NCBI RefSeq assembly: GCF_000425365.1
Contig: NZ_AUDH01000001.1
Coordinates: 372,001 to 436,000 of the forward strand
Source of the DNA: Rubritepida flocculans DSM 14296
Lineage (GTDB): Bacteria > Pseudomonadota > Alphaproteobacteria > Acetobacterales > Acetobacteraceae
Length of the DNA: 64,000 nt
Reading direction: 5' to 3'
Shown: positions 1 through 64,000 of the stretch, piece by piece
Numbering within the stretch: position 1 is the stretch's first letter
How the letters are laid out: the number at the start of each line of letters is the position of its first letter
Notes under the pieces: model-generated
What the model was told of the DNA's origin: nothing
Databases searched by the model: none
The model's input: only the letters and a program-made list of their open reading frames with translations
Position numbers and translations under genes: made by a program

Positions 1-43
1 GGCCGGCCTTGAGGTCGATGGCGGGGTAGAGGGTGAAGCTCAT
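1..43 (-). CDS. hisA: HisA, N-terminal fragment (phosphoribosylformimino-AICAR isomerase)
   Basis: Only the first 14 codons are in the window. They read MSFTLYPAIDLKAG, the characteristic HisA N-terminus, whose Asp in PAIDL is the catalytic base in this family. HisA converts ProFAR to PRFAR in histidine synthesis. The ATG shares the ATGA overlap with the stop of the upstream acetyltransferase gene, so the gene is translationally coupled to the his operon. Assignment rests on a short but distinctive motif plus position after hisB and hisH. Confidence 0.85.
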   Translation of the reverse strand, partial: MSFTLYPAIDLKAG

Positions 44-621
44 CCGATGCGCCCCAGCGCGGCGGCGCTGGGCCTTCCGCCCGGCACCTCCAGCACGCGG
101 TAATAGAAATGGCCCGCCACGGTCTGCCCGTCCACGCGCGCATAGGCGGGGTGGGTGCCCCAGCGGATGTAGCCCAGCGCCTCGAACAGCGCGATGGCGC
201 TGGCCTGCGTGGCGCGCACGTCGAGGTTGATGACGCGGATGCCCATGGCCGCCGCCCGCGCCTCCACATGCCGCACCAGCAGCCGCGCCAGCCCGTAGCC
301 GCGCGCATAGGGCGCGATGAAGGCGTGGGCGAGCTGCGCCGAGAAGGCCTGCGCCTCGTTGTTGCGCGGCGGGCGGATGAGCTGCGCGCTGCCCACCACC
401 TCCCCATCCAGCCGGGCGATGAAGAACTCGCGCTCGGGCAGCAGCAGCAGGTTGGTGAAGTGCCGCTCCAGCGTCTGCCGGCTCTGCACCTCCAGCCAGC
501 CGAAGCCGCCGCCGTCCAGGATGGCGGCGTTGGTGGCGTCGCACAGGCTCGCCAGATCGTGCGGGGCGAGGGACTGCTCCACCCGCTCCACCGCGAGGTC
601 ATGGACGGTGCCGCCGCTCAT
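40..621 (-). CDS. GNAT family N-acetyltransferase
   Basis: A 193-aa protein with a GNAT fold. A central strand (REFFIARLDGEVVGSAQLI) is followed by the acetyl-CoA loop region around YARGYGLARLLVRHVEARA and a C-terminal ALFEALGYIRWG element typical of the superfamily. The substrate cannot be deduced. The gene is inserted between hisH and hisA, with ATGA overlaps on both sides, so it should be co-translated with the histidine genes. The ATG start is fixed by the overlap with the hisH stop. Function in histidine metabolism is not implied by sequence. Confidence 0.85.
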   Translation of the reverse strand: MSGGTVHDLAVERVEQSLAPHDLASLCDATNAAILDGGGFGWLEVQSRQTLERHFTNLLLLPEREFFIARLDGEVVGSAQLIRPPRNNEAQAFSAQLAHAFIAPYARGYGLARLLVRHVEARAAAMGIRVINLDVRATQASAIALFEALGYIRWGTHPAYARVDGQTVAGHFYYRVLEVPGGRPSAAALGRIG

Positions 622-1262
622 GGCCGCCAGCGCAGGAAGTTGCCGAGCATGCGCAGCCCCACCGGCCCGCTCTTCTCGACATGGAACTGGGTGGCCAGGA
701 TGTTCCCGCGCGCGAGAACGGCCACCACCGGCCCGCCATAGTCGGTGGTGGCGATCACATCGCCCGGGGCCGCGCCGCGCCAGGCGTAGGAATGGACGAA
801 ATAGGCCTGGTCCCCCGGCAGCAGCCCCTCCAGGAAGGGGTGCGCGCCGGGCGTGAAGTCCAGCGCGTTCCAGCCCATCTGCGGCAGGGGCAGCGGCGCG
901 CCGTCCGGCCCGCGCGGGTCCATGGGCGCGACCTCGCCCGGCAGCCAGGCGAGGCCGGGGGTGACGCCATGCTCCAGCCCGCGCTCGGCCAGAAGCTGCA
1001 TCCCGACGCAGACGCCGAGGAAGGGCACGCCATGCACCCGCACCCGGTCGTAGAGCGCGGCCACCATGCCCTCCAGCGCATCCAGCCCGGCGCGGCAGGC
1101 GGCGAAGGCGCCCTGGCCGGGCAGCACGATGCGCTCGGCCCGGCGCAGCGTTTCGGGCTCATGGGCGATCTCCACCCGCGCCGCGCCGCCCGAGGCGCGC
1201 TCGATCGCCCGCCGCACCGAGGCGAGGTTGCCCGAGCCGGGGTCCACCACCGCGACGATCAT
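618..1262 (-). CDS. hisH: Imidazole glycerol phosphate synthase, glutaminase subunit HisH
   Basis: A 214-aa class I glutamine amidotransferase. The nucleophile Cys85 lies in FLGVCVGMQLL, and the His194/Glu196 pair in ATQFHVEKSG. The N-terminal VVDPGSGNLASV is typical of HisH. It supplies ammonia from glutamine to HisF, which turns PRFAR into imidazole glycerol phosphate and AICAR. The ATG overlaps the stop of the DUF2628 gene by ATGA and the stop overlaps the GNAT start. The length is normal for the family. Confidence 0.96.
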   Translation of the reverse strand: MIVAVVDPGSGNLASVRRAIERASGGAARVEIAHEPETLRRAERIVLPGQGAFAACRAGLDALEGMVAALYDRVRVHGVPFLGVCVGMQLLAERGLEHGVTPGLAWLPGEVAPMDPRGPDGAPLPLPQMGWNALDFTPGAHPFLEGLLPGDQAYFVHSYAWRGAAPGDVIATTDYGGPVVAVLARGNILATQFHVEKSGPVGLRMLGNFLRWRP

Positions 1263-1666
1263 GCGCGCGGCCCCGCGAAGAGCGGCGCGAGGCGGGGCTC
1301 GGCCGCCAGCGCCCGGGCGAGCGCCGCCTCCTCGCCCGAGGCCAGCACGACATGCGCGAGCCGCCAGCCGCGGCGCGTCAGCGTCCAGCGCCGCAGGTCA
1401 TGGCTGTGGAGGCCGAGCAGCAGATGCAGGCCGAGCAGCGCCGGCCCGTCCAGCGGCGCGGGCAGCACCAGCGCGAACAGGGTGAGGAGGAAGGCGCCCA
1501 GCGCCGCCGCCCAGCAGCGATGCGCCGCGAGCCAGAGCGGCCCGAACAGGAAGGCGAGCCAGGAGAACCCCTCGGGGATCAGCCGCGCCGCCTCGGCCGG
1601 CGGGGCGGTGGCCGGCACGGAGCCGCGCGCGGCCCCGGGCGGCAGGAGCACCGTGTAGGCGCGCAT
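1259..1666 (-). CDS. DUF2628-type small membrane protein in his operon
   Basis: A 135-aa protein. After about 35 residues comes IPEGFSWLAFLFGPLWLAAH and two or three hydrophobic segments (about residues 34-85), the hallmark of DUF2628 membrane proteins. The tail is charged. The start ATG overlaps the hisB TGA by one base, and the stop overlaps the hisH ATG, so it sits inside the his operon. Its biochemical role is unknown. I see no catalytic motif. Family assignment is by the FSW-LFGPLW motif. Confidence 0.78.
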   Translation of the reverse strand: MRAYTVLLPPGAARGSVPATAPPAEAARLIPEGFSWLAFLFGPLWLAAHRCWAAALGAFLLTLFALVLPAPLDGPALLGLHLLLGLHSHDLRRWTLTRRGWRLAHVVLASGEEAALARALAAEPRLAPLFAGPRA

Positions 1667-2277
1667 CACCCCTCCAGCGCGCCCTTGGTGGAGGGGATGG
1701 AATCGGGCGCGCGCGGGTCCGTCTCCACCGCCGTGCGCAGGGCGCGCGCGAAGGCCTTGAAGCAGGCCTCGGCGACATGGTGCGCGTTCGTCCCCGCCTT
1801 CTGGACCATGTGGCAGGTGAGGCCCGCGTTCATCACCAGGGCGCGGAAGAACTCCTCGAACAGCTCCGTGTCCATGGCGCCGACCTTGTCGCGCCGGAAC
1901 TCCACGCTCCAGGCGAGCAGCGGGCGGCCGGAGATGTCGAGGGCGCATTCCACCAGCGCCTCGTCCATCGGCACCACGGCGTGGCCGTAGCGGCGGATGC
2001 CGCGCTTCTCCCCCAGCGCCAGGCGCAGCGCCTGGCCGAGCACGATGCCGCAATCCTCCGTGGTGTGGTGGAAGTCCACGTGCAGGTCGCCATCGGCGGT
2101 CAGCGCGATGTCGAGCAGCGCATGCCGCGCGAGCGCGGCGAGCATGTGGTCGAGGAAGCCGATGCCGGTGGAGACCTCCGCGCGGCCCGTGCCGTCGAGC
2201 GCGAGGCGCGCGCGGATGTCCGTCTCGGCGGTGCGGCGCTCGATTTCGGCGCGGCGCGGGGCGGTGGGGGCGTCCAT
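1666..2277 (-). CDS. hisB: Imidazoleglycerol-phosphate dehydratase HisB
   Basis: A 203-aa monofunctional HisB that dehydrates imidazole glycerol phosphate to imidazole acetol phosphate. The two metal-binding repeats are visible: GFLDHMLAALARH with DFHHTTEDCGI, then the C-terminal GTNAHHVAEACFKAFARAL. I chose the ATG at 2277 (MDAPTAPRRAEIERRTAETD) because the 14 codons upstream are not protein-like and the family starts near RRTAET. It is first in the his operon and diverges from hemJ with 80 bp between starts. Confidence 0.96.
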   Translation of the reverse strand: MDAPTAPRRAEIERRTAETDIRARLALDGTGRAEVSTGIGFLDHMLAALARHALLDIALTADGDLHVDFHHTTEDCGIVLGQALRLALGEKRGIRRYGHAVVPMDEALVECALDISGRPLLAWSVEFRRDKVGAMDTELFEEFFRALVMNAGLTCHMVQKAGTNAHHVAEACFKAFARALRTAVETDPRAPDSIPSTKGALEG

Positions 2278-2357
2278 GGCCCCTCCTCTAATCCCGGCGC
2301 GGCGGGAAGGCCAGCACACCCTTGGCGGCGGCCCCCCGCCCGGCCAGGATCGGGCGC

Positions 2358-2816
2358 ATGATCCTGGACGCCTTCGCCCCCCTCTATCCCTGGTTCAAGG
2401 CCCTGCACGTGATGGCCGTGCTGGCCTGGATGGCGGGGCTGTTCTACCTGCCGCGCCTGTTCGTCTATCACAGCCAGATCCCGCCCGGGGGCGGGGCCGA
2501 ACATGCGCGATTCGTGCTGATGGAGCGCCGGCTGCTGCGCGCCATCATGAACCCCTCGCTCATCGCCGCCTGGCTCTTCGCCATCCTGGTGCTGATGAGC
2601 CCCCAGGCCGCGGGCTTCTGGGGCGAGGGCTGGTGGCACGCGAAGCTGCTCTGCGTGCTGGGGATGACCTGGTTCCACATGTACCTGGCGAAGCACCGCA
2701 AGGGCTTCGAGCGCGACGAGCGCCGCTTCCCCGAGCGGCACTGGCGCATCATGAACGAGGTGCCGACGCTGCTGATGATCGTCATCGTCACCATGGTGAT
2801 CGTGAAGCCCTTCTAG
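2358..2816 (+). CDS. hemJ: Protoporphyrinogen oxidase HemJ
   Basis: A 152-aa integral membrane protein with about four hydrophobic segments. Conserved residues are YPWFKALHVMAVLAWMAGLFYLPRLFVYH near the N-terminus and WWHAKLLCVLGMTWFHMYL in the middle, whose histidines are the presumed haem or active-site ligands of HemJ. It oxidises protoporphyrinogen IX in haem synthesis. The ATG at 2358 was chosen because MILDAFAPLYPWFKALH matches the family start. hemJ upstream of rho is a common alphaproteobacterial arrangement. Its TAG stop is the first triplet of a dispersed repeat. Confidence 0.9.
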   Translation: MILDAFAPLYPWFKALHVMAVLAWMAGLFYLPRLFVYHSQIPPGGGAEHARFVLMERRLLRAIMNPSLIAAWLFAILVLMSPQAAGFWGEGWWHAKLLCVLGMTWFHMYLAKHRKGFERDERRFPERHWRIMNEVPTLLMIVIVTMVIVKPF

Positions 2817-3090
2817 ACAGAAACTGACACGCGGGCTCTGGCGCACCATGACCATGCCGACCTCGCCACCAGCCAAATCACAGTGCCACAGTTTCATCCA
2901 CGGCGGGTCGGGACCGCCGGTGGGTAACTGATACGGCCGGCGGTCACGCCGGACGTATCGCGCACGCCGGGTTGCCACCACCCAACGCGGCACGCCGCGT
3001 TGGGGCCCGGTGGGCGGCTGCGCGCCTCAACAAGGCCATACCAGCGGCCGCGCCGACTGCTCGGGAGTCGACATCAACGGGCGCTGGGTT
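2814..3090 (+). repeat. Dispersed palindromic repeat, copy R1 (modules A+B, full length)
   Basis: This fills most of the gene-free stretch between hemJ and rho. Module A (about 2814-2910) starts TAGACAGAAACTG, contains GCGGGCTCTGGCGCACCAT and ends GTTTCATCCACGGCGGGTCG. Its outer GAAACTG and CAGTTTC are inverted repeats. Module B (about 2930-3090) has an ATACGG-CGTAT inverted pair, a perfect 10-bp stem (CCCAACGCGG/CCGCGTTGGG at 2981-3004) and a CCAGCGGCCGC arm whose partner has degraded here. A 49-bp stretch (2964-3012) is identical to copy R2. The first TAG is the hemJ stop. About 170 bp of ordinary sequence precede rho. Confidence 0.85.
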
Positions 3091-3258
3091 GACCCTCCGC
3101 GCGGGCGCGAGATTGACGCGCCGCCGCGCGGCCCCTAGTTGTGGGTGGCCGGCGCGCCTCGTGCCCCCGGCCTTCCCTCAGCGCAGACGCGGCCCCGCCG
3201 GCCCGGCCGGACCCCGCCCCACAGCCCGTCGCGCCAACACATGCGGAACCGTCCCGCC

Positions 3259-4533
3259 ATGCATCTCTCCGAACTCAAGGCCAAGTCCCCGCCCGAACTC
3301 CTCGCCTTCGCCGAGGAGCTGCAGATCGAGAACGCCTCCTCCCTGCGCAAGCAGGACATGATGTTCGCCATTCTCAAGACGCTGGCCGACAACGACCAGG
3401 CGATCTACGGCGAAGGTACGCTCGAAATCCTGCCCGACGGCTTCGGCTATCTGCGCAGCCCGCAGGCGAACTTCCTGCCCGGGCCGGACGACATCTACGT
3501 CAGCCCCGCCCAGGTGCGCCGCTTCGGCCTGCGCACCGGCGACACGGTGGAGGGCCAGATCCGCGCGCCGAAGGATGGCGAGCGCTACTTCGCCATGCTC
3601 AAGATCAACTCGGTGAACTTCGAGCCGCCCGAGGCGCTGCGCCACCGCATCAACTTCGACAACCTCACGCCGCTCTATCCCAACCGCCGGCTCAAGATGG
3701 AGAACCCGGAGCTGGAGAGCGTGGCAAAGGGCCCGATGAAGGACATGACGCACCGCGTCATAGACCTGATCGCGCCCATCGGCATGGGCCAGCGCGCGCT
3801 GATCGTCGCCCCCCCGCGCACCGGCAAGACGGTGATGCTGCAGAACATCGCCAAGTCCATCACCGCCAACAACCCCGAGGTCTTCCTCATGGTGCTGCTC
3901 ATCGACGAGCGGCCGGAGGAGGTGACGGACATGGCGCGCACCGTGCGCGGCGAGGTGGTGGCCTCCACCTTCGACGAGCCGGCGACGCGCCATGTGCAGG
4001 TGACGGAGATGGTGCTCGAGAAGGCCAAGCGCCTCGTCGAGCACAAGCGCGACGTGGTGATCCTGCTCGACTCGATCACGCGCCTCGGGCGCGCCTACAA
4101 CTCCGTGGTGCCCTCCTCGGGCAAGGTGCTGACGGGCGGCGTGGACGCGAACGCGCTGCAGCGGCCCAAGCGCTTCTTCGGCGCGGCGCGCAACATCGAG
4201 GAGGGCGGTTCGCTCACCATCATCGCGACCGCCCTAATCGACACGGGCAGCCGCATGGACGAGGTGATCTTCGAGGAGTTCAAGGGCACCGGCAACAGCG
4301 AGATCGTGCTGGACCGCAAGCTCAGCGACAAGCGCACCTTCCCGGCCATCGACATCCTGAAGTCCGGCACGCGGAAGGAGGAGCTGCTGGTGGACCGCGC
4401 CACGCTCTCGAAGATGTGGGTGCTGCGCCGCATCCTGAACCCGATGGGCACCCAGGACGCGATGGAGTTCCTGCTGGACAAGCTGAAGTACAGCAAGACC
4501 AACCAGGATTTCTTCGACGCGATGAACACCTGA
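3259..4533 (+). CDS. rho: Transcription termination factor Rho
   Basis: A 424-aa hexameric RNA-dependent ATPase that ends transcripts. Domains in order: N-terminal helical domain ([21 protein letters not shown]), cold-shock-like RNA-binding domain with [18 protein letters not shown], and the RecA-like motor with Walker [28 protein letters not shown] and the R-loop region [14 protein letters not shown]. Start ATG 3259 (MHLSELKAK) matches the family; an upstream in-frame ATG at 3241 adds only MRNRPA. The gene is bracketed by two copies of the dispersed repeat, and its TGA stop begins copy R2. Confidence 0.98.
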
Positions 4534-4694
4534 TACGGGCGGCGGCCACGCCGGGCGTATCTCGGACGCCGGGTTGCCACCACCCAACGCGGCACGCCGC
4601 GTTGGGGCCCGGTGAGGCGGCGGCGCGCCGAAACACAGGCAAGCCAGCGGCCGCTCCGCCTTCTGCGGCGTCGAGATCAGCGGCCGCTGGCATG
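4531..4694 (+). repeat. Dispersed palindromic repeat, copy R2 (module B)
   Basis: Module B alone, beginning with the rho stop codon TGA in TGATACGGGCGGC. Three inverted repeats follow: ATACG...CGTAT; a perfect 10-bp stem around CCCAACGCGG at 4583-4606; and a perfect 13-bp pair at 4643-4655 and 4679-4691 centred on GCGGCCGC. The 49 bases from 4566 match R1 exactly. It fills most of the 187-bp gap between rho and the convergent binding-protein gene, so it could act in both 3' ends. Confidence 0.88.
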
Positions 4695-4720
4695 AACGCG
4701 GCGGGGCCGCGCGGCGGATT

Positions 4721-6316
4721 CTACGCCCGCCGCACGTTCCAGAACACCGGAATGCCGCCCGGCTGCATCACGCCCGTGATGCTGCGCCGGTGCGCCAGCG
4801 GCTGGAAGAACTGGCCGAGCGGGATGTAGGGCACATCCTCCAGCATCTGCCGCTGCAGATCGGCCGCGATGCGCTGCTGCGCCGCAAGGTCGGGCGCGTC
4901 GAACCAGGCCTCGCGCAGCGCCTCGAGACGCGCGCTGGTCGGCCAGCCGATGAAGCCCTCCCGCCCCTGGCCGCGCAGCATCAGGTGGCCCGCCGGGTTG
5001 AAGTGGTCGAGCCCGCCCCAGTTCGTGCAGAACACGCTCCAGCCGCCCTGCTCGATCGGCTCCTGCCGGGCGCGGCGCTGCACCACCGTGCCCCAGTCCA
5101 TCGCCTGGAAGTCGATGTTCACGCCGAGGCGGCGGAACATGTCGCCCGCCACCTGGGAAAGGGCCGCGAGGCTCGCGATGTCGGTGGTGGCGAGCAGCAC
5201 GATGCGCTCGCCGTTGTAGCCGCTCTCGCGGATCAGCCGGCGCGCCTCGTCCATGTTGTTGGTGAACACCTCGAGCCCGGCATTGGTGGCGAGCGGCGTG
5301 CCGGGGGTGAAGGCGCCCACGCCCGTGCGCCACATCTGCGGGTCGGTCCCCGCCACGGCGGTCATGTAGTCGGCCTGGTTCACCGCGCGCAGCAGCGCCT
5401 GGCGGAAGCGCGGGTTGTTCATCGGCGCGTGCAGGTGATTGGGCCGCATCACCGAGATGGAGCCGAGCGGATCGGGCACCACCACGTTCACGTTGCGGTT
5501 GCGCCGCAGCACGGGCGCGAGGTCGGTGGTCGCGATCTCCCACCAGTCGATCTCGCCGGACTGGATGGCCGCGCCCGCGGTGGCGAAGTCGGGGATGATG
5601 TGCCACTCGACGCGGTCGAAATGCACCACCTTCGGGCCCGCCGTGCCCGAGGGCTGCCCGCCCTGGCGCGGGCGGTAGCCGGCGAAGCGCTCATAGACGA
5701 TGCGACTGCCGGAGACGAGCTCGTCGCGCTTGAAGGTGAAGGGGCCGGAGCCGATCATCTGCTCGGGGCGGATTTGCGTGAAGGCATCCGTCTGCGCGAT
5801 GCGCTCGGGCATGATGAAGCAGACATTGCTGGTGGGCTTGGCCAGCGCGTCCAGCATCAGGCCGAAGGGGCGGGAGAGGCGGATCATGAAGCGCCGGTCA
5901 TCCAGCGCGCGCATCTCCTCGGTCAGCGAGGCGAGGCGCGTGCCCATCGCGTCGCGCCGGGCCCAGCGGGCGATGGAGGCGATGCAGTCGGCCGCGCGCA
6001 CCGGCTCGCCATCGTGGAAGCGCAGCCCCTCGCGCAGCGTGAAGGTCCAGAGGCGGCCGTCGTTCTCGACCGTGTGGCCCTCCACCATCTGCGGCTGGGG
6101 CTTGTACTCGTCATCGAGGCCGTAGAGCGTGTCCCAGACCAGGAAGCCGCTGTTGCGCGTGACGTAGGCGGTGGTCCAGATCGGGTCCATCACCGTCAGG
6201 TTCGCGTGCGGGATGAACTTCAGCGTGCGCGCGGCGGCGGGCTGCGCCAGCGCGGGCGCGGAAACGGCGGCGGCGGCCAGGGCGCCCGTGGCGCCCAGCA
6301 GATCACGGCGGTGCAT
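4721..6316 (-). CDS. Peptide/nickel-type ABC transporter substrate-binding protein (Tat-exported)
   Basis: A 531-aa SBP family 5 protein. It begins MHRRDLLGATGALAAAAVSAPALAQ, a twin-arginine-like signal (RRDLL) with an Ala-X-Ala cleavage site. The mature part has the SBP_bac_5 core: LKFIPHANLTVMDPIWTT, the LREGLRFHDGEPV motif and VWNVR near the end. It should bind oligopeptides or similar ligands in the periplasm for ABC import. No permease or ATPase lies next to it, so it is an orphan here. I chose ATG 6316 over the upstream TTG because the signal peptide starts there and GGGAG lies just upstream. Confidence 0.9.
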   Translation of the reverse strand: MHRRDLLGATGALAAAAVSAPALAQPAAARTLKFIPHANLTVMDPIWTTAYVTRNSGFLVWDTLYGLDDEYKPQPQMVEGHTVENDGRLWTFTLREGLRFHDGEPVRAADCIASIARWARRDAMGTRLASLTEEMRALDDRRFMIRLSRPFGLMLDALAKPTSNVCFIMPERIAQTDAFTQIRPEQMIGSGPFTFKRDELVSGSRIVYERFAGYRPRQGGQPSGTAGPKVVHFDRVEWHIIPDFATAGAAIQSGEIDWWEIATTDLAPVLRRNRNVNVVVPDPLGSISVMRPNHLHAPMNNPRFRQALLRAVNQADYMTAVAGTDPQMWRTGVGAFTPGTPLATNAGLEVFTNNMDEARRLIRESGYNGERIVLLATTDIASLAALSQVAGDMFRRLGVNIDFQAMDWGTVVQRRARQEPIEQGGWSVFCTNWGGLDHFNPAGHLMLRGQGREGFIGWPTSARLEALREAWFDAPDLAAQQRIAADLQRQMLEDVPYIPLGQFFQPLAHRRSITGVMQPGGIPVFWNVRRA

Positions 6317-6391
6317 GTCTCGGTCTCCCAACCCTGCGGGCGGGAGGATGGCGAGGCGCGGGCGGCGCTGTCCAACGAAAAACGGCGTGGC

Positions 6392-7282
6392 CTACAGCAG
6401 CGCCTCGCCGCGCAGCACGGGCACGCAGCCGCCGCCCACGCTGGCGCGGATGCCCGCCTCCTCGCGCCAGGCGCGGGCGAGCAGGCGGCTGGGCCGGCCC
6501 ATCTCCACGCCCTGGGCGATGTCGAACCGCGCCTCCGCCTCGCCCGAGAGATGGAGCTGCAGCCCGGCGAGGGGCGTGGCGGCGCTTCCCGTGGCGGCGT
6601 CCTCCTCCGCGCCGGCGAGCGGGTTGAAGAAGCGCGCGCGCAGCCGGCCCGGCCCGTCGAGGCAGTAGAGGTAGAGGGCGAGGCTGCCCTCCAGCACCGC
6701 GCACTCCGCCACGGCGCGGCGGAAGGCCGCGGCGTCGGGCGCCGCGGCGGCCAGCGCCTCGGGCCGCACCTCGACCAGCACGCGGGGGTTGCCGCCATCC
6801 TGCGCGCGCAGCGGCGCATGGCGCGTGGTGAGGATCGCCTCGGCGGGCAGCGAGGCGGCGGCGGCGATGTGCGGCAGCGAGACGGGCGCGCCCAGCCGCA
6901 GCGGGCCGGGGGCCTCGACCTCCGCGCCCGTCACCTCGCCCGCCGCATCGCGCAGCAGGCGCACCCGCACCACGCCCGCGATCTGCCCGAAGCGCAGCAC
7001 ATCGCCCCGCGCCCGGGCGGCGAGCAGGAAGCCCGCGCCGACATTGGGATGGCCGGCGAAGGGCATCTCCCGCCTGCGGCCGAAGATGCGCAGCCGCGCG
7101 TCCTGCTCCGCCTCCTCGGGCGGGAGGACGAAGACCGTCTCGCTCAGGTTGAACTCGGCGGCCAGCGCCTGCATCTCCGCGTCCGAGAGGCCGCGCGCGT
7201 CGGGGAAGACCGCGAGCGGATTGCCGCCGAAGCGGGTGTGGGTGAACACGTCGCAGGTGGCGAAGGGGAAGCGGCGCGTCAC
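6392..7282 (-). CDS. PhzF family isomerase-like protein
   Basis: A 296-aa protein starting with GTG (MTRRFPFATCDVFTHTRFGGNPLAV). Family hallmarks are the FNLSETVFV strand carrying the Glu of the active site, the FGRRREMPFAGHPNVGAGFLL loop, and EEDAATGSAATPLAGL. PhzF folds resemble diaminopimelate epimerase. PhzF itself isomerises DHHA in phenazine synthesis, but no phenazine genes are nearby, so the substrate is unknown. The GTG overlaps the exonuclease III stop (GTGA), showing translational coupling. Confidence 0.85.
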   Translation of the reverse strand: MTRRFPFATCDVFTHTRFGGNPLAVFPDARGLSDAEMQALAAEFNLSETVFVLPPEEAEQDARLRIFGRRREMPFAGHPNVGAGFLLAARARGDVLRFGQIAGVVRVRLLRDAAGEVTGAEVEAPGPLRLGAPVSLPHIAAAASLPAEAILTTRHAPLRAQDGGNPRVLVEVRPEALAAAAPDAAAFRRAVAECAVLEGSLALYLYCLDGPGRLRARFFNPLAGAEEDAATGSAATPLAGLQLHLSGEAEARFDIAQGVEMGRPSRLLARAWREEAGIRASVGGGCVPVLRGEALL

Positions 7283-8091
7283 AGCGCCAGCTCCACCATC
7301 ACCGGCACATGGTCGCTCGCCTTCTCCCAGCCGCGCGCGGCCTTCAGCACGGCGTGGCGCGCGAGCCTGCCGCGCAGATCGTCGCTGACCCAGATGTGGT
7401 CGAGCCGCCGGCCGCGGTCGGAGGCCGCCCAGTCGCGCGCGCGGTAGCTCCACCAGGAATAGAGCTTCTGCTCCTCCGGCACGAAGTGGCGCACCGCGTC
7501 GTGCCATTCGCCCCGTTCGCGCCAGGTGGTGAGGGCCTCGACCTCGACGGGGGTGTGGCTCACCACGTCCAGCAGTTCCTTGTGCGACCAGACATCGTGC
7601 TCGAGGGGGGCGATGTTCAGGTCGCCCAGCAGCACGCGGCGCGGCGCGGCGGCGCGTCCGGCGGACCAGGCGGTGGCCTCGGCCAGGAAATCGAGCTTGT
7701 GGGCGAATTTGGGGTTGGCCGCGCGGTCCGGCACATCGCCGCCGGCGGGCACGTAGAAGTCGTGCAGCTCGATCGGGCCGCCCGGCGCGTCCAGGCTGAC
7801 CGCGAGGTGCCGGCAATCGCCCTTGCCGCACCAGTCGGGCGTGTCCTCCAGCACGGCGATGGGGCGGCGCGAGAGCACCGCCACGCCGTTGTAGCCCTTC
7901 ATGCCCCGCACCGCGATGTGCGGGAAGCCCAGCGCGGCGATCTCCGCGCGGGGGAAGAGCTCGTCCGGGCACTTGGTTTCCTGCAGACACAGCACATCGG
8001 GCCGCAGCGCCTCGTCCAGCGCGGCGAGCAGCGGCCAGCGCAGCCGCACGGAGTTGATGTTCCAGGTGGCGATGCGCAGCGGGCGGGGCAT
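7279..8091 (-). CDS. xth: Exodeoxyribonuclease III
   Basis: A 270-aa Mg-dependent AP endonuclease/3'-5' exonuclease of the EEP superfamily. Motifs are RIATWNINSVRLR (catalytic Asn), CLQETKCPDELFP (metal-binding Glu), GDLNIAPLEHDVW, YSWWSYRARDWAASDRGRRLDHIWVS and the final KASDHVPVMVEL with Asp-His. It repairs abasic sites. The ATG at 8091 gives MPRPLRIATWN, the usual family start. The downstream PhzF gene overlaps its stop. The exact xthA subtype was not resolved. Confidence 0.94.
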   Translation of the reverse strand: MPRPLRIATWNINSVRLRWPLLAALDEALRPDVLCLQETKCPDELFPRAEIAALGFPHIAVRGMKGYNGVAVLSRRPIAVLEDTPDWCGKGDCRHLAVSLDAPGGPIELHDFYVPAGGDVPDRAANPKFAHKLDFLAEATAWSAGRAAAPRRVLLGDLNIAPLEHDVWSHKELLDVVSHTPVEVEALTTWRERGEWHDAVRHFVPEEQKLYSWWSYRARDWAASDRGRRLDHIWVSDDLRGRLARHAVLKAARGWEKASDHVPVMVELAL

Positions 8092-8142
8092 GGCGGGGGC
8101 CTAGCAGACAGGGCCGCCCGCGCAATGCCCCCGCCGGGGAGA

Positions 8143-8829
8143 TCAGACGATGCGCGTGACGACCGTGCCCACGCCCTCGACATGGCCCTCCAGCAGGTCG
8201 CCGCGCACCACGGCGGCCACATTCTCGGGCGTGCCGGTCATGATGAGGTCGCCGGGCGCGAGTTCCACCAGCTCGGAGAGGTTGGCGATCACCTCCGGCA
8301 CCGACCAGATGAGCTTGGAGAGGTCGCTGCTCTGCCGCACCACGCCGTTCACCTTCAGCTCGATCCGGCCCTTGGAGGGGTCGAAGCCGCCGGCGGGCAT
8401 GATCGCGCCCATGGGGGCGGAGTGGTCGAAGGCCTTGCCCATGTCCCAGGGGCGGCCGGTCTTCTTCGCCTCGCCCTGCAGGTCGCGGCGCGTCATGTCG
8501 AGGCCGGCGCAATAGCCCCAGACATGCTTCAGCGCCTCGGCCACCGGGATGTTGGACCCGCCGACGCCGATGGCGACGACGAGCTCCATCTCGTGGTGCA
8601 GGTCCTTGGTCTTGGTGGGATAGGGCGTGTCGGCGCCGCCCACCACCAGCGCATCGGCGGGCTTGGTGAAGTAGAAGGGGGGCTCGCGCGTCGGGTCGCT
8701 GCCCATCTCGATCGCGTGCTCGGCATAGTTGCGGCCGACGCAGAAGATGCGCCGCACCGGGAACAGCGAATCGGAGCCCTGGACCGGCACGGCGGCCACG
8801 GGCGGCGGGGCGATGACGTAGTTCGGCAC
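8143..8829 (-). CDS. Fumarylacetoacetate hydrolase family protein
   Basis: A 228-aa FAH-domain protein. It has IFCVGRNYAEHAIEMG, the metal site HHEMELVVAIG (His and Glu ligands) and GDLIMTGTPENVAAV, which define the FahD/ureidoglycolate-lyase-like group. Such enzymes hydrolyse or decarboxylate acylpyruvates and related beta-diketo acids; the exact substrate is not readable. Start is GTG (MPNYVIAPP) preceded by GAGGAGGG at ideal spacing. It is about 50 bp upstream of the exonuclease III gene on the same strand. Confidence 0.9.
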   Translation of the reverse strand: MPNYVIAPPPVAAVPVQGSDSLFPVRRIFCVGRNYAEHAIEMGSDPTREPPFYFTKPADALVVGGADTPYPTKTKDLHHEMELVVAIGVGGSNIPVAEALKHVWGYCAGLDMTRRDLQGEAKKTGRPWDMGKAFDHSAPMGAIMPAGGFDPSKGRIELKVNGVVRQSSDLSKLIWSVPEVIANLSELVELAPGDLIMTGTPENVAAVVRGDLLEGHVEGVGTVVTRIV

Positions 8830-9256
8830 GGGGCCCTCCTCGGCAGGTGTCGCGCCGGGCTCTAGCCCAAAGAGCGGAAAGGAGAAATCCGGCCCGCCCG
8901 CGAATCGTCATCTTCGCCCTTGACCCGGCTTCGCGCGGGATGACAAAAACCGGCTCGAAGTGCCGGATTCGCCAGCGAATCGGTCACCACTTGGCTGGAC
9001 GCCTTGCGCCAGGGAGAACTCCCCCAACGCAAAAGCGCCCGACCAGGGGGGTGGTCGGGCGCCCGTGCAGTCTGACTTCCGATCGGAGTGGTCGGGCGAG
9101 CCGATAGGGGATGTCGGCGCGTCCACCGGCGGCTTTCACCCCGCCAGCAGAGGCACTATAGCGCGGCCCGCGCCGGGCGCAAAGCCGAATCCGCAGCCCG
9201 CCCGCGGCGGCGCGGCCGACGCAACAGCCTGTTGCGGCGGCGGAAAGCTCCCGCCG
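8830..9256. other. 427-bp intergenic region with no gene; small palindromes and one terminator
   Basis: No credible gene in either strand. A GTCATC...GATGAC pair brackets 8909-8944, resembling the REP-like units common in alphaproteobacteria. ATTCGC-CA-GCGAAT forms a small palindrome near 8967-8980. The strongest element is the terminator at 9031-9062, listed separately. The 72-residue minus-strand frame at 8908-9126 has no recognisable features and no good ribosome binding site. Confidence 0.5.
9031..9062 (-). terminator. Rho-independent terminator of the glutamine amidotransferase gene
   Basis: A perfect 11-bp stem, GCGCCCGACCA (9035-9045) and its complement (9052-9062), with a 6-nt loop. 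On the minus strand it is followed by TTTT. It lies about 195 bases after the stop at 9257, the only minus-strand gene reading toward it. Confidence 0.8.
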
Positions 9257-10030
9257 CTACTCCGCCGCCTGGCGCAGATGGCGCCGCGCGGCCCAGGCGG
9301 CGCAGGCCGCGCCGAAGGCCTCGAAGATGCGGCGGCTGAAGCCGTCGCGCTCCCAGTCGTATTCCGGGTGCCACTGCACGCCCCAGGCGAAGCCCGCCGC
9401 GCCGCGCACCTGCACCGCCTCGATGGTGCCGTCCGGCGCCCAGCCCATGGGTTCCAGCCGGGGGGCGAGGCGCTGCACACCCTGGTTGTGCAGGGAGTTC
9501 ACCGGAACCTCCTCCGCCCCCGCCAGCTCCCGCAGCAGCCCGGCGGGCGCGAGGCGCACCGCATGGGCCTTGCCCGTGCGCACCAGCGGGATGGGCTGGT
9601 CGGTCGGGGTGGAGTGGTCCATCCGCCCCGGCAGGTCCTGGATGCGCTGGTCCAGGCTGCCGCCCAGCGCCACGTTCAGCTCCTGCATGCCGCGGCAGAT
9701 GGCCAGCAGCGGCAGCCCGGCCTGGATGGCGGCGCGGATCAGCGGCAGGGTGGTCGAGTCGCGCTGGGGATCCTCGGGCGTGCCCTCGGCATGGGCGGGG
9801 CCGCCGTAATGGCCGGGCCAGACATTGGAGCGGCTGCCCGTCAGCAGCAGCCCGTCGAGTCGCGGCAGGATGTCCGCCGCCAGCCCCTCGCCGGCGGCGG
9901 GCAGCAGCACCGGCACCCCGCCCACCGGGCCGAGCACCACACGCACATAATGATCGGAGGCGGCGTGGTTCGGGGTCTGGAAGATCCCGAACGCCTTCAC
10001 GCAGCAGGAGATGCCCACCATCGGTCGCAT
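9257..10030 (-). CDS. Gamma-glutamyl-gamma-aminobutyrate hydrolase-like class I glutamine amidotransferase
   Basis: A 257-aa peptidase C26/PuuD-type protein. The catalytic Cys112 is in LLAICRGMQELNV, and the His-Glu pair in WGVQWHPEYDWE. LDGLLLTGSRSNVWPGHYG is the oxyanion-side loop typical of this family, and VNSLHNQGVQRLAP is also conserved. It probably cleaves gamma-glutamyl amide bonds. The substrate (gamma-Glu-GABA or another) is unproven, since no puu genes are near. ATG 10030 (MRPMVGISC) is preferred. A strong terminator follows 195 bp downstream. Confidence 0.88.
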   Translation of the reverse strand: MRPMVGISCCVKAFGIFQTPNHAASDHYVRVVLGPVGGVPVLLPAAGEGLAADILPRLDGLLLTGSRSNVWPGHYGGPAHAEGTPEDPQRDSTTLPLIRAAIQAGLPLLAICRGMQELNVALGGSLDQRIQDLPGRMDHSTPTDQPIPLVRTGKAHAVRLAPAGLLRELAGAEEVPVNSLHNQGVQRLAPRLEPMGWAPDGTIEAVQVRGAAGFAWGVQWHPEYDWERDGFSRRIFEAFGAACAAWAARRHLRQAAE

Positions 10031-10063
10031 TCCCGCAACAAACCGCCCGTCTGCGGCGCTTTC

Positions 10064-10092
10064 AAGGCGGAAAACGCGGCCCGCGCCGCCTT
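10064..10092. terminator. Possible hairpin terminator between LolA and amidotransferase genes
   Basis: AAGGCGG and CCGCCTT pair around a GC-rich inner palindrome, with TTTTT on the plus-strand side and only GAAAG on the minus-strand side. It sits immediately after the LolA-like stop. Because the T-run faces the strand without genes, its role as a terminator for the minus-strand genes is weak. Confidence 0.3.
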
Positions 10093-10094
10093 TT

Positions 10095-10724
10095 TCAGCG
10101 CCGCTGCTCCAGTTCCTCGCGGAAGCGGGGGTCGTTGAAGGCAAAGAGGAAGGGATCGAAGCGTTCCCCGGTGCGGATTTCGGTGAGGGTGACGCGCGTG
10201 GTGAAGCCCTGCGCGTCCACCACCGCCCATTGCCGCAGCGCCATGGGCTCCTCGCTGAAGGCAAGCTGGATGCGCCCCTCCGCCGCCCGCCCGGTGCGAT
10301 GGACCGTGACGCGCAGGAAGCCGCCCGACCGCTCCACCCCCGCCACCGTCAGCTCGCCCGAGAGGCGCAGCGGGTTCTGCAGCAGCACGCCGAGCGGGGT
10401 GGAGGCGAGCGGCACGATGCTCGCCTGGCGCAGCTCGCGGTCGTAGTGGAAGAACTGCCCGTCGGCGGCGACGAGCAGGGTGGGCTCGGGCGGGTCGTAC
10501 TCGAAGCGCATGCGCGAGGGGCGCCAGATCCAGGCCGTGCCCTGGGCGCTCGCGCCGTTCTGCGTGGTCTGGAGGAAGCGGGCGCGCAGCGTGGTGAGCC
10601 CGTTGACATAGGCCTCGACGCGCGCGAGGGCGGCGGCGCGCTCGGCCTCGGGCAGGGGCTGGGCGCGGGCGGCGACCAGGGGCGCGGCGACCAGGGGCGC
10701 GGCGAGCAGGGTGCGGCGGAACAT
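10095..10724 (-). CDS. LolA-like outer-membrane lipoprotein carrier/sorting protein
   Basis: A 209-aa secreted protein with signal MFRRTLLAAPLVAAPLVAARAQ. The mature domain matches the LolA half-barrel: ARVEAYVNGLTTLRARFLQT, then GTAWIWRPSRMRFEYDPPEPTLLVADG-type strands, HYDREL and the C-terminal FAFNDPRFREEL. LolA-type proteins carry lipoproteins through the periplasm. It lies just downstream of a two-gene ABC exporter on the same strand, 39 bp from the permease stop. Whether this is the housekeeping LolA or a paralogue cannot be settled from one window. Confidence 0.85.
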   Translation of the reverse strand: MFRRTLLAAPLVAAPLVAARAQPLPEAERAAALARVEAYVNGLTTLRARFLQTTQNGASAQGTAWIWRPSRMRFEYDPPEPTLLVAADGQFFHYDRELRQASIVPLASTPLGVLLQNPLRLSGELTVAGVERSGGFLRVTVHRTGRAAEGRIQLAFSEEPMALRQWAVVDAQGFTTRVTLTEIRTGERFDPFLFAFNDPRFREELEQRR

Positions 10725-10763
10725 GCCCCCCTTGTGGGGTGCGCCCGGGCGCGGGGGAAGGGG

Positions 10764-11573
10764 CTACTCGCCGATGCCGAGCAGCGCCCCCCGCACCCGC
10801 GCGGCGCGGAGCTGCCCCATGAACAGCGCCGCCATCCCCGCGATCCAGGCCGCGTTGAGCGCCCAGGCGGCGGCGAGATGCCCCCAGGCGGTGCGGCCCT
10901 CGATCAGCGCGGCGCGCATCCCCTCGAACACATGCGCCGCCGGCAGCAGCAGCGCCACGGGCTGCAGCCAGCCGGGCAGCACGCTCACGGGGTAGAACAC
11001 GCAGGCGAAGGGGGTGAGGCCGAACAGCACCGACCAGGCCAGCGCCTCCGCCCCCGCGCCCCAGCGCAGGATCATGGAGGTGACGCCGAGCGCCACCGCC
11101 CAGCCCATCACGATCAGCGCCGCGAAGAACAGCACCAGCACCGGCCCGATGGCGAGGATGTTGAAGGCGTAGAGCAGGAAGGCGAGCCCCATGGCCGGCA
11201 GCACGCCCACCAGGGTGCGGATCACGCTCATCGCCATCAGCGCCGCCACCAGCTCCGCCGGCCGGATGGGCGAGACGAGCAGATGGCCGAGGTTGCGCGA
11301 CCAGATCTCCTCCAGGAAGGAGAGCGAGAAGCCCATCTGGCTGCGCAGCGCCGCCTCCCACAGCAGCACGCCGCCGAGCAGCACGCCCGCCGCCGCGCTC
11401 GCCACGCCGTTCTGCACGCCCGCGAGATAGGCGGTGACGAAGCCCCACACCACCATCTGCAGGATGGGCCAGTACATCAGCTCGATCACCCGCGGCGGCG
11501 AGCGGCGGTAGAGCGCGAGGTGGCGGTAGCACAGGCCCCAGACGCGCTCGGCGGCGGCGAGAAGGGGGCTCAC
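10764..11573 (-). CDS. ABC-2 type transporter permease
   Basis: A 269-aa integral membrane protein with about six hydrophobic segments, including YWPILQMVVWGFVTAYL, the GFSLSFLEEIWSRNLGHLLVSP coupling segment and FGLTPFACVFYPVSVLPGWLQPVALLLPAAHVFEGMR, which is typical of ABC-2 exporters (NodJ/YadH-like). Start is GTG, overlapping the ATPase stop as GTGA, so the two are co-translated. It probably exports a lipid, glycan or drug; the substrate cannot be told. Confidence 0.9.
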   Translation of the reverse strand: MSPLLAAAERVWGLCYRHLALYRRSPPRVIELMYWPILQMVVWGFVTAYLAGVQNGVASAAAGVLLGGVLLWEAALRSQMGFSLSFLEEIWSRNLGHLLVSPIRPAELVAALMAMSVIRTLVGVLPAMGLAFLLYAFNILAIGPVLVLFFAALIVMGWAVALGVTSMILRWGAGAEALAWSVLFGLTPFACVFYPVSVLPGWLQPVALLLPAAHVFEGMRAALIEGRTAWGHLAAAWALNAAWIAGMAALFMGQLRAARVRGALLGIGE

Positions 11574-12316
11574 GCCACGCCCTCCGCCCGGGTGCCGCGC
11601 GCGATGTCGAGAAAGACCTGCTCCAGATCCTCCCGCCCGTAGCGCGCGATGAGGCGCGCCGGGCTGCCCTCGTCCACCACCCGCCCCTGCTTGAGCATGA
11701 GCACATGGCCGCAGAGGCGCTCCACCTCCGCCATGTTGTGGCTGGCGAGCAGGATGGCGCAGCCCGTCTCCTCACGATACGCCTCGAGCCGCGAGCGCAC
11801 CCAGTCGCCCGTGTCGGGGTCGAGGCTCGCGGTGGGTTCGTCGAGCAGCAGCAGCTCGGGCGCGTTGATCAGCGCCTTGGCCAGCGCCACGCGCGTCTTC
11901 TGCCCGGCGGAGAGCTCGCCGGCCGGGCGGTCGAGGAACTCGCCGAGCTGCAGCTCCTCCGCCAGCCGCGCGATGCGCGCCTCGAGGCCGCGCACGTTGT
12001 AGAGATGGCCATAGACCCGCAGGTTCTCGCGCACCGAGATGCGGTGCGGCAGCGCGATGTAGGGCGAGGAGAAGTTCATCCGCGCGAGTGCGGCGAAGCG
12101 GTCGCTCGCCATGTCGTGCCCGAGCGCCAGGATGCGCCCCGACGTGGGCACGAGCAGCCCGAGCAGCATGGCGATGGTGGTGGTCTTGCCCGCGCCGTTG
12201 CCGCCGAGCAGCCCGAGCGTGGCGCCGCGCGGCAGGGCGAAGGAGAGGCCCTCCACCGCCGGCGCGCGGTCGGGGCGGTAGCGCTTGGTCAGCTTCTCGA
12301 CGAGCAGCGCGGTCAT
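11570..12316 (-). CDS. ABC transporter ATP-binding protein (ABC-2 exporter)
   Basis: A 248-aa ATPase. Walker A is GGNGAGKTTT, the signature LSAGQKTRVALAKAL, Walker B LLLLDEPTASLDP, and the switch His lies in LLASHNMAEVERL. It pairs with the overlapping permease gene to form an ATP-driven exporter at the inner membrane. The divergent 159 bp upstream hold repeat copy R3 rather than an obvious promoter. Homology is to the CcmA/DrrA/YadG group. Confidence 0.93.
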   Translation of the reverse strand: MTALLVEKLTKRYRPDRAPAVEGLSFALPRGATLGLLGGNGAGKTTTIAMLLGLLVPTSGRILALGHDMASDRFAALARMNFSSPYIALPHRISVRENLRVYGHLYNVRGLEARIARLAEELQLGEFLDRPAGELSAGQKTRVALAKALINAPELLLLDEPTASLDPDTGDWVRSRLEAYREETGCAILLASHNMAEVERLCGHVLMLKQGRVVDEGSPARLIARYGREDLEQVFLDIARGTRAEGVA

Positions 12317-12365
12317 GTGCGCTCGATAGGCCGGCGCGCGGCGCGGGGCCAGCGCCGGGGCCCGC

Positions 12366-12493
12366 TAATACGGGCGGCATGACATGCCGACCGTATCGCG
12401 CGCAGGGTTGGTGTGGCGGCTGCGCGCCAAAACAAAGGCATACCAGCGGCCGCACCGGCCCCTCGGGAGTCGACATCAGCGGCCGCTGGTATA
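12366..12493 (+). repeat. Dispersed palindromic repeat, copy R3 (module B)
   Basis: It starts TAATACGGGCGGCATG and forms an ATACGG...CCGTAT inverted pair with an inner GGCAT/ATGCC. It lacks the 10-bp middle hairpin of R1 and R2. It then has CGCGCCAAAACAAAGGC and a perfect 14-bp inverted repeat (12440-12453 with 12479-12492) containing GCGGCCGC. CTCGGGAGTCGACATCA in the loop is identical to R1. The far arm encodes the last residues (YTSGR) and stop codon of the convergent arsJ gene. Confidence 0.88.
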
Positions 12494-13795
12494 AGACCGG
12501 ATGTCCGCCCTGCGCGCGGGGAAGGCCAGGGAGATCGTCCAGCAGCCGAGCAGCATCGCTGCCGCGCCCAGCAGGCAGGCCGCGAGCCCGCCCCAGAGAT
12601 AGAGCAGCCCCGAGAGCAGCGTGCCCAGAAAGCGCCCCGCCGCATTGGCCGCGTAGTAGAAGCCCACATCCTCCGCCGCCTTCTCGCTGCCCGCATAGGC
12701 GAGCACCAGGTAGGAATGGACCGAGGAGTTCACCGCGAAGAGCACCCCGAAGGCGCAGAGCCCGAGCGGCACGTAGAGATCGGGCCGCGGCGCGCCCGCC
12801 AGCATCAGCCCCGCCAGCGCCAGCGGCAGCAGCGCGAGCGCGAGCGACCAGGCGCGCGCCGCGGGAACCTCGCTCGCCAGCCCGTCCGGGCTGCGGCGCA
12901 CCAGCGCCGGGGCGCTGGCCTGGATCACGCCATAGCCGATGGTCCAGACGGCGAGGAAACCGCCGACCATGGCGAAGCTCCAGCCATTCGCGTAAAGGAA
13001 AACGGGCAGCCCCACCACGAACCACACGTCGCGCGCGCCGAAGAGGAAGACGCGCGCGGCGGCGAGCAGGTTCACGCCGCGGTTCTTGGCGAAGAGCTCC
13101 CGCGCCGAGCGCGAGGCGCGCGCCTTGCCCATCATCGGCGGCAGCGAGAGCAGCACGCCCGCCAGCACCGCGGCGAGCGCCGCCGCCATGAGCCAGAGCG
13201 CGGCGCGGAAGCCGAAAGCTTCCAGCAGCAGCCCGCCCAGGAAGAAGCCCAGCCCCTTCATCGCGTTCTTGCTGCCCGTGAAGAAGGCGACCCAGCGGAA
13301 CAGCCGGCCCGAGGCCTCGCCCCGCGCGCCGTCGCCGGAGGGCGAGGCCCGCGGGCGCGAATCGGCCGCGCCGCCGAAGGCGGCATCGTGCGTCAGCTTG
13401 ATGGCGGATTTGCTCGCGGTCTTGGTCAGATCCTTCGCCACGCCGCAAATGCCCTGGGCCGCCACCACCCAGGCCACCGACAGCGCCGCCCCCCAGCCCG
13501 GCGAGACGGCCGAGAGCAGCAGGAAGCCGATGATCTGCGTGGACAGCCCCACCGCCAGCATCCGCGCGATGCCGAAGCGCGTGGCGAGCCAGCCGCCGAT
13601 GAGGTTCGCCGCGATCCCCGCCGCCTCGTAGAGCAGGAAGAGGAAGGCCAGGGTGAAGGGCGAATAGCCCAGCCGGAAGAAGTGCAGCAGCACCAGCATG
13701 CGCAGCGCGCCGTCGGTCAGCGTGAAGCCCCAGTAGGCGAAGGTCACGATGAGGTAGTTGCGCGTGCCGGTGGCGGCGGCGGTGCTGCTGCTCAT
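12476..13795 (-). CDS. arsJ: ArsJ-type MFS exporter of 1-arseno-3-phosphoglycerate
   Basis: A 439-aa major facilitator with about 12 hydrophobic segments. The N-terminal NYLIVTFAYWGFTLTDGALRMLVLLHF is characteristic of ArsJ, and it is encoded 4 bp after a GAPDH gene in an arsenic operon. In the known pathway GAPDH makes unstable 1-arseno-3-phosphoglycerate from arsenate and ArsJ exports it. The ATG at 13795 (MSSSTAAATGTRNYLIV) is preferred over upstream non-ATG codons. Its C-terminal YTSGR and TGA stop are contributed by repeat R3, so the native end may have been replaced. Confidence 0.9.
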   Translation of the reverse strand: MSSSTAAATGTRNYLIVTFAYWGFTLTDGALRMLVLLHFFRLGYSPFTLAFLFLLYEAAGIAANLIGGWLATRFGIARMLAVGLSTQIIGFLLLSAVSPGWGAALSVAWVVAAQGICGVAKDLTKTASKSAIKLTHDAAFGGAADSRPRASPSGDGARGEASGRLFRWVAFFTGSKNAMKGLGFFLGGLLLEAFGFRAALWLMAAALAAVLAGVLLSLPPMMGKARASRSARELFAKNRGVNLLAAARVFLFGARDVWFVVGLPVFLYANGWSFAMVGGFLAVWTIGYGVIQASAPALVRRSPDGLASEVPAARAWSLALALLPLALAGLMLAGAPRPDLYVPLGLCAFGVLFAVNSSVHSYLVLAYAGSEKAAEDVGFYYAANAAGRFLGTLLSGLLYLWGGLAACLLGAAAMLLGCWTISLAFPARRADIRSYTSGR

Positions 13796-13799
13796 GGCC

Positions 13800-14843
13800 T
13801 CAGAGCCCCGTGGCCTGGAGATGGCAGGCGAGGTCCACCATGCGGCAGGCGTAGCCCATCTCGTTGTCGTACCAGGCATAGACCTTCAGCAGCGTGCCGT
13901 CGGTCACCATGGTCGAGGGGCCGTCCACGATGGAGCTGCGCGTGTCCTGCGCGTAGTCGCAGGAGACGAGGGGCCGCGCCTCGAAGCCCAGGATGCCGGC
14001 CAGCGGCCCCGCCGCGGCGGCGGCGAGCAGCCCGTTCACCTCCTCCACGCTGGTCTCGCGCGTCAGCTCGAACACGCAGTCGGTCAGCGAGGCGTTGAGG
14101 ATGGGCGCGCGCACCGCATGGCCGTTCAGCTTGCCCTTCAGCTCCGGATAGATCAGCGCGATGGCGGTGGCGCTGCCCGTCGTCGTCGGCTGCAGCGAGA
14201 GCATGGCCGAGCGCGCGCGGCGCAGATCCTTGTGCGGCGCGTCCACCACCACATTGGTGTTGGTCGGCGCATGGATGGTGGTGATCTGCCCGTGGCGGAT
14301 GCCGATGCCCTCATGCACCACCTTCACCACCGGCGCGAGGCAGTTGGTGGTGCAGGAGGCGGCGGTGACGATGGGGTGCCGGGCGGGGTCGTAGAGATGC
14401 TCGTTCACGCCGACCACGACGTTGAGCACGCTGTCGAACTTCACCGGCGCCGCGACGATCACGCGCTTCGCGCCGCGCGCGAGATGCCCGCCCAGCGTCT
14501 CGGGGTCGAGGAACTTGCCGGTGCATTCCAGCACGACATCCACGCCGAGATCGCCCCAGGGAATCTCGCCCGGCTTCGCGTGCTCGGAGAAGCCCAGGCG
14601 CCGGTCGCCGATGCGGATGGCGTCCCTGCCCTCGGCGGCGATGGGCGCGCGCCAGCGGCCCTGCACGCTGTCGAACTCGAGCAGATGCGCGGTGGCGGCC
14701 GCGCCGCCCTTGATCTCGTTGAGATGCACCACCTCGAGGCGGTTGCCCGCGCGCGGATCATCCGCCGGGCGATGCGCCCCGCCCAGGGCGGCCCGCAGCG
14801 CGAGCCGCCCGATCCGCCCCATTCCGTTGATTCCGACCTTCAT
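13800..14843 (-). CDS. ArsJ-associated glyceraldehyde-3-phosphate dehydrogenase
   Basis: A 347-aa GAPDH. The NAD-binding N-terminus is [19 protein letters not shown], the catalytic Cys164 is in [10 protein letters not shown], and [15 protein letters not shown] is at the C-terminus. Placed between arsenate reductase and ArsJ, it is most likely the dedicated enzyme that uses arsenate in place of phosphate to form 1-arseno-3-phosphoglycerate for export, rather than the glycolytic isozyme. ATG 14843 lies 14 nt after the ArsR-ArsC stop. Confidence 0.92.
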
Positions 14844-14857
14844 GTCGCTCCTTCGCG

Positions 14858-15724
14858 TCAGGCGCGTTGCAGGGTGGGGTTCGCCAGCTCGTCCAGCCGC
14901 GCCTTGAGCGCCATGCGGTCGAGCGAGGCGAGCGGGAGGCTGACGAAGATGCCGATGCGCCGGTGCAGCCCGGCATAGAGCTCGTTCAGCAGGGTGGCGC
15001 GCTCGGCGGCGCTGCCGGTGAACTTCGCGGGGTCGGGCAGGGGCCAGCCGGCCGTCACCACCGTCTCGCCGAAATCGGGGCAGGTCTGGCCGTTCAGCAC
15101 GTCGCAGAGGGTGATGACGAAATCCATCCGCGGCGCGCCCGGCTCCATGAACAGGTTCCAGGACTTGCTGGACAGGCCCGAGACATCGTGGCCGAGCGCC
15201 TTGAGCTGGGCGAGCACCTCCGGCATCGGGCCCTCGGGCGAGGGGTCGGAGCCGGCGGAGAAGGCGCGGAACCGCCCCTCGCCCAGCCTGTTCAGGATCG
15301 CCTCGGCCATGATGGAGCGGGCGGAGTTGCGCGTGCACAGGAACAGCACGTTGAACGCCGGTTCGGACATGGTGCTTGCCTCTCTCTGCCTGTCGTTGTG
15401 GGTGTCGAAGAGCCGCGCGAGATCGCCGCAGCGGCCCGGCTCGCCGCCGCAGCAGGCCTCGGCGAGATGGGCGAACAGCCCGCGCAGCCGCGCGATCAGC
15501 GGGGCATAGACGAGCTGCCGGCCCTGGCGCGTGGGGGCGATCAGCCCCGCCTGCTCCAGGGCGCGCAGATGGAAGGAGAGGGTGGAGGGCGCGACGCCGA
15601 GGCGCTGGGCGATCTCGCCCGCCGGCAGGCCGCTCGGGCCCTGGCCCAGCAGAAGGCGCAGCAGCGCGAGGCGCGTGGGCTGGCCCAGGGCGGAGAAGGC
15701 GGCGGCAGCCTCGTCGGTTTCCAT
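14858..15724 (-). CDS. ArsR-ArsC fusion: arsenic-responsive repressor joined to arsenate reductase
   Basis: One uninterrupted 288-aa frame. Residues 1-105 are an ArsR winged-helix domain ([33 protein letters not shown]) with a C-terminal cysteine cluster Cys91, Cys92, Cys99 that could bind As(III). Residues 119-288 are a low-molecular-weight-phosphatase-type ArsC with the P-loop [12 protein letters not shown] and redox cysteines in [14 protein letters not shown]. An internal ATG (residue 119, position 15370) has GAGAGG 8 nt upstream, so free ArsC may also be made. It heads the operon arsRC-GAPDH-arsJ. Naturally fused ArsRC proteins are known elsewhere, so this is plausible rather than an error. 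Confidence 0.88.
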
Positions 15725-15746
15725 GCTTCCAGAATAGTAGAAGCAT
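15723..15746 (-). promoter_or_regulatory. Probable ArsR operator overlapping the arsRC start codon
   Basis: A perfect 7-bp inverted repeat, ATGCTTC and GAAGCAT, with a 10-bp spacer. The promoter-proximal arm includes the start codon. A -10-like TACTAT lies in the spacer on the minus strand, which would place transcription start at or a few bases before the ATG, giving a leaderless or very short-leader mRNA. Repressor binding would block polymerase directly. This is inference; there is no clear -35 box. Confidence 0.6.
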
Positions 15747-15808
15747 TGCCCCGGCGCCCGTGAAACTTGCGTGACGGCCCGCTCCCTCCGGCGCGGCCGA
15801 AGGCCGTC

Positions 15809-17254
15809 CTATTCCGCCGCGAGGCCGGGCCGCGCCAGCCGCGCGGGGTCTATCTCCACCTGCTTCATGTCATAGGCGCGCAGCTCGGCGTAGAGGCGGG
15901 GCATCTCCTGCGCGAAGAGGCCGCGCGTCACCCCCGCCGCCAGGCGCGGGGCGCTGATGGCCATGGCGTTGATGGAGCTGCCCGAGGGGCCGAAGCTCAT
16001 CGTCGTGCCGATGCCGAAGAGGTGGATGTCCGCGATCCAGGGCGTCTCGCCCGGGCGTTTCTCGGTGAAGGCGCTGTTCTGGTCGAGATAGGGAAAGAGG
16101 CCGAGCCGCGGGTTCGCCTCCTCGGGCGGGGGCGTGTAGCGGTCCCGCCACTGGGCGATGTTGTGCGCGCAATGGGCGAGCTCGGGCCGCGCGGCCGGGT
16201 CCATCCGCACGCCCGTGCCGAGGATGAGGTAATCCGCGCGGAACTCGCCCGAGGGCGTGCCCAGCACCACCCGCCCCTGCTCGATGCGCGCGCTCTCCCA
16301 GGGGCGGCCGACATGCATGGTGAAGTTGGCGTGCTTCATCACGCGGTCGTAGTGGTCCTGCGCGAAGCCTTCGCGCAGGCCGAGGATGTAGGACATGAAG
16401 CGCCAGCGCCATTCGTCGGGCATCTCGCCCAGGTGGCGCAGGAAGCCCGCGAAGGTGAGCCAGCGATAGGGCTGCACCACCATCGGCTCGGCGCGGCGGC
16501 AGAAGAGGTGCACCTCGGCCGCGCCTTCCTCCAGCGCCACCGCGGCGTTGTCCATGGCCGAGGCGCCGGCGCCCAGCACCGCCACCACCTTGCCGCGCAG
16601 GGCGCGGAAGTCGATGTCGTCGGCGGTATGGGCGCGGAAGGCCGCGGGCAGGGCGGCCAGATGCTCGGGCATCCACCAGTGGCCCACCCCTTCCTGCCCG
16701 GTGGCCAGCACCACCTTGCGCGCGAACATCGGCCCCTCGCTGGTCTCCACGCGCAGGGCGGGCAGCCCGGCATCGGTGCGGGCGGGGGAGATGGCGCCCG
16801 CCTCCACCTGGTTGCGCACGGGGATGCGGGTGACGCGGCGGAACCAGAGCAGATAGTCGTTCCACAGCTCCTTCGGGATCCAGCGCATCCGCTCCCAGTC
16901 CTCGCGGCCGAAGGCGGCCTCGTGCCAGGCCTGGTAGGTGAGGGAGGGGAAGCGCAGGTCGGGGCCCGTCTGGTCCTTCAGGCTGCGCAGGGCGCGCATC
17001 CGGCCATAGGTGGTCCAGGGGCCTTCGCGGCCATGGGCGGCGCGGTCGAGCACGAGCAGATTGTCCACCCTGTCGCGCTTCAGGGCGTGGGCGACGGCGA
17101 GGCCGCATTGCCCGGCGCCGATGATCAGCACATCGAGGATGGGCGCGCCGCCGATGCGCTGCGGCGGCAGCCAGGGCTCGCGGGGATGGGCGGTCAGCTC
17201 CAGGTCGCGGAGCGCATCGGCTTCGAGTTCGGCGAGGGTGCGGGGCGCGGGCAT
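15809..17254 (-). CDS. Flavin-dependent monooxygenase-like FAD/NAD(P)-binding protein
   Basis: A 481-aa protein. The first dinucleotide-binding motif is [18 protein letters not shown], the second is [20 protein letters not shown], and a conserved late segment is [10 protein letters not shown]. This layout fits the FMO/Baeyer-Villiger or lysine/ornithine N-hydroxylase superfamily. It ends 84 bp before the arsRC start on the same strand. ArsO-type flavoproteins occur in some ars operons, but this protein is longer and not clearly ArsO. Start ATG 17254 ([15 protein letters not shown]) gives the family-like N-terminus; longer frames add low-complexity sequence. Confidence 0.82.
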
Positions 17255-17330
17255 GAGGTGAGTGTGGCGATCCTTCGCCGCGGCGCAACATCGCTTGCGC
17301 GGCCGGGGCGGGCGGGCCATCTGCCCGGGC

Positions 17331-17612
17331 ATGGTCACGCTGCGCCCCTCCCTCTCCCGCAAGATGGTCGGCTTCGGCGCGCTGGCGCTGGGGCCGCTGG
17401 GGCTGCTCCTGCCGGTCATGCCCGGGCTGCCCTTCCTCGCTCTCGGCGTGTGGGTGCTGCGGGACCAGTATGTGTGGGCGCATCGCGGGGTGGACATGAT
17501 CCGCCGGCGCTGGCCCCAGGCCATCCCGGCCATCGAGGAGCGCGAGCAGCGCGCGCTTGCCTGGTTCGCGCGCAAGACCGCGCCGCTGCGGCGGGTGTTC
17601 CGGCGGGGGTAG
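17331..17612 (+). CDS. Small DUF454/PGPGW-like inner-membrane protein
   Basis: A 93-aa protein with one long hydrophobic hairpin, FGALALGPLGLLLPVMPGLPFLALGVWVLRD, followed by an amphipathic basic tail. The LLLPVMPGLPFLALG motif resembles YbaN/DUF454 and PGPGW-type membrane proteins. Role unknown. ATG 17331 is chosen because the 23 codons upstream are not hydrophobic and lack a ribosome site. It diverges from the flavin monooxygenase with a 76-bp gap. Confidence 0.7.
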   Translation: MVTLRPSLSRKMVGFGALALGPLGLLLPVMPGLPFLALGVWVLRDQYVWAHRGVDMIRRRWPQAIPAIEEREQRALAWFARKTAPLRRVFRRG

Positions 17613-17692
17613 AAAGACGACCCGAAGTTCTACTTCCCCGTATCGGTCGTTTCATGCCAAATTTCCTGCCGGGGCCGGGCGGATTCATCGCA

Positions 17693-18271
17693 ATGCTGAC
17701 CGTACAGTTCCATAATCAGCCGATCCGCTTCGAGGTGGCTAAGTTCAGCGCCAAGCGCCCGGCGCAGTTCGAGCGGCTGAAGACGTGCCTCCTCCTCGGC
17801 CTCAAGCGGGCCGAAGAACCGACAGCCCAGGCGCTCAGGATGATCGTGTCGGGTCTCGCGGATCTGTGCCTGATGAACCCCCACATCCTGATCACACCCG
17901 ATCTGGCCGATCTGGGGAATCCGCCTCAAAACTTGGCCGAAAGCGGCTACGCATCGGTGTCGGGCCTTGGCACATCAACCCCGCCCAAGCATCGCAAGGA
18001 TCCCCGGATATGGCTCGCCGAGGTGGGTGGGCAGGCCCCGCCGCCCTACAAGGAAATGCCTTTGCCGGCCGTGCTCAACTTCTTCTGGCACGAGGCGCTT
18101 CACCTCGTCGCCGACTTTTCCCATACGGACGTGCCCAAGGATATGAACGACCCAAACAACAAGCGGTGGCGCGACACCATGCACGCGGTCGCGAAAGCGT
18201 TTCCCTCGACCCTTTACGATCCGGTGCTGAAGCATGAGGTCGGTCTCTACGCGCCGGACGCCTGGCATTGA
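17693..18271 (+). CDS. Unrecognised protein with HExxH zinc-protease-like motif
   Basis: A 192-aa product from ATG 17693 (MLTVQFHNQPIRFEV); an ATG at 17654 would give 205 aa. I do not recognise the family. The notable feature is FFWHEALHLVADFSHT, an HExxH zinc site at residues 133-137 with His144 as a possible further ligand. No signal peptide or membrane segment is visible. Base composition is clearly less GC-rich than its neighbours, with A/T-ending codons (aat, gat, aag), suggesting recent acquisition. It could be a proteolytic effector or a housekeeping zincin; neither is shown. Confidence 0.65.
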   Translation: MLTVQFHNQPIRFEVAKFSAKRPAQFERLKTCLLLGLKRAEEPTAQALRMIVSGLADLCLMNPHILITPDLADLGNPPQNLAESGYASVSGLGTSTPPKHRKDPRIWLAEVGGQAPPPYKEMPLPAVLNFFWHEALHLVADFSHTDVPKDMNDPNNKRWRDTMHAVAKAFPSTLYDPVLKHEVGLYAPDAWH

Positions 18272-18328
18272 GGCGCGTTGCCAGCGACAGGGATTGATCG
18301 CGCGGGCCGAGGCGAGGGCTGACCCCTC

Positions 18329-19096
18329 CTACCCCTTGAACTGCCCCCCGCCATCAATGTCGATCACGGTCCCCGCCAGGTAGCCGGCGCGGGGCGAGGC
18401 GCCGAACACCGCCATGGCCGCGATCTCGGCCGGCTCGATGGGGCGGTCGAAGGGAAGGCCGGTCAGCGTCTCGCGCCAGCGGCCTGCGTCGCCCAGGGTG
18501 TGTGCGGCGCGCAGCCGCGCCTGGCTCTCCATGCGGTCGGTGCGCGTCACCGCCGGGTTGATGCCGAAGACCCGCACGCCGTCCTTCTGCGCCTCGGCCC
18601 CTACGGCGCTGGTGAAGGCGATCAGCGCCGCGTTGCCCGCGGTGCCCGCGATGTAGCCCGGCTTCCAGGCCCGCCCCGCCATGCCGATGACGTTGACGAT
18701 CACGCCCGAGCGGCGCGCGCGCATCTCCGCGAGGAAGAGCTGCGTCAGGTGGAAGTAGCCGAACACCTTGAGCTGCCAGGCCTCCACCCAGCGCTCCATG
18801 GTGATGTCGGCGATGCCGCCCGAGGGGATGGCGCCGGCGTTGTTCACCAGGATGTCGGCCCCGCTGGCGGCGGCGTGCAGCCGCGCGCGCTCCTCGGGAC
18901 GGGAGAGGTCGGCCGGCAGGGCCTGGATGGGCGCCTGATAATACTGCGCGCGCAGCCGCTCGGCCGCCGCCTCGGGCGCGCGGGCGCAGAGCAGCACCTC
19001 GCAGCCCTCGGCGGCGAAGGCCTCCGCGCAGGCATAGCCGATGCCCTTCGAGGCACCCGTCACCACCACGCGCCGGCCGGCGAGTTGCAGGTCCAT
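18329..19096 (-). CDS. Short-chain dehydrogenase/reductase with altered catalytic motif
   Basis: A 255-aa SDR. Cofactor motif is VVVTGASKGIGYA near residue 10, and NNAG is present. The catalytic region reads VIVNVIGMAGRAWKPGYIAGTAGNAAL: the Tyr is kept, but the usual Ser (I/G here) and the YxxxK Lys (Thr here) are absent. Similar VIG...YIAG-type SDRs exist as a subfamily, so this is probably a conserved variant, not decay. The C-terminus ends IDIDGGGQFKG. It sits 3 bp after the PaiB-like gene and is probably co-transcribed. Substrate unknown. Confidence 0.88.
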   Translation of the reverse strand: MDLQLAGRRVVVTGASKGIGYACAEAFAAEGCEVLLCARAPEAAAERLRAQYYQAPIQALPADLSRPEERARLHAAASGADILVNNAGAIPSGGIADITMERWVEAWQLKVFGYFHLTQLFLAEMRARRSGVIVNVIGMAGRAWKPGYIAGTAGNAALIAFTSAVGAEAQKDGVRVFGINPAVTRTDRMESQARLRAAHTLGDAGRWRETLTGLPFDRPIEPAEIAAMAVFGASPRAGYLAGTVIDIDGGGQFKG

Positions 19097-19099
19097 CCC

Positions 19100-19717
19100 T
19101 CATTCCCCCCTCTGGACGGCGCGCATGGCGGCGGCGAGATCCGCCGCCTCGGGCCCCAGCCCGGCCAGCGCGCCCGCCTGGTCCTCTGCGCTGCGGTTCT
19201 GCGAGAGCTTCCGCTTGCCCGTCAGCCGCTCGATGGTCAGCACCACGCCCAGGATGCCCTTGAGCTGCCCGGCGATGAAGGGTTCCGGCGCGTCCTCGAC
19301 GCGCCAGGGGGCGGGGCGCGCGGCCTCGTGGTGGTCCGTGAGGTCGCTGACCAGCGCGCGCAGCCGCGCCGCGTCCTCCACGATCTCCACCGGCCCCTCG
19401 GCGTGCACCGCCTCGTAGTTCCAGGTGGGCACGACGCGGTGGTGCTCCGCCTTGGAGGGGTAGCTGCTGGGCGAGATGTAGCCTTCCGCCCCCTGGAACA
19501 GCGCGATGGCGCGGCCGGCGGCGCGCAGCGCGGCGGCCTGCGGGTTGGCGCGGGCGAGGTGGCCGAGGATCACGCGCCCATCCGTCAGCAGCGGCAGCAG
19601 GCTGACCAGGGGCACCCCCTCCGGCCCGTGGCAGGCCAGCAGCGCGAGGCGCGGGGCGCGCATGAGGGGCAGGAGCCGTTCGAGTCGGTCCTCGCGGAAG
19701 GCGGGCGGCGTGTACAT
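19100..19717 (-). CDS. PaiB-like FMN-binding negative transcriptional regulator family protein
   Basis: A 205-aa protein starting MYTPPAFREDRLERLLPLM. The conserved segments GHLARANPQ, the SPSSYPSKAEHHRVVPTWNYEAVHA block and GILGVVLTIERLTGKRKLSQNRS are the PaiB/FMN-binding split-barrel signature. PaiB is named for a regulator of sporulation genes in Bacillus, but most homologues are probably flavin-binding enzymes. Start ATG 19717 matches the family N-terminus. It overlaps transcriptionally with the SDR gene that follows. Confidence 0.88.
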   Translation of the reverse strand: MYTPPAFREDRLERLLPLMRAPRLALLACHGPEGVPLVSLLPLLTDGRVILGHLARANPQAAALRAAGRAIALFQGAEGYISPSSYPSKAEHHRVVPTWNYEAVHAEGPVEIVEDAARLRALVSDLTDHHEAARPAPWRVEDAPEPFIAGQLKGILGVVLTIERLTGKRKLSQNRSAEDQAGALAGLGPEAADLAAAMRAVQRGE

Positions 19718-19855
19718 GCCGCGCAGCGTGCCAAGGGGGAGGGGGCGGGAGAAGAGGGCTGGGGGCCGCCCTCTGCGCCCCCTCCCCACCGGCCCGGCCG
19801 CGGTCGAGGCCCCGGAAGGGGGGGTGGGCCCGGGCCGCGGCGTGCGGGGCCGGGA

Positions 19856-20089
19856 TCAGCGGCCGGCGCGCGGCGTGCCGGGGAAGGGGCGGGCGTGGCG
19901 GGCCTGCATCTGGGCGCGCAGGGCGGCCTGGCCGGCCATGGTGCGGGTGGTGGCCTCCATCCGGTTCAGGTCCTGGCCCATGTTCCAGTTCTGGCCCTGC
20001 ACCACCGGCGAGGGCGCCATGATCTGCGCCTGGGCGGCGGGGGCCATCAGGGCGATGGCGGCGGCGGCGGCGATGGCGAAGCGGCGCAT
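19856..20089 (-). CDS. Small secreted protein of unknown function
   Basis: A 77-aa product with a clear signal peptide (MRRFAIAAAAAIALMAPAAQAQ, cleavage after AQA). The mature part is about 55 residues, Gln- and Met-rich, with a predicted helix LNRMEATTRTMAGQAALRAQMQARHA. It has no cysteines or recognised domain. Flanking gaps of 138 and 116 bp suggest a single-gene transcript. The codon usage and signal peptide support a real gene. Confidence 0.65.
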   Translation of the reverse strand: MRRFAIAAAAAIALMAPAAQAQIMAPSPVVQGQNWNMGQDLNRMEATTRTMAGQAALRAQMQARHARPFPGTPRAGR

Positions 20090-20205
20090 GGCGTGGTCCC
20101 TCTCTCCTCGGCCCGGCGGGGAGCGCCCCGCCGGTGAGGACAGGAATAGGCCGCGGCGCCCAATCGGCGCGAGCGAGAGAAACCGATGCGGCCCATCGGT
20201 TGGGC

Positions 20206-20988
20206 CTATGGCGCGCCCTCATTCGGGATGTTCAGCACCGCCCCGCAAGCCTTGCAGTGGACCGCATCGGCATCGTGCCGCTGCAGCCCGCAGGCCTGGC
20301 AGGTGTGGCGCACCTTCTGCGGCCGGAACAGCGCCTGGGCGAGGCGCAGGAACAGCGTCACCCCCGCCAGCATGATAAACACCGCAAGCAGCCGGCCCGC
20401 CGTGTCGGTCGGCGTGAAGTCGCCGAAGCCCGTGGTGGTCAGCGCGGTGATGGTGACGTAGAGCGCATCGCCGTAGTTCGTGATCTCGGGGCGGAACAGG
20501 GCGCGCGCCTCATAGACCGTGCCCGTCATCACGAACATGAAGACGAGGAGCTGCGCGCCGGCCAGCATCGCGTCCTCGTTGCGGCGGAACAGCCGCCAGT
20601 CCTCGCGCAGGCTGGCAGCGAGCCGCGCCGAGTTGAACAGGCGCAGCGCCCGCAGCACGCGCAGGAAGCCCAGCACATGCTCGAGCAGCGGCGAGAGCAG
20701 CAGGGTGAGGATGGCCAGCAGATCCGCCACCTCCAGCGGACGGGCGGCGCTGCGCAGCGGGTGGTCGCGAATCCAGTGGCGCGCGGCGAACTCCGCCAGC
20801 AGCACCGCGCCCAGCACCACGTCCACCACCACCACCAGCCCGCGCGAGGGCAGGAAGGAGGCCAGCACGATCCAGACCACGCTCAGCAGATCGAGCGCGA
20901 GCAGCCCATAGCGGAAGCGCCGGCCCGCCTCGGCCCGGCCGGTGTAGAGAAGGCGCAGCCGCACCCGCGGCCCATGCGAATGCTCCAT
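20206..20988 (-). CDS. Voltage-gated-like potassium channel with C-terminal zinc ribbon
   Basis: A 260-aa membrane protein with six hydrophobic segments. Segment four is Arg-rich (HVLGFLRVLRALRLFNSARL), resembling a voltage sensor. The pore loop VTITALTTTGFGDFTP has the K+-filter-like TTGFGD. After the last helix comes a double CxxC zinc ribbon, CQACGLQRHDADAVHCKACG, unusual for channels of this kind. It probably conducts K+ across the inner membrane. The gene follows argG across an array of stem-loops, so its expression relative to argG may be controlled there. Confidence 0.85.
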   Translation of the reverse strand: MEHSHGPRVRLRLLYTGRAEAGRRFRYGLLALDLLSVVWIVLASFLPSRGLVVVVDVVLGAVLLAEFAARHWIRDHPLRSAARPLEVADLLAILTLLLSPLLEHVLGFLRVLRALRLFNSARLAASLREDWRLFRRNEDAMLAGAQLLVFMFVMTGTVYEARALFRPEITNYGDALYVTITALTTTGFGDFTPTDTAGRLLAVFIMLAGVTLFLRLAQALFRPQKVRHTCQACGLQRHDADAVHCKACGAVLNIPNEGAP

Positions 20989-21036
20989 GCGCGTGAGCGT
21001 GGCGCGCCGACGCGCCGGCCGCCAGGGGGTGTGCTC

Positions 21037-21253
21037 CGGGGAGGGCGCCGCCCTCCCCGAACCCCTCCCGCCAAGGGGCAGTGGCCCCTTGGAACCCGGA
21101 ACCGTGTTGGGTGTGACGGGAGGGGCGGTGGCGCGCGCGGGGCCCGGCGGAGGCGCCGGCCCCTCCCGTCACACCCAACATGACTCCCAGGGTCCAGGAG
21201 GCCACGGCCTCCTGGCGGGGGGAGGCCCGGAGAGGGGCGGCGCCCCTCTCCGG
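21037..21253. repeat. Array of five perfect stem-loops between argG and the channel gene
   Basis: Five hairpins in 217 bases: 21037-21059 (9-bp stem, 5-nt loop), 21071-21092 (9-bp stem, loop 4), 21105-21180 (22-bp perfect arms, 32-nt loop), 21194-21215 (10-bp stem, loop 2), 21227-21253 (11-bp stem, loop 5). The array starts 10 bases after the argG stop on the minus strand and ends about 50 bases before the channel ATG. No T-run follows, so it is not a simple intrinsic terminator. It occupies nearly the whole intergenic region. Confidence 0.85.
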
Positions 21254-21262
21254 AGACCACCC

Positions 21263-22492
21263 TCAGAGCGTGCCGCCGCGGCGGCCGGCCATGGCGCCGA
21301 GGCGCAGGCGCAGGGCGTTGAGCTTGATGAAGCCCTGGGCGTCGAACTGGTCGTAGGCGCCCTGGTCGTCCTCGAAGGTGACGTGCTTCATCGAGTAGAG
21401 GGAGTTGGGCGAGCGCCGGCCCGTGACGATCACGTTGCCCTTGTAGAGCTTGAGCCGCACCTCGCCCTCCACGCTGGCCTGGCTGGTGTCGATCAGGGCC
21501 TGGAGCATCCGGCGCTCCGGGCTGAACCAGAAGCCGTTGTAGATCAGCTCCGCGTAGCGGGGCATGAGCGAATCCTTCAGGTGCGCGGCCTCGCGGTCGA
21601 GGGTGATGCTCTCGATGGCGCGGTGCGCGACGTGGAGGATGGTGCCGCCCGGCGTTTCGTAGCAGCCGCGGGACTTCATGCCGACGAAGCGGTTCTCCAC
21701 GAGATCGAGCCGGCCGATGCCGTTCTCCTTGCCGAGCGCGTTGAGCTTCGTCAGCAGCGCGGCGGGCGAGAGCGCCTCGCCGTTGATGGCCACCGCGTCG
21801 CCGGCCTTGAAGGCGATGACGATCTCGGTGGGCGCATCGGGCGCATCCATGGGGCTGATGGTGCGCTGCCAGACCATTTCGTCCGGCGCGTCCCAGGGCT
21901 CCTCGAGGATCTTGCCCTCGGAGCTGCTGTGCAGGAGGTTCGCGTCCACGCTGAAGGGCGCTTCGCCGCGCTTGTCCTTCGCGATGGGGATCTGGTGGGC
22001 TTCCGCGAACTCGATGAGCTTCGTGCGGCTGGTGAGATCCCACTCGCGCCAGGGGGCGATGATCTTGATGTCGGGCTTCAGCGCGTAATAGCTGAGCTCG
22101 AAGCGCACCTGGTCATTGCCCTTGCCGGTGGCGCCGTGGGCGACGGCGTCGGCGCCGACCTGCTCGGCGATCTCGATCTGGCGCTGGGCGATGAGCGGGC
22201 GCGCGATGGAGGTGCCGAGAAGGTACATCCCCTCATACAGCGCGTTGGCGCGGAACATGGGGAAGACGAAGTCCTTCACGAAGGTCTCGCGCAGGTCGTC
22301 CATGAAGATGTTCTCGGGCTTGATGCCGAGCATCAGCGCCTTCTCGCGCGCGGGGCCGAGCTCCTCGCCCTGGCCGAGATCGGCGGTGAAGGTGACCACC
22401 TCGCAGCGGTAGGTGGTCTGGAGCCATTTGAGGATGACGGAGGTGTCCAGGCCACCGGAGTAGGCGAGGACGACTTTTTTGATGGGGCTCAT
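21263..22492 (-). CDS. argG: Argininosuccinate synthase
   Basis: A 409-aa ATP-dependent ligase joining citrulline and aspartate in arginine synthesis. The pyrophosphatase loop is [18 protein letters not shown]. Further conserved blocks are [24 protein letters not shown]/citrulline-binding [13 protein letters not shown] and [16 protein letters not shown] 22492 ([14 protein letters not shown]) is the family start. The reading frame stays open about 450 nt upstream, but that extension is not conserved-looking. The 5' leader carries two hairpins (22526-22568). Confidence 0.97.
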
Positions 22493-22907
22493 GGGGATCG
22501 GCTCGCGGCTAAAAGCTGTGTGCGCGGGATGGCAGCATCCCCTCGGCTCGGCAAGCCCACCGAGCCGAACCAGGAGCGCGCGGATATCCGGACCCATCCG
22601 GGACCCGCATTGATCGAGCTTGAAGTCCGACATCATCGTTCGCACCGGACGTCGCACGGGCGGTGCCCACACCGATACTGCCATCCTGGTCCGCGCGAAC
22701 GTCCAGCGCGACGTCAGAATCTCGAGGGCCTTCAGGGAGAGCAAATCCAAGTGGCGCGGTGTGGAGGTTGAAGTATCGCTCATGCCCGAAGCCATCCTGG
22801 CCTTGTCGAAACTCAGCGTGGCAGCCGCCGCCTGCGACGGCGAGAACAGCCCCCGAACCTGATCTCTACGCGCCTTTGGACGAGGTGGATGAGTAGGACG
22901 TGCCGGC
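22493..22907. other. 415-bp region upstream of argG with hairpins, no credible gene
   Basis: Less GC-rich than the surroundings. Two adjacent stem-loops lie close to argG: GGGATG-CATCCC (22526-22541) and a 9-bp TCGGCTCGG/CCGAGCCGA stem (22543-22568). They would fall in the argG leader. Plus-strand frames at 22620-22862 and 22663-22896 (80 and 77 aa) and an open minus frame show no recognisable domain. I treat them as non-coding or remnants. Confidence 0.45.
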
Positions 22908-23300
22908 TCAAATCCAGCTCTCGACACGTAGCCCGAAAACACGCTCGAACTCGCCGCTGTTGCGCGTCACCAGCACCAACCCCCGCGCCAAGGCCTGCCC
23001 CGCGATCAGCACATCATAGGGCCCTATCGGCGTCCCCTTCGCGGCCAGGGCTGCCCGCAGCATCCCCGCCGCCCGTGCATCCTCCGCCGAGAAGTCCAGC
23101 ACCCCGAAACGCAGCCGCTCGACCACGGCGAGGTTCCGCTCCACACGCGCGCTTTTGAACGCGCCGTAAAACAACTCGTGCAGCACGATGGAGGAGATGA
23201 ACACGTCGCCCGGCGCCTCGCGCCGCAGGCGCTGGCCGACGGGCGAGTCCGCGTCCTTCAACACGGCGACCACCGCGTTGGTGTCGAGCAGATACGCCAT
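22908..23300 (-). CDS. vapC: VapC-type PIN-domain toxin ribonuclease
   Basis: A 130-aa PIN-domain protein. The acidic active-site residues are in [16 protein letters not shown] (Asp6), [12 protein letters not shown] (Glu) and [17 protein letters not shown] (Asp), followed by [15 protein letters not shown]. VapC toxins cleave tRNA or rRNA. The start ATG overlaps the VapB stop by one base (TGATG), the normal toxin-antitoxin layout. Length is typical. Confidence 0.93.
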
Positions 23301-23545
23301 CAGTGGAACAGGTCATCCAGCCCCGGGCGCTCCTGCGGTGCCGTGGCTTCGCTGGCGGCCTCGGCGGCATCCGCGTCCCATGTCCCGGCCACGGCATCGA
23401 GCCAGCGCCAATCGGCCGGGACGGGTTCCAGGATGACCGCATCCCCTTGCCGGCGGATGCGCACCTCCTTGCCCTCGAAGCGGAAGGCCTTGGGCAGGCG
23501 CACGGCCTGGCTGCGGCCGGTCCAGAACAGCTTGGCGGTTTCCAC
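23300..23545 (-). CDS. vapB: VapB-type antitoxin
   Basis: An 81-aa antitoxin. The N-terminal [34 protein letters not shown] is a SpoVT-AbrB DNA-binding domain. The C-terminal acidic tail (RPGLDDLFH) would wrap around the VapC active site. I chose GTG 23545 because GGAGGG lies just upstream and METAKLF is the family start; the longer TTG/GTG frame adds VHIIGGPA. It represses its own promoter in known systems. The likely promoter is at 23572-23600. Confidence 0.9.
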
Positions 23546-23571
23546 GGCGGGCCCTCCGATGATATGCACCA

Positions 23572-23600
23572 AAGATAGATACTCAGGCCACCGCGTTCAA
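23572..23600 (-). promoter_or_regulatory. Candidate sigma-70-type promoter of vapBC
   Basis: On the minus strand, TTGAAC (23595-23600), a 17-bp spacer and TATCTT (23572-23577). This is the AT-richest spot near the vapB start, about 27 bases upstream of the GTG. Each hexamer matches the consensus at four of six bases. No perfect operator palindrome was found. Confidence 0.4.
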
Positions 23601-23608
23601 CCCGCACC

Positions 23609-24754
23609 TCACCCCCGCGCCCACCACGCCAACCCCCCCACCCCCGCCGCCGCCAGCAGAAACGCCACCCGGTAATCCGCCACCCCGATCAGCGCCCCGA
23701 ACAGCAGCGCCCCCAACGTCTGCCCCAGGAACAGCGCCATGGCGAAGGCGCTCACCGCCGTGCCGCGCGCCTCGGGCAGCGCCTCCGTCGCGCGCGCCTG
23801 CAGCACCCCGTGGAACATGAAGAAGGCGAGGCCGATGCAGAGCTGCGCCAGCAGCACCACCCACCAGGCCCAGGCCAGGGCGATCAGCGCCAGCAGCCCC
23901 GCCAGCGCCGCCCCGCCCAGCCCCAGCAGCCCCCGCTCGCCGAAGCGCCGCACCAGCCGCCGCGCCAGCCGCGTGTAGGCGAAGGCCCCCACGCCGAAGC
24001 CCGCCATCACCAGCCCCGCCTCGCCCGCGCTCAGCCCGAAGCGCTGGATCAGATAGCTCGCCACGAAGGGAAAGGCGCCGCCGAACAGCAGCGCGCCGTC
24101 GAGCGCGGCCAGCGCCAGCAGCCGGCGCCCCGCGGGTGCGGCCAGCAGCTTGCCATAGCCCGCGAAAACGCCGCCCGAGGCCCGCGCCGGCCCCGCCGCC
24201 CGCGCCCCCTTCCAGGCCAGCGCCACCCCCGCCGCCAGCGCGATGCCGCCCGCCGCCAGGAAGCTCGCCCGCCAGCCGAAATGCTGCCCCAGCACGCCCG
24301 AAAGCGGCCCGGCCAGAAGCTGCGCGAACACCATCCCCGTGAGGAAACGGCCGATGGCCGCCTGGCGCTCGGCATAGGGCACGCTGTCGCCGATCTGCGC
24401 CATCAGCAGCGGGATCACCGCGCCCGCCGCCAGCCCCGCCAGCGCCCGCGCCCAGGTCAGCTCCGAAAGCCCCTGCGCCAGCGCCGAGGCCATGGTCACC
24501 AGCCCGTAGAGCATCAGCGCGCCCGCCGCCACGCGCAGCTTGCCCAGCCGGTCCCCCAGCGGGCCGGTGGCGATCTGCCCCACGCCATAGGGCAGCATGA
24601 AGGCCGCGATGAGGATGGCGGCCGCCGAGACGCTGGTGCCGAAGCCCAGCGCGATCATCGGCAGCAGCGGATCGAGCAGCCGCATCCCCACCCCCGAGGC
24701 GAAGCCCCCGAAGGCCATCAGGGCCAGGGGCAGGGCCGGGGCCGGGGCGCTCAC
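23609..24754 (-). CDS. MFS transporter (drug-efflux-like)
   Basis: A 381-aa major facilitator with about 12 hydrophobic segments. The family loop [12 protein letters not shown] is after segment two, and [16 protein letters not shown] lies between domains. It resembles small Bcr/arabinose-efflux-type exporters. Start is GTG, overlapping the rlmN stop as GTGA, so the two genes are coupled. Substrate unknown. vapBC follows 63 bp downstream. Confidence 0.87.
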
Positions 24755-25941
24755 GCCCGCCGCGCCCGCTCGCTCTCGGTCTTGAGCTGGCCGCAGGCGG
24801 CCAGGATGTCGCGCCCGCGCGGCCGGCGGATGGGCGAGGAATAGCCCGCCGCGTTCACGATCTCGGCGAAGCGGCGCAGCGCCTCGGGCGTGGAGGTGCG
24901 ATAGGCGCTGCCGGGCCAGGGGTTGAAGGGGATCAGGTTCACCTTGGCGGGGATGCCGCGCAGCAGCCGCACCAACTCGCGCGCCTCGGCCTCGCTGTCG
25001 TTCACGCCGCGCAGCATCACGTATTCGAAGGTGATGCGCCGCGCGTTGGAGGCGCCGGGATAGCGCCGGCAGGCCGCCAGCAGCTCCGCGATCGGGTATT
25101 TGCGGTTCAGCGGCACCAGCTCGTTGCGCAGCTCATCCGTCACCGCGTGCAGCGAGACGGCGAGGTTCACGCCGAGCTCCGCGCCGCATTTGTCCATCAT
25201 CGGCACCACGCCGGAGGTGGAGAGCGTGATGCGCCGGCGCGAGAGCCCGATGCCCTCGTGGTCCATGATGATGGTGAGCGCCTTCGCCAGGTTCTCGTAG
25301 TTGTAGAGAGGCTCGCCCATGCCCATCACGACGATGTTGGAGAGCAGCCGGCCCTCCTCCCCCTTCGGCGTCGGCCATTCGCCGTAGGAATCGCGCGCGG
25401 CCATGAACTGGCCGACGATCTCGGCGGCGCCCAGGTTGCGCACCAGCTTCTGCGTGCCCGTGTGGCAGAAGGAGCAGGAAAGGGTGCAGCCCACCTGAGT
25501 GGAGAGGCACACCGCGCCCCGGTCCTCCTCCGGGATGAAGACCGTCTCCACCTTCTGCCCGTCGCGCCAGGCGAAGAGCCATTTGCGCGTGCCGTCCTCG
25601 CTCGTCTGCTCGGCGGCGATGGCGGGGCGGCCGATGACGAAGCGCTCCGCGAGCTTCGCCTGGGTGGGCCTTGCGATGCTCGTCATCCGCGCGAAGTCGC
25701 GCTCGCCCTGGTGGTAGATCCAGTGCCAGAGCTGCTTGGCGCGGAAGGGCTTCTCGCCCAGCGCCAGCATCTCCGCCTCCAGCTCCGCGCGCGAGAGGCC
25801 CACGAGGTCGCGCCGCCCATCGGCCTCGACCATGGCGGGCGGGGCGAAGAGCGCGGCCTTGGCGAGGATGCGCGCGCGCTCGGCCTCCGTCATCCCGTCG
25901 GCCGGGGGCAGGCTGCGCTGGTGGGGCGGGAAGGCGTTCAC
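24751..25941 (-). CDS. rlmN: 23S rRNA (adenine-2503-C2)-methyltransferase / tRNA m2A37 methylase RlmN
   Basis: A 396-aa radical SAM enzyme. The cluster motif is [11 protein letters not shown] (Cys152, 156, 159). The N-terminal [21 protein letters not shown] and [19 protein letters not shown] are diagnostic, and a late conserved Cys is in [11 protein letters not shown]. It methylates A2503 of 23S rRNA and A37 of some tRNAs. GTG 25941 is the first in-frame start but has no strong ribosome site; [10 protein letters not shown] sixteen residues on is an alternative. Confidence 0.95.
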
Positions 25942-25947
25942 GGCCGC

Positions 25948-26469
25948 TCAGCGCCGCGCGGGCGCGGGGCACTCGCGCGAGATGGCGTCATAGGCGGCGG
26001 AGAAGCCGGCCAGCGGGAAGACATCGCTCGACTGGCCGCGGTTGTTGGGCCCGGGGCCGCGCGAGACGGCCTCGCGCCCGCCGCGCAGCGCCTGCACCGC
26101 GGCGCGCCCGTCGCGGGCGAAGGCGGTGTCCTGAGCGGTGAAGAAGGGCAGCTCGCTCTGGCCGACGATGAGTCGCGCCTCCGCCCCGCGCGGGAAGCTG
26201 TAGCCCGCGCGCACCGCCACCTGGTCCCGCGCCTGTGGGCGGTGGGTGACGAGCAGCATCACGTTCTGCGCCTGGCGCCCGGGCACCCCGTCTATGCTGC
26301 GGGCGCGGGCGAAGGCGTAGCAGATCTTCTGGCCCTGCTCGGTGTGGGTGGCCGCGGTCCAGGACTGGAACTCGCCCAGGCGCACGGGGGCGCCGCGCTG
26401 CTGGGCCTCGGCCCCGGGCGGGAGCATCAGCGGCAGGAGCAGCGCGGCCAGGATCAGGGGGCGTCGCAT
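25948..26469 (-). CDS. Invasion-associated locus B (IalB)-like secreted protein
   Basis: A 173-aa protein with signal [23 protein letters not shown]. The mature domain has the IalB pattern: [12 protein letters not shown]...[31 protein letters not shown] and the C-terminal [20 protein letters not shown], with two cysteines that could pair. IalB-like proteins are common in free-living alphaproteobacteria, so the name does not imply virulence. It stops 7 bp before the rlmN start and is probably co-transcribed with it. Confidence 0.85.
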
Positions 26470-26539
26470 GGCGCCGGTGCATAGGCCCGCGCGCCCCGCG
26501 GAGCAATGCGGGAAACGCGCAGGCTGGGGCGAGCGGGCG

Positions 26540-26863
26540 TCAGCCCTCCTCGTCGCGGTCGCCCTCGACCTCGATCTCCTCGCCGATCGCCTCGTCCTCG
26601 TCCTCGAGCTCGTCGGCGTCCTCGAGCGCGGCGTCGGCCTCCACGTCCTCGAGCTCCACGTCGTCGGCGTCCACCTCCGCGGCGGCGCCGGCGCGCTTCT
26701 TGAGCTTCTCGTCCGCCGCGGCGGCGGCGCGGCGCAGGCGGGGCTGCTCGGCCGGCTGCTCGGTGCCGCATTTGGGGCAGACCGCGGGCTGGCGCGTCAG
26801 GTCGTAGAATTTCGCGCCGCAGGAGACGCAGATGCGCTTCAGTCCGAGTTCGGGCTTGGCCAT
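26540..26863 (-). CDS. FYDLN acid zinc-ribbon protein (TIGR02300 family)
   Basis: A 107-aa protein. The N-terminal [29 protein letters not shown] is the CxxC...FYDL...CxxC ribbon that names the family. It is followed by a basic patch and a long, almost wholly acidic tail (about residues 70-107). Function is unknown, but the family is restricted largely to Alphaproteobacteria and often sits next to aroA and cmk, as here. It diverges from aroA with 84 bp between starts. Confidence 0.92.
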
Positions 26864-26947
26864 GGAGCCGTCATTCCTCTGCGCGGCCACGGGGCCGCGG
26901 GCGGCGCGCATTGCCACGGGCCGTGCATCGGTGTCAAACCCGCGGCC

Positions 26948-28297
26948 ATGTCGCATGATGCCGCGCCCCAGCCGCTCCGCGCCCAGGCCGCCCCCGCGCC
27001 GCTCTCCGGCCGGCTGCGCGTGCCGGGGGACAAGTCCATCAGCCACCGCGCGCTGATGTTCGGCGCGCTCGCCGTCGGCACCACCCGCATCGAGGGGCTG
27101 CTGGAGGGCGAGGACGTGCTGCGCACCGCCGCCGCCATGCGCCTGCTCGGCGCGACGGTGGAGCGGCTGGGCGAGGGGTCCTGGCGCGTGGCCGGGCGCG
27201 GCATCGGCGGGCTGACCGAGCCCTCGGACGTGCTGGACATGGGCAATTCCGGCACCGCCGCGCGGCTGATCTGCGGGCTGCTGGCCGGCCACCCCCTCTT
27301 CGCGGTGATGACGGGCGACGCCTCGCTGCGCCGCCGGCCGATGCAGCGGGTGACGGAGCCGCTCTCCGCCACCGGCGCGCGCTTCGCCACCCGCGCGGGC
27401 GGGCGGCTGCCCCTCGCGGTGGAGGGCGCGCGCGACCCGCTGCCGCTCGACTACCGCCTGCCCGTCGCCTCCGCCCAGGTCAAAAGCGCCTGCCTGCTGG
27501 CCGGGCTCTGCGCGCCCGGGATCACCCGCGTCGTCGAGCCGGAGGCGACGCGCGACCACAGCGAGAACATGCTGCGCCATTTCGGCGCGGAACTGCGCGT
27601 CGCCGCCGAGGGGGCGGGGCGCGTCATCGAGCTCACCGGCCAGCCGGAGCTGCGCGCCGCCCCGGTGATGGTGCCGGGCGATCCCTCCTCGGCCGCCTTC
27701 TTCGCCGTCGCCGCGCTGGTGGTGCCGGGCTCGCGCCTCGTCATCGAGAATGTGGGGCTCAATCCCCTCCGCACCGGGCTGTTCGAGGCGCTGCGCGAGA
27801 TGGGCGCGGCGCTCACCGTCTCCAACGCCCGCACCGAGGGGGGGGAGCCGGTGGGCGATCTCGTGCTGCGGCAGGGGGAGCTGCGCGGCGTGGACCTGCC
27901 CGCCGCCCGCGCGCCGGCGATGATCGACGAATACCCGGTGCTTGCCGTGGCCGCCGCCTTCGCCCGCGGGGTGAGCCGCTTCCGCGGCCTCGCCGAGCTG
28001 CGGGTGAAGGAGAGCGACCGGCTGGCCGGCACCGCCGCCCTGCTCGCCGCCAATGGCGTGAAGGTGGAGGTGGAGGGCGACGACCTGATCGTGCACGGCA
28101 CGGGCGGGGCCGTGCCCGGCGGCGGCCTGGTGGCGACGCAGATGGACCATCGCCTGGCCATGTCCGCGCTGGTGATGGGCCTCGCCGCCCGCGCCCCGGT
28201 GACGGTGGACGACGGCGCCTTCATCGCCACCAGCTTCCCGGGCTTCGTCGCGCTGGTGAACCGCGCGGCCGGTGGCGAGGCGATCGGCCCGGCATGA
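26948..28297 (+). CDS. aroA: 3-phosphoshikimate 1-carboxyvinyltransferase (EPSP synthase, class II type)
   Basis: A 449-aa enzyme joining PEP and shikimate-3-phosphate in aromatic amino-acid synthesis. Conserved blocks are [73 protein letters not shown] and LRVKESDRL. Overall pattern follows the CP4-like class II enzymes, but Gly102 stands where CP4 has its glyphosate-excluding Ala. ATG 26948 ([10 protein letters not shown]) gives the family length. The stop overlaps the cmk start (ATGA). Confidence 0.96.
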
Positions 28298-28947
28298 GCG
28301 CGCCCCTCGTCATCGCCGTGGACGGGCCGGCGGCGGCCGGCAAGGGCACGCTGGCGCGCCGCCTCGCCGCCCATCTCGGCCTGCCCTACCTGGATACGGG
28401 GCTGCTCTACCGCGCCACGGGCCGGCGCGTGCTGGACGCGGGCGGCGACCCGGCCGACCCCGCCGCCGCCGAGGCCGCCGCCCGGGCCCTGGCGCCCGAG
28501 GATCTCGCCCGCCCCGACCTGCGCGCCGAGGAGGCGGCCGCGGCGGCCAGCAAGGTGGCCGCCATCCCGGCCGTGCGGGCCGCGCTGCTCGACTTCCAGC
28601 GCCGCTTCGGCGCGGCGCGCGGCGCGGTGCTGGACGGGCGGGACATCGGCACGGTGGTCTTTCCCGACGCCCCCGTGAAGCTCTTCGTCACTGCGAGCCC
28701 CGAGGTGCGCGCCGCCCGCCGCCATGCGGAGCTGCTGGCCCGGGGCGTGCCGGCGCGGCTCGAGGAGGTGGCGGCCGAGATGGCCGAGCGCGACGCCCGG
28801 GATTCCGCGCGCGGCGTGGCCCCGCTGCGCCCGGCCGAGGACGCGCTGATCCTCGACACCAGCGCGCTGGACGCGGAGGCCGCCTTCGCCGCCGCGCTCG
28901 CGCTGGTGGAATCGGCGCGCGCGCGCGGGGATTCCACGGGAAGCTGA
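28294..28947 (+). CDS. cmk: Cytidylate kinase
   Basis: A 217-aa nucleoside monophosphate kinase phosphorylating CMP and dCMP. P-loop [17 protein letters not shown], then [34 protein letters not shown] and [26 protein letters not shown], all diagnostic of bacterial CMP kinase. It sits in the conserved aroA-cmk-rpsA order, with an ATGA overlap with aroA. Confidence 0.97.
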
Positions 28948-29182
28948 CGCTTTTCCCTTGACCTCCCGCCCGAGTCGGCGGATGAAGCGCACGCCATGCG
29001 CTGGCATGGTCGGCAAAGGGGCGCGCCGCAAGGGCCCCATCCACCAGGCCGCCCCTCCTTCCTCGGCAAGAGGCCGATCGCGATGGGCGCGCAAGCCGTG
29101 ACGGCCCCGTGCGGGCGCCGTGGCGCAGGACCCGACCACCGGGGCCGCCCGCCCCGACGCTGACCCAGGAACCACCCTCTAC

Positions 29183-30901
29183 ATGGCCAATGCCAACGCC
29201 CCCGCCACGCGCGCGGGCACCGAAGATTTCGCCGCCCTGCTCGACGAGATGCTGGGCGCCAACACCGGCTTCGCCGGCTCCGTCGTCACCGGCAAGGTGA
29301 TCCGCATCGACGATGACGTCGCGGTGGTGGATGTGGGCCTCAAGAGCGAGGGCCGCGTGCCGCTGAAGGAGTTCGCCCCGCCCGGCCAGAAGCCGGAGGT
29401 GAAGGTGGGCGACGTGTTCGACCTCTTCGTCGAGCGCTACGAGGACAAGGACGGCTCCATCGTCCTCTCGCGCGAGAAGGCGCGGCGCGAGGAGGCCTGG
29501 ACGAATCTCGAGAAGGCCTTCGCCGCGGGCCAGCGCGTGAACGGCGTGATCTTCGGCCGGGTGAAGGGCGGCTTCACCGTGGATCTCGGCGGGGCGGTGG
29601 CCTTCCTGCCCGGCTCCCAGGTGGACATCCGCCCGGTGCGGGACGTGGGGCCGCTGATGGGCCAGTCCCAGCCCTTCCAGATCCTCAAGATGGACCGCGC
29701 GCGGGGCAACATCGTCGTCAGCCGCCGCGCGGTGCTGGAGGAGACGCGCGCCGAGCAGCGCGCCGAGCTGGTGCAGGGCCTCAAGGAAGGCATGGTGCTG
29801 GACGGCGTGGTGAAGAACATCACCGACTACGGCGCCTTCGTGGACCTCGGCGGCGTGGACGGGCTGCTGCACGTCACCGACATCGCCTGGCGGCGCATCA
29901 ACCACCCCTCCGAGGCGCTGACCATCGGCCAGCAGGTGAAGGTGCAGGTGATCCGCTTCAACCAGGACACCCAGCGCATCAGCCTCGGCATGAAGCAGCT
30001 CATGTCCGACCCGTGGGACGGCGTGGCGCTGAAGTATCCGGTGGGCGCGCGCTTCTCGGGCCGCGTCACCAACATCACCGACTACGGCGCCTTCGTGGAG
30101 CTGGAGCCGGGGGTGGAGGGCCTCGTCCACGTCTCCGAGATGTCCTGGACGAAGAAGAACGTGCACCCGGGCAAGATCGTCTCCACCTCGGAGCAGGTGG
30201 ACGTGATGATCCTGGATGTGGACGAGCCGAAGCGGCGCATCTCGCTCGGCCTGAAGCAGGCGCAGGGCAACCCGTGGGAGCTGTTCCTGCAGGCGCACCC
30301 GCTGGGCAGCGTGGTCGAGGGCGAAATTCGCAACATCACCGAGTTCGGCCTGTTCATCGGCGTCGGCCCCGACATCGACGGCATGGTGCACCTCTCCGAC
30401 CTTTCCTGGGACGAGCCGGGCGAGGTGGCCATCCAGCGCTACAAGAAGGGCGATGTGGTGAAGGCCAAGGTGCTGGACGTGGATGTGGAGAAGGAGCGCA
30501 TCTCCCTCGGCATCAAGCAGCTCGAGGCCGACCCCGCCGCGGAGGTGCTGGACCGCGTGCGCAAGGGCGACATCGTGACCTGCACCGTCACCAAGATCGA
30601 GCCCAACGGCATCGAGGTGAAGGTGGAGGAGGTGCTGACCGGCTTCATCCGCCGCGCCGAGCTGGCGCGCGACCGCCAGGACCAGCGCCCCGAGCGCTTC
30701 GCCGTGGGCGAGAAGGTGGACGCGAAGGTGACGGCGGTGGACCGCGCCGCGCGCCGCCTCTCGCTCACCATCAAGGGCAAGGAGATCGAGGAGGAGCGCG
30801 AGGCCGTGCGCGAGTTCGGCAGCTCCGACAGCGGGGCCTCGCTGGGCGACATCCTGGGCGCGGCCATCCGCCGCCGCCGCGAGATGGCCGGCGAGGAGTG
30901 A
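29183..30901 (+). CDS. rpsA: 30S ribosomal protein S1
   Basis: A 572-aa protein with six S1 RNA-binding repeats. Examples are GKVIRIDDDVAVVDVGLKSEG, GRVKGGFTVDLGG, GVVKNITDYGAFVDLGGVDGLLHVTD and GRVTNITDYGAFVELEPGVEGLVHVSE. S1 docks mRNAs on the 30S subunit. ATG 29183 (MANANAPATRAGTEDFAALLDEML) is chosen because upstream codons read as leader. The 235-bp gap after cmk probably holds its own promoter, though I could not define it. A textbook terminator follows. Confidence 0.97.
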   Translation: MANANAPATRAGTEDFAALLDEMLGANTGFAGSVVTGKVIRIDDDVAVVDVGLKSEGRVPLKEFAPPGQKPEVKVGDVFDLFVERYEDKDGSIVLSREKARREEAWTNLEKAFAAGQRVNGVIFGRVKGGFTVDLGGAVAFLPGSQVDIRPVRDVGPLMGQSQPFQILKMDRARGNIVVSRRAVLEETRAEQRAELVQGLKEGMVLDGVVKNITDYGAFVDLGGVDGLLHVTDIAWRRINHPSEALTIGQQVKVQVIRFNQDTQRISLGMKQLMSDPWDGVALKYPVGARFSGRVTNITDYGAFVELEPGVEGLVHVSEMSWTKKNVHPGKIVSTSEQVDVMILDVDEPKRRISLGLKQAQGNPWELFLQAHPLGSVVEGEIRNITEFGLFIGVGPDIDGMVHLSDLSWDEPGEVAIQRYKKGDVVKAKVLDVDVEKERISLGIKQLEADPAAEVLDRVRKGDIVTCTVTKIEPNGIEVKVEEVLTGFIRRAELARDRQDQRPERFAVGEKVDAKVTAVDRAARRLSLTIKGKEIEEEREAVREFGSSDSGASLGDILGAAIRRRREMAGEE

Positions 30902-30933
30902 TCCGCGGCCCCTCGGGGCCCGGTTCTTCGGAG

Positions 30934-30962
30934 GGGGCGCGCCGCGGGGCGCGCCCCTTTTT
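30934..30962 (+). terminator. Rho-independent terminator of rpsA
   Basis: A 10-bp perfect stem, GGGGCGCGCC (30934-30943) and GGCGCGCCCC (30948-30957), with a 4-nt GCGG loop, followed directly by TTTTT. It lies 33 bases after the rpsA stop. Confidence 0.9.
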
Positions 30963-31126
30963 CGTTGCGGCCGGGGCTGCGGGATATGGGCGAAGCGCGT
31001 CTCAATTCGCGGGATGCCGGCGCTCCGCATGCGCCGCTGGCGCGGGGAATCCCGGTTTGCGGGACCGTCTCGGCTGGCGAGCCGCCTGGCCGATCCTTTC
31101 CACAGGGTTTCTCGCCGCCGGGGGCG

Positions 31127-31141
31127 TTAACGGTTCTTTAT
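31127..31141 (+). promoter_or_regulatory. CtrA-box-like site in the ctrA promoter region
   Basis: TTAA, seven bases, TTAT, one mismatch from the CtrA recognition sequence TTAA-N7-TTAA. It lies in a sharply AT-rich stretch (about 31127-31180) about 110 bases upstream of the ctrA ATG, the only such stretch in this part of the window. CtrA autoregulation is known in Caulobacter; here it is inferred. Confidence 0.5.
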
Positions 31142-31213
31142 TGACGAATATCTTTTTAAATACACAAAAATCGGCAAATCGCGCTTGGCCGGGACACGCG
31201 CAGGTGGTATCTC

Positions 31214-31236
31214 CTCCACACGCAAAACGTGTGGAG
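31214..31236 (+). promoter_or_regulatory. Hairpin enclosing the ribosome binding site of ctrA
   Basis: A perfect 9-bp stem, CTCCACACG (31214-31222) and CGTGTGGAG (31228-31236), with loop CAAAA. The last four bases of the 3' arm, GGAG, are the only good Shine-Dalgarno sequence for the ATG at 31245, at 8-nt spacing. Folding would therefore hide the ribosome site. It is not followed by a T-run, so a terminator role is unlikely. Confidence 0.75.
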
Positions 31237-31244
31237 ACCGAGCA

Positions 31245-31976
31245 ATGCGCATCCTTCTGGTGGAAGACGATCGCTCCGCGGCCCGCGGCATCTCCTTCCA
31301 GCTCCAGCAGCACCGGATGGTGGTGGACGTGGCCGATTGCGGCGCCGAGGCGCTGGAGCTCGCCCGCCTCTACGACTATGACGCCGCCATCGTGGACCTG
31401 ATGCTGCCGGACATGGAGGGCTACGAGGTCGTCTCCAAGTTCCGCGCCGCCCGCATCGAGGCGCCGGTGCTCATGCTCTCCGCCAATGGCCGCACCCAGG
31501 CCAAGGTGCGCGGCCTCTCCGTCGGCGCCGACGACTATCTCGCCAAGCCCTTCGAGCCCGATGAGCTGGTGGCCCGGCTGCAGGCGATGATCCGCCGCTC
31601 CAAGGGGCTCAGCCAGCCGCGCATCCAGCTCGGCCCCCTCTCGCTCGACCTCGGCGCGAAGGAGGTGACGGTGCAGGGCCGGCCGGTGCATCTCACCACC
31701 AAGGAATACGCCATCCTCGAGCTGCTGCTGATGCGCCGGGGCACGGTGCTCTCGAAGGAGAACTTCCTCGACCACCTCTATGGCGGCATGGACGAGCCGG
31801 ACGCCAAGATCATCGACGTCTTCGTCTGCAAGCTGCGCAAGAAGCTGCAGCAGGCGGGCGCGGCCAATGTGATCGGCACGGTCTGGGGCCGCGGCTACAT
31901 CGTGCGCGACGCCTCGGGCCCCGCCATGCCCGCCGCCTTCCGCACCCCGCTGCCGGAGTCCCGGCCCGCCGCCTGA
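31245..31976 (+). CDS. ctrA: Cell-cycle response regulator CtrA
   Basis: A 243-aa OmpR-type response regulator. The receiver starts MRILLVEDDRS with Asp51 as phospho-acceptor in AAIVDLMLPD and Lys in GADDYLAKPF. The DNA-binding domain contains HLTTKEYAILELL, NFLDHLYGGMDEPDAKIIDVF and TVWGRGYIVRD, near-diagnostic for CtrA. The C-terminus ends in Ala-Ala, as needed for ClpXP turnover in Caulobacter. CtrA controls division, motility and replication genes. The leader has a CtrA-like box and a ribosome-site hairpin. Confidence 0.93.
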   Translation: MRILLVEDDRSAARGISFQLQQHRMVVDVADCGAEALELARLYDYDAAIVDLMLPDMEGYEVVSKFRAARIEAPVLMLSANGRTQAKVRGLSVGADDYLAKPFEPDELVARLQAMIRRSKGLSQPRIQLGPLSLDLGAKEVTVQGRPVHLTTKEYAILELLLMRRGTVLSKENFLDHLYGGMDEPDAKIIDVFVCKLRKKLQQAGAANVIGTVWGRGYIVRDASGPAMPAAFRTPLPESRPAA

Positions 31977-32020
31977 GACGGGCGCCCATCGACGCCTTGC
32001 TTCGACGGGACCTTTCGCCG

Positions 32021-32060
32021 CGGCGGCGCGCCAAAACAAGGGCATAGCAGCGGCCGCTGG
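32021..32060 (+). repeat. Dispersed palindromic repeat, copy R4 (short remnant of module B)
   Basis: It reads GGCGGCGCGCCAAAACAAGGGCATAGCAGCGGCCGCTGG in essence, matching the 3' half of copies R2 and R3. The two GCGGCCGC arms seen in other copies are fused into a single palindrome CAGCGGCCGCTG, as if the loop had been deleted. It lies 45 bases after the ctrA stop. Surrounding sequence 31977-32187 holds no gene. Confidence 0.7.
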
Positions 32061-32187
32061 GTGGATCGCCCGGCCCATGCTGCGCCGCACGGCCACGCTG
32101 CGCCGCAACATGGGAAGTGGTTGCAACCCCCGCGTGCCGGGGCCCAAGCTGGCGGCGCTGTCATCCGCCGGGAAGGAGGGCTTCGAC

Positions 32188-32625
32188 ATGCTCATCGGTC
32201 AGGTGCTCAAGGCCAAGGGAACCCAGGTCATCTCCGTCCGGGCGGGGGATGGGATCGCCTCCATCACGCGCACCCTGGCGCAGCACCGCATCGGCGCGGT
32301 GCTGGTGGTGGAGGGGGATGGCACGGTGCTCGGCATCGTCAGCGAGCGCGACATCGTCCGCGCCCTGGCCGGGATGGGCGAGGCGGTGATGCGCATGACC
32401 GCCGGCCAGCTCATGACGCGGGTGCTCTTCACCGTCACCCCCGCCAGCCTGGTGCAGGACGCGCTGCAGCTCATGACCGACCGCCGCGTGCGCCACCTGC
32501 CGGTGCTCAACCCCGACGGCACTCTGGCCGGCATGGTCTCCATCGGCGACCTGGTGAAGGCCCGCATCGCCGAGGCCGAACAGGAGGCCGAGGAGCTGAA
32601 GGCCTACGTCGCCACGGCCGGCTAG
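32188..32625 (+). CDS. CBS-domain pair protein
   Basis: A 145-aa protein made of two CBS domains: VISVRAGDGIASITRTLAQHRIGAVLVVEGDGTVLGIVSERDIVRAL and the repeat ending VRHLPVLNPDGTLAGMVSIGDLVKARI. CBS pairs bind adenine nucleotides or S-adenosylmethionine and act as energy sensors. ATG 32188 is preceded by GGAAGGAGGG at good spacing; the longer upstream frame runs through repeat-derived sequence. The TAG stop is the first triplet of repeat R5. No enzyme domain is attached and no partner gene is obvious. Confidence 0.9.
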   Translation: MLIGQVLKAKGTQVISVRAGDGIASITRTLAQHRIGAVLVVEGDGTVLGIVSERDIVRALAGMGEAVMRMTAGQLMTRVLFTVTPASLVQDALQLMTDRRVRHLPVLNPDGTLAGMVSIGDLVKARIAEAEQEAEELKAYVATAG

Positions 32626-32827
32626 ACAGAAACTCCCTCGGCTCGTGGTTCGAGGGAGCATGCGAAGCCGGGGTTTGTGATGTGGACGGCGAGGTGCCGT
32701 GCCTGCTGATAGGCGGGCTCTGGCGCACCATCGGCATGCCGGCAAACCGCAGTGCCAGAGTTTCATCCACGGCGGGTCGCGACGGCCACTGGGGTACCAA
32801 TACGGGCGGCAGCCACGCCGGACCTAC
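32623..32827 (+). repeat. Dispersed palindromic repeat, copy R5 (module A with insert, module B truncated)
   Basis: It begins TAGACAGAAACT, identical to R1, the TAG being the CBS gene stop. A 73-bp insert follows (32635-32707) with an 8-bp hairpin CTCCCTCG/CGAGGGAG. Module A resumes at GATAGGCGGGCTCTGGCGCACC and ends TTTCATCCACGGCGGGTCG, 29 of 30 bases as in R1. Module B is cut short at about 32827, where the stop of the convergent hydrolase gene lies. Confidence 0.85.
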
Positions 32828-33876
32828 CACCGCCCCGCGAGCCAGGCGCGCCCCGCCGCCTCGCGCGGGCGGGGGGCCGCGGGGTCGGCGATGAAGCCCA
32901 GCACATCCTCCACCACCTCGCCGCGCACCTCGTCGCGCAGCAGCAGGTGCCAGCCGGAGGGGTAGAAGATCACGCGCGGCACCCCGGCCTCGCGCAGGGC
33001 GCGGCGGGCGGCGCGCGTCGGGATCACCTGGTCGCGCCCGCCGAACAGCACCAGCGTGGGCGTGGCGCGGCAGCAGCCGGGCAGCGCCGCCACCGCCGCG
33101 TCCATCGTGGCGACGACGCCGCGCAGCAGGTCGAGCCGCACCTCGCGCAGCGTCAGCGGGTCGCGCGCGAAACGCTCCAGCGCGGCGCGGTTGTCGGAGG
33201 CGGCGAGCGGCCCCGCGCTCGCCTCCACCGCGAGCGGCCCCAGCACCGAGGAGGCGACGCGCAAGGCCGGGCGGAAGAGCGCGGGCAGATAGGGCCCGCC
33301 CCAGATGGCGGGCGAGGCGAGGACGAGGCCCGACACGCCCTCCGGCGCGGCGAGCAGCGCGATGGCCCCGCCCAGGCTCTCGCCCAGCAGGAAGAAGGGC
33401 AGGCCCGGGTGGCGGGCGCGCAGCAGGCGCACGGCCGTCCGCGCATCCTCGATGAGCGCCTCGAGCCCGGGCCAGAGGCCGCGATGCGCCGTCCAGCCGA
33501 AGCCGCGCTGGTCCATGCTGTAGACCAGCACCCCGCCGGCCGCGAGGGCGGGGCCGCTCTCCACCAGGAAGTTCCCGCCATGGTCGCCCATCCCGTGCAG
33601 CGCGAGCAGCACGGCGCGGGGCGCGCCCTCCGGCCGCCAGGCGCGCAGCGGCAGGCGCATGCCATCGGCCATGACGAGATCCGCCTCCGGCGCGGGGCCG
33701 GCGGGGCGGGGCGCGGGCGGCGGCGGGCCGAGCGCGGTGGTGGGGGCGAAGCTGCGCGGCAGCGGCGCGGGGAGGAAGGGCTCGATGGCCGGGGCGCGGG
33801 TGGCGGGGCCGGGCGGGCGCTCCACCGGCCCACAGGCCGCCAGGAGACACAGCAGCAGGAGCAGCGCGCGCGCCAT
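32824..33876 (-). CDS. Lipoprotein alpha/beta hydrolase (lysophospholipase/monoacylglycerol lipase-like)
   Basis: A 350-aa protein with lipoprotein signal MARALLLLLCLLAACG (lipidated Cys15) and a Pro-rich linker to about residue 65. The hydrolase fold shows LLALHGMGDHGGNF (oxyanion loop), nucleophile Ser167 in LLGESLGGAIAL, Asp in LFGGRDQVIP and His in YPSGWHLLLRDEV. It matches the Hydrolase_4/PldB group that cleaves lysophospholipids or monoglycerides. ATG 33876 starts the signal peptide. Its TAG stop lies inside repeat R5. Confidence 0.88.
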   Translation of the reverse strand: MARALLLLLCLLAACGPVERPPGPATRAPAIEPFLPAPLPRSFAPTTALGPPPPAPRPAGPAPEADLVMADGMRLPLRAWRPEGAPRAVLLALHGMGDHGGNFLVESGPALAAGGVLVYSMDQRGFGWTAHRGLWPGLEALIEDARTAVRLLRARHPGLPFFLLGESLGGAIALLAAPEGVSGLVLASPAIWGGPYLPALFRPALRVASSVLGPLAVEASAGPLAASDNRAALERFARDPLTLREVRLDLLRGVVATMDAAVAALPGCCRATPTLVLFGGRDQVIPTRAARRALREAGVPRVIFYPSGWHLLLRDEVRGEVVEDVLGFIADPAAPRPREAAGRAWLAGRW

Positions 33877-33946
33877 GGCCCCATATGGCCCATCGCGGCG
33901 CGCGGCGGTATCCTCGGCGCGATCAGCGCCAGGATACGGACCCGCG

Positions 33947-34216
33947 ATGCGCGACCCGCAGCTCACCGGCTATGGCCCCAATCTCACCCCGGGCGTGACG
34001 CCCGAGGAGGTGATCCTCGTCGAGACGCGCAGCGTGCGTTGCGACGGGACCCCAGCCGCGGCGCTGCGCGGCGCGGCTGGGAACCCGGACGGTGGTGGTG
34101 GGGCGCTCGGCCACCCCGCCATCTTCCTGCGCATCGAGCGGCAGCAGGTCACCTGCCCCTACTGTTCGCGCACCTACCGCCTGAAGGAAGGCGCGGGTGA
34201 CGACCACCACCACTGA
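33947..34216 (+). CDS. zf-CHCC zinc-finger protein with in-frame palindromic insertion
   Basis: An 89-aa homologue of the NDUFS6-like zf-CHCC family. Ligands are Cys32 (VRCDG), His56 (GALGHP), Cys70 and Cys73 (VTCPYCSRTY). Between Cys32 and His56 lie 15 extra residues (about 35-49) encoded by a 45-nt segment with a 10-bp inverted repeat, flanked by GACGG direct repeats. Without them the motif would read CDGGGGALGHP, the canonical spacing. The family is linked to complex I in mitochondria. The last 20 nt overlap polA. Confidence 0.85.
   Translation: MRDPQLTGYGPNLTPGVTPEEVILVETRSVRCDGTPAAALRGAAGNPDGGGGALGHPAIFLRIERQQVTCPYCSRTYRLKEGAGDDHHH
34043..34092 (+). repeat. 45-nt palindromic element inserted in zf-CHCC coding sequence, with 5-bp target duplication
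   Basis: GACGG at 34043-34047 recurs at 34088-34092. Between them lies a unit whose ends CCCAGCCGCG and CGCGGCTGGG (10 bp) are perfect inverted repeats around an 11-nt loop; pairing extends imperfectly outward. Net insertion of 45 nt keeps the frame. It ends GGAACCCGG, a tail also found after the second hairpin of the 21-kb array. Confidence 0.75.
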
Positions 34217-36977
34217 GGGCGCCGAGGCGGCGGAGAAGCACCTCATCCTGGTGGACGGCTCGGGCTACATCTTCCGGGCCTTCCACGCCCTGCCGCCGAT
34301 GACGCGGCCCGACGGCACGCCGGTGAACGCCGTCTTCGGCTTCGCGCAGATGCTGGAGAAGTTCCTCACCCAGCATGCGGCCAGCCACATCGCCGTGGTG
34401 TTCGACAGCGCGCGCGAGACCTTCCGCAACCAGATCTACCCCGCCTACAAGGCGCATCGCCCCGAGCCGCCGGAGGAGCTGGTTCCCCAGTTCGCGCTGA
34501 TCCGCGAGGCGACGGACGCCTTCGGCGTCTGCCGCGTCGAGCAGCCGGGCTACGAGGCCGACGACCTGATCGCCAGCTACGCGCGCGCCTTCGAGGCGGA
34601 GGGCGGGCGCGTCACCATCGTCTCCTCCGACAAGGATCTGATGCAGCTCATCCGCGAGCGGGTGATCATGCTCGATCCCATCAAGCAGAAGCCGCTGCGC
34701 GAGCCGGAGGTGATCGAGAAGTTCGGCGTGCCGCCGGCGAAGGTGGTGGAGGTGCAGGCGCTCGCCGGCGATTCCACCGACAATGTGCCCGGCGTGCCCG
34801 GCATCGGCGTCAAGACCGCGGCCCAGCTCATCGCCGAGTATGGCGATCTCGAGACGCTGCTCGCCCGCGCGGGCGAGATCCGGCAGCCCAAGCGGCGCGA
34901 GCTGCTGCTGACGCACGCCGACTCGGCGCGCATCTCGAAGCGCCTCGTGGCGCTGGACGACCACGCGCCCCTGCCCGCGCCGATCGAGGCGATGGCGGCG
35001 AAGCCGCCCGATCCCGCGCGGCTCGCCGCCTTCCTGCGCGAGAACAATTTCCGCTCCATCCTCGCGCGCATGGGGGCGGGCGATGGCGGGCCGCCGCAGC
35101 GCCCGCGCCCCGCCCCGGAGCAGGCCGCGCCCCCGCCCCCGCAGGAAGCGCCCTTCGGCCCCTACGCCTGCATCCAGGACATGGCGACGCTGCGCGCCTG
35201 GATCGAGGAGGCGCGCGCGGCGGGCGTGATGGGCCTCGACACCGAGACCGACAGCCTCGACGCGCTGAACGCGCGCCTCGTCGGCGTCTCGCTCGCCGTC
35301 GCGCCGGGGCGGGCGGCCTATGTCCCGCTGCGCCACGCGCCCGCCGACATGCTGGGCGAGCCGCCCGCGCAGCTCCCGCTCGAGGAGGCGCTGGCCGCGC
35401 TGCGCCCGCTGCTCGCGGACCCCTGCGTGCTCAAGGTGCTGCACAACGCGAAATACGACCTGGAGGTGCTGGCGAACCCGGAGAATGGCGGCCTCGAGGT
35501 CGCGCCGGTGGACGACAGCATGATGATCTCCTACGCGCTGGAGACGGGCGCGCACGGCCACGGGCTGGACGAGCTGGCCAAGCTGCACTTCGGCCACGAC
35601 ACCCTCGCCTATGACGCGGTGACGGGCACGGGCAAGGCGCGCATCCCCTTCGCGCAGGTGCCGCTGGAGCGCGCCGCCGCCTATGCCGCCGAGGACGCCG
35701 ACGTGGCGCTGCGCCTGTGGCATGTGCTGAAGCCCCGGCTGCGCGAGGCGCGCGCGCTCGCGCTCTACGAGCAGGTGGAGCGGCGCATGATCCGCGTGCT
35801 GGCGGCGATGGAAACCGCCGGCATCAAGGTGGACGGCGCGGAGCTCGCGCGCATCGGCGAGGATTTCGCCGCGCGCCTCGTCGGCCTGGAGGCCGAGTGC
35901 CACCGCCTCGCCGGGCGCGCCTTCAACGTGGGCAGCCCCAGGCAGCTCGGCGAGATCCTGTTCGAGGAGATGGGCCTCAGGGGCGGGAAGAAGGGCAAGT
36001 CCGGCGCCTATTCCACCGACGCCGCGGTGCTGGAGGAACTCGCGGCCCAGGGGGTGGAGCTCGCCCGCGCCGTGCTCGACTGGCGGCAGATCGCCAAGCT
36101 CAAATCCACCTACGTCGAGGGGCTGCGCGCCGCCATCGCGCGCGATCAGCGCGTGCACACGGATTTCTCGATGGCGGTGACCAGCACGGGCCGCCTCTCC
36201 TCCACCGAGCCGAACCTGCAGAACATCCCGGTGCGGACGGAGGAGGGCGCGCGCATCCGCCGCGCCTTCGTGGCCGAGCCGGGGCATCTGCTCGTCAGCG
36301 CCGACTACAGCCAGATCGAGCTGCGCCTGCTCGCGCATCTCGCCGAGGTGCCCACGCTGCGCGAGGCCTTCGCCCGCGGCGAGGACATCCACGCGCGCAC
36401 GGCCGCCGAGATCTTCGGCCTCGACCCGCAGAAGGTGGACAAGGAGGCGCGGCGCCGTGCCAAGACCATCAACTTCGGCATCATCTACGGCATGAGCGCC
36501 TTCGGCCTCGCCGCGCGGCTCGGCATTCCGCCGGCCGAGGGGCGGGCCATCATCGAGGCCTATTTCGCGCAGTATCCCGGCATCCGCGCCGAGATGGAGC
36601 GGCTGAAGGAGGAGGCGCGGACCAAGGGCTACGTCCTCTCGCCCTTCGGCCGCCGCCTCTGGATTCCCGACATCAACGCGAAGGATCCGCTGCGCCGCGC
36701 GGGCGCCGAGCGCCAGGCGATCAACGCCCCCTTCCAGGGCGGCGCGGCGGAGGTGATCAAGCGCGCCATGGTGCGCCTGCCCGGCGCGCTGCGCGAGGCG
36801 GGGCTCAAGGCGCGCATGCTGCTGCAGGTGCATGACGAGCTGGTGCTGGAAGCGCCCGAGGCCGAGGCGGAGGCGACCGGCGCGCTGCTGCGCAGGGTGA
36901 TGGAGAACGTCGCCACCCTGCGCGTGCCGCTGCGCGTGGAGGTGGGCCAGGGCCGCAACTGGGCGGAGGCGCATTGA
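34197..36977 (+). CDS. polA: DNA polymerase I
   Basis: A 926-aa three-domain enzyme. Residues 1-290 are the 5'-3' exonuclease ([49 protein letters not shown]). About 325-520 is a 3'-5' exonuclease domain with [13 protein letters not shown], so the metal-binding Asp and Glu are kept. The rest is family A polymerase: [51 protein letters not shown] and [12 protein letters not shown]. It starts with GTG, 20 nt inside the zf-CHCC gene. Confidence 0.97.
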
Positions 36978-36978
36978 G

Positions 36979-38172
36979 ATGAGCGGCTTCACGGGCGCCG
37001 AGCGCCGCACCCTCGCCGCCATCTCCGGCGCGCATTTCGTGAGCCACCTGCACATCCTCGCCCTGCCGCCGCTGTTTCCGCTGCTGCGCGAGGAGATGGG
37101 CGTGAGCTTCGTGGAGCTCGGCCTCGCGCTCACGCTGTTCAACGTCGTCTCGGCGCTCACCCAGGCGCCGGTGGGCTTCCTGGTGGACCGCTGGGGGCCG
37201 CACCGCGTGCTGGTGGCGGGGATGTGGCTGGGCGGGCTGGCCCTGGCCGCGGCGGGGCTGGGCGGCGGCTATGCGACGCTGCTGGTCGCGGCGGGGCTGC
37301 TCGGCCTCGCCAACAGCGTCTATCACCCGGCGGATTACGCGATCCTCGGCCGCGACATCGGCGAGGGGCATGTGGGGCGCGCCTTCTCCATCCACACCTT
37401 CGCGGGCTATCTCGGCGGCGCGGTGGCGCCGGCCTTCATGCTGGGCAGCGCCTGGGCCTTCGGGCTCGGCGGCGCGCTGGTGGCGGCGGGGCTGATGGGG
37501 CCGCTGCTCGCCCTGCCCCTGATGCGCGCCGCGCTCGCCGAGCGGCCCGCGCCGCCGCGTCCGGCCAAGGCCGCCGGCGCGCCGCGGCTGATCTCGCCCA
37601 GCGTGCTGGTGCTGACGGGCTTCTTCATCCTGATCGCGCTCTCGGCCGGGGCGGTGCAGGGCTTCGGCGTCTCGGCCTGGGCGGCCTGGCGGGAGCTGCC
37701 GCTCGCCACCGCCAACATCGCGCTGACCGCCTGGCTGGCGATGAGCGCGGCGGGGGTGCTTCTGGGCGGCGTCATCGCCGACCGCACGCGGCGGCACGGC
37801 CTGGTCGCGGCGCTGGGCTTCGGCGCGGCGGGGGTGCTGATCCTGCTCGCCGGGACGGTGCCGATGGGTGCGGCGGCGCTGGTGGGGGTGATGGGTGCGG
37901 CGGGGCTGCTCTCGGGAATGATCATGCCCTCGCGCGACATGCTGGTGCGCGCGGCCGCGCCGCCGGGCCAGGCGGGGGCGGTGTTCGGCGTGGTCAGCAC
38001 CGGCTTCAACATCGGCGGCATCGCGGGGCCCGTGATCTTCGGCGCGCTGCTCGACCACAGGCAGCCCCAGGCGGTGTTCCTGCTCTCGGCGGGGTTCATG
38101 GCCCTGGCCGTGGCGGTGACGCTCTGGCAGGACCGGCGGGCGGCCCGGGCGCGGCTGGCGGCGGCGGAGTAG
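36979..38172 (+). CDS. MFS transporter, fosmidomycin-resistance (Fsr)-like
   Basis: A 397-aa major facilitator with about 12 hydrophobic segments. [50 protein letters not shown] and [15 protein letters not shown] resemble Fsr-type transporters. It starts 1 base after the polA stop, so the two are probably co-transcribed. The substrate is unknown; resistance to fosmidomycin is only suggested by family. The stop is 6 bp from the convergent yjbH-like stop. Confidence 0.87.
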
Positions 38173-38178
38173 CCGCCG

Positions 38179-40434
38179 CTACCACGCGAAGGCCCGGAAC
38201 CCCCGGCGCAGCGCCGCCTCGCGCCCCTCGCGCGTCGCCTCCCACAGCGGGTTGTCCACCGCGAGGCGCTGCCCGCCGTCGCGCTGCACGGGCCGGATGT
38301 TGAGCGAGGCGCGCGAGCGCGTCTCCAGCCCCAGGAAGTCGAAGGGCACGCGCACATAGATGCCCTTGTCGAAGCTGCCCTCGCCGAAGCGGCGGAAGGG
38401 CACGTTGGTGAAGGTGGCGAAGCCGCCCACCTCGATGCCGGAATCGAAGCGCCGGCCGAGCTCGATGGTCCCGCCCCAGTCGCCGGCCAGGTAGCGCCCG
38501 CCGCGCAGCACCGCGTAGAGGTTCCACACCGGCAGATCGGCGTAGAGGGAGAGGTGGCCGGTGGTCACGTTGTAGCCCAGCGCGCCGAACATCCCGTCAT
38601 AGGCGCGCTGGACGACATGGGCGATGTCGAGCCCGATGGCGAAGCCGCGCCCCGCCGGCCGCCACAGCAGCTCGCCCGAGACGCCCGCGAACATCGGCTC
38701 GAGATAGCCGGCGGTGACGCGCCCGAACACATCGGGCGCGAGGTTCCACATCCCCTCCGCGTAGAGGGCGGGGATGGAGGTGCGCCCCTCGCGCGCGTAG
38801 CGGGCGTAGTCGCTGCGCACGCGCGGCAGGAGGGAATCGCTCGGCAGCCCGCCGTCGAGATTGCCGGCCAGCGCCTGCTGCACCGCCCCCGCGAGCGCGA
38901 GCCCGGCGCCGAGATCCACCCGCCCGCCCGCCGCCACGGCCGCCTGCCAGCGCACGGAGGATTGCGGATCCCCCACCTGCAGGGTGAGGCGCGGCTCGAT
39001 GCCCCAGGCGAGGCGCGGCGGGGCGAGGCGCGCCGCGCTCCCGATCGGCTCGCCCAGGGCGGGCAGGAGATGGGTGGCGGCCAGCACCTCCTCCGCGCTG
39101 CCCTGGCCGCGGGCCAGCGCCTCATGCGCCTCGCGCAGCGTCACCAGCCGCGCCACCACCGCGCCGTCGCGCTCCCACAGCAGGCGGATGCGTTCGACGC
39201 GCGCGGGCAGATGCGGCTGCGCGGCGCGCACCACCCGCGCCGTGGTCTGCGCCAGGGTGCGGTGCCGGCCGCCGGAGACGGTGAGGCGCGCCTCCTCGCC
39301 GCGGATGTCGAGGGCGATGGGGGTGAAGCCCGCCTCGCGCAGCGCGGCGAAAAGGGCCGGGGCGAGGGCGGCGTTCTCCTCCGCCGCCCCCGTGTCGTCG
39401 GGCGTGCCGGTCTGCAACGCGCCGCCGAAGCCGGCGGTGAGCGCCGTGGCCGCGCGCCGCCGCCAGGAGGGCTCCCAGCCCGGCGGCAGGGGCGGCGCGC
39501 CGGGCGCCGTCTCGCCCACCGGTGCGGGGCGCGGGACCATGGGCGGCGGCGGCTGGCGCGGCAGCGCGGGCGGCGCGTCGGGCTCGAGCCGCAGCGAGGC
39601 GCGCAGCAGCAGATCCGTGCCGTGCACGAAGGCAAGGCCGAGATCGAGATGCCGGTTGGGCTGCCATTGCAGCCCGGCATTGAGGCGCGAGGCCGCCTGG
39701 CCGCGCAGGTTGGTGGTGCGCGCGGGATAGCCCCCGCGCTCGTCGCGCAGCGCATCGGCGCTGTATTCCAGCTTGGCGCGCAGCCCCTCGATCAGCCCGA
39801 GCGGCGTCTCGAAGGGCGGGACCGACCATTCGAGCCCGGCGAAGACGCCCGTGTGCGGCCCGCGGAAGAAGGAGGTGAAGGCCACCGTCCCGCCCGCCCC
39901 CACATTGCGCGGGCGCACATTGAAGCGCTGGCTGATCTCGCCCAGCGGGTTGGGCAGCTCCCGCCCCGTGGCGAGCCGCCCCCAGCCCATGCCGAGCGTC
40001 GCGTCCAGCGACCAGAAGCGCTTGGAGGCGACGATGTATTCCCCCTGGTAGATGCCGGTGCCGATCAGGTCCTGGAAGCCGAGGGCAAGGGCGGGGCGCC
40101 AGTCGTTCTCCGTCCACAACTGCAGCTTGATGTCGAAGGCGCGGTCGGTGGTGCGGCCGCGCCCCAGCGTGCCGTTCAGCCGGTCGGTCAGGCGGAAGCT
40201 CGTCTCCAGGAAGGGCAGGGCCTGGAAGTTCACGAACCAGAAGCTGCGCTGCCGGCGGATGGCCACCCCCGTCTCGATGGAACCATCGGGGCGGAAGCGG
40301 GCATTGGGCATCTCCAGCAGCCCCACCCGGCCGAAATGGGAGCCGCTGGGGGCGAAGCCGGGGTCGAACTCCTGCGCGCCGAGCGGCGCCGCGGCCGCGC
40401 CGAGCGCGCACAGCAGCAGCGCGGTCGCCCTCAC
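38179..40434 (-). CDS. YjbH-domain outer-membrane protein of exopolysaccharide export
   Basis: A 751-aa product with a GTG start and signal ending ALGAAAAPLGAQ. The N-terminal GHFGRVGLLEMPNARFRPDG-like segment and repeated aromatic, alternating strands (NFQALPFLETSFRLTDRLNG, LGFQDLIGTGIYQGEYIVASKR) are those of YjbH, a beta-barrel-like protein of the yjbEFGH capsule operon. The C-terminal half ends DKGIYVRVPFDFL. It overlaps the SLBB gene stop (GTGA), supporting joint function in glycan export. Confidence 0.88.
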   Translation of the reverse strand: MRATALLLCALGAAAAPLGAQEFDPGFAPSGSHFGRVGLLEMPNARFRPDGSIETGVAIRRQRSFWFVNFQALPFLETSFRLTDRLNGTLGRGRTTDRAFDIKLQLWTENDWRPALALGFQDLIGTGIYQGEYIVASKRFWSLDATLGMGWGRLATGRELPNPLGEISQRFNVRPRNVGAGGTVAFTSFFRGPHTGVFAGLEWSVPPFETPLGLIEGLRAKLEYSADALRDERGGYPARTTNLRGQAASRLNAGLQWQPNRHLDLGLAFVHGTDLLLRASLRLEPDAPPALPRQPPPPMVPRPAPVGETAPGAPPLPPGWEPSWRRRAATALTAGFGGALQTGTPDDTGAAEENAALAPALFAALREAGFTPIALDIRGEEARLTVSGGRHRTLAQTTARVVRAAQPHLPARVERIRLLWERDGAVVARLVTLREAHEALARGQGSAEEVLAATHLLPALGEPIGSAARLAPPRLAWGIEPRLTLQVGDPQSSVRWQAAVAAGGRVDLGAGLALAGAVQQALAGNLDGGLPSDSLLPRVRSDYARYAREGRTSIPALYAEGMWNLAPDVFGRVTAGYLEPMFAGVSGELLWRPAGRGFAIGLDIAHVVQRAYDGMFGALGYNVTTGHLSLYADLPVWNLYAVLRGGRYLAGDWGGTIELGRRFDSGIEVGGFATFTNVPFRRFGEGSFDKGIYVRVPFDFLGLETRSRASLNIRPVQRDGGQRLAVDNPLWEATREGREAALRRGFRAFAW

Positions 40435-43238
40435 CGGCCCCGCGCGATGACCGCGAGCGCGGCGGCGGAGATCGCCACCTGGCTCGCCACCTGGGTGATG
40501 TCGCGCAGGAAGCCCCAGTTCTCGAAGGGCGAGGGGTCGTGCGGCACGATGACCAGGCTGCCCGGCGGCACGGGCGGGCCGCCCTGCTGCCAGGCGCCCA
40601 GCCCCGCCGCGACCGACTGGCCGTTGGGCAGCACGATGAAGGCGCGCGCGGGGTCGGCGAAGCGCTGGGCGCCGCCGGCGGCGGCCACATACTGCGCCGC
40701 GCGCCAGCCGCTCACGAACTGCAGCGAGCCGGGGTTCTGCACCGCGCCCACCACCGTCACCTCGTTCGGGCGCTTGGGCATCACGATCAGGTCGCCCGGC
40801 TCCAGCAGCACGTCGAGCTCGGGGCGGCCGGCCAGCACCACCGGGTTCGCCTCCACCACCATGCGCCCGGCGGCGCGGGCCTCGCGCAGGGCGGCGGCCA
40901 TCTCGCGCCCGGCGGCGATGGCGCCCGCGATGTCGGTGCGCGCGCCGCTGCCGATCACCGCCTGGCCGGCGGCCATCTGCAGCAGGCCCTGCTCCATCTC
41001 GCGCGCCGTGCGCTGGAAGCCCTCCTGCTGGCGGTTGCGCACGCTCTCGCGCGTGAAGACGGCCCCGTAGGGATAGGCCTGGGGCGTGAGGCCGCCCGCG
41101 CGCGCGATCACCTCCGAGAGCCGCTCCCCGCGGCGGATGTCATAGACGCCGGGGCGCAGGAACTCGCCCAGCAGCGTCACCGGCCCGCTGTCGCGGTCGC
41201 CGAAGCCGCGCGGGATGCGGATGCCGTCGCGCGGCGAGAGGCGCACCGCGGCGAAGTTGCGGCTGCGCAGGTCGAGCACGCTGCGCGAGAGGGGGATGGC
41301 GCTGGTCTGGTCCGCCGGCTCGCGGGCCAGCTCCACCGAGGAGAGATCGGCCGTGTCGGTCACGCCGCCGGCCATGGCGAGCACCGCGTCCAGCCCGGTG
41401 TTGTCGGTGATGGGATAGAGGCCGGGCAGCCGCACCTCGCCCGTCAGCAGCACGGCCTGGTCGAGCAGGAAGGGCAGCAGCATCGGGTAGTCGAGGAACA
41501 CCTGCGGGCAGGGCGCGGCGCCGATCTCGGGGAAGCCGGCCACCCGGGCATGGGCGAAGCGCTGCGGGCTCGATCGCGCCGCGACCGCGAGCTGCGTCAG
41601 CGCCGGGCAGTCCAGCCCCTGCGGCGGCGCGGCGAGCGGGCTTGCCGGCGCCTGGCCGGGGGCCGGGGCGGCCGAGGCGAAGCCGGGCGGGGCGGCCATG
41701 GCGGGCGCGGCCGCCCCGCGCGGCTGGGGCAGCGCGACCGGCAGGCCGGGCGGGGGCGGCCCCGCCTCCGTCTCGCCGCGCAGCGCGCGCTGCACCGAGG
41801 GGCTGGAGAGCCAGGCGATGTCGCTCATCGCGAGGATGATCACGTCATCCCCCTCGGCGAGGGCGAGATCGCCCCGCCCCTGCAGCACCGCCGCGAGGTC
41901 GAAGGGCTGGATGCGCCGCCCGCGGGTGCGCGCGTCCAGCCGCAGCACCACGCCCATGCGGGCATAGGGGTCGGGCCGGACGAGCCGGGGGTCGGAGAGC
42001 AGCCCGCGCAGGGTGGAGCCGCGCCCGCCCAGCGCGCGGGTGGTGGGCTGCGCCACATGGCCGGAGAGGCGGATCTGGCGCGAGATGACGTCGCTGCCCG
42101 GCTGCACCAGCAGCGCATCCCCGCGGCGGATCAGGCTGGCGGGCGAGATTTCGCGGAAGGCGCGGCGGCCGCCGGAATCCGTCGTCTCCAGCAGGAAGCG
42201 GTTGCCCTCGGGGCGCAGCGCGTCGCCCGCGAGGCGCAGCATCTCGGCGAGCGGCGCGCCCGGCTGGCCGGGCGGCAGCTCGTAGATGGCCGGGCGCGCC
42301 ACCTCGCCGCCCAGCGCCACCACCCCGCCGATGGGCGGTACCAGCACCCGCTCGCCCTCGCGCAGCGCGAGGTCGGGCGGCGCGCCCTCGCCGGCGATGA
42401 CGGGGTAGAGGTCCACCACGCGGCGGCCCTGCGGCCCCTCCACCCGCACGGCGCGCAGCGTGCCGGATTTGCGCACCCCGCCCGCCGCCACCAGCGCATC
42501 GAGCACCGTGGCGAGCGGCGAGAGCGCCACGGCGCCGGGCCGCGCCACCTCCCCGCCCACGAAGACGCTGACCTGCCGGAGCTGGCCGAGCGTGACGAAG
42601 ACCTCGCTGCCCGCCAGCTCCCGCGCGGCGCGGGATTCGAGCTCGGCGCGCAGCTCGCGCAGGCTGCGGCCGGCGGCGGGGATGGGCAGCAGGTCGGGCA
42701 GCACCAGCATCCCCTCGCGCGTCACGCGCAGGTTCAGCGTGCTGCGGGCGCGGCCGCGGAAGGCGACGATCACCTCGTCGTCGCGGCCGATCACATAGTC
42801 GTCGGGCACGGCGCCGAAGCCCGGAGCGGCCGGGGCGCCGGCGCGGAAGGTCTCGTAGCCGAACTGGCGCAGCGGCACGGTCAGCCGCGCGGCGAAGAAC
42901 TGCTCGACGGGCGAGAGCGGCTCCTCCGGCGCAGCGGGGCCGGCGGGGAGCGGCAGGGGCGCGGGGGAAGGCGGCGGGGGCTGGGCCGGGCTCGCCGGCG
43001 GGGGCGGCCCGCCCAGCGCCCGGCCCGCCCCGGCCTCCAGCAGCCGTTGCAAGATTTCCTGCTGCGAGGCGGCGGGCAGGCTGGGCACGGGCGCGCCGCC
43101 CGGCAGCGTGGAGGGCAGGGCGGGCGGGGTGAGCAGCCCGGGCTGCGTCGGCGCCTGCTGGGCCGCAACGGGGAGGGCGAGGGCGAGCAGAAGCCCGAGG
43201 CCGACAGCGGAACGGACGAGAGCGGTCAGGCCATGCAA
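40431..43238 (-). CDS. SLBB-domain polysaccharide export protein (Wza/OPX-like), large form
   Basis: A 935-aa protein with signal VGLGLLLALALPVAAQ and a Pro-rich stretch (about 27-105). Then comes a Poly_export domain (DDYVIGRDDEVIVAFRGRARSTLNLRV) and several SLBB domains such as VSVFVGGEVARPGAVALSPLATVLDALVAAGG and VTLLGEFLRPGVYDIRRGERLSEVIARAGG; a C-terminal hydrophobic tail may anchor it. It should form the outer-membrane export channel. The start is TTG with AAGGAGAG upstream; the nearby ATG is out of frame. Confidence 0.9.
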   Translation of the reverse strand: MHGLTALVRSAVGLGLLLALALPVAAQQAPTQPGLLTPPALPSTLPGGAPVPSLPAASQQEILQRLLEAGAGRALGGPPPPASPAQPPPPSPAPLPLPAGPAAPEEPLSPVEQFFAARLTVPLRQFGYETFRAGAPAAPGFGAVPDDYVIGRDDEVIVAFRGRARSTLNLRVTREGMLVLPDLLPIPAAGRSLRELRAELESRAARELAGSEVFVTLGQLRQVSVFVGGEVARPGAVALSPLATVLDALVAAGGVRKSGTLRAVRVEGPQGRRVVDLYPVIAGEGAPPDLALREGERVLVPPIGGVVALGGEVARPAIYELPPGQPGAPLAEMLRLAGDALRPEGNRFLLETTDSGGRRAFREISPASLIRRGDALLVQPGSDVISRQIRLSGHVAQPTTRALGGRGSTLRGLLSDPRLVRPDPYARMGVVLRLDARTRGRRIQPFDLAAVLQGRGDLALAEGDDVIILAMSDIAWLSSPSVQRALRGETEAGPPPPGLPVALPQPRGAAAPAMAAPPGFASAAPAPGQAPASPLAAPPQGLDCPALTQLAVAARSSPQRFAHARVAGFPEIGAAPCPQVFLDYPMLLPFLLDQAVLLTGEVRLPGLYPITDNTGLDAVLAMAGGVTDTADLSSVELAREPADQTSAIPLSRSVLDLRSRNFAAVRLSPRDGIRIPRGFGDRDSGPVTLLGEFLRPGVYDIRRGERLSEVIARAGGLTPQAYPYGAVFTRESVRNRQQEGFQRTAREMEQGLLQMAAGQAVIGSGARTDIAGAIAAGREMAAALREARAAGRMVVEANPVVLAGRPELDVLLEPGDLIVMPKRPNEVTVVGAVQNPGSLQFVSGWRAAQYVAAAGGAQRFADPARAFIVLPNGQSVAAGLGAWQQGGPPVPPGSLVIVPHDPSPFENWGFLRDITQVASQVAISAAALAVIARGR

Positions 43239-43291
43239 GGAACGGGCGTCTCTCCTTGAGATTGCAAGTTTTGCCGCATAAGCGGGCAGGG

Positions 43292-44875
43292 ATGCAACCT
43301 ATCCGCGATTTTTGGCGAGGGATGCCCTGGCCGCGCTGGGCGCTGACCCTGGACGCCGCCTGGCGGCTCGGCCCGCGCCCGGTCGCGCTCGCGCTCTGGG
43401 GGCGCGGGGCGCTGGCGCGGCGGCGCCTGACCGCGCGGCTGCCCGGCCTCTCCCTGGCCGACCCGATGGCGGGGGAGGATCTGCGCCCGCTCTGGGAGGC
43501 GCATCGCTGGGCGGAGCTGCCCGCCCTGGCCCTGCGCGGCGAGGGCGCGGCCATCGCCCCCTTCGTGGCGGGCTGGATGGCCGCGCACCCGCCCTTCGCC
43601 GGGCCTCTCTGGCTGTGCGGGCAGGAGGCGGCGCTGCGCGCCCTGCACCTGATCCTGGCCTGCGAGATCGCGGGGGTGGCCCCGCCGCGCCCGGCGCTCG
43701 CGGCGCTGGCGCGGCGCATCGCCGCCAACCCCGCCTATGCCATGGCGCAGGACAACAACCACCCGGTGAGCGAGGCGGCCGGGCTGCTGGCCTGCGGGCT
43801 GTGGCTGGGCGAGGCGCGGCTGGCCGCCACCGGCGCGCGCCGTCTGGAGGCCGCGATCCTGCGCCTGGTGGGGGAGGATGGCGGCTTCGCCCAGCCCAGC
43901 CCCGCCTATCACCGGCTGCTGCTCGATGTGGCGGCGGTGGCGGAATGGCTGCGCGCGCGCCGGGGCGGGCCCGGGCTCTCCCCGGCGGCGCGGGCGCGGC
44001 TGGCCGCCGCCACGCGCTGGCTGCACCGGCTCTGCTGCCCCGCGACGGGCGCGCTGCCGCGCATCGGCCACCAGGACGGCTCCTGCTTCGCCGATCTCGC
44101 CGGGGCGGGGCCCGATGACGCGCGCCCGAGCCTGGAGCGCGCGGCGCGGCTGTTCTGCGCCGCCTCGGCCGGCTGGGCGGAGGAGCCGGGCTGCGCCGCC
44201 CTCGGCCTCCCCCTGCCCGCGGCCGTGCTGGAGGCCGAGGCGGCGTGGCGCGGCGGCGGCTTCCTGGGCCGCGCCGCCGCCGGGGCGCGCGCGGTGCTGC
44301 GCACCGGCCCGCTGCGCTTCCGCCCCGGCCATGCCGACCTTCTGCACCTCGACCTCCGGGACGGGCCGCTGAACCTGCTGCGGGACGCGGGCAGCTTCGC
44401 CTACAACCCCGCCGAGCGCGCCCGCGCCGCCGCCTTCGCCTCCACCGCCTTCCACAACACCATCGGCTTCGACGGCGAGGACCAGATGCCCCGCCTCGGC
44501 CCCTTCCTCTTCGCGCGCTGGCCGGCCACCGGCCCCCTGCCCGCTGGCGGCTGGATCCGCGACTTCCGCGGCCGCCGCCACGCGCGGGAAATCTTCGCCG
44601 AGGGCCGGCTCTGGCGGGTGGAGGACGAGGTCTCCGGCCCCTTCCGCGCGGCGGTGCTGCGCTGGCGCCTCGCCCCCGGCGCCTGGCGGCCGACGGAGAC
44701 GGGGGTGGAGGGGCCGCTGGCGCGCCTCGCCGTCGCCGCCGATGGGCCGCTCGCCGCGCGGCTCGTCACGGGCGAGGAGAGCCTCGCCTATGGGCAGGCC
44801 TCGCCCCTGCCCGTGCTGGAGGTGGCGTTCGGGCCGGGCGTTTCGCGTCTGACGACCAGGATTGCCCTTCCTTGA
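43292..44875 (+). CDS. Heparinase II/III-like polysaccharide lyase family protein
   Basis: A 527-aa protein. The N-terminal half is an alpha/alpha toroid (LHLILACEIAGVAPPRPALAALARRI, DNNHPVSEAAGLLACGLWLGEARL). The C-terminal half is the Heparinase_II_III beta domain (LLHLDLRDGPLNLLRDAGSFAYN, FASTAFHNTIGFDGEDQMPR). Such proteins usually cleave or modify acidic polysaccharides. No signal peptide is evident, so its location is uncertain. It diverges from the SLBB gene by 53 bp and leads a four-gene plus-strand EPS unit. Confidence 0.85.
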   Translation: MQPIRDFWRGMPWPRWALTLDAAWRLGPRPVALALWGRGALARRRLTARLPGLSLADPMAGEDLRPLWEAHRWAELPALALRGEGAAIAPFVAGWMAAHPPFAGPLWLCGQEAALRALHLILACEIAGVAPPRPALAALARRIAANPAYAMAQDNNHPVSEAAGLLACGLWLGEARLAATGARRLEAAILRLVGEDGGFAQPSPAYHRLLLDVAAVAEWLRARRGGPGLSPAARARLAAATRWLHRLCCPATGALPRIGHQDGSCFADLAGAGPDDARPSLERAARLFCAASAGWAEEPGCAALGLPLPAAVLEAEAAWRGGGFLGRAAAGARAVLRTGPLRFRPGHADLLHLDLRDGPLNLLRDAGSFAYNPAERARAAAFASTAFHNTIGFDGEDQMPRLGPFLFARWPATGPLPAGGWIRDFRGRRHAREIFAEGRLWRVEDEVSGPFRAAVLRWRLAPGAWRPTETGVEGPLARLAVAADGPLAARLVTGEESLAYGQASPLPVLEVAFGPGVSRLTTRIALP

Positions 44876-44938
44876 AGCCTGCGGTTGCATTCCGCCGGGG
44901 GAGGGCTCATTCTCCTACCGAGACGGTTGGGCATCCCG

Positions 44939-45859
44939 ATGGGCCTTGACGAGCTGCTGCGCGGGCTGTGGCGCTGGCGCTGGCGCCTCGCGCTGGCGGG
45001 GCTCGGCGTCTATGGGCTGCTGGCGGCCGTCGTCTGGTCCTGGCCGCGCAGCTATGTGGCGGGGCTGGTGGTGGCCCCGGCCGAGACGACGGGCATCGCC
45101 ACCTCCGCCCTGCTCACGCCCGCGCCCTTCCTTCAGCCCTCGCTGCTGGACCAGCGGCCGGGCGGCAATTTCGCCGTCTATCTCGCCGCGCTGCGCGCCC
45201 CCGAGGCGGCGCGCACCCTGGTGCGGGAGACGCCCATCCTCGCCCATCTGACGGAGCGCCGCGCCGGCCCGCCGCTCGGCGCGCTGCGCCGCTGGCTCGG
45301 CCTGCGCATCGAGGCGGACCTCGACGACGTGGTGGCCTTCCTGGAGCGCAACCTGGCCGCCACCCCCTCCCTCGCCTCGGTGACCTGGACGGTGGAGGTG
45401 GTGGCGCGCGACCGCGAGCTCGCCCTGCTGGTGCTGGAGCGCGTGCACGCCGCCGCCGAGGCGCGGGTGCGCGAGACGCTGGCCGATCTCGCGGCGCGGC
45501 GCATCGCGGCGCTGGAGGCGCGGCTGCGCGTGGAGCCCGACCTCTTCGTGCGCCAGACGCTGCACGAGCTGCTGGCGCAGCAGCAGCGCGCGGCGCTGGT
45601 GGTGGCGGCGGACGAGGCGGCGGCGGCGCGCCTCGTCTCCATGCCGGCGGTGGAAATCCGCCCCTCCGTGCCCAACCGGCCGCTCTTGCTGGCGCTGCTG
45701 CTCATCGCGGTGGGGATGCTGGCGGTGCTGGCCGGCGCGGCGCTGCTGCTGCTGCGCGGCCCGGCCGCCCGGCCCGCGCCGCCGGACTGGCCGCCCCCCG
45801 CGCCGGCCCGGCGCGAGCCCGTGCTGGTCCGCACCCTGGGCGGGGACGGCGCGTGCTGA
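44939..45859 (+). CDS. Wzz-like polysaccharide chain-length regulator
   Basis: A 306-aa inner-membrane protein. There is one hydrophobic segment at about 15-35 (LALAGLGVYGLLAAVVWSW), a periplasmic region with helix-rich stretch (about 150-240) and a second membrane segment LLLALLLIAVGMLAVLAGAALLLL near the end. This two-helix topology is typical of Wzz and the membrane part of BY-kinases; no kinase domain is attached. ATG 44939 gives MGLDELLRGLWRWRWR. Confidence 0.8.
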   Translation: MGLDELLRGLWRWRWRLALAGLGVYGLLAAVVWSWPRSYVAGLVVAPAETTGIATSALLTPAPFLQPSLLDQRPGGNFAVYLAALRAPEAARTLVRETPILAHLTERRAGPPLGALRRWLGLRIEADLDDVVAFLERNLAATPSLASVTWTVEVVARDRELALLVLERVHAAAEARVRETLADLAARRIAALEARLRVEPDLFVRQTLHELLAQQQRAALVVAADEAAAARLVSMPAVEIRPSVPNRPLLLALLLIAVGMLAVLAGAALLLLRGPAARPAPPDWPPPAPARREPVLVRTLGGDGAC

Positions 45860-47097
45860 GGATGGAGGCGCTGGCGGCGGCCGGGCTGGGCCTCGCCGCC
45901 GCCGTGCTGCACTTCGCCGGCGCGCTGAAGGCGGCGGGCTTTCTGCACGCGCTTCCGCTCGACCTCACGCTGCTCGCCCTCGCCGCCACGCTGGCCGGGC
46001 TGCTGCTGCTGCTCGCCGCGCGCGAACCCCTGGCCACGCCGGGGGTGGGGCTGGTGCTGGCCGCGGCCGCCGCCCTCTGGCTCTGGTGGGTGCTGGCCGC
46101 CGCCTGGAGCCCCTGGCCGGAGGAGGCGCGGAAGCGGCTGCTGGACATGGTGCTGCTCGGGCCCGTGATGCTGGCCGCGGGGCTGCTGGCGGGCGCGGAG
46201 GAGCGGGCGCGCCGCGCCTTCGTGGCTGCGACCCTGTTCATCGGCCCCTTCGTGGGGCTGGTCATCGCCCATGGCCTCGCCACGGACAGCATCGTGCTGG
46301 GCGGCGAGATCGGGCGCGACCCGGGGCGGGTGCGCGTCGCCTATCAGATCGCGGGGCTCGCCATCGCCTGCGCCGGGGGGCTGGTGGCGCTGCGGGTGGT
46401 GGCGGCGCGGGGCTGGGCGCGGCTGTTCTGGCTCGGGCTGCTGCTCGGCCTGGGGGTGGCGGTGCTGCTGCCGGGCGGGCGGGCGGCCTTTCTCGGCATG
46501 CTGGCGACCGTGGCGCTCGGCCCGGCGCTGCTGCTGCTGCTGCTGCGCCGGCCGGGGCGGGCGCTGCTCTGGCTCGGGCTCGCGCTGGGCGGCGGGGCGG
46601 GGCTGCTCGCCCTCGTCCTGCTCGACCCCGGGCGGGCCGAGAACCTCGCCACGCTGGAACGGCTGCTGCGCGGCATGGGCGATGCGCCCTCGGCGCGCGA
46701 CCAGATCTGGGGCGCGGCATGGCGGCTGGGCGGCTGGGCGGGGCTCGGGCCCGGCGGCTTCCCCCCCGCCCTCGGCGCGGGGCAGGATCGGGGCTTCCAC
46801 CCGCACAACCACGCCATCGAGGCGATGGTGGAGGGCGGGGCGCTCGGGCTTCTGCTGTGGCTGCTCGTCTTTCCCGGCGGGGCGCTGCTGGCCGTCGCCC
46901 GGGCCCGGCGCGTGGCGCCGGGCCGCGCGGCCGACATCTTCGCGCTCTGCCTGCCGGTGGCGATCTCGGTGATGGTCTCCACCGATCTCGGCAACCGGAT
47001 GGTGTGGCTCGCGCTCGGCCTCGCCCTCTCGCTCGGGGTGGAGATGCGCCCGCGCCAGGCCCGGGCGGCGGGGCAGGCGGCGGCGCGCCATGTATAG
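45853..47097 (+). CDS. O-antigen ligase/Wzy-like polymerase membrane protein
   Basis: A 414-aa protein with about 10 hydrophobic segments. The Wzy_C/O-antigen-ligase region has GRAAFLGMLATVALGPALLL and the late periplasmic loop GLGPGGFPPALGAGQDRGFHPHNHAIEAMVEGG, in which PHNHAIE is the key conserved motif. It joins or polymerises glycan units. GTG 45853 overlaps the Wzz stop; an ATG at 45862 is an alternative. The 3' end overlaps the priming transferase start. Confidence 0.87.
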   Translation: MLRMEALAAAGLGLAAAVLHFAGALKAAGFLHALPLDLTLLALAATLAGLLLLLAAREPLATPGVGLVLAAAAALWLWWVLAAAWSPWPEEARKRLLDMVLLGPVMLAAGLLAGAEERARRAFVAATLFIGPFVGLVIAHGLATDSIVLGGEIGRDPGRVRVAYQIAGLAIACAGGLVALRVVAARGWARLFWLGLLLGLGVAVLLPGGRAAFLGMLATVALGPALLLLLLRRPGRALLWLGLALGGGAGLLALVLLDPGRAENLATLERLLRGMGDAPSARDQIWGAAWRLGGWAGLGPGGFPPALGAGQDRGFHPHNHAIEAMVEGGALGLLLWLLVFPGGALLAVARARRVAPGRAADIFALCLPVAISVMVSTDLGNRMVWLALGLALSLGVEMRPRQARAAGQAAARHV

Positions 47098-47692
47098 GCG
47101 CTGGGGCAAGCGCGCGCTGGACCTCGCGGCGCTGGCGCTGGCGCTGCCGCTGCTGCTGCCGCTGGCCGGGCTGGTGGCGCTGCTGGTGCGCTGGCGGATG
47201 GGCGCCCCCGTGCTGTTCCGCCAGCAGAGGGCGGGGCTCGGCGGCGCGCCCTTCACCCTGTGGAAGTTCCGCACCATGCGCGAGGGCCCGGGCGGGGACG
47301 TCGAGCGCCTGACGCCGCTCGGCCGCGCGCTGCGCGCCAGCGCGCTGGACGAGCTGCCCCAGCTCTGGAACCTGCTGCGCGGCGAGATGAGCCTGGTCGG
47401 CCCCCGCCCGCTGCCGCTCGACTATGTGCCGCGCTACACGCCGCGGCAGGCCAGCCGGCTTTCGGTGCGGCCCGGCCTGTGCGGGCTCGCCCAGGCCATG
47501 GGCCGCAACGCCGTGCCCTGGGAGGAGCGCCTGGAGTGGGACGCGCGCTACGTCGCGCGCATCACCCTGCGCGGCGACCTCGCCATCATGCTGCGCTGCG
47601 CGGCGGTGCTGCTGCGCGGCCAGGGCGTGAGCGCGCCGGGCCACGCCACCATGCCGGAGTTCACCCCTCCCGCTTCCAGATCGGATCCTTGA
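47090..47692 (+). CDS. Priming sugar-phosphate transferase (WcaJ/undecaprenyl-P transferase type)
   Basis: A 200-aa monotopic membrane enzyme. N-terminal hydrophobic helix LALALPLLLPLAGLVALLV, then PVLFRQQRAGLGGAPFTLWKFRTM, LRASALDELPQLWNLLRGEMSLVGPRPLPLDYVP and SVRPGLCGLAQAMGR, the core motifs of the bacterial sugar transferase family. It starts EPS repeat units on undecaprenyl phosphate. Overlaps the ligase stop by 8 bases. Its 3' end overlaps the convergent dnaQ 3' end by 32 bp. Confidence 0.93.
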   Translation: MYRRWGKRALDLAALALALPLLLPLAGLVALLVRWRMGAPVLFRQQRAGLGGAPFTLWKFRTMREGPGGDVERLTPLGRALRASALDELPQLWNLLRGEMSLVGPRPLPLDYVPRYTPRQASRLSVRPGLCGLAQAMGRNAVPWEERLEWDARYVARITLRGDLAIMLRCAAVLLRGQGVSAPGHATMPEFTPPASRSDP

Positions 47693-48335
47693 TCTTCGCG
47701 AGGAAGGCCTCGTGCGCCGCCAGCGCCGCCTCCGGCACGAGGATGGGGCGCGGGGTGCGCGCCACCGCCGCCTCGCGCGCGAGCGCCGGCACGGCCGGGG
47801 CCGCGCCGAGCCCGAGGCCGAGCTGCCGCCCGCCGCGCAGCTCGAGATAGACCTGGGCGAGCAGCCGCACATCGAGCAGCGCGTTGTGGGTGGTGCGCTC
47901 GCTCAGGTCGATGTCGAAGCGGCGGCAGAGCGCATCGAGGCTGTTCGGCGCGCCGGGGAAGCGTTCGCGCGCGAGCGCGAGGCTGTCCACCATCCGCGCG
48001 GGATCGAGCGGCGGCCGGCCGAGCCGCGCGAGCTCCGCATCGAGGTGCTTGAAGTCGAAGGGCGCGTTGTGCGCGACGATGGGCGAATCGCCGAGGAAGG
48101 CGAGCAGCTCCTCCGCCTTCTCCGCGAAGCGCGGCCGGCCCGCGAGGTCGCTCGCGGTGAAGCCGTGGATGCGCGTGGCCTCGGCGGGCACGTCGCGCTC
48201 CGGATCCAGCAGCGTGTGGAAGTGCCGCCCGGTGGGCAGCAGGTTCACGAGCTCGATGGCCGCGATCTCGATGACGCGGTGGCCCTCCTCGGGCTCGAAG
48301 CCGGTCGTCTCGGTGTCGAGCACGATCTCACGCAT
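47661..48335 (-). CDS. dnaQ: DNA polymerase III epsilon subunit
   Basis: A 224-aa DEDD exonuclease. ExoI REIVLDTETTGFEP, ExoII VAHNAPFDFKHL, ExoIII RTTHNALLDVRLLAQVYLEL, all catalytic acids present. It proofreads for the replicative polymerase. The C-terminal tail (residues 190-224) would bind alpha. The ATG overlaps the coaE stop by 8 bases. The final 11 codons are antisense to the end of the priming transferase gene. Confidence 0.95.
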   Translation of the reverse strand: MREIVLDTETTGFEPEEGHRVIEIAAIELVNLLPTGRHFHTLLDPERDVPAEATRIHGFTASDLAGRPRFAEKAEELLAFLGDSPIVAHNAPFDFKHLDAELARLGRPPLDPARMVDSLALARERFPGAPNSLDALCRRFDIDLSERTTHNALLDVRLLAQVYLELRGGRQLGLGLGAAPAVPALAREAAVARTPRPILVPEAALAAHEAFLAKIKDPIWKREG

Positions 48336-48921
48336 CGCGCGCCCTCCGCACCAGGCGGCGCACCGCGGCCTGGGCGTGGTGGCGCGAGAGGCCGGTGCGG
48401 ATCACATGGTCCGCGCGGCGGCGCTTCGCGGCGTCGGGCATCTGGCGGGCGAGGATGGCGGCGAGGCGCTGCGGCGTCATCCCCGGCCGGGCCAGCACCC
48501 GCGCGCGCTGCACCGGCGCCGGCGCGGAGACGACGAGGATGGCGTCCAGCCCGCGCCGGTCGGGCCGCGTCTCGAACAGCAGGGGGATGTCGAGCACCAC
48601 GAGCCGCGCGCCGCGGCCGCGCCAGCGCGCGAGGAAGCGTTCCTGCTCGCGCCGCACCAGCGGGTGCATGATGGCCTCGAGCCGCGCCAGCGCCGCGGGG
48701 TCGCCCAGCACGGCGCGGCGCAGCGCCTCGCGGTCCACCGCGCCCTCCTTCACCGCGCCGGGGAAGGCGGCGGCGATGGGCCGCACCGCGCGCCCGCCCC
48801 GCGCCTGCAGCCGGTGCACCGCCGCATCGGCGTCGAAGACCGGCACGCCGAGGCGGCGGAAGGCGCGTGCGGCGGTGGATTTGCCCATGCCGATGCCGCC
48901 CGTGAGGCCCCAGACCTTCAT
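48328..48921 (-). CDS. coaE: Dephospho-CoA kinase
   Basis: A 197-aa kinase making CoA from dephospho-CoA. P-loop VWGLTGGIGMGKSTAARAF, then FDADAAVHRL, LEAIMHPLVRREQE and VVLDIPLLFETRPDRRGLDAILVVSAP, all typical. ATG 48921 (MKVWGLTGG) overlaps the aroE stop as ATGA. It lies in a run aroE-coaE-dnaQ found in many alphaproteobacteria. Confidence 0.96.
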   Translation of the reverse strand: MKVWGLTGGIGMGKSTAARAFRRLGVPVFDADAAVHRLQARGGRAVRPIAAAFPGAVKEGAVDREALRRAVLGDPAALARLEAIMHPLVRREQERFLARWRGRGARLVVLDIPLLFETRPDRRGLDAILVVSAPAPVQRARVLARPGMTPQRLAAILARQMPDAAKRRRADHVIRTGLSRHHAQAAVRRLVRRARDA

Positions 48922-49739
48922 CGCAGCGGGATGTCGGCGGCCACCGCCTGCTCCAGCGCCTCGTCCACCACCGGCGTCACGCCGAACCAAGCGGCGAAGC
49001 CCGGCGCCGCCTGGTGCAGCAGCATGCCGAGCCCACCCACGGCGCGCAGCCCGCGCGCGGCGGCGGCGCGCAGCAGCGCCGTCTCGCGCGGGACATAGAC
49101 GATGTCCGCCACCACCGCGTCGGCGGGCAGGGCGGAGAGATCGAGCGCGAGCGGCGGCTGCCCGGCCATGCCGAGGCTCGTGGTGTTCACCAGCAGCGCC
49201 GCCTCCTCGAGCGGCGGCGCATCCGCCACGGCGATGTTCCCGCCCAGCGCCTCGGCCAGCGCCTCGGCCCGCGCGCGCGAGCGGTTCACGAGAGTGACGC
49301 GCGGGCAGCCGGCATCGAGCAGCGCGGCGGCGATGGCGCGCGCCGCACCCCCCGCGCCGAGCAGCACGGCCGGGCCGCGGCGCGGGTCGTACTCTCCGAG
49401 CGAGGCGAGGAAGCCCGCCCCGTCCGTGCAGTCGCCCGCGATGGAATCGCCCGAGAAGACGAGCGTGTTCACCGCCCCCGCGCGGCGCGCGCGGGGGGTG
49501 AGCGTGTCGCACAGCGCGAAGGCCGCCTCCTTGTGCGGCAGCGTCACGTTCATCCCGCGGAAGCCGCACAGCGCCAGGGCCCGCACGCATTCCTCGAAGC
49601 GCCCGGGCGGGATGGCGAGCGGCACATAGGCCGCATCCAGCCCGTGCCGCGCGATCCATGTCCCGTGCAGCCGGGGCGAGCGCGAATGCGCGACGGGCCA
49701 GCCCGCCACGCCGGCCAGCATCGCGCGGCCGCTGATCAT
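48918..49739 (-). CDS. aroE: Shikimate dehydrogenase
   Basis: A 273-aa NADP-dependent enzyme of the shikimate pathway. Substrate site GWPVAHSRSPRLHGTWI, catalytic Lys and Asp in GMNVTLPHKEAA and NCTD-like DCTDGAGFL, cofactor loop VLLGAGGAARAIAAALL and NRSRARAEALA, and the final GGLGMLLHQAAPGFAAWFG. ATG 49739 gives MISGRAMLAGVAGWP. ATGA overlaps with the genes on both sides. Confidence 0.96.
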   Translation of the reverse strand: MISGRAMLAGVAGWPVAHSRSPRLHGTWIARHGLDAAYVPLAIPPGRFEECVRALALCGFRGMNVTLPHKEAAFALCDTLTPRARRAGAVNTLVFSGDSIAGDCTDGAGFLASLGEYDPRRGPAVLLGAGGAARAIAAALLDAGCPRVTLVNRSRARAEALAEALGGNIAVADAPPLEEAALLVNTTSLGMAGQPPLALDLSALPADAVVADIVYVPRETALLRAAAARGLRAVGGLGMLLHQAAPGFAAWFGVTPVVDEALEQAVAADIPLR

Positions 49740-50167
49740 CCCACCGCCGCCGAGGGCACGAGGGTGGCCTGCATGGCGGCGCAGAGCACCTCCGCGCCGT
49801 CCTCGGTGCGCATCCACACCTCGGCGCGCGCCACGGTGAGGGTGCGGCCGGGCTTGAGCACCTCGGCGCGCGCGATGGCGAGCACGCCCTTCGCCGGGCG
49901 CAGGAAGTTCACCTTGAGCTCCGCCGTCAGCACCTCCTGCCCCGGCGGCAGCAGGGAGAGGGTGGCGTAGCCGCAGGCGTTGTCGGCCAGCATGGTCAGC
50001 ACCCCGGCGTGCAGGTAGCCGTGCTGCTGCGTCAGCGTCTTGCGGAAGGGCGCCTCGATCACGCAGCGCCCGGGCGAGACCTCGGCCACGCGCGCCTCCA
50101 CCACCCGCATCAGCCCCTGCTGGGCGAAGGACGCCTCGACGCGCTTCTGGATCTCGGTGAAGGGCAT
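49736..50167 (-). CDS. PaaI-like hot-dog-fold thioesterase
   Basis: A 143-aa 4HBT-family protein. Conserved HGYLHAGVLTMLADNACGYATLSLL holds the typical HAG...D active-site region, followed by LTAELKVNFLRPAKG. Such enzymes hydrolyse acyl-CoA thioesters; the acyl group is unknown. Its stop overlaps the aroE start (ATGA), and its ATG is 1 base after the ubiE stop, linking quinone and shikimate genes in one transcript. Confidence 0.9.
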   Translation of the reverse strand: MPFTEIQKRVEASFAQQGLMRVVEARVAEVSPGRCVIEAPFRKTLTQQHGYLHAGVLTMLADNACGYATLSLLPPGQEVLTAELKVNFLRPAKGVLAIARAEVLKPGRTLTVARAEVWMRTEDGAEVLCAAMQATLVPSAAVG

Positions 50168-50168
50168 G

Positions 50169-50912
50169 TCAGAGCCTCCAGCCCGTGTGGATGGCGACGA
50201 TGCCGCCGGAGAGGTTGCGGTGCGAGACGCGCTCCAGCCCCGCCGCCTCCATCATGCGCGCCAGCCGCGCCTGGTCGGGGAAGGTGCGGATGCTCTCGGC
50301 GAGATAGACGTAGCTCTCGCGGTCCTTCGCCACGCGCGCGCCGATGGCGGGCAGCGCCTTGAAGGACCAGGCGTCGTAGAGGCGCTGCAGCGCCGCCACC
50401 TCGAGGCGCGAGAACTCGAGGCAGTGGAAGCGCCCGCCCGGGCGCAGCACGCGCCGCACCTCGCGCAGCACCGCGTCCTTGTCGGTGCAGTTGCGCAGGC
50501 CGAAGGCCATGCTCACCTTCTCCACGCTGCGGTCGGGCAGCGGCAGGCGCTCGGCGTCGGCGCAGAGGAAGGAGAGCCCGCGCGCGAGCCCGCGGTCCAG
50601 CGCGCGCGACCGGCCGACGCGCAGCATCTCCTCGTTGATGTCGGAGCAGATGACGCGCCCCGCGCCGGCGCGGAGCGCGAGGAAGCTGATGTCGCCCGTG
50701 CCGCCGGCGAGGTCGAGCAGCGTCTCGCCCGGGCGGGGCTGGATGGCGTTGACGAAGATGCGCTTCCAGACGCGGTGCACGCCGAGGGACATCAGGTCGT
50801 TCATCACGTCGTAGCGCGGGGCCACGCTGTCGAAGACCTCGCGCACCAGGGCCGGTTTCTCGGCGGCGGGGACGGTGCGGTAGCCGAAATCGACGGTGGG
50901 GGTCTCGCTCAT
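50169..50912 (-). CDS. ubiE: Ubiquinone/menaquinone C-methyltransferase UbiE
   Basis: A 247-aa SAM-dependent enzyme. The N-terminal VREVFDSVAPRYDVMNDLMSLGVHRVWKR is diagnostic. The SAM motif is LLDLAGGTGDISFLAL, with AFGLRNCTDKDAVLREVRRVLRPGGRFHCLEFS and NLSGGIVAIHTGWRL at the C-terminus. It C-methylates the benzoquinol ring in ubiquinone synthesis. It is the first gene of the aroE-coaE-dnaQ run on the minus strand. Confidence 0.96.
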   Translation of the reverse strand: MSETPTVDFGYRTVPAAEKPALVREVFDSVAPRYDVMNDLMSLGVHRVWKRIFVNAIQPRPGETLLDLAGGTGDISFLALRAGAGRVICSDINEEMLRVGRSRALDRGLARGLSFLCADAERLPLPDRSVEKVSMAFGLRNCTDKDAVLREVRRVLRPGGRFHCLEFSRLEVAALQRLYDAWSFKALPAIGARVAKDRESYVYLAESIRTFPDQARLARMMEAAGLERVSHRNLSGGIVAIHTGWRL

Positions 50913-51046
50913 GGCCGCGGATATAGCGCGGCCCGGGCGGGCGGGCCATGCGGCCCGCCCCCCGGGGGCCCGCCGCCGGGGCCGGCCCCTCGCGGCGCGG
51001 CCCGGCGCGGCCTACAACGGGTTCCAGAAGAAGGAGGGAAGGCTCC

Positions 51047-53323
<2,277 letters not shown>

Positions 53324-53333
53324 GCGCGGGCCT

Positions 53334-54806
53334 TCAGCGCGCGGTGGCGGTGATGCCGAGGCCGCGCACCACCTCCGAGGGGCCCGCCCCCAGCAGCGGC
53401 TGCAGCTCCGCCATCGTCACGGCGCGCGCCGGGCGCAGGCTGATCTCGATCTCGCGCGCCTGGCCGCCGATGAAGCGCAGCAGCGCGTTGCGCACCGCGT
53501 CCACCTCCGGGTCCGGCCGGGCGGGGGTGAGCATCGCGCCCACCATCTGCGCGTGCTGCTGGCGGATGCGCTCGGGCGTGCTGCGCTCGCGCTGCGCCTG
53601 GTCGCGCAGCGCGCGCTCGTAGAGCGACTGGTCGGCATAGCGCAGCCGCGCCTCGATCAGGCTCACGCGGTTGGGGTCGGTCATCGCCGCGGCGGGGTCC
53701 ACCCCCTCCATCACCCAGCCGAGCGCGATGGCGCCGAGCTCGCGCACGCCGAAGGCCAGCGCGGGCATCTCCAGCCGGCCGTGCCGCGGCGTCCAGGAGG
53801 CCTCGATGGCGAGCTCCATGGAGAGGCGGCGCAGCCCCACCGCATCCAGCGCCGCGGCCACCTCGGGGAAATGCTCCAGCGCGGCGTCATGCACGGTGAG
53901 GCGGCCGGCGGCGGCGCCGTCGGGCTCGGTCCGGCCCTCGACGACGACGCTCCCGAGCCCGCCCAGGACCCGCCCCTCGCGCTGCACCGTCACGCCGTCC
54001 ACGCGATAGGCCTGGCGGCCGGCGGGCGGGGCGGGAGGCGGCGCGTTGCGGACGGCGGCCTGCGCCAGCGCGGCGAGGTCGAGACCCTCCACGCCCGCGC
54101 GGTCCACCCCGACCTCGCTGACCGGCCCGCCGGCCAGGCGCACCCGCAGGCCCTGGAACCCGACGCGGCCGGCGCGGCCGGGCTGCCAGCCGGTCAGCAC
54201 GAACTCGCGCAGCGAGACGCGCGGCTCGCCCTCCACCTCCAGCCCGGCAAGGCGCAGCCCGGCCAGGGAGATCTGGTCCGGCTCGCGCGCGCCGCCATTC
54301 TGCCCGGGGCGCAGCGGCAGCAGCGCCAGCGCCTCGAGGTCCAGCTCCGCCAGGCGGAAGCGCGCGTCGGGGAACTCGGCGCTGACGCCACGCGCCTCGC
54401 CGCGGCGCAGCCCCTCGGGCGAGAGCCCCTCCAGCACCAGGCGTTCGATCAGGATGCGCTCCGCGCCGCGGCGCAGCTCCACCCCGGTGAGGGTGAGCAG
54501 CTCCCCCTCCTGGCCCGCGGCGCGGTAGCCGAGCTCGATTCCCGCATCGAGCAGCCCGCGCAGCCGCTCCAGCGCGGGCGGCTCCTGCGCGAGGCGGGGC
54601 GGCAGCGGCGGCCAGGCCGGGGCGGCCTGCTGCGGCGGGGCGGGGGCCGGGGCGGGTGGCTGGGCGGGCGCCGCCTGCGGCCCGCCCTTGGGCGGCGTGG
54701 CCGGCTGCGCCCCGGGCGGGGTGAGGTGCAGCTTGGTGCTGGGCTGGGCCAGCGCCACCCCGGCCATCAGCAGGGCCGCCAAGCCCAGACCCGCGCGCCA
54801 CCTCAT
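53334..54806 (-). CDS. Secreted protein of unknown function with proline-rich linker
   Basis: A 490-aa product with signal MRWRAGLGLAALLMAGVALAQ, then a Pro/Ala/Gln-rich linker (about 30-75). The rest is a repetitive array of short beta-strand-like units (LTLTGVELRRGAERILIERLVLEGLSP; ISLAGLRLAGLEVEG), similar in character to AsmA-like or other beta-solenoid proteins. No catalytic motif is visible and I do not recognise the family. It converges on maeB with a 10-bp gap. Confidence 0.7.
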   Translation of the reverse strand: MRWRAGLGLAALLMAGVALAQPSTKLHLTPPGAQPATPPKGGPQAAPAQPPAPAPAPPQQAAPAWPPLPPRLAQEPPALERLRGLLDAGIELGYRAAGQEGELLTLTGVELRRGAERILIERLVLEGLSPEGLRRGEARGVSAEFPDARFRLAELDLEALALLPLRPGQNGGAREPDQISLAGLRLAGLEVEGEPRVSLREFVLTGWQPGRAGRVGFQGLRVRLAGGPVSEVGVDRAGVEGLDLAALAQAAVRNAPPPAPPAGRQAYRVDGVTVQREGRVLGGLGSVVVEGRTEPDGAAAGRLTVHDAALEHFPEVAAALDAVGLRRLSMELAIEASWTPRHGRLEMPALAFGVRELGAIALGWVMEGVDPAAAMTDPNRVSLIEARLRYADQSLYERALRDQAQRERSTPERIRQQHAQMVGAMLTPARPDPEVDAVRNALLRFIGGQAREIEISLRPARAVTMAELQPLLGAGPSEVVRGLGITATAR

Positions 54807-54909
54807 CGCACCCTCCGCCTTTCCTCGGGCGCGATCAAAGCCCGGAACACCCCCCCGCGCCAACCGGAATCACCCTTTGCGCGCGGCGCCTCCTGCCCCA
54901 TGTCTCTGC

Positions 54910-55614
54910 ATGATGACGCGCCTGCCGGCCAAGCCCGAGAACGCCGCCGTCGCCGCCTTCCTGCAGAAGCTGGCGGCCACGCCCGCCGTGCGCGCCACGA
55001 GCGCCCGGCGCGGCCGGCTGATCTTCGCAGTGGACGCCACCGCCTCGCGCCAGCCCGCCTGGGACCGCGCCTGCCAGCTCCAGGCCGAGATGTTCCTCGC
55101 AACGCGGGATCTCGGCGGCCTCGCGGTGCAGCTCGCCTACTGGCGCGGCTACATGGAGTTCGCCGCCACCCCCTTCCTGACCGACACGCGGGAGCTGGCG
55201 CGCCGCATGTCCGCCGTCACGGTGCTGGGGGGGCAGACACAGGTGCTGCGCTGCCTCGAGCACGCGCTGGCCGAGACGCGGCGCGAGAAGGTGGACGCGC
55301 TGGTGCTGGTGGGCGATGCGCTGGAGGAGGCGGTGGACCCGATCTGCCACCTCGCCGGCCAGCTCGCGCTGCACGGCACGCCGGTGTTCTGCTTCCAGGA
55401 GGGGAATGACCGCGCGGCGGAGCTCGGTTTCCGCCAGATCGCGAAGCTCTCCGGCGGGGCCTGGGCGCCCTTCGACGCCGACAGCCCCGAGGCGCTGCGC
55501 GAGCTGCTGCGCGCGGTGGCGATCTTCGCCGCGGGCGGGCGGGCGGCGCTGGCGCGGCTGCCGGGGCGCGAGGCGGCGCGCATCGCGGGGCAGCTTCCCG
55601 CGCCGGGACGCTAG
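54910..55614 (+). CDS. VWA-domain protein
   Basis: A 234-aa protein. The von Willebrand A fold shows RGRLIFAVDATASRQPAWD, where DATAS replaces the common MIDAS DxSxS (Thr for the first Ser, still metal-competent), and VDALVLVGDALEE with the later conserved Asp. A central GGQTQVLRCLEHAL carries the MIDAS Thr. No membrane segment or signal. It is 3 bp upstream of the J-domain gene, suggesting the two proteins act together. Function unknown. Confidence 0.75.
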   Translation: MMTRLPAKPENAAVAAFLQKLAATPAVRATSARRGRLIFAVDATASRQPAWDRACQLQAEMFLATRDLGGLAVQLAYWRGYMEFAATPFLTDTRELARRMSAVTVLGGQTQVLRCLEHALAETRREKVDALVLVGDALEEAVDPICHLAGQLALHGTPVFCFQEGNDRAAELGFRQIAKLSGGAWAPFDADSPEALRELLRAVAIFAAGGRAALARLPGREAARIAGQLPAPGR

Positions 55615-55617
55615 GCG

Positions 55618-56316
55618 ATGCTCTGGCTCGGCATCGGCCTCGCCGCGCTGCTCGGCGTGCTGACGCTGCTCTACGTCTTCGCCCACTCCTCGCCCGCGGC
55701 GATCAAGCGCGCCGCCGTCTGGGGGCTGGGCAGCCTGGGCGCGGTGTTCCTCGGCATCATGCTGCTCTCGGGGCGCGGGGCGAACGCGCTCTGGGCGCTG
55801 ATCATGTTCGGCCCCGCGCTGATGCAGGCCTTCCGCGCCTGGCGGGCGAAGCAGGCCTTCAGCCGCCCCGCGCCGGAGGGCGAGGCGAGCGGGGTGGAGA
55901 CGGCCACCCTCGCCATGCGGCTCGACCTCGCCTCGGGCGCCATGTCCGGGCAGGTGCGGCGCGGCCCCTTCGCGGGGCGCGACCTCGCGGGGATGAGCCG
56001 CGCCGAACTGCGCGAACTGCTGGCCGATTGCGCGGCCAACGACCCCGAGAGCGTGCCGCTGCTGGAGGCCTGGCTCGACCGCACCGACCCGATGTGGCGC
56101 GAGGAACCCCCGCCCGCGCGCCCCGCCGCCGGGCCGATGACGCGCGCCGAGGCGCTGGCCGTGCTCGGGCTGCAGGAAGGGGCGGGCGAGGCGGACATCC
56201 GCGCCGCGCATCGCCGCCTCATGCAGGCCGCCCACCCCGACCGGGGCGGCAGCGACTGGCTGGCCGCGCGGATCAACGAGGCGCGCGAGGTGCTGCTGAA
56301 GGCCGGGCGGGCGTGA
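55618..56316 (+). CDS. Membrane-anchored J-domain protein (DnaJ-like)
   Basis: A 232-aa protein. Two N-terminal hydrophobic segments (LGIGLAALLGVLTLLYVF and GSLGAVFLGIMLL) are followed by a soluble middle, then a C-terminal J domain (MTRAEALAVLGLQEGAGEADIRAAHRRLMQAAHPDRGGSD) with the essential HPD. It should recruit DnaK to the membrane, much like TIM14/Pam18. It is co-transcribed with the VWA gene. Confidence 0.85.
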   Translation: MLWLGIGLAALLGVLTLLYVFAHSSPAAIKRAAVWGLGSLGAVFLGIMLLSGRGANALWALIMFGPALMQAFRAWRAKQAFSRPAPEGEASGVETATLAMRLDLASGAMSGQVRRGPFAGRDLAGMSRAELRELLADCAANDPESVPLLEAWLDRTDPMWREEPPPARPAAGPMTRAEALAVLGLQEGAGEADIRAAHRRLMQAAHPDRGGSDWLAARINEAREVLLKAGRA

Positions 56317-56362
56317 GCGCCCCGAACAGCAATGAAGCGCGCAGGAATGGAGTGGGCGGGGA

Positions 56363-56437
56363 TGGAGCGGGCGATGGGAATCGAACCCACGACATTCAGC
56401 TTGGGAAGCTGACGTTCTACCTCTGAACTACGCCCGC
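56363..56437 (-). tRNA. tRNA-Gly (CCC anticodon)
   Basis: The minus strand reads GCGGGCGTAGTTCAGAGGTA and onwards. It has a 7-bp acceptor stem (GCGGGCG/CGCCCGC), an anticodon stem TCAGC/GCTGA around loop TTCCCAA (CCC), a T loop TTCGATT with GTGGG/CCCAT flanks, discriminator T and an encoded CCA end. It reads GGG glycine codons. It lies alone between the J-domain gene and ftsH. Confidence 0.96.
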
Positions 56438-56493
56438 CTTCGGAGGCGAGAATAGCCGCAACCCCGCCCGGCCGGCAAGCGAGCCTCCCCGCA

Positions 56494-58308
56494 TCACGCC
56501 GCCGCGGGCCGCGCCTGGCGCAGCGGCGGGAAATCCTCGGGCGTGATGGTCTCGCGCTCCAGCAGCAGCCGCGCGCCGGCGTCCAGATCGGCCCGGCGCT
56601 CGGCCAGCAGCGCCTTGGCGCGCGCATAGGCGGCCTCGATCAGCTCGCGCACCGCGAGGTCCACCTCGCGCGCCGTCGCTTCCGAATGGTCGCGCGGGGT
56701 CAGCATGGGCACGCCCTCGCCGAGGAAGCTCTGCCGCTCGGGCTCCAGCACCGCCTGGCCGAGCACGGGGTGCATGCCGAAGCGCGTGACGATCTGCCGC
56801 GCGATGTCGGTCACGCGCGCGAGGTCGTCCGCCGCGCCGGTGGAGATTTCGCCGAGCACGAGATCCTCCGCCGCCCGGCCGGCCAGCAGCACCACCATGC
56901 GCGCCTCGAGATCGGCGCGGGTGATCAGGAAGCGGTCCTCGGTCGGGCGCGTCATGGTGTAGCCCAGCGCGCCGATGGCGCGCGGGATGATGGAGACCTT
57001 GTGCACCGGGTCCGCCCCGGGCAGCGAGGCGGCGGCGAGCGCATGGCCCATCTCGTGCACCGCCACCGCCTTGCGCTCGGCCGGGTTCAGCACGCGGCCC
57101 TTGCGCTCGAGCCCGGCGACGATGCGCTCCACCGCCGCCGTCACGTCCTGCATCGCCACGGCGGCGGCGCCGCGCCGCGTGGCCTGGATGGCCGCCTCGT
57201 TGACGAGGTTGGCGAGCTCCGCGCCCGTGAAGCCGGGGGTGAGGGCGGCGATCTGCTCCACATCCAGCCCCTCGTGGCGCACCTTCTTGAGGTGCACCCG
57301 CAGGATGGCGGCGCGGCCCGCCTTGTCGGGCCGGTCCACCACCACCTGGCGGTCGAAGCGGCCGGCGCGCAGCAGGGCGGGGTCGAGGATTTCGGGCCGG
57401 TTGGTCGCGGCCAGCAGCACGATGCCCTCGCGCGGGTCGAAGCCGTCGAGCTCGGTGAGGAGCTGGTTGAGCGTCTGCTCCTTCTCGTCATGCCCGCCGC
57501 CCAGCGCGCCCACGCCGCGGCGGCGGCCCAGCGCGTCCAGCTCGTCGATGAAGATGATGCAGGGGGCGGCCTTGCGCGCCTGCTCGAACAGGTCGCGCAC
57601 GCGGGCGGCGCCCACGCCCACGAACATCTCCACGAACTCGGAGCCGGAGATGGAGAAGAAGGGCACCCCCGCCTCGCCCGCGATGGCGCGCGCCACCAGC
57701 GTCTTGCCCGTGCCGGGCGGGCCGACGAGGAGAATCCCCTTGGGGATGCGCGCGCCCAGCCGGCCGTATTTCTCCGGCTCCTTGAGGAAGGCGACGATCT
57801 CGCGCAGCTCCTCGCGCGCCTCGTCGATGCCGGCCACGTCCTCGAAGGTCACGCCCGTGTCCTTCTCGACATAGACCTTGGCCTTGGACTTGCCGACGGA
57901 CATCACCCCGCCGAAGCCCTGGCGCTCCGCGATCTGGCGGAAGAGGAACATCCACACGCCGAAGAACACCAGCGCCGGCACCACCCAGGAGAGCACGGCC
58001 GAGAGGAAGGTGTTGCGCACCGTGCCGTCGAAGCGCGCGGAGGAGCGTTCGAGCCGCCGCGTGAGGTCGTCGGGCACGATGGTGGTGACGAACTGGCTGC
58101 GGCCCTCGATGGGCTCGCGGTAGCGGCCGGTGATGGCCTCGGGCTGCACCTGCACCTCGGCGATGCGGTCCTGCTCCAGGAGTTCGAGGAAGCGCGAGTA
58201 GGGGATGCGCTCCGTCACCGCCGCGCCGTGCCACCAGCTCTGCAGGAAGAGGATCGCGAGCGCCGCCGCGATCCAGTACCAGAGATGGAACTGCTGCTGC
58301 CTGTTCAT
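56494..58308 (-). CDS. ftsH: ATP-dependent zinc metalloprotease FtsH
   Basis: A 604-aa membrane AAA protease. Two N-terminal membrane helices (about 10-25 and 115-135), Walker [23 protein letters not shown], pore [21 protein letters not shown], Walker [14 protein letters not shown], and the zinc site [15 protein letters not shown] (HEMGH; most FtsH have HEAGH). It degrades membrane and regulatory proteins. The length is a little below standard. Overlaps the psiE-like stop (ATGA). Confidence 0.96.
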
Positions 58309-58822
58309 GGCTGCCTGCCTTCCCCGCCCGCGCCGCGCGGCTCCGCCGACGCCTCGGCGGCCTCGGCCTCGCGCCGGTCCTGCTCGCGCACGAGCCAGTA
58401 GACGACGCCGAGCGCCAGCATGGCCGCGGCCAGGGCGAAGAGCTTGGCGGCCTCGGTCTGCCCCAGGTCGAGGATGATGAACTTCCGCACCACCGCGAGC
58501 ATGGCGATCATCACCACCACGCGCACCTGCACGATGCCGAAGCGCCGCTCCACCGCCACCAGCAGGGAGCGCTTGAACTCGAGCGCGATCACCACGGTGA
58601 AGATCGCCCCGAACACCGCCTGGAACACCGCGGGCTCCGTGGGGTCGAACACGTCCACCCAGAGCAGCGAGGTGACGATGAGCTTCACGAGGTTCCACAG
58701 CGCCGCCACCACCACCGCGGCGATGAGCACGGTGAGCAGCAGCACCACCGCCTGCTCGAACTTCTCGTAGAAGCCGAGGCTGCGCCACAGCGCGAGGCCC
58801 TTGAGGGGGGATTTCGCGTCCT

Positions 58823-58826
<4 letters not shown>
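58305..58826 (-). CDS. PsiE-like phosphate-starvation-inducible membrane protein
   Basis: A 173-aa protein with four hydrophobic segments (AVVLLLTVLIAAVVVAALWNL; FQAVFGAIFTVVIALEFKRSL; VVVMIAMLAVVRKFIIL; AALAAAMLALGVVYWLV region). The FGAIFTVVIALEFKRSLL and VVRKFIILDL motifs fit the PsiE family. Role unknown. It overlaps ftsH and the upstream htrA-like gene, forming a three-gene unit. Confidence 0.85.
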
Positions 58827-59962
<1,136 letters not shown>

Positions 59963-60054
59963 GCCCGGCCTCGGCGGGGCGGAGTTTCCCCGCCGCCGCC
60001 GCTTCTGGCAACCGCGCCCGACGCCGCCGCCATGGCCTCGTTCCGCCGGCCGCC

Positions 60055-61041
60055 TCACCCGCTGCCGATGAGGATGCCCGCCGCCAGCACCAGGCTGCCG
60101 CCCAGCACCACCTGGAACACGGCGCGGCCCATCGGCGTCTCCATGTAGCGGTTCTGGATCCAGGCGATGGCCCAGAGCTCCACCAGCACGATGGCGAGCG
60201 CGATGCCCGTCGCCGTCCAGAAATGCGGGATCAGGTAGGGCAGCGCGTGGCCGAGCCCGCCCAGCGTCGTCATCACGCCCGAGGCGAGGCCGCGCTTCCA
60301 GGGCGCGCCGCGGCCGGAGAGCTTGCCGTCGTCGTGCGCCGCCTCGGTGAAGCCCATGGAGATGCCCGCGCCGACCGAGGCGGAGAGGCCCACCAGGAAG
60401 GTCGTCCAGGGATCCTGCGTGGCGAAGGCGGTGGCGAAGATGGGCGCCAGCGTGGAGACGGAGCCGTCCATCAGCCCCGCGAGCCCGGGCTGCACCCAGG
60501 TCAGCACGAATTGCCGGCGCGCGGCCAGGCTCTCCTCGCTGGCGGCGCCGCTGCGGGCGAGCTCCTCCGCCATGGCCTCGACGCCGCTCTCGTGCCGGGC
60601 CTCCTCGGCCGCGAGGTCGCCCAGCAGCTTGCGCGCCTCGGCGTCCGTCGTGCGTTCGGCGGCGGCGCGGTAGAAGGCCTCGGCCTCGCGCTCCATCGCC
60701 ATGGCCTCGGCGCGGATGCGGTCGAGGCCGAGGTTCTCCACCAGCCAGACGGGGCGGCGGGCGTAGAAATCGGCCACATGCTCGCGCCGGATGGGCAGGA
60801 TCAGCTCGCCGAAGCGCGCCTGGTAGAGTTCGATCAGCGCGCGGCGGTGGCCGTCCTCCTCCTCCGCCATCGCCTCGAAGATGTCGGCGGTGGCGGGGTA
60901 GCTCTCGCGCAGGCGGCGGGCGTAGAGGCGGTAGATCCGCGCATCCTCCTCCTCCGAGGCGATGGCGAGGGCGAGGATTTCCTGCGCCGAGAGGCTGGCG
61001 AAGCGGCGGCGGCCGAAGCTGGGCAGGGGCAGCAGGCGCAT
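60055..61041 (-). CDS. mbfA: Membrane-bound ferritin MbfA (ferritin-like domain plus VIT1/CCC1 transporter)
   Basis: A 328-aa fusion. Residues 15-165 are a rubrerythrin-like four-helix domain with metal-ligand Glu/His (ASEEEDARIYRLY, EEEDGHRRALIEL, MEREAEAFYRAAAE, AAEEARHESG). Residues 185-328 are a VIT1/CCC1 membrane domain (GLAGLMDGSVSTLAPIFATAFA, VGLSASVGAGISMGFTEA). MbfA exports iron in Agrobacterium and Bradyrhizobium under Irr control. No Irr box was recognised here. Confidence 0.93.
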   Translation of the reverse strand: MRLLPLPSFGRRRFASLSAQEILALAIASEEEDARIYRLYARRLRESYPATADIFEAMAEEEDGHRRALIELYQARFGELILPIRREHVADFYARRPVWLVENLGLDRIRAEAMAMEREAEAFYRAAAERTTDAEARKLLGDLAAEEARHESGVEAMAEELARSGAASEESLAARRQFVLTWVQPGLAGLMDGSVSTLAPIFATAFATQDPWTTFLVGLSASVGAGISMGFTEAAHDDGKLSGRGAPWKRGLASGVMTTLGGLGHALPYLIPHFWTATGIALAIVLVELWAIAWIQNRYMETPMGRAVFQVVLGGSLVLAAGILIGSG

Positions 61042-61090
61042 GGCGTGTCCTTGGCGATGGGATGGCCGGTGCAGAGTGGGGGCTGGCGCG

Positions 61091-62617
61091 TCAGAGGTCG
61101 AGGCGCAACTGCCGCCGGGCGCGGGCGGCGCGGGCCGCCTCGCGGGCGCGGCGGGCCATGGGGTCGTCCTCGTGCAGGCGGCGCTGGCGGCTGCCGTGCC
61201 GGGCGAAGACGGCGCGCGCCGCGGCCTCGAAGCCCGGCGCGGCGCGCTGCGCGGCCAGCCGGGCGCGGGCGGCGCGGGCGGCCTCGGCCGCGTCCAGCAG
61301 CGGCGGGGGGTAGAGGCCGGGCTCGCCCTTCCAGGGCATGTGGCGCAGCACCGGCGGCAGCGGCGCGAGCTCGGGAATCCAGCGCGCGATGAAGCGGCCC
61401 TCGGGGTCGTGGTCGAGGCCCTGCTTGATCGGGTTGTAGAGGCGCGGCGCGTTGATGCCCGTCGCGGCCGACTGCATCTGCACCTGCGGCCAGTGGATGC
61501 CCGGCTCGTAATCGGTGAAGCGCCGCGCGAGCACGAGGCCGGAGGCGCGCCAGTCCAGCGCCAGGTGGTGGCTCGCCACCGCCTGCAGCATGGCGCGCAT
61601 GCGGAAGGTGATCCAGCCCTCGGCGATGAGCGCGCGCATGCAGGCGTCGAGGAAGGGCCAGCCGGTGCGGCCCTCGGCCCAGGCGCGGAGCCGCGCGTCG
61701 TCGGGCGCGGTGGGGCGGCGGGCGGCCTCGGCGGCGGGATGGGCGGCGCGGATTTCGAGCGCCGGCTCGCTCTCCAGCTTCTGCATGAAATGCGCGCGCC
61801 AATGCAGGCGCGAGAGAAGGGATTGCGCGGCGCCGGGCGGGATGGGCCGCGCCCGCGCCTCCATCGCCTCCAGCGCCGCGAGCCCCTCCCGCACGCGCCG
61901 CACCGCCTCGCGCAGCGAGAGGCTGCCGAAGGCGAGGTGCGGCGAGAGGCGCGAGCACACCCGCCCCGCCGTGAGCGGCGAGGACATGCCGCGCCGATAC
62001 TCCGACCCGCGCCCGGCGAGGAAGGACTCGAGCAGCCCGAGCGCCGCCGCGCGCCCGGCGGGCTGCGGCCTGGCGAGCCCATCCGCGGGATTCCAGGCGC
62101 AGGGTTCTTCGGGGATCTCGCCCTCCGGCTCCTCCGTGCAGGGGATGAGGCCGCGCGGCGGGGCGAGCGGCGGCGCGTCCATCTGCGCCGCCACCCGCGC
62201 GGCCCAGTGGTCGCGATCGGCCAGGCGGCGGATCACGCCGGGCTGCGGCTGCTCCCGCCAGGGGATGCCATGGGCGCGGCAGAAGCGCCCCACCGCGCGG
62301 TCCCGCGCATAGGTCCAGAGATTGCCCGTCTCCTCATGGCTGTGCAGGGCGGCGATGCCGTGGCGCGCGTGCAGGTCGGCCAGCACCTCCACCGCCTCGC
62401 CTACCCGTACCACCAGGGGCAGGCCGAGGGCGGCGAGCCGCGCGCGCAGATCGGCCAGCGCGGCGCGGGCGAAGCGCCATTGCCGGGGGCTCGCGTCCTC
62501 GCCGCGCCAGAAGGCGGGCTCGATCACGTGCAGGCAGAGCACCCGCCCGCGCGCCGCGCAGAGCGCCGCGTGGTCCTCCACGCGCAGGTCACGCTTGAAC
62601 CAGACCACCTCGATCAT
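61091..62617 (-). CDS. Deoxyribodipyrimidine photolyase / cryptochrome family protein
   Basis: A 508-aa protein. The antenna domain starts MIEVVWFKRDLRVEDHAALCAA. The FAD domain has SRLSPHLAFGSLSLREAVRRV, LHWRAHFMQKLE, GWPFLDACMRALIAEGWITFRMRAMLQAVASHHLALDW and the GINAPRLYNPIKQGLDHDPEGRFI motif. The Trp-bearing chain residues appear present. It repairs pyrimidine dimers with light or signals as a cryptochrome; sequence alone does not decide. ATG 62617; divergent from the creatininase-family gene. Confidence 0.92.
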   Translation of the reverse strand: MIEVVWFKRDLRVEDHAALCAARGRVLCLHVIEPAFWRGEDASPRQWRFARAALADLRARLAALGLPLVVRVGEAVEVLADLHARHGIAALHSHEETGNLWTYARDRAVGRFCRAHGIPWREQPQPGVIRRLADRDHWAARVAAQMDAPPLAPPRGLIPCTEEPEGEIPEEPCAWNPADGLARPQPAGRAAALGLLESFLAGRGSEYRRGMSSPLTAGRVCSRLSPHLAFGSLSLREAVRRVREGLAALEAMEARARPIPPGAAQSLLSRLHWRAHFMQKLESEPALEIRAAHPAAEAARRPTAPDDARLRAWAEGRTGWPFLDACMRALIAEGWITFRMRAMLQAVASHHLALDWRASGLVLARRFTDYEPGIHWPQVQMQSAATGINAPRLYNPIKQGLDHDPEGRFIARWIPELAPLPPVLRHMPWKGEPGLYPPPLLDAAEAARAARARLAAQRAAPGFEAAARAVFARHGSRQRRLHEDDPMARRAREAARAARARRQLRLDL

Positions 62618-62668
62618 CGCCCCGGGACATGTCAGCCTCGCGGCCTTTCGCAAGGGGAGATTCGCCGC

Positions 62669-63442
62669 ATGGAACTGCGCTGGGAGCGGATGACGGCGCC
62701 GGAGCTGAAGGCGCGCTGCGCCGAGGGGGCGCTGCCCATCCTGCCCGTGGGCAGCCTGGAGCAGCACGGGCCGCACCTGCCGGTCTGGACCGACAGTTTC
62801 CTGGCCCATGCGCTGGCGCTGGCCGCCGCCGGCCACCCCGAGGCCCCGCCCGCCGTGGTGCTGCCGCCCATGTGGCTCGGCCTTTCGGAGCATCACCTGC
62901 CCTTCAACGGCACCATCACGCTCGACTTCCCGGCCTTCCACGGCGTGATCCGCGGCGTGGCGCGCAGCCTGCGCGCGCAGGGCTGGGGGCGGCTGCTCAT
63001 CCTCAACGGCCATGGCGGCAACATCGAGCCGCTCGCCGTCTCGGTGCGGGAGCTGGCGCATGAGCTCGCCATGCCCATCGTCGCCACCTCCTGGCCCAGC
63101 GTCGCGCCGGCCGAGATCGCGGCGGCCCTGACCACCCAGCCCGGCATCCAGCACGCCTGCGAGGGCGAGACCTCGCTCTGGCTCGCGCTCGACGCCGGCC
63201 AGGTGCGCGAGGGGCGCATCGCCGAGGCGGCGGGCGGCAACGCGGGCGTGCAGGTTGCGGCCGGCTACAGCCGATTCCACTCCTTCGCCGAGCGCGCCCC
63301 GCGCACCGGCGTGCGCGGCGACCCCCGCGCCGCCACGGCCGCGAAGGGCGAGGCGATGATCGCCGCCATCGCCGCGCGGCTGGCCCGGGCGATGCACGAC
63401 CCCGCCCTCTGGACCACGCCCGACCCGGTCTGGGGGCGCTGA
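62669..63442 (+). CDS. Creatininase family amidohydrolase
   Basis: A 257-aa protein. Metal-site motifs ILPVGSLEQHGPHLPVWTDS (Glu, His, Asp), LILNGHGGN and HACEGETSLWLAL (Glu) are those of the creatininase/MftE/FAPy-deformylase-like family. Members act on cyclic amides, pterin precursors and riboflavin intermediates; the specific substrate here is unknown. ATG 62669 has AAGGGGAGA upstream. It diverges from the photolyase by 51 bp. Confidence 0.9.
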   Translation: MELRWERMTAPELKARCAEGALPILPVGSLEQHGPHLPVWTDSFLAHALALAAAGHPEAPPAVVLPPMWLGLSEHHLPFNGTITLDFPAFHGVIRGVARSLRAQGWGRLLILNGHGGNIEPLAVSVRELAHELAMPIVATSWPSVAPAEIAAALTTQPGIQHACEGETSLWLALDAGQVREGRIAEAAGGNAGVQVAAGYSRFHSFAERAPRTGVRGDPRAATAAKGEAMIAAIAARLARAMHDPALWTTPDPVWGR

Positions 63443-63545
63443 CACGGGCCCGTCACATCGGGCTTGCCCCGGGGGGCGGCGGGGAGTAACCCGGGGCGCT
63501 GCCTCCGCTCTGCAAGGGGTTCGTCACATTTCCACCCTCGGCCTC

Positions 63546-64000
63546 ATGCCCGGCGACCGCGCCCACCCCCGCGCCGCGCTCGACGCGGATTCCGTGCGCG
63601 ACGCCTATCGCCGCTGGGCTGGCATCTACGACGTGGTGTTCGGCGGCGTCTCCGCCCCCGGCCGCCGCCGCGCCGTGGCGGCGGTGAACCGCCTGGCGCA
63701 GACCGCCGGCCGCCGCGTGCTGGAGGTGGGCGTGGGCACCGGCCTCGCCCTGCCTCATTACCGGCCGGAGCTCGAGGTGGTGGGCATCGACCTCTCGCGC
63801 GACATGCTGCTCAAGGCGCAGGAGCGCGTGGCGAAGGAGCGCCTCTCCGCCGTGCACGGGCTGCTGGAGATGGACGCGGAGAACATGGCCTTCGCCGATG
63901 GCAGCTTCGACATCGCGGTGGCGATGTTCACCGCCTCGGTGGTGCCGGACGCGAAGAAGCTCTACGCCGAGATGGCGCGCGTGGTGCGGCCGGGCGGGCA
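63546..64000 (+). CDS. pmtA: PmtA-like SAM-dependent methyltransferase, 3' end outside window
   Basis: The frame runs off the window, so about 151 residues are visible. SVRDAYRRWAGIYDVVFGG, the SAM loop VLEVGVGTGLALPHY, GIDLSRDMLLKAQERV, DMDAENMAFADGSFDIAVAMF-like core and EMARVVRPGG follow the bacterial phosphatidylethanolamine N-methyltransferase (PmtA) pattern. That enzyme makes phosphatidylcholine. ATG 63546 fits the family. The paired CGTCACAT motifs about 30-100 bases upstream might be regulatory. Call is by motif only. Confidence 0.8.
   Translation, partial: MPGDRAHPRAALDADSVRDAYRRWAGIYDVVFGGVSAPGRRRAVAAVNRLAQTAGRRVLEVGVGTGLALPHYRPELEVVGIDLSRDMLLKAQERVAKERLSAVHGLLEMDAENMAFADGSFDIAVAMFTASVVPDAKKLYAEMARVVRPGG

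What the first reader, a model, noticed from the sequence alone, without database searches (positions are those of the whole stretch)
2814..32827. A composite palindromic repeat family with at least five copies in the window
Copies R1 (2814-3090), R2 (4531-4694), R3 (12366-12493), R4 (32021-32060) and R5 (32623-32827) share two modules. Module A starts TAGACAGAAACT and ends TTTCATCCACGGCGGGTCG. Module B has ATACGGGCGGC, a middle 10-bp stem in two copies, CGCGCCAAAACAAAGGC and paired arms around GCGGCCGC. R1 and R2 share 49 identical bases; R1 and R3 share CTCGGGAGTCGACATCA. No family I know of matches. The copies are far too alike and structured to be chance, and encode nothing evident. They may be a non-autonomous mobile element, or RNA-level 3'-end elements.
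Basis: seen in the sequence. Interest (0 to 1): 0.82.

Follow-up and report, generated by a model that had tools for sequence, protein, structure and literature searches.

The report
Nested mobile repeats at stop codons
The repeats are two kinds of small mobile DNA nested in each other: a hairpin-rich element that sits exactly on gene stop codons, and a shrunken relative of an RNA-guided jumping gene that lands on the edge of the first one, so that the host gene keeps a stop signal.

Summary
I count 17 complete short copies of module A, 9 left and 10 right contig-end pieces of a longer relative, and dozens of module B copies or fragments. Module A is a 115-bp internally deleted derivative of a resident IS110-family element: 11 bp of its right end plus about 104 bp of its left end. 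That left end encodes a bridge-RNA-like guide. In 7 of 7 related elements with different targets, the 7-nt guide recurs once, at the element's own edge; 0 of 42 swapped pairs match. Here the guide reads CTGATAC, and 23 of 26 left-end junctions are CTGATAC. Module B is a 123-161 bp, MITE-like hairpin element. Its left triplet is the in-frame stop codon of the upstream gene in 21 of 23 B-only copies, and the same triplet recurs at its right edge in 20 of 25 copies. A congener's related family shows TGA/TGA or TCA/TCA (Fisher p=0.003). Module A lands on B's (C)TGATAC edge and turns the host stop TGA into TAG. B's helper transposase is unknown.

The parts
2815..2929 (+). R1, module A: short IS110 derivative, 113 bp plus one copy of the CT core. 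Host hemJ stop is now TAG at 2814-2816.
2929..3092 (+). R1, module B: TGA (2929-2931), element 2932-3089, TGA (3090-3092).
4531..4695 (+). R2, module B: TGA (4531-4533, stop codon of rho), element 4534-4692, TGA (4693-4695).
12366..12494 (+). R3, module B, short form (123 bp) with TAA on both sides. Not at a stop codon of an upstream gene.
32020..32060 (+). R4, fragment of module B (right part, without the left hairpins).
32623..32799 (+). R5: another IS110 deletion derivative, about 86 bp of right end (32623-32708) joined to left end; its first three bases TAG end the CBS-domain ORF 32077-32625.
32800..32827 (+). remnant of the left edge of module B after R5.
3259..4533 (+). rho; its TGA is the left edge of R2.
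2322..2816 (+). hemJ-like ORF (name recalled; open frame as listed, true start not determined); its stop is supplied by module A.

Best explanation
Two mobile elements are nested. (1) Module B is a non-autonomous, MITE-like element of 123-161 bp made of hairpins. It inserts at a triplet, usually TGA, and leaves that triplet on both sides. Most copies sit on the stop codon of a gene, so the gene stays whole. Shown: edges, repeated triplets, stop frames. Inferred: that a DDE transposase with 3-bp TNA duplications moved it. (2) A resident IS110-family element carries a bridge-RNA-like guide in its long left end. The guide holds CTGATAC, which matches the (C)TGATAC edge of B. The element inserts there around a CT core, and the host stop TGA becomes TAG. 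Shown: element ends, guide-target and guide-donor matches, junctions. Inferred: expression of the RNA and the reaction itself. (3) Module A is an internal deletion of that element that kept 11 bp of right end and about 104 bp of left end, without transposase gene or donor guide, and spread as a unit. Shown: one shared deletion junction at many loci. Inferred: mobilisation in trans by the full element.
For: Nine contig ends carry the left side (transposase start, leader, module A core, then CTGATAC in most). The 12-mer CTAGACAGAAAC occurs 27 times: 16 short A, R5, and 10 near contig ends that lead into the right end; in L148 and L152 this reads as the transposase C-terminus ending in TAG at the core. 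Relatives of this C-terminus are annotated IS110 family transposase (52.6% identity, H9 and H10). Guide and own target agree over 7 nt in 7 of 7 elements, 1 of 5040 pairings reaches the sum. Without choosing edges by eye, the guide 7-mer recurs in the 250 nt upstream (185 nt in L018) in 7 of 7 own and 0 of 42 swapped cases. Right ends match a second guide in 4 of 6 elements looked at. 23 of 26 left-end junctions are CTGATAC; L018 and L026 share only those 7 nt with B. 17 of 17 short copies share one deletion junction. B: 21 of 23 left triplets are in-frame stops; 20 of 25 copies have equal triplets, among them TAA/TAA (R3) and CGA/CGA (L045); G018 pairs TGA/TGA 5, TCA/TCA 8, TGA/TCA 1. hemJ-rho gap 443 bp here, 163-164 bp in G003, G004, G010.
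Against: No full-length IS110 copy is assembled; it is inferred from contig ends, and the middle of its transposase was not seen. Pfam did not recognise the 42-residue N-terminal fragment as IS110 and scored the C-terminal fragment below its cut-off (18 against 21.3 bits, E 0.0039), although the same region of C18 reached the cut-off. Five of 25 B copies have unequal triplets (one because A sits there), and 4 of 18 G018 copies have other pairs. CGA is not TNA. Six of 16 congeners have longer hemJ-rho gaps (589-698 bp). No transcript or transposition data. No helper for B was found.
Confidence: 0.85

Rival explanations
1. Short A copies did not spread as a unit: each arose on the spot by deletion within a full-length IS110 copy.
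For: The deletion joins sites with a few bases in common, and R5 is an independent deletion.
Against: 17 of 17 short copies share the exact junction and TGACA where 9 of 9 longer copies have TGATA.
Confidence: 0.1
2. Module B is a REP/BIME-type palindrome family spread by a RAYT-type tyrosine transposase.
For: Short, hairpin-rich, extragenic, mosaic, and a target for IS110 elements, as REPs are (PMC11208160, passages).
Against: No Y1 transposase match in the genome, control positive in 5 of 14 genomes; 123-161 bp with a repeated triplet at both edges; no GTAG tag seen.
Confidence: 0.08
3. Module B is not mobile but a 3'-end RNA element (terminator or stabiliser) that evolved at stop codons, and the repeated TGA is part of it.
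For: Very stable fold, position right after stops, other hairpin-rich sequences after rho in several congeners.
Against: The right triplet follows the left one when it is not TGA: TAA/TAA, CGA/CGA, and TCA/TCA in G018; many alike copies at unrelated genes in one genome; in G018 either end can face the gene.
Confidence: 0.1

Closest known systems
IS110-group insertion sequences with bridge RNA / seekRNA (IS621, ISEc21; PMC11208160 and PMC11187229, passages read)
   Same: DEDD-type transposase relatives, long non-coding region upstream of the gene, two guides matching target and donor, core dinucleotide, insertion in palindromic repeats, no duplication of target bases beyond the core.
   Different: Here the target is the stop-codon edge of another mobile element, the host stop is rewritten, and a 115-bp derivative without transposase has multiplied.
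Laboratory mini IS of ISEc21 (ends of 29 and 16 bp moved with machinery supplied outside the mini element; PMC11187229, passages)
   Same: Only the ends are needed on the moving DNA.
   Different: Natural, with a right end of only 11 bp; movement not shown.
MITEs, and the IS1031 group of the IS5 family (TNA target, 3-bp repeats; PMC12016507, passage)
   Same: Module B: no gene, hairpins, repeated triplet mostly of the TNA type.
   Different: Helper unknown; exact placement on stop codons; terminal inverted repeats weak in this genome, clearer in G018.
REP/BIME palindromes (PMC3733652, passages)
   Same: Extragenic palindromes, mosaic, used as IS110 targets.
   Different: No Y1 transposase found, longer, repeated triplets.

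Membership tests
IS110 family (parent of module A) | DEDD transposase with IS110-type domains | tested here: inconclusive
   Only terminal fragments visible. C18 fragment at the PF02371 cut-off, printed C-terminal fragment below it, N-terminal fragment no IS110 hit; relatives annotated IS110 family transposase.
IS110 family (parent of module A) | long non-coding region upstream of the transposase gene with guides for target and donor | tested here: met
   target guide 7 of 7 own, 0 of 42 swapped; donor guide 4 of 6
IS110 family (parent of module A) | core dinucleotide on both sides, no longer target duplication, specific target | tested here: met
   CT on both sides; 23 of 26 junctions CTGATAC
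IS110 family (parent of module A) | circular intermediate and expressed RNA | not testable with these tools
   needs RNA and DNA from cells
Non-autonomous derivative of IS110 (module A) | both ends kept, gene lost, multiplied as a unit | tested here: met
   17 of 17 with one junction at many loci (three are one tandem array, two share a downstream stretch)
Non-autonomous derivative of IS110 (module A) | mobilised in trans | not testable with these tools
   experiment needed
MITE (module B) | small, no gene, many alike copies | tested here: met
MITE (module B) | target duplication | tested here: met
   20 of 25 in G000; G018 Fisher p = 0.003 on 14 of 18 copies
MITE (module B) | terminal inverted repeats shared with an autonomous element | tested here: inconclusive
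   ends resemble each other by eye; no autonomous partner was looked for beyond PF01797
IS1031 group as helper of B | TNA target with 3-bp duplication | tested here: inconclusive
   TGA, TAA, TCA pairs fit, CGA/CGA and CTA do not
REP with RAYT | Y1 tyrosine transposase in the genome | tested here: not met
   no match, control positive in 5 of 14

The most novel reading that the evidence does not exclude
A two-step system of harmless landing: a miniature element addressed to stop codons (not merely surviving there) spreads with a duplicated stop codon, and an RNA-guided IS110 element, together with a natural 115-bp mini-IS110 that borrows its parent's recombinase and bridge RNA, has programmed itself onto that edge and rewrites host stops from TGA to TAG.
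Probability: 0.4. Interest if true: 0.72.

Novelty: new variant of a known kind. Interest (0 to 1): 0.58.

Why it matters
It looks like a natural, multicopy IS110 element without transposase, which would show what minimal ends bridge-RNA recombination tolerates outside the laboratory, and it gives seven natural guide-target pairs on related left ends. It also shows repeats placed exactly on stop codons, which would explain how they multiply in a gene-dense genome and change which stop codon genes use. My ten paper searches (listings, with passages read of six papers) turned up no description of a natural transposase-less IS110 element or of a stop-codon MITE; the library lacks most subscription papers.

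Tried and rejected
Rfam scan of the window: one tRNA only. R1 against plasmids: no match. R1 against 41 relatives: matches in 3 (own, G018, G020), in G018 and G020 only to module B parts. A 19-nt stretch of the left end in 385 genomes of the class: only the own genome; a 21-nt version of it in genome contigs gave one MAG contig (L156), which became one of the guide-target pairs, and in viral contigs one contig that is C34 of this genome. Longer left end in the genus: 1 of 21, the own genome. REP/RAYT reading rejected. Module A as a structured palindrome rejected. An RNA consensus structure of six left ends was computed and is not relied on. Rows dropped: Methylobacterium L171, no guide motif found; L168 and L173 have broken transposase frames and no readable right end but were kept for the target guide; six of 23 B-only copies had no recognisable right end (L053, L057, L058, L059, L060, L079) and are not in the triplet count; L203 and L205 of 20 G018 loci had no fitting right end. 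For some searches I set edges by eye; one search repeats the guide test without that.

Full report
Check of the observation. The five copies are present as described. With R1 as query, the own genome (3.83 Mb, 74 contigs, unnamed) gives 50 matches, a lower bound because 40 of 274 candidates were scored. In the stretches I fetched, the copies split into two independent modules.

Module A. Copies aligned with their flanks have a constant 5' edge TAGACAGAAACTGACA and a 3' edge GGGTAA (GGCTAA in one) followed by CT. Nine copies near contig ends have a longer left side that runs into the start of a transposase read in the opposite direction, MEVLHPRCAGLDVHKDSVTAAVR; in L011 an IS5-like end interrupts it. 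The 12-mer CTAGACAGAAAC occurs 27 times: 16 short copies, R5, and 10 near contig ends that lead into the right end of the element. In the two that I translated this is a transposase C-terminus ending GVSV and TAG, the TAG being completed by the core. I read the two kinds of contig end as left and right ends of one IS110-family element of about ten copies that the assembly could not pass; no complete copy is assembled. The short module A is 11 bp of that right end joined to about 104 bp of that left end; 17 of 17 copies share the junction. R5 is a different deletion with about 86 bp of right end.

Family. Relatives of the C-terminus on plasmids include genes annotated IS110 family transposase (52.6% identity). 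Pfam is weak on the fragments: PF02371 at 18 bits against a cut-off of 21.3 for the fragment from C30, no IS110 match for the 42-residue N-terminus, and just at the cut-off for the C18 fragment in the genome search.

Guides. In the left ends of this element and six relatives (L156, L168, L169, L170, L172, L173) a variable stretch lies before T[TG]GGACCC. It equals the element's own edge over exactly 7 nt (5 nt and the core AG, transposase orientation) in 7 of 7; of 5040 pairings only the true one reaches the sum. Those edges were set by eye, so I repeated the test without edges: the guide 7-mer recurs once in the 250 nt upstream (185 nt for L018) in 7 of 7 own cases, at 104-139 nt, and in 0 of 42 swapped cases. 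For this genome the test used L018, which lies outside module B. A second variable stretch matches the right end in four elements (this genome, L169, L170, L172); in L168 and L173 no such right end was found, and L156 ends before it. Target and donor guides in the non-coding end are the mark of bridge RNAs (PMC11208160, PMC11187229, passages). In short A the target guide reads TGACA instead of TGATA and the donor guide is gone, so it should depend on the parent. Mini ISEc21 elements with 29- and 16-bp ends moved with machinery supplied outside them (PMC11187229, passages); here the right end is only 11 bp.

Where A lands. Of 26 left-end junctions (9 longer, 17 short, three of these one tandem array), 23 read CTGATAC, 2 CTCATAC and 1 CTGACAC. 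Most continue as the left edge of module B; L018 and L026 share only the 7 nt. The base before TAG is C except in L064. Where the upstream sequence is coding the host stop is now TAG: by open frame (at least 150 codons) and third-position GC I count 12 of 18 (17 short and R5) and 6 of 10 right ends of the longer element. The hemJ stop is TGA in 15 of 16 congeners in which it was seen, TAG in one.

Module B. In 21 of 23 B-only copies the left triplet is TGA or TAA, in frame with at least 155 open codons and with highest GC at the third position; the exceptions are L045 and R3. The 23 are those with a recognisable left edge in my stretches, not all B matches. The same triplet stands at the right edge in 18 of 23 copies and, with L045 (CGA/CGA) and L061 (TGA/TGA) read, in 20 of 25; the five unequal ones are TGA/TGC, TAA/TGG, TGA/CGA, TGA/TAA and one overwritten by A. 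Because TGA might belong to B, the related family of congener G018 is the better test: TGA/TGA 5, TCA/TCA 8, TGA/TCA 1, other pairs 4 of 18 (Fisher p = 0.003 on the 14), and 12 of 18 abut an in-frame stop, 2 on the left and 10 on the right side (one of them with 144 open codons and one a TAG). A 3-bp TNA repeat is the habit of the IS1031 group (PMC12016507, passage); CGA/CGA does not fit that. Drawing TNA sites at random from the stop plus 100 bp downstream would give the stop in 37% of cases; 21 of 23 then has p about 7e-8. That null is crude and does not separate targeting from survival. No Y1 transposase match exists in the genome. B folds strongly.

Empty sites. The hemJ-rho gap is 443 bp here and 163-164 bp in G003, G004 and G010; A (115) plus B with one triplet (161) is 276 bp, which leaves 167. 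Ten of 16 congeners have gaps of 145-236 bp, six have 589-698 bp. At rho, 15 of 18 congeners stop with TGA, 2 with TAG and 1 with TAA, mostly followed by other sequence; G018 has its own B-like element there.

Verdict. The finding is confirmed and largely explained as a mini-IS110 nested in a stop-codon MITE. Shown: edges, parentage of A, guide covariation, repeated triplets, stop frames.

Noticed in passing
L079, 3010 (genome C20:53509, contig end): The left end is joined to an unrelated flank exactly at CTGATACG, the guide copy inside it; the guide may itself have served as a target, or this is a contig-end artefact.
   Followed up: no
L011, 1-190 (genome C20 start): An IS5-like end (DEEWSFFEPFVVSASPLGGR read by eye) sits at the CTAG inside the IS110 left end.
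   Followed up: no
L176-L184, after the rho stop (congeners G016, G010, G003, G004, G020, G011, G007): Other hairpin-rich sequences with CCCTCAGGCGCCGGGCG-like starts stand near the rho stop in several congeners; they may be further families of the same habit.
   Followed up: no
genome C37:18408-19439, C22:3792-4640, C1:190546-191400: Three further DEDD transposase genes of other IS110 types.
   Followed up: no
L057, 408-815 (genome C13): Three tandem copies of short A with a 140-bp period.
   Followed up: partly
L157: An IMG/VR viral contig (24,040 bp) has the length and start of contig C34 of this bacterial genome.
   Followed up: partly
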